A DNA stretch of 34,117 nt from an uncultured Bacteroidales bacterium. GTDB lineage: Bacteria > Bacteroidota > Bacteroidia > Bacteroidales > Paludibacteraceae. Numbering within the stretch: position 1 is the first letter of the stretch; the number at the start of each line of letters is the position of its first letter. The notes beneath the pieces are model-generated. The model saw only the letters and a list, made by a program, of their open reading frames with translations, ran no database searches and had not been told where the DNA came from. The DNA lies in assembly GCA_900317745.1 (NCBI GenBank), contig ONHW01000024.1, forward strand, positions 1 through 34,117, written 5' to 3'. This document shows, piece after piece, positions 1-34,117 of this stretch. The position numbers and the translations under genes were made by a program.

Positions 1-1
1 G

Positions 2-292
2 GGCACGTTAGGCGGTGTGACGTACAGGGTGGACGCAGAGGGGCAGACCTTTGCGTTCATCCGTTCGCATAGCAGCGTGCCGGTGATTGATGAGTGTATC
101 GACGAGATACAACAGCAGCAGATACTCAACCACCCGACCACACCGCAACAGTTAGCTGACCGCCGCAAGGCATTGTACATGCGTATCAAACGACTGTACT
201 TGCGCTACAAAGACCATCCGCAACTCATCGACAACCCCGACGAACTGCGGAAAGCCATACTGCTGGCCTACAAGCAGAAGCGTAGGCGTTGA
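2..292 (+). CDS. C-terminal fragment of an unidentified protein
   Basis: An open frame runs in from the left edge and stops at 290-292. A GTG at 17 could serve as a start, but the frame is open to the edge and the first residues (GTLGGVTYRVDAEG) read like the inside of a domain, so this is probably the tail of a longer gene. The visible part has a short beta-like stretch followed by a long, basic, mostly helical tail rich in Lys, Arg and Leu that ends KQKRRR. I do not recognise the family. It converges on the RND pump gene, whose stop lies only ten bases away, with no clear terminator between them. Confidence 0.5.
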   Translation, partial: GTLGGVTYRVDAEGQTFAFIRSHSSVPVIDECIDEIQQQQILNHPTTPQQLADRRKALYMRIKRLYLRYKDHPQLIDNPDELRKAILLAYKQKRRR

Positions 293-301
293 GTGATGCA
301 A

Positions 302-3300
302 CTAATGAATAATCCGGGCGTAGAGCACAGGCAGGATAGTCAGCGTGAGCGGCAAGGTGAAGATAGTGCCGAAGCAGATAACAACACCCATAGGCATCCA
401 GAGACTCGTATGCGCAATGATCATCGGCAGCACACCCAGCGCCGTGGTAGCCGAGGTGAGGAACACCGGTCGCATACGTCGGCGTCCCGCCTCGTAGGCA
501 GCCTCGCTGACACTGAGTCCGCGCGTATGGCGAAGCTCCTCGGCGTACTCGTACATCATGATGGCATTACGCACAATGATACCGATGAGCGACACCGTTC
601 CCAGCACAGCCGTGATGGATATATCCAAGCGGAACAGCCACAACCCTAACATCGCACCGAACAGACACAACGCCGAAGACGAGAGCGCCAGCATAGCCAG
701 GCGGATCCTGCCGAAGTGATAGAGCAGCAGCACGAACATCACCAGCAGCGCAGCCACCACGCTCCAGAGGATCTGCGGGACGATCATCCCGTTGATCTCA
801 CTCAGTCCGCCGAAACGGACGAGCAGAGCATCCGTCGGGTGCCGCTGACGGAAACCGTCGAGCCACCTGCTGACCGTACGCTCGGCTGCGACCTGCGAGG
901 TGGCACCCACCAGGTCGGCACCGATAGTGATGGTAGGCACGCCGTTGCGGTGCTCGATAGAGGCGTGATGCCAGGCAGGAACAATATCCGCCACCTGACG
1001 CAGAGGCACCCAGGTGCCTGTGGCGGTGGGGACGAGGAGGGAGTTGAGTGTTGAGTGTTGAGAGTTGAGGGTTTGAGAGTTTGAGGGTTTGAGCGTTGCT
1101 GTTTGAGCGTTGCTGTTTGAGGGTTGGAACGAGGAGCATAGCACAACGGGAGTGGGAGATGTGTTGCCGTGCTCGTAGATGTTGGTGATCGTCACACCGC
1201 GGGTGACGGACGCCAGATACAACGACAGCGACGCCTGCGTCACGCCCAGACGCGACGCCTCATCCGCCTTAAGCACTATACGGCTCTGCGAGGCTATATC
1301 ATCGTAATCGCTGTGCACCCACACCAGTTCGGGACGAGAAGCCATATACGCACGGATAGAGTCGATATACAGTTGCATCGTTGCCTCGTGCTCCCCGGCT
1401 TCGACGAACGGCGCGTACGCCAGACGTACCTCGAGCGGGTTCTTGACCACCTGGTAGTCGAGCTGCTTGAAGCGCACATACGCGTTCGGGAACCAGTGTT
1501 CGTAGCGCGGACCGAGTTCGCGCAGGAGTTCAGCCGTAGCCTGGTAGTCAGCCGTGCCGACCACGAACTGCGCATAGTTGGGTGCAGGCATAGCCGGCGT
1601 ATAGGTAGCATGGAAGCGCGGCGAGGAGTGTCCGACAAACGAGGTGACAGTCAGCACGCGGCTGTCAGCCACCAGCATACGCGCCAGGCTGTCAGCCAGA
1701 GCGGCGGTCTGATCGACAGTGGCACCCTGCGCCAGGTGGATCTCGACAGCAAACATCTCACGTTCGGCCTTCGGCAGGAGCTGCAGGTGCAGGCGGGTGA
1801 GGAAGAACACCCCCGAGCCCAACGCCGCAATCAGCAGACCATAGGTGAACCAGCGACGGCGGAAGCAGAACGACAGCAAGCGGTCGTACGAACGCTGCAG
1901 CCAGGTGAAGAACAGCTCCTGACCTTTCTCAAACCGTGTGGTACTCTCGCCACGGCGACGGATAAACTGCGTGGAGAGATAGGGTGTCATCCATGCGGCG
2001 TAGAAGATACTGGCACCCAGCGCAAACAGCACCGCGAACGGGAAGAGTTGCACAAACTCGCCCAGCGGACCGGTGATGATCTTGGTCATGGGGAAGAACA
2101 TACCCGCAATGGCGCAGGTAGCCAGACTCATCGGTACGAACAGTTGCCGCGTACTGACCGTAGCCGAGTACCAACGCGACCAACCTTGGTCCAGCAGGTT
2201 GGTATATCCGTCGATAACGATCACCGAGTCATCCACAATCATACCCAGCACAAAGATCAGTGCCGCCAGGGTGACCGTGTTCAGTTCGATACCGGTGAGG
2301 TACATCAGTCCGATACAGATGGCAATGCACACCGGCACGCCCGTACAAGCCACCAGCGCCGTACGCAGCGGGAAGAGCAGAAGCATCACGGCAATCACCA
2401 CAAGGATGGATATGAATATATCCCTGAGGAACGAGCGTACGCTGTCGTCCACAACCTTCGGCTGATCGGTGACGCGGTGCAGACGTATGTCGGGCGGAAA
2501 CTGCAAGGCAGCCTCATCGAGCACCTGCTGCACCGACTCGCCAAAGGCAACGATGTTGTTGCCGGGCTCCATCTCCATGCTTATTATAAGACCGGCTTCG
2601 CCTGACTGACCGCTGGCGCTGACAGAAGACAGACCGGCTTCGCCTGACAGACCGCTGGCGCTGACAGAAGACAGACCGGCTTCGCCTGACAGACCGCTGG
2701 CGCTGACAGAAGACAGACCGGCTTCGCCTGACTGACCGCTGGCGCTGACAGAAGAGAGACTGTTTTGCTCAGCGTTGTTGTAGCACATGACGAACTGTTC
2801 GGGCTTGGGCAGGCGGCGCTCGACAGTAGCTACATCCTGCAGCCTGAGCACGGCACCGGTGAGCGGGTCGGTGCGGATGATCTGGCGGGCTATCTCATAC
2901 TCGCTCGAGTACGGTATATCCACCCTGAGTTCGCCTGCCGACTCATCCTGTCCGCCTACCGTACGCAAGCCCTGCAACAGCAGTTGCGCCTGCAGGGCGG
3001 AAGGCGTGAGTCCGTAGGATGCCATACGCTGCAGGTCGAGCGTGACAACGATCTGTTCGCGCTGGCTGCCGAGGATCTTCAGTTTGCCCATCGCGTCAAT
3101 CTCGCTCAGTTGGCGTGTGAGCCGTTCGGCGTACGGCTGCAACTCCGTCACGCTGCGCTGGTTGCTCTCCACCGACAGCAGGATAGATGCCGTGTCGTCG
3201 CTGGTCATCAACTTGCGCATCTTTGCCCAGGTCTGATCCTTGGACGTGATGGAGTTGCGCAGCATGACATAGCAGTACACCACCCCATCCTCGGTGGTGG

Positions 3301-3559
3301 AGTATGTCATCTGCCGGTTAACCTCCTCATACGAATTGATGAACGCCTCAAGCGGCACAGTGACCTGCTGCTCCACCTCCTCTGCCGTTGCGCCCGGGTA
3401 GATAGCCGCCACTACAGCCTGACGGATAGTGAACTGCGGAAACTCATCCTTGCTCATCTGCGGCAGCGCCCAGATGCCGAATGCCATCAGCACTCCGAAC
3501 ACGAAGAAGATGATACCGTGGTTGCGCAGAGCGCCTTGTATATGATCGCGTTTGGACAT
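302..3559 (-). CDS. RND-family efflux permease (AcrB/CusA-like) carrying repeat insertions
   Basis: This is the inner-membrane proton-driven pump of a tripartite RND system, exporting drugs, metals or envelope compounds; the substrate cannot be read from sequence. At 1085 residues it has the expected length. It shows an N-terminal membrane segment, the porter opening (FPQFTIRQA, YPGATAEEVEQQVT), the TM4 proton-relay motif DDSVIVIDG near residue 445, and a second half repeating the fold (VPLRQVADI, then RNAIMMYEYAEE). Its start overlaps the stop of the fusion-protein gene by one base (TAATG), so translation is likely coupled. Two insertions are odd. Residues about 268-323 are four copies of a 14-residue repeat (LSSVSASGQSGEAG type). 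Residues about 811-840 are a Ser/Asn/Thr/Leu-rich run made by another interspersed repeat. Both fall in periplasmic loops, so the pump may still work. No TolC-like partner is in the window. Confidence 0.93.
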   Translation of the reverse strand: MSKRDHIQGALRNHGIIFFVFGVLMAFGIWALPQMSKDEFPQFTIRQAVVAAIYPGATAEEVEQQVTVPLEAFINSYEEVNRQMTYSTTEDGVVYCYVMLRNSITSKDQTWAKMRKLMTSDDTASILLSVESNQRSVTELQPYAERLTRQLSEIDAMGKLKILGSQREQIVVTLDLQRMASYGLTPSALQAQLLLQGLRTVGGQDESAGELRVDIPYSSEYEIARQIIRTDPLTGAVLRLQDVATVERRLPKPEQFVMCYNNAEQNSLSSVSASGQSGEAGLSSVSASGLSGEAGLSSVSASGLSGEAGLSSVSASGQSGEAGLIISMEMEPGNNIVAFGESVQQVLDEAALQFPPDIRLHRVTDQPKVVDDSVRSFLRDIFISILVVIAVMLLLFPLRTALVACTGVPVCIAICIGLMYLTGIELNTVTLAALIFVLGMIVDDSVIVIDGYTNLLDQGWSRWYSATVSTRQLFVPMSLATCAIAGMFFPMTKIITGPLGEFVQLFPFAVLFALGASIFYAAWMTPYLSTQFIRRRGESTTRFEKGQELFFTWLQRSYDRLLSFCFRRRWFTYGLLIAALGSGVFFLTRLHLQLLPKAEREMFAVEIHLAQGATVDQTAALADSLARMLVADSRVLTVTSFVGHSSPRFHATYTPAMPAPNYAQFVVGTADYQATAELLRELGPRYEHWFPNAYVRFKQLDYQVVKNPLEVRLAYAPFVEAGEHEATMQLYIDSIRAYMASRPELVWVHSDYDDIASQSRIVLKADEASRLGVTQASLSLYLASVTRGVTITNIYEHGNTSPTPVVLCSSFQPSNSNAQTATLKPSNSQTLNSQHSTLNSLLVPTATGTWVPLRQVADIVPAWHHASIEHRNGVPTITIGADLVGATSQVAAERTVSRWLDGFRQRHPTDALLVRFGGLSEINGMIVPQILWSVVAALLVMFVLLLYHFGRIRLAMLALSSSALCLFGAMLGLWLFRLDISITAVLGTVSLIGIIVRNAIMMYEYAEELRHTRGLSVSEAAYEAGRRRMRPVFLTSATTALGVLPMIIAHTSLWMPMGVVICFGTIFTLPLTLTILPVLYARIIH
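1041..1127 (-). repeat. Family A repeat (CTCAACACTCAA type) inside the RND gene
   Basis: A degenerate run of 7- to 9-base units, GTTGAGTGTTGAG on the plus strand. Read on the coding (minus) strand it is open in all three frames, giving Ser/Asn/Gln/Thr/Leu-rich peptide. It adds roughly 30 residues to a periplasmic loop of the pump. Confidence 0.9.
2591..2758 (-). repeat. Family F tandem repeat: four copies of 42 bp inside the RND gene
   Basis: Units begin at 2591, 2633, 2675 and 2717. Outer units read Gln and inner ones Leu at one codon, otherwise they are almost identical. Each 42-bp unit is itself two related 21-bp halves, each with a GACAGACCG core. Because 42 is divisible by three, copy number can change without a frameshift. 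The core AGACCGCTGGCGCTGACAGA also resembles units at 9255-9300 and in dxs. Confidence 0.95.
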
Positions 3560-4581
3560 TACTTACTCTCCACTACAGCGTTATGATACAGTTTCTGATA
3601 GCCTGCAACGACCACACGGTCGCCGTTGTGCAGGCCTGCGGTGACCTCAACGCCACCGGCGTGGTAGGCACCGAGGGTTATCCGCCTGCGCTCGGCGCGC
3701 GAGTCCTCGCCCACGGTCCAGACCGCCGGTCCCTCAGGCAGCAGCGTGATGCAGTGCTGCGGTATAACCACAGCGCTCTGCCCCGTACGAACGATACTGA
3801 GTGTGCCCACCATACCCGGCAACAAACCCGCCGGCGGGTTGCTGATGGCAGCCTCCACGGGATATGAATGGGTCAGCACGTTAGCCTGCATACCTATCCG
3901 GGTCAGGCACGCCTGCAGGCCTACGGCTTGCAGCGCAGGTATATCGAGCCGTGCGCTATCGCCCGTATGCAGAGCCGCGACCTCCGCCTCCGGCACATAC
4001 GCGAGCACGGCGAACCCCGACAGGTCGAGCAGGGTGATCACGGGCACTTCGGGTACTATATGCTGCCCTACGTGCAGGGCGTCGAACGCGGCTATACCGT
4101 TCAGCGGTGCGGTCAGCACACACTGCTGCACCTGTCGGTTGGCGGCTACGCAGGCGGCTTGCGCCTGGTTGAACTTGGTCTGCAACTCAACCATCTGCAC
4201 GTCGGATATCAGTCCTTTCTCGTGCAGCGGCTTGGTGCGGCTGATAGCATCCTCGGCTTGCGCAAACGCGGCGCGCGCCGTTGCCAGCGCCTGACGCGCG
4301 TTGGTGTCATCCACGCGCAGCAACACGTCGCCCTTGCACACCTTGGCGTTAGGACGGACGCAGACCTCGGTAACCGTGCCGCCGTACGGCAGACTGAGAG
4401 GGATGCTGGTCTGCTCCTGCACGGTGGCAAGATAGGAGTAAGTGCTCAGCGAGGCTACCGGCTGAACGGTCAGCACCTCACACTGAACGGGCTGCTGCGA
4501 GCGGCTCTTCTGCTCGCGAACGGTACACGAGGTGCAGAGCAGCAGGACCACAAGCGATAGGTATCGGACTAAATATCTCAT
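3559..4581 (-). CDS. RND membrane-fusion (HlyD/AcrA-type) lipoprotein
   Basis: This is the periplasmic adaptor that joins the RND pump to an outer-membrane channel. The N-terminus is a lipoprotein signal with lipobox LLCTSC, placing the lipidated Cys at residue 19. Then come a barrel-sandwich half-motif (VCVRPNAKVCKGDVLLRVDD), a short coiled-coil hairpin (about residues 95-145), the second lipoyl half (LTAPLNGIAAFDALHVGQHI) and a beta-barrel region. At 340 residues it is normal for the family. Its ATG overlaps the coaE stop (ATGA), and its stop overlaps the pump start, so the three genes form one tightly packed operon. Adaptor-pump pairing is firm; substrate is unknown. Confidence 0.92.
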   Translation of the reverse strand: MRYLVRYLSLVVLLLCTSCTVREQKSRSQQPVQCEVLTVQPVASLSTYSYLATVQEQTSIPLSLPYGGTVTEVCVRPNAKVCKGDVLLRVDDTNARQALATARAAFAQAEDAISRTKPLHEKGLISDVQMVELQTKFNQAQAACVAANRQVQQCVLTAPLNGIAAFDALHVGQHIVPEVPVITLLDLSGFAVLAYVPEAEVAALHTGDSARLDIPALQAVGLQACLTRIGMQANVLTHSYPVEAAISNPPAGLLPGMVGTLSIVRTGQSAVVIPQHCITLLPEGPAVWTVGEDSRAERRRITLGAYHAGGVEVTAGLHNGDRVVVAGYQKLYHNAVVESK

Positions 4582-5156
4582 ATAGTTTGCGTAAATTGGA
4601 TAATCTGTTTTGCCAAATCGGTTACGGGTGTCTTGCCGTCGTTGACGATTGTCAGGTCGGCATTCTGCTCATCCTGCTGCTGGGTGCGGATACGTGCAAG
4701 CACCTGCTCCGGGGTGATCGTCTGACCGCATTCGGCGGCACGACGTATGGCGCGCTCCACGCGGACCGCCTCGGGTGCAGCGATGCAGACCACCGCGTCA
4801 CACAGCCGGCTGATGCCCGACGAGAAGAGTATAGCCGACTCAACGAACGCCAGACGTTGACCCTCCGCCCAGGCACATATATCCCGCGCGACTGCCGGAT
4901 GCACGATGGCATTGAGCCGTGCCAGACGGTCGGGGTCAGCAAAGACCTGCGAAGCAACGTACTGCGTCTGATACGTGCCGCCCTTGTACGCCTCAGCACC
5001 GAACAAGTCAGTCAACTGCCGGCGGACAACGGGATCCTCAGCGATGATCCGCTTCGCCTGAGCATCACAATCATACACAGGATAACCCTGCTCCGCTATG
5101 ACGCGAAGCACGGTTGATTTGCCGCTGCCTATGCCGCCCGTAATGCCGATGAGCAT
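4578..5156 (-). CDS. coaE: Dephospho-CoA kinase
   Basis: CoaE phosphorylates the 3'-hydroxyl of dephospho-CoA with ATP, the last step of coenzyme A synthesis in the cytoplasm. The P-loop GGIGSGKS is at residues 7-14, followed by the conserved YDCDAQAKRII segment and a lid region with paired arginines (RVERAIRRAAE). At 192 residues it is full length. It is first in the operon with the RND adaptor and pump, an association without obvious metabolic logic that probably only shares a promoter. A Bacteroidota promoter lies about 35-65 bases upstream. Confidence 0.96.
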   Translation of the reverse strand: MLIGITGGIGSGKSTVLRVIAEQGYPVYDCDAQAKRIIAEDPVVRRQLTDLFGAEAYKGGTYQTQYVASQVFADPDRLARLNAIVHPAVARDICAWAEGQRLAFVESAILFSSGISRLCDAVVCIAAPEAVRVERAIRRAAECGQTITPEQVLARIRTQQQDEQNADLTIVNDGKTPVTDLAKQIIQFTQTI

Positions 5157-5189
5157 ATATGACTACGAATTAGTTGTCAAAAAAACACG

Positions 5190-5221
5190 TAAAGTTACAC
5201 AATATTTCCCGTAAATGCAAA
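5190..5221 (-). promoter_or_regulatory. coaE: Probable promoter of coaE-RND operon
   Basis: On the minus strand TTTG (5218-5221) is followed after exactly 20 nt by TAACTTTA (5190-5197), one mismatch from the Bacteroidota -7 box TAnnTTTG. Transcription would start near 5183, leaving a short leader before the coaE ATG. Confidence 0.6.
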
Positions 5222-5278
5222 TCTACAGGGCGCAGAAATCTCCTTTTTCTATGAAAAAAGGTATAAGTAAAAGTTTAT

Positions 5279-5689
5279 CTACCAAACAAAACTAAAAAAA
5301 CGACCCACCGGAGTGAGTCGTTCGTTATAGAAAATCGTACAGATTAGTCGATCACTACGGGTTTGTACTTGGGCACAAGACGGTATGCGCTTGATAATAC
5401 CGGCATTGTTGACGAGTATATCTATCTGGCCAACCTCGGCGTGGATGCGATCCACCAGTGCCTTGACTGCCGATTCATCCGTTACGTCACAAACGTAGCC
5501 GTATGCGTTGTTTATTCCTGCCGCATGGTAGTCTGCCAGAGCCTTATCGATGGCTTCCTGACTACGGGCATTGAAGATAATATTACTGGCACCTGCCTGA
5601 GCAAATGCTTTGGCAATGGCGAAACCGATACCGTAGCATGCTCCGGTAACCCACGCATTCTTGCCTTCAAGAGAAAAAAGATTAGCCAT
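5279..5689 (-). pseudogene. Truncated SDR dehydrogenase (gluconate 5-dehydrogenase/KduD-like)
   Basis: The first ~97 codons are a clean N-terminal half of a classical short-chain dehydrogenase: NAD(P)-binding TGACYGIGFAIA, the Asp of CDVTDE, and NNAGIIKRIP. This closely resembles Bacteroidales gluconate/2-keto-3-deoxygluconate dehydrogenases of about 260 residues. After KRIP (near 5383) homology stops. The catalytic Ser/Tyr/Lys and the whole second half are missing, and the frame runs on through a transcription terminator, so it cannot make a working enzyme. Just after the junction a different frame reads RLVPKYKPVVID followed by a TAA at 5344-5346, which looks like the genuine end of another gene. 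An internal deletion fusing two gene ends explains this best. The -7 box upstream is intact. Confidence 0.8.
5294..5322 (-). terminator. Intrinsic terminator after the SDR remnant
   Basis: On the minus strand AACGACTCAC, loop TCCG and GTGGGTCGTT form a ten-pair stem (one G-T pair) followed by seven T. It sits after the TAA at 5344-5346, which supports the view that the real gene end is there and that the longer frame is an artefact. Confidence 0.85.
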
Positions 5690-5748
5690 ATTTGTGTTCT
5701 TCGATAGTTTGTGTTTTTCCGTTGTTTGTTATATTCAAAAAACTTGTG

Positions 5749-5756
5749 CAAAGATA
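5749..5756 (-). promoter_or_regulatory. -7 promoter box of the SDR remnant
   Basis: TATCTTTG on the minus strand matches the Bacteroidota TAnnTTTG box exactly. The nearest upstream TTG is 24 nt away rather than 20, so the -33 element is weak. It lies about 60 bases before the SDR ATG. Confidence 0.5.
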
Positions 5757-5848
5757 CATAAAAATACGCATACGCGTGTGCAAAAACTCGTCAAAAGAGT
5801 GGAAAACGACACCAATGGTTATTTTTTACACACTATAACTTCAGCCGA

Positions 5849-7675
5849 TCAGAACTGGAAGTAGATGAACGGTTGCATGTCGGCGGAGATGAACTGGTAG
5901 GCGAGCAAGACTGCTACAGCGGCGGCGAGGATGATCAGCGGCAGCGGCATGGCGGCGAACCAAAGACGGTAGCGGCGCTTGAAGCGGTCGGGCAACCAGT
6001 GGATGATCATGCCGGCAACGAAGAGGAGCACGACGTACTTGTACTCCCGGATGAACGGCAGGATGATTGAATTATCCCACGCACAACCTATCTGATGCAC
6101 CATCTGCTTGGCTGTCTGCCATGCTTCGCGGCTGGCGGTTGCCGGGTCGAGGTTACTGGCAGAACGGAAGAACAGACGGGTGAAAGAGATGAATACGAAG
6201 GTCTGGAGAATCTCCCAAGCTTGGTCGATCCAACCAACGAAACGGTTGGTATCCGTACGGTAACCCCACAGCCAGCCTACATACCATATAGATGTACCCA
6301 CCCAGAGGATAAGCACCCATACCTCTACCATATTTACGAGCGCGTATGCATCGCGCGTGAGTTGGCGCGCCACAACCATAGCCACCGCCAGAGCTGTCAT
6401 CAGCACATACCGCCAATGCTCGCCCAAGGCACGCCAACACTTGTTGACAATCATTCCTACCCCGTTCAGTCCGCCCCAGATAACGAAGTTCCAACTCGCG
6501 CCGTGCCACAAGCCGCCGATGAGCATCGTGAGGAACGAGTTGAAGTTAGACGACAGCAGTTTGCTTGCCGGACGGCCGAACAAGGTGCGGTTGCCACCCA
6601 GAGGGATATATACATAGCCCTTCAGCCAGCGCGAGAGGGACTGATGCCAACGGCGCCAGAACTCCTGCGGGTTGCGGGACTTGTATGGCGAATCGAAGTT
6701 CTTGGGCAGATAGAATCCCATCAGCAGCGCTACGCCGATAGCAATATCCGTGTAACCCGAAAAGTCGGCGTACACCTGCATCGAATAGGTGAGCAGCGCA
6801 AAGAAGTTCTCAAAACCCGAGAACAACATCGGGCTCTGAAACACGCGGTCGATAAAGTTCACCGCCAGATAATCGGACAAAATGATCTTCTTCAGCAGAC
6901 CGTTGCATATCCAGAACACCGCTATGCCAAACTGCCGGCGGGTGAGGAAGAAAGGCTTGTACAACTGCGGCACAAACTCCGAGGCACGGACGATAGGACC
7001 GGCCACCAACTGCGGGAAGAACGATACATAGAACCCGAAATCCAGCAGATTACGCACCGGCGCAATCTTGCCGCGGTAGATATCCACCGCGTAGGAGATA
7101 ACCTGGAAGATATAGAACGATATACCTACCGGCAGGATGATCCTATCCACCAAGAATCGCCCGTCACGGCTGAAACCGTTACCTATGTACGCGAAGATAT
7201 CGAACACCTCGACCTGCGTGCCGAACACGTCGTTGAAGATGTTCGTGAAGAAATAGGCGTACTTGAAGTAGAACAGCAGCGACAGATCGACACACACACT
7301 CAGCGCGAGCCATAAAGACCCACCCCTACCCTCCCTCATAGGGAGGGACGAGTTAGCCTGTGCTGCGCTGCCATATCTCGCCTTGTAGATCTGCTGACCT
7401 ATCAGCCAATCGCTGAGCGTGATGAACGCCAGGATGAGCAGGAAGATACCCGAGGTCTTGTAGTAAAAGAACCACGATGCCGCCATCAGGTAGATGTTTC
7501 GCGCATGTAAGCGTGAAAGAGATGAGTGGCTTTTGACTCTCGACTTTCGACTTTCGACTATACTTCCCCACTGCATGATCAGCGTGAAGCCTGCATACAC
7601 TATAGCGAAGAACGCCCAGAAGTAGAACTGGGTGAACAGCAGCGGGTGCGTGGGGTCATATTTGAGAAAATCAAA
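5849..7675 (-). CDS. MBOAT-family membrane O-acyltransferase (AlgI-like)
   Basis: A polytopic inner-membrane enzyme that moves acetyl groups across the membrane for O-acetylation of an envelope or extracellular polymer, working with a periplasmic SGNH partner. Family landmarks are FPQLVAGPIVR, the RRWHQSLSRW segment near residue 344 and the active-site His in GLWHGASWNFVIWGG near residue 392. Length is about 608 residues, slightly long for AlgI/DltB relatives. The frame opens at a TTG at 7676-7678 only four codons after the SGNH stop and in the same frame; no ATG fits nearby. Two repeats interrupt the N-terminal part: family B gives ESRKSRVKSHS (about residue 40) and family C gives SSLPMREGRGGS (about residue 110-120). 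The acceptor polymer is unknown. Confidence 0.9.
   Translation of the reverse strand, partial: FDFLKYDPTHPLLFTQFYFWAFFAIVYAGFTLIMQWGSIVESRKSRVKSHSSLSRLHARNIYLMAASWFFYYKTSGIFLLILAFITLSDWLIGQQIYKARYGSAAQANSSLPMREGRGGSLWLALSVCVDLSLLFYFKYAYFFTNIFNDVFGTQVEVFDIFAYIGNGFSRDGRFLVDRIILPVGISFYIFQVISYAVDIYRGKIAPVRNLLDFGFYVSFFPQLVAGPIVRASEFVPQLYKPFFLTRRQFGIAVFWICNGLLKKIILSDYLAVNFIDRVFQSPMLFSGFENFFALLTYSMQVYADFSGYTDIAIGVALLMGFYLPKNFDSPYKSRNPQEFWRRWHQSLSRWLKGYVYIPLGGNRTLFGRPASKLLSSNFNSFLTMLIGGLWHGASWNFVIWGGLNGVGMIVNKCWRALGEHWRYVLMTALAVAMVVARQLTRDAYALVNMVEVWVLILWVGTSIWYVGWLWGYRTDTNRFVGWIDQAWEILQTFVFISFTRLFFRSASNLDPATASREAWQTAKQMVHQIGCAWDNSIILPFIREYKYVVLLFVAGMIIHWLPDRFKRRYRLWFAAMPLPLIILAAAVAVLLAYQFISADMQPFIYFQF
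7318..7350 (-). repeat. Family C palindromic GC-rich repeat inside MBOAT gene
   Basis: Core CCCTCCCTATGAGGGAGGG on the coding strand is an inverted repeat followed by TAGGGGTGGG. It is read in frame as SSLPMREGRGGS between two membrane segments. Confidence 0.85.
7531..7562 (-). repeat. Family B repeat (GTCGAAAGTC type) inside MBOAT gene
   Basis: Coding strand carries GTCGAAAGTCGAAAGTCGAG, translated VESRKSRVKS. It is the same repeat as at 7779-7811 and 16221-16263. Confidence 0.85.
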
Positions 7676-7682
7676 CAATTTA

Positions 7683-7722
7683 CGATTGGGTTATTTACGA
7701 TTTATTTGGTCATTTGGGTACG
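7683..7722 (-). repeat. Family D repeat (TTTACGATTTA type) at the SGNH-MBOAT junction
   Basis: Coding strand repeats AATCGTAAAT twice. It encodes the SGNH C-terminus NDQINRK and its TAA stop, and continues up to the TTG start of the MBOAT gene. The same sequence type lies in the leuS leader at 24485-24543. Confidence 0.8.
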
Positions 7723-9244
7723 GGGTTACTGTGTCTTGGGGTTCGGCTGTCATTTTCGCGCTTTCGGGCGCACCCGACCTTTCGACTATCGACTTTTGAC
7801 TTTCGACTATAGTGTCATAATCTTCCAGCAGTTGCTTGGCAAGCATCTCGCCTACTTTCTTCGCTCCGGCACGCGTGAAGTGGATCATATCTTCGCCGGC
7901 AAGTCCCTTGTCGCGCCAACTGAACATACTGCCTGCCCCGCCCATCAGCCGGAACAACGAGTAGTATGCACCACCCTGCTCCGTCACCATGGCTGCCAGC
8001 GCCTGATCCAGATACGGCAACATTGGGTACGACATCTGCTCGCCCTCCACCGTGGTGATCATATCCGACGGACCGATGAACAACAGCGACGCCTCACCCG
8101 CAGCCGACATCAGGTAGCGGATCTGCTGGCGCATTGACTCTACATATTTCTCCACCGCCGCACGCGAACGTATGGAAGGCATAGCATTGCCTCCGAACTG
8201 CATGATAACCAGTGCTGTATGCGTATTGCGGAAATAAGCGGCAAAATGATCGCGGGACATTGCGGTGAAGTTCGTGCCGGCAGCACCGCGCATAGGTATA
8301 TTATCCACCTGCACACCCGTAGCCGTCTCCAGAGATATGCCATACACGTATCCCTTGCCACCCATCTGCAGGGTTGTGCTGCGCTGGGGCGTTGCCAATA
8401 CAATCATCTCCTGCCTCATAGGTTCGGCGGAAGGTGTTGAATCGTTGAGCGGGGCACCTGTCACGCGTCGCGACTGCTCCAGCGAGTCCGGCACGAGACG
8501 AACAGTCACGCTGTCGGAGCAGAGTACACGTATCCGGTCGTAATCGTATGTCGGCACACGGTCGCGCAGCAACTCAATCTGTACATCCACCGGCTCAACC
8601 ACCTGCGCTACCTGCGCCATAGGACCATAAGCATTACTACCCTTCAGGCGCATGGACGAAGGGCCGTACGACAGGTAACGGCGAACAAACGTGTACGGCA
8701 ATTCGCGACCGTCCTGTTCTATGCTCTGCTTGGCGGTATAGGTCGGGATAGTCTGCACCATAGGCAGCAGACCTATACCTCCGCCGCCGAAACGATCCTG
8801 CAGCCTGCGGCGCAGAATCATGGATATGCGGTCTTCCTCAATCTGCGAATCGCCGTAGTGCACAATGCGCACCGAACGCTTTGCCGAGGTCTGCAGGGCT
8901 GCATAGAACGCAGGAAGATGTAACTTGGTCTGTGGCAGGGATTGTGGCAACTCCACCGGCTTGGGTGCAGCTACAGGTGCTGCCACGGTGTCGGAGGGAG
9001 CAGGAGTGCCCGTTGTATCTGACGCGACAGCAACAGCCGTCGAGTCAGCAGTAACCGAACCTTCGGCAACAACATATTCGGCTCCGAACGTGCTATCGGC
9101 AGCACAGGTTGCAGCCGGCAGTCCGAGCACGGATGCCAACGTTGGTACACGCATCACTGTACTTCTGCCGGCAAACACAGCGCACACCGCCCCAAGGACG
9201 ATGAACGTACTGAGTATGCAGAGTAGTATCTGGTGCGGTTTCAT
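7691..9244 (-). CDS. Periplasmic SGNH/GDSL hydrolase-like acetyltransferase partner
   Basis: A 517-residue protein with an N-terminal signal anchor (ILLCILSTFIVLGAVCAVFAG), a low-complexity Thr/Ala/Val/Pro linker to about residue 100, then an SGNH fold: block I GDSQIEEDR near residue 131, a GGN block (MQFGGNAMP) near 350, and the catalytic DMIH at about 451-454. Such proteins, encoded next to MBOAT acyltransferases, complete O-acetyl transfer onto, or remove acetyl from, an envelope polysaccharide, as in the AlgI/AlgJ/AlgX and PatA/PatB systems. The C-terminal ~35 residues (from TIVESQKSIVERS to NDQINRK) come from family B and D repeats, beyond the hydrolase core. It lies 60 bases after trkH and directly before MBOAT. 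Confidence 0.88.
   Translation of the reverse strand: MKPHQILLCILSTFIVLGAVCAVFAGRSTVMRVPTLASVLGLPAATCAADSTFGAEYVVAEGSVTADSTAVAVASDTTGTPAPSDTVAAPVAAPKPVELPQSLPQTKLHLPAFYAALQTSAKRSVRIVHYGDSQIEEDRISMILRRRLQDRFGGGGIGLLPMVQTIPTYTAKQSIEQDGRELPYTFVRRYLSYGPSSMRLKGSNAYGPMAQVAQVVEPVDVQIELLRDRVPTYDYDRIRVLCSDSVTVRLVPDSLEQSRRVTGAPLNDSTPSAEPMRQEMIVLATPQRSTTLQMGGKGYVYGISLETATGVQVDNIPMRGAAGTNFTAMSRDHFAAYFRNTHTALVIMQFGGNAMPSIRSRAAVEKYVESMRQQIRYLMSAAGEASLLFIGPSDMITTVEGEQMSYPMLPYLDQALAAMVTEQGGAYYSLFRLMGGAGSMFSWRDKGLAGEDMIHFTRAGAKKVGEMLAKQLLEDYDTIVESQKSIVERSGAPESAKMTAEPQDTVTPYPNDQINRK
7779..7811 (-). repeat. Family B repeat inside the SGNH gene end
   Basis: Coding strand GTCGAAAGTCAAAAGTCGAT gives VESQKSIVE in frame. 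It follows the last conserved helix of the hydrolase, where an extension is harmless. Confidence 0.85.
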
Positions 9245-9254
9245 TGATTGTCTT

Positions 9255-9300
9255 TCTTCTTTCAGCGCAGCGGTCTATCTTCTTTCAGCGCAGCGGTCTA
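9255..9300 (-). repeat. Family F: two tandem 23-bp units between trkH and SGNH
   Basis: Two perfect copies (9255-9277 and 9278-9300) of a 23-bp unit containing TCTTTCAGCGCAGCGGTCTA. The 23-bp period and the sequence match the pair inside dxs (12643-12688), and the reverse complement AGACCGCTGCGCTGA matches the RND array. Confidence 0.9.
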
Positions 9301-9304
9301 TTCT

Positions 9305-10822
9305 CTATTTCCTCCACAGCACGGGCGAGAACAGCAGCAGCACCGTGAAAATCTCCAGACGGCCGATAAGCATCACCACGGTCATTACCCATTTGGCTAC
9401 AATCGGGAAGTTGGCGTAGTTGCCCGACGGACCGTACTGCCCGAGGCTCTCGCCCACATTACCCATGCCGCTGACGGCTGTAGCAAACGCCTCGCCGGGC
9501 GATATACCGCAGGCGATGAAGATAAACATGGCTATAACGATAATCGCTATATAGAAGAACATGAACGCCATAACATTGTTTGTAACCGACTGAGACAGCG
9601 GTTGTCCGTTGAAGCGGATAGGCAGCACGGCATTCGGGTGAATACGGCGGTACATCTCTGCCTGTGCATTCTTGGCAAAGATGGCTATACGCACCCACTT
9701 GATACCACCGGCTGTACTGCCCGAGGCACCGCCCGTGAACATCATTAGGAACACAAGCACCCATAGCAGTTTGGGCCACAACATGTAGTCTGCCGAAGCA
9801 AAGCCAGTACTGGTTATAGCCGCACAGGTGGTGAAGAACGCGTTGCGGAACGCCCACTCGGCGTGAACGGCATATCCCTTAATCACATTCGCACCCAGCA
9901 GCCGCGGCAGATATTCGGCAGGAGCGATCCATGTGTAATAAACGAACAGCCCGACCGTCAGCACAACCGTACAGATCAGCACGGCACCCACGTACCAGCG
10001 GGTCTCTTCGTCGCGGTAGAGTTTCTCAGGCTTGCCACGCATGAAATAGATGATCTGCGCAAAGTTGATACCTGACAGCAGCATGAACACCGCCACCGTA
10101 TATTGTATAGCCGGACCGTAACCCATGAGCGAAAGATTCTTGGTGGAGAAGCCGCCGGTAGCCACGGTAGCCATCGAGTGGCATACGCTGTCGAACATAT
10201 CCATGCCGAAGAAGTTCAGCAGCAGCGTTTCGATTACAGTCAGGAAGACGTACGTTCCCCACAGCAGCCGTGCTGTATCGTTGATGCGCGGCGACAGTTT
10301 CTCGTACGTCACACCCGTCACCTCGGCTGCGTATAACTGCATTCCGCCCAAGCCGAACAGCGGCAGGATAGCCACACTGAGCACAATGATTCCCATACCT
10401 CCCAGCCACTGGCAGATAGCCCGCCATAGCAGGATGGAATGCGTCATTACCTCTACGTTCGGGATAACCGTAGCGCCCATGGTGGAGAATCCCGCCATGG
10501 TCTCAAACCAACTGTCGGTGATCGTATCCAACGCACCTGACAGATAGAACGGCAACATTCCGAACAGCGAGAACACGATCCACACCAGCGCCACGATCAG
10601 ATACCCCTCACGTTCGCTGACCTGCCTGCGCGCGTTCCTGCCTATGCGCATCGCTATCCATCCGGCTACGAGCGTGAGCAGCGTGCTCACGGCAAACGCA
10701 CCGCCATCGGAATCGCCGTACAGGTACGCCGCTACCGTCGGCACTGCCATAAACAGCGCCTCAATCAGCAGCAGAGCACCATAGGTGCGGGCTACAATCT
10801 TCCAGTTAAATGTCTTGGTCAT
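9305..10822 (-). CDS. trkH: Potassium uptake channel subunit TrkH
   Basis: The membrane subunit of the Trk/Ktr potassium uptake system, 505 residues with four membrane-pore-membrane repeats. The selectivity-filter turns are visible in order: STMGATV, ATGGFST, ITSTGFAS and GMGNVGES. The third repeat also has the mobile-loop sequence GGASGSTAGGIKW. Its cytoplasmic gate is set by the NAD(H)/nucleotide-binding TrkA encoded just upstream, with 21 bases between the genes, so they share a transcript. No truncation or repeat insertion is seen. Confidence 0.96.
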   Translation of the reverse strand: MTKTFNWKIVARTYGALLLIEALFMAVPTVAAYLYGDSDGGAFAVSTLLTLVAGWIAMRIGRNARRQVSEREGYLIVALVWIVFSLFGMLPFYLSGALDTITDSWFETMAGFSTMGATVIPNVEVMTHSILLWRAICQWLGGMGIIVLSVAILPLFGLGGMQLYAAEVTGVTYEKLSPRINDTARLLWGTYVFLTVIETLLLNFFGMDMFDSVCHSMATVATGGFSTKNLSLMGYGPAIQYTVAVFMLLSGINFAQIIYFMRGKPEKLYRDEETRWYVGAVLICTVVLTVGLFVYYTWIAPAEYLPRLLGANVIKGYAVHAEWAFRNAFFTTCAAITSTGFASADYMLWPKLLWVLVFLMMFTGGASGSTAGGIKWVRIAIFAKNAQAEMYRRIHPNAVLPIRFNGQPLSQSVTNNVMAFMFFYIAIIVIAMFIFIACGISPGEAFATAVSGMGNVGESLGQYGPSGNYANFPIVAKWVMTVVMLIGRLEIFTVLLLFSPVLWRK

Positions 10823-10843
10823 CTGTATGTTGCGATTGGCGGG

Positions 10844-12178
10844 TTACTTGAAGTATTTCTCCACCCGCTGCAGGTTATTACTCTTGCAGAACACCACTAC
10901 CTGATCGCCGGGCAGCAACTGGGTATCGCCGTTCACCAATATACCCTCGCCGGCACGAACCATAGCACCTATGTTGCACTCAACAGGCAGGTTCATGTTC
11001 TTAATCGTGTCGCGTGTTATGCGGCTGTCCTCGGTCACCACAAACTCCACTATCTCGGCATCGGCGGCTGTCAGGTTCTGTACGTTCTGCACGCTGGCTT
11101 TCATCAGCAGGCGGTAGATGTAACTGGCGGCAATGGTCTTCTTGTTCAGCATAGCGCCTACCTCCAACTGCTCTGCCATGTTGATATAATCCATGTTCTC
11201 TATCTCGGCTATCGTCTTGCGCACGCCAAACCGCCGTGCTGCCAGGCAGGCAAAGATATTCGCCTCGCTCCTGTCAGTAACGGCTACAAAGGCATCGGCA
11301 TCCTCTATACCCTCCTCCTTCAGCACGCTCATGTCGCTGCCGTCGGCGTGGATGATCATTGCATCGCCCAGTTTCTGCGACAGACGTTCGCACAACTCGC
11401 GGTTCGCCTCAAGCACCTTGATGTTCTTGCCTTCGGGCAACGACATAACGGCTTTCTGGGCAATCTTGCTCCCGCCGAAGAAGATGATATTGTTGATCTC
11501 GCGCTCGCTCTTGCCTGCCTCCTTGCGAAGCACGGACATGTTCTCGCGTGTGCACACGGCGTAAATCATATCGCCTACCTCCACGGCATCCGTGCCCGTA
11601 GGGATGATCGTTTCCAATCCGCGTTTGATGGCTACTATGCGGTAGTTGCCGTGCGCGAAGAACCCGGACATAAACTGCTTGCCTACCATGGGTGCGCCCT
11701 CGCGGATCTTCACGACGCATAGATCCAACTGACCGTTGCAAAGCGTCAGGTGGTACCGCATCCAGTTCTTCTTGAGCGACTCGCAAATCTCCTGCGCCGC
11801 CAGCACCTCAGGATAGATCAGGTGGTTCAGACCCATGTGCTCGAAGAACCGTTTGTTCTCCGGCAGCAGGTACTCGTAGTTGTCTATGCGGGCTAAGGTC
11901 TTTTGTGCCCCTAACTGGTTGGCAATCAGGCAGGCGGTCATATTCTCCGTCTCTGACGGAGTAACGGCTACAAACAGATCAACATCGCGCACGCCTATCT
12001 CCTCCAGGTCATGTATCGATGTTGGCACACCTACCTTCGTCAGCAGGTCATAGTCGGCATCCAGACCTTCTATACGGTCGGCGCGCTCGTCCATCAGACA
12101 GATGTCGATATCCTCACGCGACAGCAGTTTAGCCAAGTGCGTGCCTACCTCGCCTGCTCCTACAATAATCACTCGCAT
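10844..12178 (-). CDS. trkA: Trk system potassium regulatory protein TrkA
   Basis: Cytoplasmic gating subunit of the Trk potassium transporter, 444 residues with two tandem RCK units. The first Rossmann motif is GAGEVGTHLAKLL at residues 7-19, with the acidic end of strand two at LMDERADRIEG. The second starts near residue 230 (IIFFGGSKIAQKAVMSL), and each is followed by a TrkA-C domain, the last ending GDQVVVFCKSNN. It is directly upstream of trkH. The 100-base gap to dxs holds only short repeats, so trkA is most likely transcribed from the dxs promoter. Confidence 0.97.
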   Translation of the reverse strand: MRVIIVGAGEVGTHLAKLLSREDIDICLMDERADRIEGLDADYDLLTKVGVPTSIHDLEEIGVRDVDLFVAVTPSETENMTACLIANQLGAQKTLARIDNYEYLLPENKRFFEHMGLNHLIYPEVLAAQEICESLKKNWMRYHLTLCNGQLDLCVVKIREGAPMVGKQFMSGFFAHGNYRIVAIKRGLETIIPTGTDAVEVGDMIYAVCTRENMSVLRKEAGKSEREINNIIFFGGSKIAQKAVMSLPEGKNIKVLEANRELCERLSQKLGDAMIIHADGSDMSVLKEEGIEDADAFVAVTDRSEANIFACLAARRFGVRKTIAEIENMDYINMAEQLEVGAMLNKKTIAASYIYRLLMKASVQNVQNLTAADAEIVEFVVTEDSRITRDTIKNMNLPVECNIGAMVRAGEGILVNGDTQLLPGDQVVVFCKSNNLQRVEKYFK

Positions 12179-12189
12179 AATTTATTTTG

Positions 12190-12301
12190 TTTAGTGTTTA
12201 GAGTTTAGTGTTTAGAGTAGTTGAAAAGTTTAGAGTTTATAGTAAACTTACAACTTCTAACTCATAACTTCTCTCAACGCTCAACACTCAACTCTCAACT
12301 T
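12190..12301 (-). repeat. Family A repeats filling the dxs-trkA gap
   Basis: The gap begins with a TTTAGTGTTTAGAGTTTAG variant (12190-12240) and ends with CTCAACGCTCAACACTCAAC (12272-12300). The dxs stop codon at 12281-12283 lies inside the second block, so the residues KLRVEC at the Dxs C-terminus are encoded by repeat sequence read in the stop-containing orientation. Confidence 0.85.
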
Positions 12302-14242
12302 TATCAATGATTCCGCTATCCCTTCGGCATCGAGATGCAACATGTGCATCAGTTCAGCCGTACTGCCGTGGGTTACGAACCGGTCGTCCACACCCAGACG
12401 TACCACGCGCACCTTGCGGGTATCTATAGTCTCCAGAACCGCGCTACCCAAGCCGCCGCTGATCATTCCGTCCTCCACCGTAACGATTGTATCGTAGTTC
12501 TCCGCCACGGCGCAGACCGTTTCGGTATCCAGCGGTTTGAGCCAACGCATGTTGTAATGCCCTACTCCGCCCAGTTCGTTGCGGGAGTTGAGCGCCTCTT
12601 CCACCGTGTTGCCTATGGCGCCGATAGAAAGAACGCACACTCGTCTTTGCTCTTTCTGTGAAACGGTCTTTGCTCTTTCAGTGAAACGGTCTCTCAAGCA
12701 CACCGCCTTGCCGCACTCTACCGGCGGCAACTCGCGATCCTTGCTCCTGCCACGCGGATAGCGGATGGCTATCGGACCTTCCATATCAACCGCCATTGCC
12801 ATCATTTGCCGAAGATCGGTTGCGGTCATAGGTGCGGCGATACGTATGTTGGGTATAGGACGCAGATACGCCAGATCCAGCAGACCGTGATGCGTCGCTC
12901 CATCGTTGCCCACTATACCGGCACGATCGATACAGAACACCACGTGCATCTTGCCTATCGCTACGTCGTGGATTATATTGTCGTACGCCCGTTGCAGGAA
13001 CGATGAATAGATATTGCAGAACGGCACCGCACCCTCTTTTGCCAAACCGGCGCTGAACGTCACGGCGTGCCCCTCGGCTATACCGACGTCGAACACGCGC
13101 TCGGGCAACTGCTTCTGCATGATGGTCATAGAGCAGCCGGAGGGCATTGCTGGTGTAACACCCATTATACGCTTGTCTTGCTCCGCCAGCTCGAGCAAGG
13201 TCTGCCCGAACACCTCCTGCCACAGCGGAGAGGTGGGAGTTGAGGGTTGGGAGTTGAGAGATTGCTTGTCTGCAAACCGCTCGCCCGTCTCCACGTCAAA
13301 CTCGCCCGGAGCATGCCAAACAGTCTGGTCGGCCTCGGCGGGCGCATAACCCTTGCCTTTCTGCGTAACGATATGCAGCACCTTCGGACCTTTGTAGTTC
13401 TTGATCTCGCTCAGTATGCGCACCAGCCCGATAACATCGTGCCCGTCTGCAGGACCGAAGTAGCGGATATTCAAGCCCTGGAAGATATTATTGGGCTGCT
13501 TGGTAAGAGTAGTCTTGAGGTTGTTGTTGAACCGCAGCAGTTTGGCGCGTTTGTGGTCGGACATAAGGTGCAACTTCACCAACGCCTGATATCCCCACCA
13601 GCGCAGTTTGTTGTACCGCGGCGAGGTGGTCAGATCCACCAGGTACTGCGTGAACCCGCCCTTGATAGGGTCGATGGCCATGTTGTTGTCGTTCAGCACG
13701 ATCAGCAGGTCGTTCTTATCCATCGAGGCGTTGTTCAGTCCCTCGAACGCCAGACCGCCTGTCATCGCTCCATCGCCAATCACGGCAACCACCTTCCGCC
13801 GCCTGCCGGCAGACGAACCTTCTGCACCCGATTCGGGCAGCAGACTGTCAGCCACCTGCATTCCTAACGCTACGGATATACTGTTGCTTGCGTGACCCGA
13901 TACGCACGTGTCGTACTCGCTCTCGGCGGGTGTGGGGAATGGTGCCAAACCGCCGAACTGACGGTTGGTGTGGAACGCGTCGCGACGACCGGTCAATATC
14001 TTGTGGGCGTAAGCCTGGTGACCTACATCCCACACCAGACGGTCGTACGGCGTGTCGAACACATAGTGTAACGCCACGGTCAACTCTATCACACCCAGCG
14101 ACGAACCTAGATGACCGGGGTTATGACTGAGCTCGCTCACGATAAAATCGCGCAACTCGGCGCACACCTCAGGCAACGCCTCACGAGGCAACGCCTTCAG
14201 GTCAGATGGGGAATTTATGGTATTCAAATATCGGTAATCCAT
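12281..14242 (-). CDS. dxs: 1-deoxy-D-xylulose-5-phosphate synthase
   Basis: The thiamine-diphosphate enzyme that condenses pyruvate and glyceraldehyde 3-phosphate, the first step of the MEP isoprenoid pathway; ispG of the same pathway is also in this window. TPP binding is shown by GDGAMTGGLAFEGLNN from about residue 154 with downstream LNDNNMAID. Also conserved are HNPGHLGSSLG near the N-terminus, DVGIAEGHAVTFSAGLA, and the transketolase C-domain. At 653 residues it is about 20-30 longer than usual. The excess comes from repeats at about 327-337 (family A, SLNSQPSTPTS) and 518-534 (family F, DRFTERAKTVSQKEQ), plus a repeat-encoded C-terminus. It heads the dxs-trkA-trkH-SGNH-MBOAT series and has a strong promoter. 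Confidence 0.96.
   Translation of the reverse strand: MDYRYLNTINSPSDLKALPREALPEVCAELRDFIVSELSHNPGHLGSSLGVIELTVALHYVFDTPYDRLVWDVGHQAYAHKILTGRRDAFHTNRQFGGLAPFPTPAESEYDTCVSGHASNSISVALGMQVADSLLPESGAEGSSAGRRRKVVAVIGDGAMTGGLAFEGLNNASMDKNDLLIVLNDNNMAIDPIKGGFTQYLVDLTTSPRYNKLRWWGYQALVKLHLMSDHKRAKLLRFNNNLKTTLTKQPNNIFQGLNIRYFGPADGHDVIGLVRILSEIKNYKGPKVLHIVTQKGKGYAPAEADQTVWHAPGEFDVETGERFADKQSLNSQPSTPTSPLWQEVFGQTLLELAEQDKRIMGVTPAMPSGCSMTIMQKQLPERVFDVGIAEGHAVTFSAGLAKEGAVPFCNIYSSFLQRAYDNIIHDVAIGKMHVVFCIDRAGIVGNDGATHHGLLDLAYLRPIPNIRIAAPMTATDLRQMMAMAVDMEGPIAIRYPRGRSKDRELPPVECGKAVCLRDRFTERAKTVSQKEQRRVCVLSIGAIGNTVEEALNSRNELGGVGHYNMRWLKPLDTETVCAVAENYDTIVTVEDGMISGGLGSAVLETIDTRKVRVVRLGVDDRFVTHGSTAELMHMLHLDAEGIAESLIKLRVEC
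12643..12690 (-). repeat. Family F: two tandem 23-bp units inside dxs
   Basis: Units at 12643-12665 and 12666-12688 differ at one position (GCTCTTTCTGTGAAACG versus GCTCTTTCAGTGAAACG). They share the 23-bp period and the GGTCT-N4-TCTTTCAG core with the pair at 9255-9300. In frame they encode a basic loop between conserved dxs segments. Confidence 0.88.
13234..13262 (-). repeat. Family A repeat inside dxs
   Basis: Coding strand CTCAACTCCCAACCCTCAAC, read SLNSQPSTP, sits between the N-terminal TPP domain and the pyrimidine-binding domain, i.e. in an interdomain linker. Confidence 0.88.
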
Positions 14243-14264
14243 GTCTGCTCACATAAAAAGCCCA

Positions 14265-14295
14265 CAAAGTTACAAAAAATTTAGCAGATTTGCAA
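14265..14295 (-). promoter_or_regulatory. dxs: Promoter of the dxs operon
   Basis: On the minus strand TTG (14293-14295), exactly 20 nt, then TAACTTTG (14265-14272), a full match to the Bacteroidota consensus. Transcription would begin about 16 bases before the dxs ATG. Confidence 0.85.
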
Positions 14296-14371
14296 GACTT
14301 GAAGCATTTTTTTTGCAAAATAAAGCAATTATTCCTCATTTTCCATGAAAATGCAATCTCAACACACACAT

Positions 14372-14439
14372 AAAAACGTTCCGTTCCATCGGGGTTTTAT
14401 CGAGGGAATATCGGGGGAATATCGAGGGAATATCGATAG
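14372..14439. repeat. Family G element, copy 1: anchor plus four 11-bp iterons
   Basis: An anchor containing CGTTCCGTTCCATCGGGG ends at 14394. After 3 nt, TATCG repeats start at 14398, 14409, 14420 and 14431, an exact 11-bp period (TATCGAGGGAA, TATCGGGGGAA, TATCGAGGGAA, then TATCGATAG). A second copy with the same anchor, gap and period is at 32378-32447. It lies between the dxs promoter and the small-RNA unit. No open frame accounts for it. Confidence 0.9.
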
Positions 14440-14465
14440 TGTTCAAATTATTTATCGGTATATAC

Positions 14466-14502
14466 AAAAAAAGAAGGATTGCCTCCCGGCAACCCAATCT
14501 TC
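14466..14502 (-). terminator. Terminator of the small RNA
   Basis: On the minus strand GAAGATTGGGTTGCC, loop GGGA and GGCAATCCTTC form a long stem with one bulge, followed by a run of seven T at 14466-14472. Confidence 0.8.
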
Positions 14503-14533
14503 ATTAACCTTAAATCTAATACCATGAAAAACA
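14466..14533 (-). ncRNA. Probable small RNA (or micro-ORF transcript) with own promoter and terminator
   Basis: A perfect Bacteroidota promoter (14539-14570, minus) is followed about 65-70 bases later by an intrinsic terminator, defining a compact transcript. The 5' half is AT-rich and unstructured (contains CATGGTATTAGATTTAAGG); the 3' half is the terminator hairpin. A short frame, MVLDLRLMKIGLPGG and onward, begins within it but runs into the terminator, so I favour an untranslated RNA. I cannot assign it to a named family. Confidence 0.6.
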
Positions 14534-14538
14534 CGGTG

Positions 14539-14570
14539 CAAAGGTACTACATTTTACGCATATATGCAAA
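14539..14570 (-). promoter_or_regulatory. Promoter of the small RNA
   Basis: TTTG (14567-14570), exactly 20 nt, TACCTTTG (14539-14546) on the minus strand: complete agreement with the Bacteroidota consensus at a place with no downstream protein gene. Confidence 0.82.
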
Positions 14571-14782
14571 TTATTTGCAAAAAAACATGTTTTATAGCAT
14601 AAAATTCGCATATTTTGAAAACTGCTGTTTGCAAACTGACAGGTGCGCATGTTGAAAAGTAACAAAATGTCAGTCAAAATCAACATTTTGTTACAATGTG
14701 AAAGTTACCCTGCCTGACAGGCAAATCAGCATTACAAAATATACCTTTCGGCATAGAAAACGTGATTTTTTTTGCCAAACGC
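14571..14782. other. AT-rich non-coding stretch with a 12-bp dyad
   Basis: No gene is evident. The stretch holds a perfect inverted repeat, GTAACAAAATGT (14659-14670) and ACATTTTGTTAC (14683-14694), separated by 12 nt, and a smaller palindrome TGCCTGACAGGCA (14711-14723). Neither has the T-run of a terminator. They could be operator sites for the rplS promoter about 90 bases downstream or simply remnants of repeats. Confidence 0.55.
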
Positions 14783-14813
14783 TTGCAAATGTCAAAGAAT
14801 TGTTGTATCTTTG
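14783..14813 (+). promoter_or_regulatory. rplS: Promoter of rplS
   Basis: TTG (14783-14785), exactly 20 nt, TATCTTTG (14806-14813): full consensus match. It leaves a leader of about 120 nt before rplS. Confidence 0.85.
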
Positions 14814-14819
14814 CGCTCC

Positions 14820-14942
14820 AATCCGACAGAGGTCTCTGGCGAATAGATAGGTGCGCGCCTAATATGGTTATCATTACCGACTCACAACGCGACCGAACAG
14901 TAGTATATACCTCTGCCAAACAATGTGATATTGTACAGAATT
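14820..14942 (+). promoter_or_regulatory. Possible structured leader of rplS
   Basis: The ~120-nt leader can close on itself through CAGAGGT (14827-14833) and ACCTCTG (14909-14915), with an inner TAGG/CCTA hairpin around 14850. Leaders with autogenous control are known for bL19 genes in other phyla; whether this one does the same is inference. Confidence 0.4.
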
Positions 14943-15296
14943 ATGGATTTGATTAAGATTGCTGAGCAAGCATTTGCAGGTGAGAAGAAAGAGTTTCCTG
15001 CATTCAAGGCCGGTGACCAGGTCACAGTGGCTTATCGTATTAAAGAAGGTAACAAGGAGCGTATCCAGGAGTTCCGTGGCGACGTAATCGCTATCCACGG
15101 CAGCGAGGATAAGAAGCGCTTCACGGTTCGCAAGATGTCGGGTAACGTAGGCGTAGAGCGTATCTTCCCTATGGACTCACCGTTCATCGAGTCGATCACC
15201 GTTAACAAGTACGGCAAGGTGCGCCGCGCCAAACTGTATTACCTGCGTGATCTCACCGGTAAGAAAGCCCGTATTCCCGAGCGCCGCGTGAAGTAA
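14943..15296 (+). CDS. rplS: 50S ribosomal protein bL19
   Basis: A 117-residue large-subunit protein at the subunit interface. The start MDLIKIAEQAF is the usual Bacteroidota N-terminus and lies after the promoter; upstream in-frame codons lack an ATG. The body has the KOW-like core VAYRIKEGNKERIQ, KKRFTVRKMS, GVERIFPMDSPFI and the tail YYLRDLTGKKARI. It is a single-gene unit here, convergent with the kinase gene and sharing a terminator with it. Nothing is unusual in the protein. Confidence 0.97.
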   Translation: MDLIKIAEQAFAGEKKEFPAFKAGDQVTVAYRIKEGNKERIQEFRGDVIAIHGSEDKKRFTVRKMSGNVGVERIFPMDSPFIESITVNKYGKVRRAKLYYLRDLTGKKARIPERRVK

Positions 15297-15317
15297 GATT
15301 ATGCTTGCACAGACGAC

Positions 15318-15346
15318 AAAAGGCTGCCGATCGGCAGCCTTTTTTC
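15318..15346. terminator. Shared bidirectional terminator between rplS and the kinase gene
   Basis: AAAAGGCTGCCGATCGGCAGCC followed by TTTTTT is a perfect self-complementary stem with A-run on one side and T-run on the other. It ends rplS and lies directly against the stop codon of the convergent kinase gene (15350). Confidence 0.92.
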
Positions 15347-15349
15347 TTG

Positions 15350-16207
15350 TCACATGGTCGGTTGAACATCGCCGCGGTGGTACGCTATCAGTCCCTCCAT
15401 CGGGCTCTTGACGATCGTGGCAAGCTGGATATGGTTGTCAGCCAGCACACGCTCCAGCACGTCGCGGTAGTAATACGCTATCGACCCAACGAACCCGACC
15501 GGAACAGGCGGATATTGCTTCAGAATGCGCGTCACAAAGGTCTGGAAGTGACTGTACACCAGTTCGTGAATCATAGTGTTACCGATATGATCGGCGCAGA
15601 ACTTGCTCAGCGATGCAAGAAACCTGTTCGGGAAAGGCTGGCGGTACACGCGGTCGATAATCTCCGCCTGCGTGAGGTTAAACTCGCGCAAAAACGTCTC
15701 TTTCAGATCTTCCGTCAACTGGTTCTTCAGCAGGTCCGCCACCAGCCGCTTGCCTAACACGGCACCCGAGCCTTCGTCACCGAGGATGAACCCGAGCGCG
15801 GGCACGTTCTTGACGAACTTCTCGCCGTCGTACAGGCAGGAGTTCGAACCCGTACCCAATATGCACGCCACGCCCTCGTTGTGCTGCAACAGGGCTCGCG
15901 CCGCACCCATCATATCCGAATACACCTCGGTTTCCGCGTGTCGGAACACAGCCGTTAACGCATCATGCACCAGCGGAGATTTCTCCGGAGTACAACCTGC
16001 GCCGTAGAAGTAGATCTTTCTCACCGAACCTACCCATAGCAGTTGTCCCATCTGCGGCAACAACTGGTCGGCTACGTTCTGGCGAATCTGCTCTTGTGTC
16101 AGAAAGAACGGGTTTATCCCTTCCGTCATGAACTCCGACTTCTGTCCCGAAGCCGTGAGCAAACACCAATGGGTCTTCGTTGACCCCGAATCTGCAATTA
16201 GTATCAT
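15350..16207 (-). CDS. BadF/BadG-family ATPase, N-acetylglucosamine-kinase-like
   Basis: A 285-residue ASKHA-fold kinase. The phosphate-1 loop is DSGSTKTHW at residues 6-14, phosphate-2 appears as GTGSNSCLYDG, and the adenosine-side segment as GDEGSGAVLGKRLVADLL. This matches the BadF/BadG/BcrA/BcrD family whose stand-alone Bacteroidota members are annotated as glucosamine or N-acetylglucosamine kinase-like. The cysteines of the Fe-S dehydratase activators are absent, supporting a sugar kinase role in cell-wall or chitin sugar salvage. Substrate is inferred. The 120-base gap upstream is pure repeat, so its promoter may lie in front of ispG. Confidence 0.8.
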   Translation of the reverse strand: MILIADSGSTKTHWCLLTASGQKSEFMTEGINPFFLTQEQIRQNVADQLLPQMGQLLWVGSVRKIYFYGAGCTPEKSPLVHDALTAVFRHAETEVYSDMMGAARALLQHNEGVACILGTGSNSCLYDGEKFVKNVPALGFILGDEGSGAVLGKRLVADLLKNQLTEDLKETFLREFNLTQAEIIDRVYRQPFPNRFLASLSKFCADHIGNTMIHELVYSHFQTFVTRILKQYPPVPVGFVGSIAYYYRDVLERVLADNHIQLATIVKSPMEGLIAYHRGDVQPTM

Positions 16208-16220
16208 GTTATGTATATTT

Positions 16221-16263
16221 TAGTCGAAAGTCAATAGTCGAAAGTCGAAAGTCAATAGTCAAT
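16221..16263 (-). repeat. Family B repeat, intergenic
   Basis: Plus strand AGTCGAAAGTCAATAGTCGA repeated with 7- to 8-base spacing; same units as the in-gene copies at 7531 and 7779. It abuts a family A block. Confidence 0.85.
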
Positions 16264-16327
16264 CGCTCAACACTCAACTCTCAACGCTCTACTCCCTTCC
16301 CTTTAGGGAGGGGCCGGGGGTAGGCTT
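16264..16327 (-). repeat. Family A then family C repeats, intergenic
   Basis: CGCTCAACACTCAACTCTC (16264-16290) is followed by CCCTTCCCTTTAGGGAGGGG and GCCGGGGGTAGG (16291-16323). The A-then-C order and the sequence recur at 16682-16800 with only small changes. Confidence 0.88.
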
Positions 16328-16330
16328 CTT

Positions 16331-16684
16331 TTACCTCACCTCACTTGCTCCGCTCTGCGCATCAACATCGGCACTCTGCTCCTCCGTCTGCTCCTGATGT
16401 ACCTTGGCGGTCTTGTTGATCTTCGCAAACGCCGCCTGCAACTGCTCGACACTCGTCTTGCTCGGGTCAAATACGATGGTTACCGTTTTGTCTTCCAAAC
16501 TGCACTCCATATCTTTGACGCCACGCTCAAAGGCTATGTTCTTCTCAATCTTTGTGATGCAGCCTTGGCAGTGTATATCCACGTCAAACACTACCGTCTG
16601 CCGTTCACCTCGCGCCCACGCACCCACGCACAAGCACATACTTATCAATAATACTCCTATTCGTTTCATATTTTTCATTATCAT
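16331..16684 (-). CDS. Secreted heavy-metal-associated (HMA) domain protein
   Basis: A 117-residue protein with a signal peptide (IGVLLISMCLCVGAWA) and one HMA ferredoxin-like domain: VDIHCQGCITKIEKNI supplies the CxxC metal pair (here Cys-Gln-Gly-Cys), followed by the strand VTIVFDPSKTSVEQL. It probably binds Cu(I) or another soft metal in the periplasm. The last ~25 residues are an acidic Gln/Glu/Asp/Ser tail without known function. Methionines at positions 1, 3 and 6 are all possible starts. No metal-transport ATPase is in the window, although an RND system of unknown substrate is. Both flanks are repeat blocks. Confidence 0.85.
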   Translation of the reverse strand: MIMKNMKRIGVLLISMCLCVGAWARGERQTVVFDVDIHCQGCITKIEKNIAFERGVKDMECSLEDKTVTIVFDPSKTSVEQLQAAFAKINKTAKVHQEQTEEQSADVDAQSGASEVR

Positions 16685-16800
16685 TAAACACTAAACACTC
16701 AACACTAAACACTCAACATTAAACTCTCAACCCTCAACATTAAACATTAAACACTCAACACTCTACTCCCTTCCCTTTAGGGAGGGGCTGGGGGTAGGCC
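16682..16800 (-). repeat. Family A and C repeats between ispG and HMA gene, extending into ispG
   Basis: A long family A run with alternating ACTCAACACTAAACACT and CATTAAACATTAAAC units (16682-16767) is followed by CCCTTCCCTTTAGGGAGGGG CTGGGGGTAGG (16768-16798). The last part is read as the C-terminus of IspG (RPTPSPSLKGRE) and provides its TAG stop. Confidence 0.88.
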
Positions 16801-18229
16801 TTTCCCCCTCAATAAACTCTATCAACTCCCTTACCGCCTGCTCCTGCGGGATATTCATGCGGATACAGGTCTTGCCTTTGTACAGGCTTACCTTGCCTCG
16901 TGCTGCGCCTACGTAGCCGTAATCGGCATCCGCCATCTCGCCCGGTCCGTTCACTATGCAGCCCATCACGCCTATCTTCAGCGTGCGCAGGTACGGGTGC
17001 TCTTTCTCCGCCTCGCGGAACGCCGCCTTGATAGCGGCTATCGTCTCCTCCAACCCGAAGAGTGTACGCCCGCAACCCGGGCAGGACACAAACTCCGTCT
17101 TGTAACGCATCACGCCTGCCGCCTGCAGTATATCTTTGCCCAGGCGCTCCAGCTCCTCGGCGCCGAAGTGCGGGTTGTGCAGTTCAATCTGCTTGGCATC
17201 GTTCGCCCATAACAGTCGTCCGCATTCAGCCGCAGCATGCAGGGCGAACAGACCCCAATCGCTTACCTCGGAGGCGTAGCACACCACTCCGCCCTTCACC
17301 TCGCATGTCGCGCAGGTGTATCGCGCCGATTGCGGGTCGGCAAAGTAGTCGCGCAACGCGCGTGCCACAGGTATCTCCGCCTCGGGTGCCTCGGATAGCG
17401 ACACACGTATCGTATCGCCTATACCCTCGGCGAGCAGCGCGCCTATGCCTACGGCAGACTTCACACGACCGTCCTCGCCCTCGCCGGCTTCCGTCACACC
17501 CAGGTGCAGCGGAAACGCCATCTGCTCCTTATCCATCTGCTTCACCAGCAGACGCACCGTATCGACCATCACGCGCGTGTTCGACGCTTTGATCGAGATC
17601 ACTATATCCGTGAACTGCTCGCTCACCGCCACACGCAGAAACTCCATCACGCTCTCCACCATCCCTGCCGGCGTATCGCCGTAGCGCGACATGATCCGGT
17701 CACTCAGACTGCCGTGGTTCACGCCCAGACGTACTGCAGTATGGTGCTCGCGGCATATTGCCAGAAATGCCGTAAATCGCTCGCGTAACCGCTGAAGCTC
17801 GGCGGCGTACTCTTCGTCGGTATAGTCGATATGCTTGAACTTGCGCGCGGGATCGATATAGTTTCCCGGATTCACACGCACTTTCTCCACCACCTTCGCA
17901 GCTTCGTCCGCCACGTTCGCCTGAAAATGTACATCCGCCACCAGCGGCATACTTCCCCTCCCCTCCGAGAGGGGAGCCGGAGGGGTGTCTTGCGCGAGCA
18001 GCGCGTGTATCTGCTTGAGGCTTTCCACCTCGCGCACGCCCTGCGTGGTGAACCGCAATAGTTCGGCACCTGCCTCGCGGCAACGCAACGCCTGCGCCAC
18101 ACTGCCCTCGATATCGTTGGTCGAGGTGTTTGCCATCGTTTGAATTCGGATGGGGTAATCACTACCTATATCCAGTTTCCCGACGTGTGTTGTACTTGTC
18201 TTTCGACGTGTATAGTTTGCAAAATCCAT
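16763..18229 (-). CDS. ispG: 4-hydroxy-3-methylbut-2-enyl-diphosphate synthase
   Basis: IspG (GcpE) is the [4Fe-4S] enzyme converting MEcPP to HMBPP in the MEP pathway. Its TIM-barrel part carries the N-terminus MDFANYTRRKTSTTHVG and PIRIQTMANTSTNDI. The Fe-S domain carries CPGCGRTLF and GCIVNGPGEMADADYG. I start it at 18229 because Bacteroidota IspG proteins begin with this MDxxNYxRR pattern; an ATG eight codons earlier is possible. A family C repeat adds TPPAPLSEGRGS at about residues 80-95, before PLVADVHF, and another adds the C-terminal RPTPSPSLKGRE. At about 488 residues it is shorter than many Bacteroidota homologues, which have an extra central domain. Confidence 0.94.
   Translation of the reverse strand: MDFANYTRRKTSTTHVGKLDIGSDYPIRIQTMANTSTNDIEGSVAQALRCREAGAELLRFTTQGVREVESLKQIHALLAQDTPPAPLSEGRGSMPLVADVHFQANVADEAAKVVEKVRVNPGNYIDPARKFKHIDYTDEEYAAELQRLRERFTAFLAICREHHTAVRLGVNHGSLSDRIMSRYGDTPAGMVESVMEFLRVAVSEQFTDIVISIKASNTRVMVDTVRLLVKQMDKEQMAFPLHLGVTEAGEGEDGRVKSAVGIGALLAEGIGDTIRVSLSEAPEAEIPVARALRDYFADPQSARYTCATCEVKGGVVCYASEVSDWGLFALHAAAECGRLLWANDAKQIELHNPHFGAEELERLGKDILQAAGVMRYKTEFVSCPGCGRTLFGLEETIAAIKAAFREAEKEHPYLRTLKIGVMGCIVNGPGEMADADYGYVGAARGKVSLYKGKTCIRMNIPQEQAVRELIEFIEGERPTPSPSLKGRE
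17945..17990 (-). repeat. Family C repeat inside ispG
   Basis: Coding strand CACCCCTCCGGCTCCCCTCT then CGGAGGGGAGGGG. The palindromic core CCCCTC-N-GAGGGG and flank CCGGAGGGGTG are shared with the copy in leuS (23617-23652). Confidence 0.9.
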
Positions 18230-18267
18230 AAATTTATAACGTATTTCGGGCATTACTGCCTGTCAAA

Positions 18268-18299
18268 TTTGCATTTTTCCACAAATTGTTGTATCTTTG
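18268..18299 (+). promoter_or_regulatory. Promoter of the folded RNA and tRNA-Lys
   Basis: TTTG (18268-18271), exactly 20 nt, TATCTTTG (18292-18299): full Bacteroidota consensus. It drives transcription towards tRNA-Lys, about 135 bases downstream. Confidence 0.87.
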
Positions 18300-18305
18300 C
18301 ATCCG

Positions 18306-18439
18306 CTTTGCGTAAAAGCGCCCTACCATAGGGTCCCCGACAAAACTTGCGCATGCAACGTTTTGGTGGGGAAAAGCCGAAGCAATGTTGCGCTTTATGT
18401 CGCCCTGCGACATCTGTAAGCAACATTTGCTGAAGGCGC
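18306..18439 (+). ncRNA. Highly structured RNA immediately 5' of tRNA-Lys
   Basis: Between promoter and tRNA lie nested helices. GCGCC (18318-18322) can close with GGCGC (18435-18439). CCCTA/TAGGG forms a small hairpin. CCCC-CAAAAC-TTGC pairs with GCAA-GTTTTG-GGGG (18335-18371). AGCAATGTTGC (18381-18391) pairs with GCAACATTTGCT (18420-18431) around a perfect inner hairpin ATGTCGC-CCT-GCGACAT (18397-18413). The outer helix ends exactly at the tRNA 5' nucleotide, so RNase P cleavage would release it. It has no open frame of note, and I see no tmRNA or SRP RNA signature. Confidence 0.55.
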
Positions 18440-18512
18440 GAATCAGTAGCTCAGCAGGTAGAGCACATCCCTTTTAAGGATGGGGTCCTGGGTTCGAGCC
18501 CCAGCTGGTTCA
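18440..18512 (+). tRNA. tRNA-Lys (anticodon TTT)
   Basis: A complete cloverleaf: acceptor GAATCAG pairs with CTGGTTC (one G-T pair), D-arm GCTC/GAGC, anticodon stem CATCC/GGATG with loop CTTTTAA giving anticodon TTT, a 5-nt variable loop, T-arm CTGGG/CCCAG with loop TTCGAGC, and discriminator A. The CCA end is not encoded. Confidence 0.97.
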
Positions 18513-18514
18513 CG

Positions 18515-18540
18515 AGCAGCGAGTGATCGCTGCTTTTTTG
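18515..18540 (+). terminator. Terminator after tRNA-Lys
   Basis: AGCAGCGA, loop GTGA, TCGCTGCT form a perfect 8-bp stem followed by six T, three bases after the tRNA. Confidence 0.93.
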
Positions 18541-18551
18541 TATCCGTTCCC

Positions 18552-19088
18552 CTACCCGTTGGGATACATTTTCCGTTGAAGCTTTATGTTAAAGATCATA
18601 GAGTTCAGATCGCTTCGTTGCACATATGTAGCGAGCTTATAATCGTTGCGTTGCAAGCTGAACTCTACCGCTTTGGATAAGAACGATTGCCGGGCGGTCA
18701 TGCTGACCATTTCAGGAGTGCCGTTTGCGGGACTTCCGATTGCCAAAATGCCAATAGCCTCCCGCCTTGTGCCCGTAGGCTCTTTTGCCAAGGCGGCATA
18801 CGACTCAAGCGTAGCTTGTGCGGATGCCAGGTCCGTGCCAAGGTCGAGGAACAGCTGGCTGACAGGATCGATGTTCACCTGCACAAAATCGTCGCCAATA
18901 CCTAATGCGCCTACACAGAGGTAGTAGTGGTGTGTCGTTTCCTCCGGCATGTCAAACAGAGCCAGCGACATATCGCCGTTGTTGTCGGAAATCTCAGCAA
19001 TCACCGTGATAGGCCGGTCCGTTGCACCTTGTGCCATCATAGGTAAAGAGCACATGATCCAAAGCAGAAAACACAGATTTCTTTTCAT
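18552..19088 (-). CDS. Secreted protein of unknown function
   Basis: A 178-residue protein with a clear signal peptide (MKRNLCFLLWIMCSLPMMAQG). The mature part begins with a beta-rich segment (ITVIAEISDNNGDMSLALFD), then a mixed region, and ends with helices around TARQSFLSKAVEFSLQRNDYKLATYV. I see no catalytic or metal-binding motif and cannot name a family. It is a single-gene unit with its own consensus promoter, converging on tRNA-Lys. Reading frame, signal peptide and promoter together make it a real gene. Confidence 0.8.
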   Translation of the reverse strand: MKRNLCFLLWIMCSLPMMAQGATDRPITVIAEISDNNGDMSLALFDMPEETTHHYYLCVGALGIGDDFVQVNIDPVSQLFLDLGTDLASAQATLESYAALAKEPTGTRREAIGILAIGSPANGTPEMVSMTARQSFLSKAVEFSLQRNDYKLATYVQRSDLNSMIFNIKLQRKMYPNG

Positions 19089-19106
19089 TGCTGCTCAAAT
19101 TTTCTA

Positions 19107-19137
19107 CAAATTTACAATTTTTGCATGACATTAGCAA
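19107..19137 (-). promoter_or_regulatory. Promoter of the 178-residue secreted protein
   Basis: Minus-strand TTG (19135-19137), exactly 20 nt, TAAATTTG (19107-19114): full consensus, a few bases before the ATG-proximal leader. Confidence 0.83.
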
Positions 19138-19371
19138 GAAATAGCGTATTTTTTTCACTGCAGTCCGGCTAAAATCTGCAAATTGTCGTATACAATCTAA
19201 AAAAATTACGCATCGCAGCTGCCCGTCTGTACGTTTACATTATATTGATAACATACTGACTTTTCCTAAACCAACTCCGCCTCCGAGCGTGAGCGCGTGC
19301 TGTTTATCACGGGATGCACACCGCAAGGCAGAGTACGGTACTATGCCGTCAACTTGGCAGAGTAGAGATGT

Positions 19372-19584
19372 ACGATTATTAAGATTTAGAATGATACATG
19401 GGGCGATATCGCCCCCTGTATGTCCCGTATCTTTCCCGTACGTGTCGGCTTTAAGGAGATCTATGTCCGCCCTGCGGACTCGCGCGGCGCACTTACTCCT
19501 TCAAATGTCCACTGGACATTTTCGGTGCGCCTCAGTCGCTTCACGTACGCGGCAGGTCAGCGCAAAAAGTGACGATTATTAAGA
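19372..19584. repeat. Palindrome-rich 200-bp segment between 13-bp direct repeats
   Basis: ACGATTATTAAGA occurs at 19372-19384 and again at 19572-19584, 200 bp apart. Between them are ATACAT-GGGGCGATATCGCCCC-CTGTAT (19394-19421), GTCCGC-CCT-GCGGAC (19465-19479), and the nested GGCGCAC (19486-19492) with GTGCGCC (19525-19531) around AAATGTCC-ACT-GGACATTT (19503-19521). An open frame across it (19289-19582) is made of these palindromes and is not credible as a gene. Confidence 0.75.
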
Positions 19585-19613
19585 ATTATCGGGCAACCAA
19601 TGATGGTTAGCCG

Positions 19614-19637
19614 CTAATTCACTAATTCACTCATTCA
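19614..19637. repeat. Short tandem repeat, three 8-bp units
   Basis: CTAATTCA, CTAATTCA, CTCATTCA in tandem. No role is apparent; it is another low-complexity tract in an already repeat-rich gap. Confidence 0.7.
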
Positions 19638-19687
19638 CACAAAAAGATGTGTTGATTGTATAGGGCTGCTATACCTTTGCTATACCC

Positions 19688-20362
19688 TTACTTTACCTCT
19701 GCACCGGTGAGGGTATAAGTGTTATTGCCGGTTTGAACAAGCACTTGACCTTCACGCGCAATCTTACGTGCCGAACGCTTCGGCGAAGAAGGAGTGCTTA
19801 CTGCTTGCGCTTCACCGTTGCCAGGAACCGAATAGATATAGGTCTTTTCATAATCTCTACAAATTAAAAGATATCTATCATTTACTTTTAATAATGAGGG
19901 AGGAAAATTTCCATCTCCGTTAATAGTAGCAACTAACTGTCCATCCTCATTATATATGTATGATTGATTAGTACCATAACCGCCTGGTATGCAAAAACAT
20001 ACTTTATTATCAGTCGATAGAATATTCTTTGATACCAAACAGACATAAGAACCCGTAACATTCTCAATTTCTATTGTCTTGTACAAAGAAAAATCATCCA
20101 CATCATAAAGATTGAGGACACATTTATTACTTGCATTTGCACGACGTGGAGCTCCTTGAATAGGCTCATTGGGAACACTTGGCTCGTTTTTTTGAATCTG
20201 GGTATTGTAAAAATACGGTGATTGTACATAATGATCGAATATACCCTCATCATAATTTGCCGATATGGTATAGAAACCATCTAATGTTTTCTCTAACGTG
20301 ATTTGAGCGTAAGCAGCTGTTGCGGCAAAGAGAGTTGCCAAAATAAAGATAGATTTTTTCAT
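19688..20362 (-). CDS. Secreted protein with a Bacteroidales-type C-terminal tail, function unknown
   Basis: 224 residues with a signal peptide (MKKSIFILATLFAATAAYAQ). The body reads as short beta-strands with alternating aromatic and polar residues (LNLYDVDDFSLYKTIEI, YIYNEDGQLVATING, YLLICRDYEKTYIYS), suggesting a beta-sandwich or half-propeller. The end, RKIAREGQVLVQTGNNTYTL and a few more residues, resembles conserved C-terminal tails on secreted Bacteroidales proteins that are handled like type IX secretion signals; that link is inference. It stands alone and is preceded by a long folded leader. Codon use is more AT-rich than the flanking housekeeping genes. Confidence 0.78.
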   Translation of the reverse strand: MKKSIFILATLFAATAAYAQITLEKTLDGFYTISANYDEGIFDHYVQSPYFYNTQIQKNEPSVPNEPIQGAPRRANASNKCVLNLYDVDDFSLYKTIEIENVTGSYVCLVSKNILSTDNKVCFCIPGGYGTNQSYIYNEDGQLVATINGDGNFPPSLLKVNDRYLLICRDYEKTYIYSVPGNGEAQAVSTPSSPKRSARKIAREGQVLVQTGNNTYTLTGAEVK

Positions 20363-20451
20363 TGTAGTAAAATGTTTTGTTGCCTTGCAACAGCCACGGG
20401 CAAGGCGGTTAAATAATATACAAACAAAAGCGTGAGGCTGCTATGCCACAC

Positions 20452-20578
20452 ACTCTAAGAGAAGGTACTAGGAAAAACCTTTTAGACAAGTGTGCAGATA
20501 GTAACTTCACGCTGATACGTGAAGCCTATTCGCCAAACTCTCGTCTAAGAAAGATTCCTAGTTTTTCTCTTAAAGAGT
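20452..20578 (-). promoter_or_regulatory. Folded leader RNA upstream of the 224-residue secreted protein
   Basis: On the minus strand an outer stem pairs ACTCT, AAGAGAA and ACTAGGAA (20578-20555) with TTCCTAGT, TTCTCTT and AGAGT (20474-20452), interrupted only by small internal loops. Inside are TTAGAC/GTCTAA (20543-20548 with 20482-20487) and the hairpin CTTCACG/CGTGAAG (20505-20511 with 20518-20524). A smaller hairpin TGTTGC-AAG-GCAACA follows nearer the gene. About 20 base pairs in the outer stem is far more than chance. I do not recognise a known riboswitch class. Confidence 0.6.
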
Positions 20579-20644
20579 AAAGCAAACGCTTCTTTTAATC
20601 AATATGTTATCGTGCGTCGCTACGCGCGTTTATCCTGTTGTGAT

Positions 20645-21604
20645 TTATCTCACTTGTTTTAATATATCTTCTGCATCAATCCCGAGCAACGAAACCGCCG
20701 ATAGTTTCTGTCCCATGTCTTTGAGCGAATGACCGCAATGATAAACGCTGTCATCCGCTATCAGCCATCGGTCGTGCGATGCATTGCGCCAGACAAACGT
20801 CTCAATCGGTTCCACATCGGTCTTGGCATTGTGCAAGTTGCGAAGACTGTTCAAATCCTTGCCGGAATAGATAGTGGCTTTAACGCCCTTAGCACGGACA
20901 TCCAGCATCTCAAACGTAGCCGCATCCACGTACGCGTCAATGATAATAACGCGCTTCTGCGCTGTCTTGATAATACGTTCCAGTAGCGCACGCGCCTCGA
21001 AGAACTGACCATTGTAGAATACCTGCTCCATCGGCGGTAAACTCGTTCGCACGAAGAAATCTACTTTGTTTTGTAACTCGTGTATCTGGTATGTATGCTC
21101 TTGCAACTTGCGGTCGATACGGTCTTCTATTGCTATCAGCCGTTGGTTGACTGCATGGCCGCGAAGTACATACTCCTTCAATATTCTATTTGCCCAGCGA
21201 CGAAATTCTATACCTCTGCTGCTTTTAACACGATAACCCACCGAAAGAATGACATCCAAACTATAGTATTCCACTTGATACACCTTTCCGTCAGCGGCAG
21301 TTGTCGCAAATTTTGCGACAACTTGATTTTGCTCTTCGTGGGGAACTGCGTTTTTTGCACTAATCCGAGTAGGTTTTTGAGTTGTCGCATTTTTTGCGCC
21401 AACTGGAGCAACTGTCGCATTTTTTGCGATAGTTGGAGCCAATTCCTCGCGTAAAGCATTGTTGATGTGTTTGCCGATGGTCTTGACATCGCGGTCAAAC
21501 AGCAGAGCCATCTGGTTACGATTGAGCCAAACGGTTTCATCCTGCACGCGCACCTCCAACTGGAACTGCTCATTAGGCTGATATAGAACTATCTCGTTTG
21601 CCAT
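20645..21604 (-). CDS. RhuM-like protein with palindromic repeat expansion
   Basis: 319 residues. The N-terminal half is RhuM-like: WLNRNQMALLFDRDVKTIGKHINN, a helix-turn-helix-type segment, then VAKFATTAADGKVYQVEYYSLDVILSVGYRVKSSRG and FRRWANRILKEYVLRGHAVNQ. The C-terminal half (VIIIDAYVDAATFEMLD, HDRWLIADDSVYHCGHSLKDMG) looks like a phospholipase-D-type half with a single HxR/K-like strand. RhuM proteins occur in pathogenicity islands and defence-rich loci; their biochemical role is not settled. Between the two RhuM parts, residues about 55-102 contain extra AKNAT copies encoded by palindromic DNA units. It starts 3 bases after the leuS stop, so it is cotranscribed with leuS. Confidence 0.82.
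   Translation of the reverse strand: MANEIVLYQPNEQFQLEVRVQDETVWLNRNQMALLFDRDVKTIGKHINNALREELAPTIAKNATVAPVGAKNATTQKPTRISAKNAVPHEEQNQVVAKFATTAADGKVYQVEYYSLDVILSVGYRVKSSRGIEFRRWANRILKEYVLRGHAVNQRLIAIEDRIDRKLQEHTYQIHELQNKVDFFVRTSLPPMEQVFYNGQFFEARALLERIIKTAQKRVIIIDAYVDAATFEMLDVRAKGVKATIYSGKDLNSLRNLHNAKTDVEPIETFVWRNASHDRWLIADDSVYHCGHSLKDMGQKLSAVSLLGIDAEDILKQVR
21300..21435 (-). repeat. Palindromic units expanded inside the RhuM-like gene
   Basis: Strong units at 21300-21322 (GTTGTCGCAAA/TTTGCGACAAC), 21380-21404 and 21409-21435 (AACTGTCGCA/TGCGATAGTT), with a degenerate one near 21345-21358. Each encodes a variant of AK(F/N)AT. Confidence 0.85.
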
Positions 21605-21607
21605 TCT

Positions 21608-24481
21608 TTACATCACTACATTGACAATCCTGCCGGGGACGACGATCACCTTCTTCGGGGCGTTGCCGGCGAGGTAACGGGCGGTGTCTTCGTGAGCAAG
21701 AACGAGCTTCTCCACTTCGTCCTTCGGCGTGTCTTTCGGGCACTCCAAGGTGAAACGTACCTTGCCGTTGAACTGTACGGGGTACTTCTGCGTATCCTCA
21801 ACCAGATAGGCTTCGTTCAGTTCGGGCCATTGGGCGTCGATGACGAATGAGTTGAGCGTTGAGGGTTGAGCGTTAAGGGAGTGGCAGCGATGGTACATCT
21901 CTTCGGCGATATGCGGAGCGTACGGCGCAAGCAGTATGGCAAACGGCTCAAGGATAGCACGTTTGTTGCACTTGAGGGCTGCCAGTTCGCTCTGGGCAAT
22001 CATGAACGCCGGGATAGAGGTGTTGAACGAGAAGTTCTCGATATCCCACGTGATCTTCTTGATGAGCTTGTGCAGGCTCTTGAACTCCTCTTTCGTCGGC
22101 TGCTCGTCGGTAACGGTCTCGTACATGTTCCACGCCTTCTTCAGGAAACGGTGTACTCCATCTATGCCGTTGGTGTCCCAAGGTTTGGACATCTCCAGCG
22201 GGCCGAGGAACATCTCATACAGGCGCAAGGTGTCCGCGCCGTAGTTGGCAATCACATCGTCGGGGTTGACCACGTTGAACATCGACTTCGACATCTTCTC
22301 CACCGCCCAACCGCAGATATACTGCTTGGGCATAGCAGCACCGAGATACGGGTTGTCCTCAACCTCCGAGCTGGTGCCATCGGCAAAGACGAACGTGGCG
22401 TTCTTGAACTCAGGCATCCAGTTGCGGAAAGCCGTTATGTCGAGTACGTCGTTGTGCACGATGTTCACATCCACGTGGATAGGCTGCACTTTGTCCTTGT
22501 ACTCGGGGTTATTGATCAGGTTGTAGGATACGTACAGGTTACCCGTAGCGCCCTCGCCGATGTAACGATAGACGAAGTTCGAGCGACCCTGGATCATTCC
22601 CTGGTTGATGAGTTTGCGGAACGGTTCGTCCTTGCAAACGAGCCCGAGGTCGAAGAGGAACTTGTTCCAGAACCGGCTGTAGATCAGGTGTCCAGTGGCG
22701 TGCTCCGAGCCGCCGAGGTAGAGGTCAACCTGCTGCCAGTAGTCGTTAGCCTGTCGGCTCACCAGAGCCTCGTTGTTGTGCGGATCCATGTAGCGCAGGT
22801 AGTATGCACTCGAGCCCGCGAAGCCCGGCATGGTGCAGAGCTCAAGCGGATAAACCGACTTATTGTCAATCAGTTTCTTATCGACCACTTTCTTGTTCTT
22901 CTCGTCCCACGCCCATACCTGTGCGTGCCCGAGCGGCGGTTCGCCGGTAGCGGTAGGTTTGAACTCCGTCACGGCAGGCAACTCCAGCGGCAGGCAATCC
23001 TCGGGGATAGGATAAGGCATACCATCCTTGTAATAGATCGGGAACGGTTCGCCCCAGTACCGCTGACGCGAGAAGATAGCGTCACGCAGGCGGTAGTTGA
23101 CGGTCACGCGGCCTATGCCGGTGTTGGTGATGTACTCCTTCATCTTGGCGATAGCGTCCTTCACGTCCAAGCCGTTCAGGAAGCCGGAGTTCATCATCTT
23201 GCCCTCCTTGGCATCAAAACTCTGCTCGCTGACATCCGCACCTTCGATCAGCGGGATGATAGGCAGGTTGAAGTGCTTGGCAAACGCATAGTCGCGGCTG
23301 TCGTGTGCGGGCACGGCCATGATCGCACCTGTGCCGTAGCCGGCGAGGACGTAGTCGGAGATATAGATAGGGATCTCGGCATTCGTGAGCGGATTGATAG
23401 CATACGAGCCGGAGAACACGCCCGTAACCTTGCGGTCGGCTATACGCTCACGCTCTGTACGGTGTTTGACCCATGCCAGGTACTGCTCGACCTCGGCACG
23501 CTGCTCGTCGGTAGTCAGTCGCCCGACATACTCGCTCTCCGGCGCCAGCACCATGAACGTCACGCCGAACACGGTGTCGGCACGCGTGGTGAAGATCGTG
23601 ATGGGAGCCTCGCTCTCACTCTCCCCTTTGAGAGGGGAGCCGGAGGGGTGTTTTTTGATGTCGAACTGCATCTCCGCACCCTCGGAGCGGCCTATCCAGT
23701 TACGCTGCGTATCCTTGAGCGAGTCGGTCCAATCCAGGCGGTCGAGCCCCTCCAGCAGACGCGGAGCGTAGGCGCTCACGCGCAGACACCACTGGCGCAT
23801 CACACGTTGCTCAACAGGATAACCTCCGCGAACCGACAGACCCTCGCTGACCTCGTCGTTGGCGAGCACCGTACCAAGTTCGGGGCACCAGTTGACCTTG
23901 GTATCCGCCAGATAAGCGATACGGTACTGCATCAGGCGCTCCTGCTGCTCACGCTCGGAGAGTGTTGCCCAGGTCGGGTCCTCGCGCTCAAAGCGTGCAA
24001 CGAGTTCGGAGATAGGTTTGGCTTTCTGCGCAACATTGTCGTAGTAATGGTTGAACATCTGGATGAATGCCCACTGTGTCCAGTGGTAGAACTGAGGATC
24101 GCAGGTCTTGACAGAACGGCTCCAATCGTAGCAGAAACCGATCTTACGGAGCTGGCTGATGTATCGCTCGATGTTCTTGTTCGTTGTTACTTCGGGGTGC
24201 TGACCGGTCTGAATAGCATACTGCTCCGCCGGCAGGCCATAGGCGTCGAAGCCCATGGGGTGCAGTACGTTGAAGCCGCACTGGCGTTTGTACCGGCTGT
24301 AGATATCCGAGGCGATATAGCCCAGCGGATGGCCCACGTGCAGACCGGCACCCGAAGGATAAGGGAACATGTCCAGCACATAGTAGTGCGGTTTGTCAGA
24401 CTCATTACTTACAGCATAAGCATTGGCATCGTTCCACGCCTTTTGCCATTTTTGCTCAATGTCGCTAAAGTTGTATTCCAT
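21608..24481 (-). CDS. leuS: Leucyl-tRNA synthetase
   Basis: Class I aminoacyl-tRNA synthetase charging tRNA-Leu, 957 residues. The HIGH motif is HVGH at 48-51 ([16 protein letters not shown]), the CP1 editing domain shows [15 protein letters not shown] and [19 protein letters not shown], and the KMSKS loop ([10 protein letters not shown]) is near residue 732. The C-terminal anticodon-binding domain includes the conserved VQFNGKVRF. Two repeats interrupt it: family C at about 277-289 ([13 protein letters not shown]) on the edge of the editing domain, and family A at about 868-878 ([10 protein letters not shown]) in a C-terminal loop. Both are surface positions where length varies. The leader contains a family D repeat. 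It is followed with almost no gap by the RhuM-like gene. Confidence 0.97.
21849..21878 (-). repeat. Family A repeat inside leuS
   Basis: Coding strand CTTAACGCTCAACCCTCAAC, translated [11 protein letters not shown], in the anticodon-binding domain. Same orientation relative to the gene as the copies inside the RND gene and dxs, i.e. the stop-free strand. Confidence 0.9.
23617..23652 (-). repeat. Family C repeat inside leuS
   Basis: Coding strand CACCCCTCCGGCTCCCCTCT then CAAAGGGGAGAG, read [11 protein letters not shown]. It shares CCCCTCCGGCTCCCCTCTC with the copy in ispG. Confidence 0.9.
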
Positions 24482-24484
24482 ATA

Positions 24485-24543
24485 GTTAAATTTACGATTT
24501 ACACATTTACAATGTACGATTTATTTACGATTTGGTCATTGGA
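24485..24543 (-). repeat. Family D repeat in the leuS leader
   Basis: Plus-strand TTTACGATTTACACATTTAC and TTATTTACGATTTGGTCATT. The second part matches the SGNH-MBOAT junction (7691-7715) closely. It occupies nearly the whole leader between promoter and leuS ATG. Confidence 0.85.
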
Positions 24544-24571
24544 TTATTTTTCTTATTGACCTTTGCGACTG

Positions 24572-24579
24572 CAAAGGTA
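24572..24579 (-). promoter_or_regulatory. leuS: -7 box of the leuS promoter
   Basis: TACCTTTG on the minus strand is a full TAnnTTTG match about 90 bases before leuS. No good TTG lies 20 nt upstream; the region there is A-rich. The box is part of a perfect hairpin, ACCTTTGC-AGTC-GCAAAGGT (24559-24578). Confidence 0.6.
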
Positions 24580-24619
24580 CTACTTTTTTTTAAGAATAGT
24601 TATACACCCGCCCTATAGG

Positions 24620-25798
24620 TTATTTGTTTGATAGCTGATTAAACAGCACCATTCCTTTAACCGTCAGCAGGTATTTCTGCCGAGGGTGACGAGGACTATC
24701 AGGATACAGCATTCTAACAATTCCTTGCTCCATAGCAGGATTGAGGGAATATTCGATAAAATTCATTCTGTCCTTCAATCCTACGTCTGCCATTAATTCC
24801 TTGACAGACAACTGCTTGCCATACAGAACTCGTACAACTCGTTCTACTGTTTCCGGCAAACTTGCGGGGGTACTTGCGGGGGTACTTGCGGGGGTACTTG
24901 ATCGGGTAACTTGTTCGGGGGCTAAATTCGGTTGGTTTTTCCACTCCTCTGGCGGATTGATATACAGATATCGGCTACGCAAATCCCATTGTTCACCAAG
25001 CAGCAAGTTACGGAAGAAACGCTCCAAGTATTGCGGAGAATAATCTATACCCAAACGCGCGTTTTTATAGTTCGCGCGCACGAGGGCATTACGGAAATAC
25101 CAAGCATGATTAGCAAACAAATCATTGTTAACCGCAAAGCCAATAGACCGTAAACACAAGATTGTAAAGACAGCCGTTGTACGGGTATTTCCTTCCTGAA
25201 AAGGATGGATTTGCCACAAGTCACTAACAAAATGCGAGATGTGCGTAACCATCTCCTCATAGGAAGTGTTCGCATAAGAATATGCCTTTTCCGCTTGTAT
25301 GTCATAATCCAAAGCGTTACGCAGATCTTCCCAATTCAGATAATTAACCGTGTCTTCGCGGAGAACCCATTCCTTTTTGGTAATGTCGTATTTACGTAGT
25401 TCTCCGGCGTGTTTGAAAACACCCTCAAAAATACGACGGTGTAACGCTATCAAGCCATTTGTATTAAACGCCAAGGTCTGCGATGCAAGAATCCGTGCGA
25501 TATTGGACGACGCGCGATCCGCTTCTGCCTCGTCTTCGTTAGTCGGCTCATCATGAGCCGTGCGTTTCCGGTAGTAACTATGAATCAGTTGATGCGCCTC
25601 TTCCAAAGAAATCTCGCCTTCGATATTACGGCGCGCTATCTCCCGAAGATACTCTGACGTTTTCAAACCATCCACCGCCTGAAGGCCAATAGCAGTCTGC
25701 CAGAGCGAAGCCTTGGTTTTCTGATTCGGTTCTCCTTGGCGGATATATTCCTCAAATTCGGGAATAATTGGTTTTTCTATGTCTTGAGGTGTGGTCAT
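24620..25798 (-). CDS. Fic/DOC family protein (AMPylase-type)
   Basis: 392 residues from the ATG at 25796-25798, chosen because the longer frame to 25846 would start inside a hairpin. The Fic motif HPFQEGNTR is at about residues 199-207, giving the catalytic His and the nucleotide-binding GNxR (Thr replaces the usual Gly). The N-terminal helical part (TAIGLQAVDGLKTSEYLREI, EGEISLEEAHQLI) resembles the antitoxin-like segment of one-piece Fic proteins but lacks a clean S/TxxxEG/N inhibitory motif. After a (TPAS)n linker comes a C-terminal winged-helix-like domain (VKELMADVGLKDRMNFIEY). It likely modifies a protein with AMP. It lies between tkt and leuS, an accessory gene among housekeeping genes. 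Confidence 0.9.
   Translation of the reverse strand: MTTPQDIEKPIIPEFEEYIRQGEPNQKTKASLWQTAIGLQAVDGLKTSEYLREIARRNIEGEISLEEAHQLIHSYYRKRTAHDEPTNEDEAEADRASSNIARILASQTLAFNTNGLIALHRRIFEGVFKHAGELRKYDITKKEWVLREDTVNYLNWEDLRNALDYDIQAEKAYSYANTSYEEMVTHISHFVSDLWQIHPFQEGNTRTTAVFTILCLRSIGFAVNNDLFANHAWYFRNALVRANYKNARLGIDYSPQYLERFFRNLLLGEQWDLRSRYLYINPPEEWKNQPNLAPEQVTRSSTPASTPASTPASLPETVERVVRVLYGKQLSVKELMADVGLKDRMNFIEYSLNPAMEQGIVRMLYPDSPRHPRQKYLLTVKGMVLFNQLSNK
24861..24896 (-). repeat. 12-bp tandem repeat in fic encoding (TPAS)n
   Basis: Three exact copies of a 12-bp unit (CTTGCGGGGGTA on the plus strand). They form the linker between the Fic domain and the C-terminal DNA-binding-like domain; related Fic proteins have a TPQV linker here. 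Confidence 0.9.
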
Positions 25799-25812
25799 CC
25801 GGGGTTTATGAA

Positions 25813-25850
25813 TGTCATGTATGGCACGAAAGGTCGTGCCATACATGACA
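25813..25850. repeat. Perfect 17-bp inverted repeat between tkt and fic
   Basis: TGTCATGTATGGCACGA (25813-25829), a 4-nt loop, then its exact complement (25834-25850). There is no T-run, so it is not a standard terminator. It lies 10 bases after the tkt stop and 15 before the fic ATG and would form an extremely stable RNA hairpin in a tkt-fic transcript. Confidence 0.93.
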
Positions 25851-25860
25851 ATATACTCGA

Positions 25861-27870
25861 TTAGAGCAGTTTCTTGACTTGGTCGTAAACGTTCTGGGCG
25901 GTGAAGCCGAGTTTCTCGTCAAGGACCTTGTACGGAGCTGAGAAGCCGAACGAGTTGAGTCCCCAAACGGTACCGTTCTCGCCAACGAGCGACTCGAGCG
26001 TACAAGGCAGACCGGCAGTCATGCCGAAGCGCTTGATACCCTTGGGCAGCACTTGCTCCTGATACTCCTTCGGTTGCTCGCGGAACAAGCCCTCACTCGG
26101 AACGCTAACAATCTGCAGGCGGATACCATCCTTGCGCAGGAGCTCGGCACCGGCGAGGAGCGTTGATACCTCACTACCCGAAGCGAGCAGTACGACCTGC
26201 GGATTATCGTCCTTGCTGACGATATATGCGCCACGCTCGAAGCCAGCCTTGTTGACATTAGGCACAGGAGCTATATCCTGACGGCTGAGAATGAGTGCGG
26301 TAGGCGTAGCGGTATTCTCGATAGCCATGCGCCATGCGAGGGTTGTCTCCTCGGCATCGGCAGGACGCAGAACGAGCATGGACGGTTTGCCGGAGTGGTT
26401 GTGAAGTTTCTCCATCAGTCGGATCTGCGCCTCCTGCTCCACAGGCTCGTGGGTCGGGCCATCCTCGCCTACGCGGAACGCGTCGTGGCTCCAAATGAAG
26501 ATAACAGGCACCTCCATCAGAGCAGCCAGACGAACGGCAGGTTTCATATAGTCAGAGAACACGAAGAACGTACCGCAAGCGGGAATAACGCCGCCGTGCA
26601 GACGCATACCTATACATACGCAAGCCATGGTGAGTTCGCTCACGCCTGCCTGCAGGAACTGACCGCTGAAGTCACCCTTGGTAAACGCCTTGGTTTTCTT
26701 GAGGAAACCGTCGGTCTTGTCGGAGTTACTCAGGTCAGCCGAGCTGACAATCATGTTGCCTACGTTCTCTGCGAGGAACGACAGAGCGGTAGCCGAAGCC
26801 GCACGTGTAGCCGCACCGGCTTTCTGCTGAACCAGACTCCAATCGATGCAGGGCACCTCGCCGGACATATATGTCTCATACTCGTTGGCGGATACAGGGT
26901 TCTTCTGCTTCCACTCATAATATGCGGCATAACGTTTGTTAGCCAGTTCGCGGAGCTCGGCAGCACGGTTCTCGTAGAGTTTGGCTACCTCGGGGAAGAT
27001 GGCAAACGGTTCAGCGGGGTCGCCGCCCAGGTTGGCAATCGTCTTCTCAAACGAAGCGCCGGACTTGCTGAGCGGGTTGCCGTGGGTAGAGCACTTGCTC
27101 TCGAACGACTCACCTTCTGCCGTCACGCAGCCTTTGCCCATGATCGTATGACCTATGATGAGCGACGGACGCTCTTTCTCAGCCTTGGCGGCCTTCAGCG
27201 CCTCGCGGATAGCAGCAGGGTCGTTGCCGTTGATCTCCTGAACGAACCAGTTCCAAGCCTTATACTTGGCAGCCACATCCTCGGCTGTCACCTCATGGCA
27301 CATGGTGGAGAGCTGAACCTCGTTGCTGTCGTAGAACATGATCAGGTTGTCCAGCCCCAGCGTGCCTGCCATACGGCCTGCGCCCTGTGAGATCTCCTCC
27401 TGTACGCCGCCATCGGAGATGAACGCGTAGATAGTAGGATTATGCACCTCGCCGTAGCGGGCGTTGAAGAACTTGGCAGCAATAGCAGCACCTACGGCAA
27501 ACGTATGTCCCTGACCGAGCGGTCCGGAGGTATTCTCTATACCGCGCTCAATGTCGCGCTCGGGGTGACCGGGAGTGACACTACCCCACTGGCGGAGGTT
27601 CTTCAGGTCTTCCAGAGTGAACTTGCCTGCCAGGCAGAGTTGTGCGTACAACATTGGTGCCATGTGTCCCGGGTCAAGGAAGAAGCGGTCGCGAGCCTCC
27701 CATGCAGGATTCTCGGGATCGTACTCAAGGAACTCGGAGAACAGTACGTTGATAAAATCAGCACCACCCATAGCGCCACCCGGGTGACCGCTCTTGGCTT
27801 TCTCAACAGCTGCCGCCGCAAGGATGCGGATATTGTTGGCAGCAAGATTCATTAGTTCAGTTGTGTTCAT
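25861..27870 (-). CDS. tkt: Transketolase
   Basis: The TPP enzyme transferring two-carbon units in the non-oxidative pentose phosphate pathway, 669 residues. Conserved elements in order are KSGHPGGAMGGAD, LSGPLGQGHTFAVGAAIAAK-type text (here TSGPLGQGHTFAVG), the TPP segment ISDGGVQEEISQGAGRMAG, HGNPLSKSG, and the pyrimidine-domain HDAFRVGEDGPTHEPVEQEA. The C-terminal domain ends KKLL. No repeat is inserted. It follows the outer-membrane protein gene by 78 bases, so it may be part of the def operon or have a weak promoter of its own. fic follows in the same direction. Confidence 0.97.
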   Translation of the reverse strand: MNTTELMNLAANNIRILAAAAVEKAKSGHPGGAMGGADFINVLFSEFLEYDPENPAWEARDRFFLDPGHMAPMLYAQLCLAGKFTLEDLKNLRQWGSVTPGHPERDIERGIENTSGPLGQGHTFAVGAAIAAKFFNARYGEVHNPTIYAFISDGGVQEEISQGAGRMAGTLGLDNLIMFYDSNEVQLSTMCHEVTAEDVAAKYKAWNWFVQEINGNDPAAIREALKAAKAEKERPSLIIGHTIMGKGCVTAEGESFESKCSTHGNPLSKSGASFEKTIANLGGDPAEPFAIFPEVAKLYENRAAELRELANKRYAAYYEWKQKNPVSANEYETYMSGEVPCIDWSLVQQKAGAATRAASATALSFLAENVGNMIVSSADLSNSDKTDGFLKKTKAFTKGDFSGQFLQAGVSELTMACVCIGMRLHGGVIPACGTFFVFSDYMKPAVRLAALMEVPVIFIWSHDAFRVGEDGPTHEPVEQEAQIRLMEKLHNHSGKPSMLVLRPADAEETTLAWRMAIENTATPTALILSRQDIAPVPNVNKAGFERGAYIVSKDDNPQVVLLASGSEVSTLLAGAELLRKDGIRLQIVSVPSEGLFREQPKEYQEQVLPKGIKRFGMTAGLPCTLESLVGENGTVWGLNSFGFSAPYKVLDEKLGFTAQNVYDQVKKLL

Positions 27871-27948
27871 AATGATATTAATTATTTATATTGTTAGTAT
27901 TCTGTGTTTCTTGTCGGATAGATGATTGTACGACTTGCGGCATTTCGC

Positions 27949-28683
27949 CTAAAACGCATATCCCAGATAGTACTCAAATCCCCAGTTCATCGAGTTGCGG
28001 TAGCCGAATCCCGGGATGTAATACGGGATAGTCAGGCTGTCGTGGGTCTTTTCGGTAAACAGGAACTTCATTCTGACCGCCCATCCCATATTAAATCCTT
28101 TGTAGATATCCACCTGCACGCCTGCTACTATCTCTCCCCATGCATCGGCTATCCATGCGCCTTGCAGAGCCGCCTCGCTTACGGTGGGTTCCAGCTGCTG
28201 CCACCCTACACCGGCACGCACGCCCACCAGCATAACCGACCTGCGCTCGGGATGTTTCTTCAGCGGGTTGATATCCATACCCAGGCGCACATATTCGCCT
28301 TGCCCGTTGTACTTGGGCGTTGTTGCATCTTTCTCCTGCCTGAACTGCCCGGCGTACCCCAGTTCGATGGTCGGGAACAGTCTGTACTTCAGTCTGACGC
28401 TAACCGCCGCCTCCACGGCATACGTGTGCCAGTTGCTACGCGCAAGTTCGAAGATCGGGTTGGCTATATCCAGACGGACAATCACGCCCTGATAGACGGT
28501 TGTGTCCACGCTACGCGGCGCAGGTTTGACAGGCTCGGGCTGAACAGCAGGAGGAATAGGCTCCTCCGCCTGCATAGCCACAGGTTCAGCAAGTACCTCG
28601 GTTGAGTCCCGCACCGGCTCTTGCGCCACAGCCTGCAGGCACGCGCACAAGATCGTCACAACTATCAATAGGTATCTTCGCAA
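27949..28683 (-). CDS. Outer-membrane beta-barrel protein, DUF6048-like
   Basis: 244 residues: a signal peptide (YLLIVVTILCACLQAVAQ), a Pro/Glu/Val-rich spacer (to about residue 58), then alternating amphipathic strands ending in the aromatic residue typical of outer-membrane barrels (GFEYYLGYAF). Segments such as VIVRLDIANPIFELAR and SVMLVGVRAGVGWQQLEP match my recollection of the Bacteroidales DUF6048 family, though I cannot confirm it by search. The spacer resembles those of envelope proteins that cross peptidoglycan. It lies 14 bases after the membrane-anchored protein gene and is in the def-cinA series. Function unknown. Confidence 0.75.
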   Translation of the reverse strand: MRRYLLIVVTILCACLQAVAQEPVRDSTEVLAEPVAMQAEEPIPPAVQPEPVKPAPRSVDTTVYQGVIVRLDIANPIFELARSNWHTYAVEAAVSVRLKYRLFPTIELGYAGQFRQEKDATTPKYNGQGEYVRLGMDINPLKKHPERRSVMLVGVRAGVGWQQLEPTVSEAALQGAWIADAWGEIVAGVQVDIYKGFNMGWAVRMKFLFTEKTHDSLTIPYYIPGFGYRNSMNWGFEYYLGYAF

Positions 28684-28697
28684 CTGTCAATCGTCCA

Positions 28698-29210
28698 TTA
28701 TATAAGTTTTGCCGCCTCTTCCTTCAGGGCATGCAAGGCAGCCTCGTTGGCTGTCTCTCCGTTGGTATTGTAGGCTGTCAGCAGGGTCTTGGCATAGTCC
28801 AGCGACGTGCTCTCGGGAGGCAGTTGCATAGCCATAGCCGACACGAACGCCAACATCTGTCCGCGGGCGGCTACGATCTTATCCCACACCTGCTCGGACA
28901 CATAGATCTGCTGACTCATGTTGTGGTCAAACTCCAGACGAATAGTCTGCAACAGCCGTTGCTGCAACTGCGGCACGGTGAACTGCGACACATCCAGATC
29001 CATAAGCAGGTGTTCGGGTTGCGTACGCTCCAGCACCAATGCCAGACGCTCGTAGGCACGCAGGCGGATGGGCGAGATCTCTTTTTGTGCCGCTTTCTTG
29101 AGTTCCCACTCGCGCTTCTGCTGCTCGTTCTGGAACAGCTTGTACATCACTATCCACGTAGCCAGCAACACGATCAACGCGGGGATGCAATACTTCAATA
29201 TCTCTGTCAT
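28698..29210 (-). CDS. Membrane-anchored conserved Bacteroidales protein
   Basis: I start it at the ATG giving MTEILKYCIPALIVLLATWIVMYKLF, a single N-terminal membrane anchor; a longer frame upstream would overlap cinA and lacks a good start. The 170-residue product continues with a charged helix (NEQQKREWELKKAAQKEI), a segment PIRLRAYERLALVLERTQPE, and further helices. This arrangement is conserved in Bacteroidales next to cinA or similar genes, but no function is known to me. It is 25 bases downstream of cinA and 14 upstream of the barrel protein gene. Confidence 0.8.
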   Translation of the reverse strand: MTEILKYCIPALIVLLATWIVMYKLFQNEQQKREWELKKAAQKEISPIRLRAYERLALVLERTQPEHLLMDLDVSQFTVPQLQQRLLQTIRLEFDHNMSQQIYVSEQVWDKIVAARGQMLAFVSAMAMQLPPESTSLDYAKTLLTAYNTNGETANEAALHALKEEAAKLI

Positions 29211-29235
29211 AACTATGAGTTGATTTGAGTCTAAT

Positions 29236-30495
29236 TCATTTTCGTTCCTGCGGCACAATCTGCAACAGCAGTTTGCCGATTGCCGCCATGGCGGCTGTGT
29301 TGGTTATCTGCATGCGGTCGCCGAAGAAGTGACAGCACTCGGCAGTCGTACCTTCGGGCGTAGCCCATGCTATCCAGACCGTACCTACAGGTTTGTCGGG
29401 CGTACCGCCGGTAGGACCGGCTACGCCGGAGGTGGCTATGGCATAATCGGTATGCAGCAGTTGTCGCACACCTTCCGCCATCTCGCGGACGGTCTGTTCG
29501 CTCACGGCACCTACGGTAGCGAGTGTCTCGGCACGCACACCCAGCACGTGCTCTTTCACGCTGTTGTCGTAGGCTACCACGCTGCCCATGTAATATGCCG
29601 AACTGCCGGACTGCTCGTTCAGCAGAGCCGCCAGACGTCCGCCCGTGCACGATTCTGCCGTGGCGATGGTCAGTTTATGTTCGGTCAGCCAACGGCCGAG
29701 AACCTGCTGCGGGGTCAGATCTTCGGTAGCAATCACATGGTCGGCAATCAGAGGCATGAGCGCCGTTATCTGCTGCTCCACCTCGGCTGCAGTAGCCTCG
29801 CCGTACGATGACAGGCGCAGCCTGACGATACCCTGCTTGGGCAGGTAGGCGAGATGCATCGTTGCCGGCAGAGCTTTCTCCCACGCCTCAATACGTAACG
29901 CGAGCGACGATTCGGGTATACCGTACACCACTATCGTCCGATGGATAACATCGGCACACAAGCCGAAGTGCTTCTGCATGTACGGCAGCACCTGTTCGCT
30001 CATCGCCACCTGCATCTCATGCGGCACACCGGGCATACTAACCAGCAGTTTGCCCGACTTGTTCTGCTCAAACGCCATGACAGGCGCACTACCTACGCGG
30101 TTCGGCAGGATAGTTGCCGCCTCGGGTACAAGCCATTGCGTGGCAGTCAGACGGTTGAGCACGTCGGGACGGTTCTTGTACAGGTTCAACACATGCTCGT
30201 GTACGCGCTCATCCTCAACGAGTTGCGTATGGAAGTAGTCGCACAGGACGGTCTTGGTTATATCGTCCTTTGTCGGTCCCAGACCGCCGGTGGTCAGTAC
30301 CACATCCGCACGCGTCATGGCTGCCGTTACCGAGTCGGTTATAGCCTGCCGGTCGTCGCGAACCGTTGTGACTTGCACGACGGTTATGCCTGCGTGATTG
30401 AGCACCTGAGCCATCCATGAGGCGTTGGTGTTGACCACTTGACCAATCAGCAACTCGTCGCCTATACTGATTATTTCTGCCGATATGCTATGCAT
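29236..30495 (-). CDS. cinA: CinA family protein (MoCF domain plus nicotinamide-nucleotide amidase)
   Basis: About 419 residues. The N-terminal molybdopterin-binding-like domain (AEIISIGDELLIGQVVNTNA, LTTGGLGPTKDDITK) hydrolyses ADP-ribose-type nucleotides in the family, and the C-terminal PncC domain (TIATAESCTGGRLAALL, IATSGVAGPTGGTPDKPVGTV) deamidates nicotinamide mononucleotide in NAD recycling. The start at 30495 (MHSISAEI) follows an AGGTGA ribosome-binding site that overlaps the DUF3109 stop; the earlier ATG at 30510 would place this site inside the gene. It is in the def operon. Confidence 0.94.
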   Translation of the reverse strand: MHSISAEIISIGDELLIGQVVNTNASWMAQVLNHAGITVVQVTTVRDDRQAITDSVTAAMTRADVVLTTGGLGPTKDDITKTVLCDYFHTQLVEDERVHEHVLNLYKNRPDVLNRLTATQWLVPEAATILPNRVGSAPVMAFEQNKSGKLLVSMPGVPHEMQVAMSEQVLPYMQKHFGLCADVIHRTIVVYGIPESSLALRIEAWEKALPATMHLAYLPKQGIVRLRLSSYGEATAAEVEQQITALMPLIADHVIATEDLTPQQVLGRWLTEHKLTIATAESCTGGRLAALLNEQSGSSAYYMGSVVAYDNSVKEHVLGVRAETLATVGAVSEQTVREMAEGVRQLLHTDYAIATSGVAGPTGGTPDKPVGTVWIAWATPEGTTAECCHFFGDRMQITNTAAMAAIGKLLLQIVPQERK

Positions 30496-30499
30496 AAAT

Positions 30500-31126
30500 T
30501 CACCTTTCATTTTTCATCTGTTTTTTCCACTCTTCCGCGGTCAGGCATAGTTCGTTGTACCAATCTTGCCCGAATCGCCTGACAAGCGGTTCTTTCAGGA
30601 ACTTGTAGAGCGGCAGGTGCAGTTTGTGCCCCAACTGCCGCGACGAGTGGCATATATCCCAACGATGGTATTCCACTCCTACCCGCTGACCGACCTGCGT
30701 GAGACGTATAGGATACAGGTGGCACGAAACGGGTTTCTTGAATCCGATATTCCGCGTTCCGCCCGCCGAATCCTCACTGCTCGATCCGGATTGCTGATTA
30801 TACAACCGCTCGATTACGCAATAACACCAGCCGTTATGGTCGGTACGGGCAAAGATACAGTCTTTGTCGTTCACGATCTGCAACACTCGTTCGCCCGACG
30901 GATCGTTGTAGGCTATACCTTCCCGCTCCACCACCTGGCGTGCTTCTATAGTCATCATAGGCAGCAGTTCGGGCAACATGGCACGAAGGCGTTCTTCTTC
31001 CTTGGGCGTTACCGGCGCACCTGCGTCACCCTCGATGCAGCAGCAACCCTTGCAGTTGTCGAGGTCACAGCAGAACTCCTTCTCCAGTACCTCCAGACTG
31101 ACTATGGTGTCTTGTATAAGCAACAT
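30500..31126 (-). CDS. DUF3109 family cysteine-rich protein
   Basis: 208 residues with a Cys-rich pattern typical of the DUF3109 / YkgJ-like group: CCDLDNCKGCCCIEGDAG near residue 20, then DCIF, CYCVIE, and SCHLYPIR followed by WDICH. The cysteines suggest a bound metal or iron-sulfur cluster; function is unknown. A short Ser/Gly-rich segment (SGSSSEDSAGGTRNIG) between CYCVIERLYNQQ and FKKPVSCHLYPIR looks inserted. It overlaps the ribosome-binding site of cinA and follows def by 25 bases. Confidence 0.85.
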   Translation of the reverse strand: MLLIQDTIVSLEVLEKEFCCDLDNCKGCCCIEGDAGAPVTPKEEERLRAMLPELLPMMTIEARQVVEREGIAYNDPSGERVLQIVNDKDCIFARTDHNGWCYCVIERLYNQQSGSSSEDSAGGTRNIGFKKPVSCHLYPIRLTQVGQRVGVEYHRWDICHSSRQLGHKLHLPLYKFLKEPLVRRFGQDWYNELCLTAEEWKKQMKNER

Positions 31127-31127
31127 A

Positions 31128-31152
31128 TCTAACCTCTGCCGGCAAAGCGGTC
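31128..31152 (-). repeat. Possible single family F unit between def and DUF3109 gene
   Basis: Minus strand TTAGACCGCTTTGCCGGCAG followed by AGGTTAGA resembles one family F unit (AGACCGCTGCGCTGAAAGAAG). It is short and degenerate, so membership is tentative. Confidence 0.45.
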
Positions 31153-31700
31153 TAACGTTTATATTTGTACCGCGCTACGGTCTTTCCCTTGGCGATGTTT
31201 GCCAGTTTGCCTTTGCAGAACTGCCGGCGGATAGGCGATATACGGTCGGTAAACACATGCGCCTCCAGGTGGTCGTACTCGTGCTGAACGATTCGTGCCT
31301 TGAAGTCGGTAAACGTCTCCTCATGTTCCTTGAAATCTTCGTCCAGATAGCGGATGGTTATCGTTTTCGGACGAACCACATTCTCACTTATGCCGGGCAA
31401 CGACAGGCAGCCTTCGGAATAGACCGATGTATCCTCGCTCTCCTCGATAATCTCGGGATTGATGAACACCTGCTTGAAATCCTTGCACTCCGGATACTCC
31501 TCCACGAGTTCGGTACCATCTACCACGAACAGGCGCTTCGACAGTCCCACCTGAGGCGCAGCCAGGCCGCAGCCTTCGGCAGCCAGCAGCGTCTCCTGCA
31601 TATCCGACACCAGTTGTTTCACATCCAGTTCGCCCGGCTCCAAGTCTTCTGTCGGACGTCGGAGCACGGGCTGACCATATAAATAAATAGGTAATATCAT
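31152..31700 (-). CDS. def: Peptide deformylase
   Basis: Removes the formyl group from new N-terminal methionines. All three metal-site motifs are present: GCGLAAPQVG, EGCLSLP (the Cys ligand) and QHEYDHLEAHVFTD (the two His ligands and catalytic Glu). At 182 residues it is typical. It heads a series def-DUF3109-cinA-anchored protein-barrel protein (perhaps also tkt and fic) with a consensus promoter about 45 bases upstream. Confidence 0.96.
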   Translation of the reverse strand: MILPIYLYGQPVLRRPTEDLEPGELDVKQLVSDMQETLLAAEGCGLAAPQVGLSKRLFVVDGTELVEEYPECKDFKQVFINPEIIEESEDTSVYSEGCLSLPGISENVVRPKTITIRYLDEDFKEHEETFTDFKARIVQHEYDHLEAHVFTDRISPIRRQFCKGKLANIAKGKTVARYKYKR

Positions 31701-31742
31701 AACTATTTTGACGATTATTTGCGTTTTACTCCAAAAAGCCTA

Positions 31743-31774
31743 CAAAGTTACAAATTTTATCGCACATTTGCAAA
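31743..31774 (-). promoter_or_regulatory. def: Promoter of the def operon
   Basis: TTTG (31771-31774), exactly 20 nt, TAACTTTG (31743-31750) on the minus strand: full Bacteroidota consensus. Confidence 0.88.
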
Positions 31775-31837
31775 TTTTCAGAGCATTTTTTGCAAAATAG
31801 TCTGTTTTTTACCCTCGCTTGAATGTCTGGGTAAGGT

Positions 31838-32200
31838 TTATGCCTGTGCAAAGGCAACCTGCTCGCGTGCAAACAGGAACTGTACGGGGAAGTACGAGTA
31901 GCCTGCCTCCGATTGGGTACGTCTGCCCCAGAATAGGTACGCGTGCTGACCTTTGCGAACGTGCGCACCTTTGGCTTGCCAGCCTTCGAACGTGTCAAGC
32001 TCGGTGTTCGTCAGTTGGTAGCACTCGCGCAGGAGTTGGTTGCAGGAGGCCTCTTTACGACCTGCGGTCAACGCCATCTCGCGAAGTTTGTCGGTAATCG
32101 ACTTGAGTTGTAAACGATACTGTTGCATCTTCGTCAGTTCGTTTTGGTTACGGGTTGCTGTACGGGTTGCAATGGCTTCTTGATAAACTGTACGTGTCAT
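31838..32200 (-). CDS. Small protein with an ArdC N-domain-like segment
   Basis: 120 residues. The first half is helical and basic (QYRLQLKSITDKLREMA). The second half, TFEGWQAKGAHVRKGQHAYL then FWGRR, resembles the N-terminal domain of ArdC/DUF1738 antirestriction and plasmid-transfer proteins (pattern W-TFxQA-GxxVRKGxK-xxxxFW). The C-terminal metalloprotease half of ArdC is absent. Stand-alone domains of this kind are common in Bacteroidales mobile elements, so this may be an orphan. It has its own promoter region with a palindrome and a leader of about 70 bases. Function is inferred only at domain level. Confidence 0.65.
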   Translation of the reverse strand: MTRTVYQEAIATRTATRNQNELTKMQQYRLQLKSITDKLREMALTAGRKEASCNQLLRECYQLTNTELDTFEGWQAKGAHVRKGQHAYLFWGRRTQSEAGYSYFPVQFLFAREQVAFAQA

Positions 32201-32271
32201 AATTGTAAAATTTTAATTGTTCAACTTGTCGTTTGTTAACCTTTGGCGTCAATTATTTTTGTTTGACGATG

Positions 32272-32298
32272 CAAAATTACAACAATATAGTGCTATAT
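32272..32298 (-). promoter_or_regulatory. -7 box with overlapping operator-like palindrome
   Basis: TAATTTTG on the minus strand (32272-32279) matches TAnnTTTG. Six bases upstream, in the spacer, lies ATATAG-TG-CTATAT (32285-32298), a symmetric 14-bp site. No TTG is found at -33, which would suit an activator- or repressor-controlled promoter of the ArdC-like gene. Confidence 0.55.
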
Positions 32299-32377
32299 CT
32301 TGTCACTTTCTCAATAATTCTGCAATTTTTAATAATTTTTAACATTTCACACCTTTTTTAATGGAACGCTTCACAGA

Positions 32378-32447
32378 AAAAACGTTCCGTTCCATCGGGG
32401 GTTTATCGAGCCATTGTCGATCCATTATCGAGCCGTTATCGTGGGTG
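32378..32447. repeat. Family G element, copy 2: anchor plus four 11-bp iterons
   Basis: Same anchor (ends CGTTCCGTTCCATCGGGG at 32400), same 3-nt gap, then TATCGAGCCAT, TGTCGATCCAT, TATCGAGCCGT, TATCGTGGGTG at 32404, 32415, 32426, 32437. The inner iteron bases differ from copy 1 but the 11-bp period is exact. It lies between the ArdC-like gene promoter and rnpB promoter. Confidence 0.9.
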
Positions 32448-32536
32448 ATCAGTTTTATAGGCGGATAATCTTGGATGATAAATCTTGCAAATTTGCATCA
32501 ATTTTGCGCATAAATGAAGGAAAATCGATTTATTAC

Positions 32537-32567
32537 TTGCAAATATCGAAAATATTTTGTAAATTTG
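32537..32567 (+). promoter_or_regulatory. rnpB: Promoter of rnpB
   Basis: TTG (32537-32539), exactly 20 nt, TAAATTTG (32560-32567): full consensus. A hairpin TTCGGT/ACCGAA flanked by GCG/CGC (32573-32594) follows directly at the expected 5' end. Confidence 0.88.
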
Positions 32568-32609
32568 CAGACGCGTTCGGTAATACCGAAACGCACAACC
32601 TATTTGACG

Positions 32610-32932
32610 AAAGCGAGAGCAGGTCGGCTTATCGCTACCGGCGTGGGTCGGTAGAGGAAAGTCGGGGCAGCACAGGGCACCGTAGCGGTTAACGGCCGTC
32701 AGGCAGCAATGTTTGGTCACCAGTACAGAGACGAGTCGCGTTTTCATAACGCGGGTGAAACGACTGCACTACGGGCTGCAAGCTCAAGTAAACCGGTGAT
32801 GGATACTCGTATCCGGGAGGACTGCCCGTCTGAGCCGGAGGGTAGAGCGCGACAGAGTGGCGCAGTAATGCGTAACCAAGATTAATGATAGGCTAAAACA
32901 GAACCCCGCTTACGGACCTACTCTCGCCTTCG
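32610..32932 (+). ncRNA. rnpB: RNase P RNA (type A)
   Basis: The catalytic RNA that matures tRNA 5' ends. Helix P1 is GCGAGAG-C-AGGTC (32613-32625) with GACCT-A-CTCTCGC (32915-32927). The universal blocks are GAGGAAAGTCGGGGC (32654-32668) and ACAGAACCCCGCTTAC (32898-32913). P4 forms between AAG-T-CGGGG and CCCCG-CTT with the characteristic bulged T. Compared with the usual CCGG/CCGG the second pair is flipped on both sides, so pairing is kept. Exact ends are estimated from P1. No T-run terminator is visible. Confidence 0.93.
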
Positions 32933-32984
32933 GAAATAGGCACACGATTACGAACCATACACAGAAGACCTCCTACAAACCATT

Positions 32985-34117
32985 ATGAGCACGTGGCAAA
33001 AGATAGTACATTTCATTCAGTATGACCTCTGGCGGCGGACGTCCAGCGAACTGAAAGACGGCAAACGCGTCAAGCGCGTAGGCTTCGGAGTGCTCAAGAC
33101 CTTGATTCTGGTAGTCAGAGGTTTCAGTTCCAAGCAGTTGAATACCGCAGCCAACGCATTGACTTACAACCTTGTGTTTGCTGTCGTTCCAATCCTGGCA
33201 ATGGTGCTCGCCATAGCCAAAGGTTTCGGGTTTGCCGAGGTTATCGAGCAACAACTCCAGAAGTCCATGCTCGGCGAGACGAACATTATGCCGGAGATCA
33301 TGGGAATGGTCAACCGCTATCTGGAGACGGCTCAGGGCGGCACGTTCATCGGTATAGGATTGCTCATCCTTATCTGGGCAGTATATAGTTTCTTCCGCAA
33401 CGTGGAGCAGGCGTTCAACGCCATCTGGGACGTCAAGCAGTCGCGCTCTATCCTGCGCCAACTGACCACATATATCGCAGTTCTTTTCATGGTGCCCGTA
33501 CTGGTTATCGCCACCTCGGGCGTAAGTATTCTTATCCACGCCACGGTTGAAACGATTCCTCTGCTGGAGAAGATCAGCCACTGGCACAGCTCAATGGTTC
33601 GGCTCCTGCAGTTCGTGGTAGCATGGCTGGTGTTCTTGTGGATGTACATGGCTATCCCCAACACAAAGGTACACTTCACCAGCGCTATCTTCCCTGCCGT
33701 GGTGATGGGTACGCTCTTCCAGTTGCTGCAAATGTTGTCAATGTACGTGATTATGTTCCTCGGTCGCACAAGTATCGTTTATGGTGCGTTTGCCGCTATA
33801 CCGATCATCATGATGTGGTTGCAATGGACCTGTCTGCTCATCCTGATTGGCGCCGAACTGAGCTTCGCTATTCAGAACAACGAGCAGTTTGAGTACGAAA
33901 AAGATCTGGAAACCATGTCACGGCGGTACAAAGATTTTCTGACCCTGTACCTGCTACATTGTATCATTCTTCGGTTTGAAAACGATCAAAAGCCCTACAC
34001 AGCCGTCGAACTGGCGCACGAGAACAACGTACCTATCCGGCTGGTCACCAATCTGCTGAATCGTTTGGAAGATGTCGGGCTGCTGCGAACCGTGTATATC
34101 GAGCAGGAAGAAGACCG
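32985..34117 (+). CDS. YihY/BrkB-family inner-membrane protein (partial, runs off right edge)
   Basis: 377 codons are present with no stop before the edge. The sequence begins MSTWQKIVHFIQYDLW and has several membrane segments, with family features LNTAANALTYNLVFAVVPIL, GLLILIWAVYSFFRNVEQAFN, WDVKQSRS and LIGAELSFAIQNNEQ. The C-terminal ~90 residues form a cytoplasmic extension ending in a winged-helix-like part (TAVELAHENNVPIRLVTNLL), as in Bacteroidota members of about 430 residues. The family was once called RNase BN in error; its role is unclear, possibly in transport. The ATG is about 50 bases after RNase P RNA with no separate promoter seen. Confidence 0.9.
   Translation, partial: MSTWQKIVHFIQYDLWRRTSSELKDGKRVKRVGFGVLKTLILVVRGFSSKQLNTAANALTYNLVFAVVPILAMVLAIAKGFGFAEVIEQQLQKSMLGETNIMPEIMGMVNRYLETAQGGTFIGIGLLILIWAVYSFFRNVEQAFNAIWDVKQSRSILRQLTTYIAVLFMVPVLVIATSGVSILIHATVETIPLLEKISHWHSSMVRLLQFVVAWLVFLWMYMAIPNTKVHFTSAIFPAVVMGTLFQLLQMLSMYVIMFLGRTSIVYGAFAAIPIIMMWLQWTCLLILIGAELSFAIQNNEQFEYEKDLETMSRRYKDFLTLYLLHCIILRFENDQKPYTAVELAHENNVPIRLVTNLLNRLEDVGLLRTVYIEQEED

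Follow-up and report, generated by a model that had tools for sequence, protein, structure and literature searches.

The window analysed in this work, the whole stretch of 34,117 nt from a genome that we refer to as G000, carries genes for an RND pump, an MBOAT protein, an SGNH-type protein, TrkH-like and TrkA-like proteins, Dxs, IspG and LeuS, and short repeats lie both between and within these genes. A sequence-only reading of this DNA had described about 20 interspersed repeat loci over about 24 kb, and about 19 were re-found where it had placed them. The window holds 11 arrays with a seven-base tandem period (period-7 arrays), whereas 200 second-order Markov sequences averaged 0.135 and never had more than 1, and besides these five GC-rich hairpins and one 42-nt tandem. 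In the RND pump gene, an array of heptamer family A, made of CTCAACN and drifted TTTGAGN units (1041..1126, minus strand), covers approximately residues 809-839 (SSFQPSNSNAQTATLKPSNSQTLNSQHSTLNSL), and family F, a 42-nt unit present 4.1 times (2589..2760, minus strand), gives LSSVSASGQSGEAG repeats. The MBOAT gene contains a REP-like hairpin (7319..7348, minus strand; NSSLPMREGRGGS), which is an insertion relative to the 13 relatives shown, and an array of heptamer family B, AGTCGAA (7530..7559, minus strand; SIVESRKSRVKS); another family B array forms part of a C-terminal extension of the SGNH-type gene (7779..7808, minus strand; TIVESQKSIVER). Between the TrkH-like and SGNH-type genes lies a 23-nt tandem of 2.3 copies (9250..9301, plus strand; TCTTCTTTCAGCGCAGCGGTC) akin to the dispersed repeat of family F, and 13-mers related to this tandem occur up to 29 times in a 0.75-Mb sample. 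A variant family A array, CTAAACN, is found about 10 nt upstream of the TrkA-like gene start (12188..12218, minus strand), and a family A array lies at the dxs 3' end, within the dxs-trkA spacer (12271..12300, plus strand). The dxs gene itself contains a 23-nt tandem of 2.2 copies, also related to family F (12643..12692, minus strand; RFTERAKTVSQKEQ), and a family A array in its inter-domain linker, SLNSQPSTPTS (13228..13260, minus strand). Further on, an intergenic family B array (16221..16263, plus strand) is followed by a family A array (16266..16294, plus strand) that leads into an intergenic REP-like hairpin of type C (16289..16325, plus strand; CTACTCCCTTCCCTTTAGGGAGGGGCCGGGGGTAGGC). An intergenic family A array of 11 units (16687..16762, plus strand) likewise leads into a type C hairpin, which lies over the ispG 3' end and codes for the final IspG residues, RPTPSPSLKGRE (16763..16799, plus strand), and a hairpin of type C2 is located within ispG (17958..17991, plus strand; TPPAPLSEGRGSM). 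Finally, leuS contains a family A array coding for a 12-residue segment (21851..21879, minus strand) and a type C2 hairpin coding for a 13-residue segment, where the gene is 36 nt longer than in 28 of 29 relatives (23621..23654, plus strand), and an intergenic array of heptamer family D, ATTTACG, stands immediately upstream of the leuS start codon (24490..24523, plus strand).

It had been proposed that these repeats enter genes, several of them probably essential or important, in frame, at loops, linkers or termini, and the alignments of these conserved proteins with relatives agree with this, the term loop here meaning a site of variable length among orthologues. LeuS, Dxs and IspG are each present as one full-length copy. 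We aligned the proteins with 16-29 same-genus orthologues per gene (29 for IspG, 16 of 20 for MBOAT, 17 of 20 for SGNH, with 13 relatives shown per site; for the Dxs linker 29 distinct relatives, the thirtieth row, L031, being the same assembly as L162). Insert 1 of LeuS is absent from 28 of 29 relatives, and the columns of insert 2 hold four residues in 26 of 29, three of which have extra residues in adjacent columns. Compared with all 29 relatives, the RND protein is longer by 49-59 residues at family F and by 20 at the family A array. The Dxs linker has its own sequence in nearly every species: a diverged array in the sister species G120 and other sequences elsewhere. The tandem site at 12643-12692 is shorter in G120 and in the remaining rows shown. 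The inserted peptides are encoded mostly, not exactly, by the repeat, as adjoining native loop residues often differ too, and in Dxs and IspG the same loop has been re-used across species. Orthologues with the same sequence at these sites were looked for and not found, which speaks against ordinary family sequence. According to the alignments, the inserts in LeuS, IspG, RND, MBOAT and SGNH, as well as the Dxs linker, arose in single lineages by insertion or by replacement of a loop. The tolerance of in-frame intragenic insertion in many genes is shared with the palindromic elements of Rickettsia; unlike these, the heptamer arrays clearly lack a palindromic build.

The repeats are not confined to the window. 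In 750,781 bp, 105 of 338 arrays had a period of 7, 14, 21 or 28, whereas two Markov controls gave 2 such arrays among 23 and 2 among 29, which bears out the earlier proposal of a genome-wide excess over chance. After filtering, 39 of 95 arrays lie in ORFs of at least 150 aa, with more than 90% of the sequence called coding, a figure that we count in favour of selection on where copies survive. At least five families had been proposed, but a better reading puts A, B and D together in a single class of degenerate heptamer arrays, with C as a REP-like hairpin and F as a longer minisatellite. The heptamer class has the marks of dispersed heptamer repeats, a 7-nt unit in tandem at many loci above chance, but its words are neither invariant nor limited to one or a few in a genome: we found 50 different consensus words among 115 arrays, with units varying at set positions. 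Of 109 arrays, 67 agree with the degenerate unit TNNACNN (mean 24.5 and maximum 34 in position-permuted controls), and the pattern [CT]T[CA]AAC[N] has fixed and free positions that are partly set by the search pattern. Period-7 arrays occur throughout the genus with words that differ by genome. Three copies of CTCAACN gave 34 + 54 exact, overlapping matches in G000 and 0 + 2 in the backward control, a control in which, for words with N=T, the backward pattern picks up part of the array (G044, G083). RGGTTAC in 2.5 copies, with at most one mismatch, has no match in G000, G120 or, overall, 34 of 61 genomes, and 27-89 overlapping matches in each of G122, G125, G134, G138, G142, G147, G150, G157 and G161. 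In two of these RGGTTAC-rich genomes, G138 and G161, the same word makes up the Dxs linker, and therefore the loops draw on the genome's own pool of words. G000 also contains a TCAGTTA/TCAGTAA array (C12 14778). As for family F, AGACCGGCTTCGCCTGAC was found 21 times in G000 with at most one mismatch, four of these at 2589-2760, and is present in 24 of 61 genus genomes, with a backward control of 0. Arrays are also carried by Mucilaginibacter OK098, OK268 and SG564, whose records have no MAG label.

Unit order was compared between arrays. Runs of four units in shared order were found in 3 pairs against 0.8 in shuffles and runs of three in 21 against 14; neighbouring units agreed slightly more than shuffled ones (67 vs 57 and 117 vs 102), and agreement of the variable base at a lag of two units was 60 vs 41 (shuffle maximum 60), as expected from 14-nt slippage. 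We rejected copy-and-paste of whole arrays, as the excess in unit order is slight and 404 pairs share nothing, against 185 in shuffles. Rho-utilisation sites were also considered, CTCAACN being C-rich and G-free; this reading was dropped because arrays in co-directional spacers show no strand preference (8 sense, 10 antisense).

How stable are the arrays between close species? For G131 and G145, which are 84.8% identical, 14 of 17 arrays could be mapped, to 13 sites: the other genome had the same word at one, a short related seed at one, another word at two and no array at nine. Seven of the nine empty alleles were tested, and all seven were without units above chance. For G050 and G133 (96.3% identical), neither stretch had a period-7 array at the filter used. 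The comparison of G131 with G145 indicates that array turnover is fast between close species, whereas the G050/G133 pair is of little help. The partial seed, at L248 13032, looks like local growth. The array in the dxs-trkA spacer is 95% identical to that of G120, compared with 70-89% for its neighbours, hinting that this array may be under constraint.

We think it somewhat better than even, with a probability of roughly 0.55, that these are dispersed short repeats which are copied by a replication-coupled process and kept only where they are harmless. According to this model, the inserts would be of non-coding origin and of two main builds, degenerate heptamer arrays, whose 7-nt units come from a limited set of words specific to the genome, and GC-rich REP-like hairpins, with a few longer minisatellites (F). 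Pieces of arrays would be copied to new chromosomal sites, most likely at replication forks, through annealing of single-stranded DNA or template switching across very short homologies, and the new arrays would then lengthen or shrink by slippage of 7, 14 or 21 nt. Survivors would be expected only at harmless sites, namely spacers that adjoin a start or stop codon and, where the frame is kept, protein loops, inter-domain linkers and termini. Each word occurs at many loci, the words are genome-specific, close species differ in the presence of arrays, loops of single-copy enzymes carry in-frame insertions, and arrays and hairpins adjoin on the same strand; we infer fork-coupled copying over short homologies and neutrality for the host. 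The sequence-only reading spoke of a protein-remodelling repeat system, and the genome-wide extent holds; dedicated machinery and purpose are not established, and the changes to the proteins look more like debris that is tolerated than like a demonstrated function. Several observations do not sit easily with copying: whole-array copies are not seen and unit order is scarcely shared; the unit grammar is more regular than one would expect from copying and random mutation, perhaps because of selection; and the fixed polarity of array and hairpin might stem from a specific enzyme instead of forks. It is also possible, if rather doubtful, that the repeat evolves in concert, the current words of a genome being copied into or over arrays at hundreds of spacer and loop sites, so that loops of essential enzymes would be rewritten as species diverge and the phages of the host would be drawn in.

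Could a RAYT-type HUH (Y1) tyrosine transposase mobilise the hairpins together with the adjoining heptamer arrays? We counted 31 hairpins in the G000 sequence examined (one window site was counted on both strands), 25 of them in the 0.75-Mb sample, compared with 3 in its reversed control. They resemble the REP superfamily in being short GC-rich stem-loops in tens of dispersed copies, and they fold, with an energy clear of shuffles in one of four strands tested (z -2.5; the others -0.66 to -1.6). The strand polarity is fixed: within 45 nt of a hairpin, 48 YTMAAC units lie on the same strand and one on the opposite strand, with 2.9 expected per strand. Only 10 of the 31 hairpins are within 25 bp of an array, and therefore most arrays have none. 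The adjoining arrays have words of CTCAAC type, AAAATTG, AAAAGTG and AATACTG, so we rejected the array and hairpin as a single composite mobile element. PMC6006769 places RAYT/TnpA-REP subclasses 2.4 and 2.6 in Bacteroidetes and describes subclass 2.4 RAYT genes that themselves contain in-frame REP inserts. Of the 61 genus genomes, 40 have a match to similar Y1 HUH-type proteins, and G000 has four matches, three of which read as about 355-382 aa. However, their scores are below curated cut-offs: two of them reached E 5e-7 and 6e-9 (29.7 and 35.9 bits, cut-off 80) against NCBIfam REP_Tyr_transpos (NF047646) and 20.1 and 19.8 (cut-off 23) against Pfam Y1_Tnp. Hairpins of the G000 type were found at none of 18 RAYT-like loci (3 in G000 and 15 in relatives, with flanks of about 1.5 kb), where hairpins of other species may differ, and no period-7 array was found within the same distance of the three G000 loci. 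At one of these, two hairpins are located about 3 kb away. When genomes are pooled, array density is 18.1 per 100 kb in those with a RAYT-like match and 6.5 in those without, with G120 contributing 66 of 168 arrays. Per genome, however, the difference does not reach significance (Mann-Whitney p 0.06 overall and 0.23 at completeness of at least 80%), and 9 arrays occur in 82 kb of G133, which has no match. By reading the hairpin sequences on both strands we found that the 5' foot bears neither GTAG nor CGTC; type C has CTAC before and GTAG after the hairpin on both strands, with GTAG at the 3' side, and type C2 has none. The link of the repeats to a RAYT-like transposase is weak at best, and we regard this explanation as unlikely.

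Local replication slippage alone, with arrays growing in place from chance seeds and 7 nt as the favoured slippage length, seems improbable. It would accord with the over-representation of heptamers in many bacteria and the polymerase-footprint idea, both quoted in PMC4679880, and also with the 14-nt lag similarity and the seed at L248 13032. Nevertheless, identical words recur at dozens of unrelated loci in one genome and at none in the next, the empty alleles tested lack seeds above chance, and close species can have different words at one site. Equally improbable, in our view, is that the arrays are selected as tandem binding sites, acting in regulation, in the nucleoid or at the RNA level, or as useful variation of protein surfaces. 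The consistent grammar, the conserved dxs-trkA array and the recurrence in the same Dxs and IspG loops would fit such a role, as would the many intergenic arrays that directly adjoin start or stop codons, a placement partly forced because spacers are short. Against it stand the 9 of 13 sites empty between close species, the lack of strand preference and the genome-specific words, which leave no common binding site. Templated synthesis by a reverse transcriptase or a telomerase-like enzyme is very improbable. The units vary almost independently of one another and in a position-specific way, which resembles error-prone templated repeat addition; nevertheless we rejected it, since RVT_1, present in 15 of the 61 genomes of the genus, was not found in array-rich G000, which is 95.6% complete. 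The nearest named genome, JAFTHS01 (RGIG3829), is labelled a MAG, but we give practically no credence to ordinary family sequence, chance or an assembly artefact in view of the Markov and reversed controls, the orthologues tested and the arrays in Mucilaginibacter records without a MAG label.

Cyanobacterial STRRs are dispersed heptamer arrays located between aligned ORFs. In PMC4692102, the heptameric G-rich SSRs of Xanthomonas and Nostoc are also dispersed arrays in gaps of aligned ORFs, G-quadruplex-forming and under-represented in coding regions, whereas few of the arrays studied here are rich in G and 41% of them are inside ORFs. The TAACTGA direct repeats found in Beggiatoaceae, in cyanobacteria and in some Bacteroidetes are described in PMC4679880 as dispersed 7-nt tandem arrays often immediately upstream of start codons, with a few inside ORFs, and the TCAGTTA/TCAGTAA array of G000 is a further point in common. 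These have a single word and mainly peripheral in-ORF cases, whereas the arrays studied here have many degenerate, genome-specific words, lie in ORFs in 39 of 95 cases and, in several species, stand in loops of conserved enzymes. For the hairpins, PMC3733652 describes in-frame intragenic REPs across phyla: the GTAG/CGTC REPs, including Rickettsia RPE-4/6, are GC-rich dispersed hairpins found in frame in housekeeping genes and possibly neutral in loops and linkers. Unlike these, the window hairpins lack the GTAG or CGTC tag where the superfamily has it, and heptamer arrays lie beside them in a fixed strand orientation. The claim that no counterpart has been described was therefore too strong. 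What appears to be new is the scale, the genome-specific words and the remodelling of loops. We recognised no description of degenerate heptamer arrays in Bacteroidales protein loops, which is weak evidence of absence in a search that left subscription journals and bioRxiv largely outside its scope.

If dispersed copying is correct, it would show that non-coding mini-repeats steadily feed new peptide segments into conserved enzymes throughout a genus, a bacterial counterpart of exonised repeats. Perhaps segments such as 'SLNSQLSTLNS', 'ESRKSKVES' and 'PLxEGRG' in proteins of these bacteria are repeat inserts and not domains. For the spread of heptanucleotide repeats PMC4679880 states that 'no mechanism is evident'; because close species differ at many sites, this spread is directly testable by comparison and in culture. 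In Mucilaginibacter, inverted pairs of arrays were also seen.

Using a repeat finder, TRF and a reading of the window itself, we found again the repeat loci of the sequence-only reading, which had distinguished at least five separate families. The loci stand, but the families are less distinct than was claimed: A (CTCAACN), B (AGTCGAA) and D (ATTTACG) have a 7-base period in common, C is a hairpin (CTACTCCCTTCCCTTTAGGGAGGGGCYGGGGGTAGGC, with the variant form CTCCCCTYYGAGAGGGGAGCCGGAGGGGTG) and F is a tandem of a 42-nt unit with 23-nt relatives. The window contains 11 period-7 arrays, compared with a mean of 0.135 and a maximum of 1 in 200 Markov-2 sequences. The window, bases 1-34117, makes up contig 22 of a Bacteroidales genome (2.6 Mb, completeness 95.6%), which has Paludibacteraceae MAG RGIG3829 as the nearest named relative by Dxs comparison (68%). 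The suggestion of a genome-wide spread was borne out in 750,781 bp of long contig stretches and the window, in which TRF found 338 arrays, 105 of them of period 7, 14, 21 or 28, against 2 of 23 and 2 of 29 in two Markov controls; the contigs were chosen for their known length, but lengths or coordinates were available just for contigs that had turned up in earlier searches, and a mild bias to repeat-bearing ones is possible. The 105 include some coding repeats of 21 bases, and a consensus filter left 95, 11 of them in the window. Although more than 90% of the sample was called coding, ORFs 150 aa or longer contain 39 of the 95, and the other 56 lie outside them (a simple greedy rule was used to call ORFs, and some may be spurious); such a distribution would result if harmful insertions were removed. 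It is common for an intergenic array to have an end no more than about 25 nt from a start or stop codon, in part a consequence of short spacers. Extrapolated arithmetically to the whole genome, these counts give about 330 arrays and 135 array-bearing ORFs. Periods 10 (35 arrays vs 8 and 3 in the first and second control) and 11 (37 vs 1 and 6) were in excess as well. In the window, a leader AAAAACGTTCCGTTCCATCGGGG occurs in two copies (14372-14445 and 32378-32451), and after each comes an array of 11-nt period (TATCGAGGGAA / TTATCGAGCCA).

The A-type unit reads [CT]T[CA]AAC[N], some positions being set by the search pattern itself; with extra stretches included, the sampled sequence has 47 such arrays with 218 units, and the reversed sequence 5 arrays. 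The free base agrees slightly more often than expected between adjacent units (67 agreements vs 57 shuffled) and more clearly between units two apart (60 vs 41), which points to 14-nt slippage, and the order of units is hardly common to different sites. Across all words, TNNACNN matches 67 of 109 arrays (24.5 in position-permuted controls), an excess probably carried largely by families A and B. REP-like hairpins gave 31 matches in the sampled sequence of the window's genome, one window site being counted on both strands; the main sample contained 25 and its reversed control 3. Fifteen of the 31 are inside ORFs 150 aa or longer, and for ten a period-7 array is no more than 25 bp away. Within 45 nt of hairpins there are 48 YTMAAC units on the same strand, surrounding 14 of the 31, and one on the opposite strand, where the genome average predicts 2.9 per strand.

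In-frame inserts had been claimed in six genes, and in LeuS, IspG, RND, MBOAT and SGNH we did observe extra residues relative to same-genus orthologues (29 each for LeuS, IspG and RND, 16 of 20 for MBOAT and 17 of 20 for SGNH; Dxs was aligned in 30 rows, two from one assembly). For IspG, RND, MBOAT and SGNH, 13 relatives were displayed per site. The first LeuS insert (13 residues, coded by the variant hairpin at 23621-23654) is absent from 28 of 29 orthologues; in the columns of the second (12 residues, A array at 21851-21879) 26 of 29 have four residues, three of these with extra residues adjoining. RND exceeds all 29 relatives by 49-59 residues at F and 20 at A, IspG has an extra TPPAPLSEGRGSM and a C-terminus coded by a hairpin, MBOAT has an extra SIVESRKSRVKS and NSSLPMREGRGG, and the tail of SGNH is coded by a B array. 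Some relatives carry their own, different extra residues at the IspG, MBOAT and SGNH sites. Judged from the alignments, the inserts are real, and the repeats code the extra residues; they are not always exactly the repeat, and since the native residues beside them often differ among orthologues too, "insertion" is partly "loop replacement". The insert-bearing LeuS, Dxs and IspG are very probably functional, because the genome has one full match each for LeuS and IspG and one match for Dxs, and what we take to be the signature motifs of these enzymes are kept (HVGH and KMSKS in LeuS, GDGAMTGG in Dxs, CPGCGR and CIVNGPGE in IspG).

Period-7 arrays reach 19.1 per 100 kb beside dxs in 20 stretches from 20 other genus genomes, 17.0 in 20 stretches of the sister species G120 and 5.0, patchily, in 79 more distant dxs-adjoining loci (Dxs identity at most 59%). 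The words are specific to genomes: the A word is present in 13 of 120 family genomes, including that of the window, and RGGTTAC x2.5 (at most one mismatch) has no match in 34 of 61 genus genomes, the window's and G120 among them, but 32 in G138, 27 in G161, where the same word lies in the Dxs linkers of both, and a maximum of 89 in G150. Family F was found in 24 of the 61, and in G138 it is inside the first Dxs loop. By reading, two Dxs loops and an IspG loop contain, depending on species, B arrays, REP-like hairpins, non-repetitive sequence or other arrays (GGTTACG, AAGGCGA, TCAGGAW, AACGACT, TTTACGA). In Mucilaginibacter the heptamer arrays are paired in inverted orientation, with about 10 to 450 bp between the two, and resemble hairpin or MITE arms (L089 8900-9060, 9795-9900, 16360-16580 and 20030-20210; also L083 and L097). 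Between the close species G131 and G145 (84.8% identical), 14 of 17 arrays were mappable, at 13 sites: one has the same word at a different length, at one the counterpart is a short related seed, two have different-word arrays in the same place and nine lack an array in the other species; in the 7 of these nine empty alleles that were tested, units were not above chance. When the window's genome is compared with G120, an array inside a called ORF has a common core and a different word (CAGCAGT vs CAGAWRT), one site is a hairpin in the former and an array in the latter, and the dxs-trkA spacer array is near-identical except for a 49-nt gap.

What has moved these repeats? Genome-specific words at many loci, together with empty sites in close species, show that the heptamer repeats have been dispersed to new sites. 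We favour short-homology copying coupled to replication forks, which would spread the repeats together with slippage. RVT_1, the reverse-transcriptase domain family, was not found in the window's genome (95.6% complete). The main rival is mobilization by RAYT-like proteins of the HUH (Y1) transposase type, which are present in 40 of 61 genus genomes, and in pooled data the genomes that have them are denser in arrays; compared genome by genome, however, this difference is not significant, none of 18 RAYT-like loci (3 of the window's genome, 15 of relatives) has a hairpin of the type described here, and the two proteins tested score below curated cut-offs. For these reasons we prefer fork-coupled copying. 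The RAYT-like proteins (L111 1192-2295, L112, L113 1243-2391) are about 355-382 aa long, the C-terminal part of the two tested matches no Pfam or NCBIfam family, and a genus genome has up to 6 matches, some of them fragments.

The repeats had been thought to have no described counterpart, but in-frame intragenic REPs are published for many species, with loops and linkers suggested as sites (PMC3733652), and MacGregor described TAACTGA heptamer arrays, some within ORFs, and reported no mechanism for them (PMC4679880). An HUH survey reports REP inserts within transposase genes of subclass 2.4, which is abundant among Cyanobacteria and Bacteroidetes (PMC6006769), and G-rich heptamers have been characterised (PMC4692102). 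Relative to the accessible parts of these four papers, where we found no such case, degenerate heptamer arrays with genome-specific words supplying loops of conserved enzymes appear to be new.

CTCAACN arrays also occur in at least 120 stretches of the viral collection IMG/VR, and 80 of its loci (L354-L433, for example L374, L417, L408 and L370), all selected for an A match and some from one contig, have a mean density of 41.9 period-7 arrays in 100 kb. Four contigs tested each code for a terminase, tape-measure-like or head protein, and 4 of 10 proteins match a phage family; because phage-type proteins are coded on array-bearing contigs, phages or prophages carry heptamer arrays. In the window, a RhuM-family gene has a 27-nt segment three times (GTCGCATTTTTTGCG-like, 21302-21439), an in-gene repeat coding AKNAT-like peptides, and a Fic-like gene has a 12-nt unit ACTTGCGGGGGT three to four times (24860-24913), giving an STPA linker. 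By eye, the SDR-type reductase ORF at 5279-5689, only 136 aa long, looks like a truncated gene.
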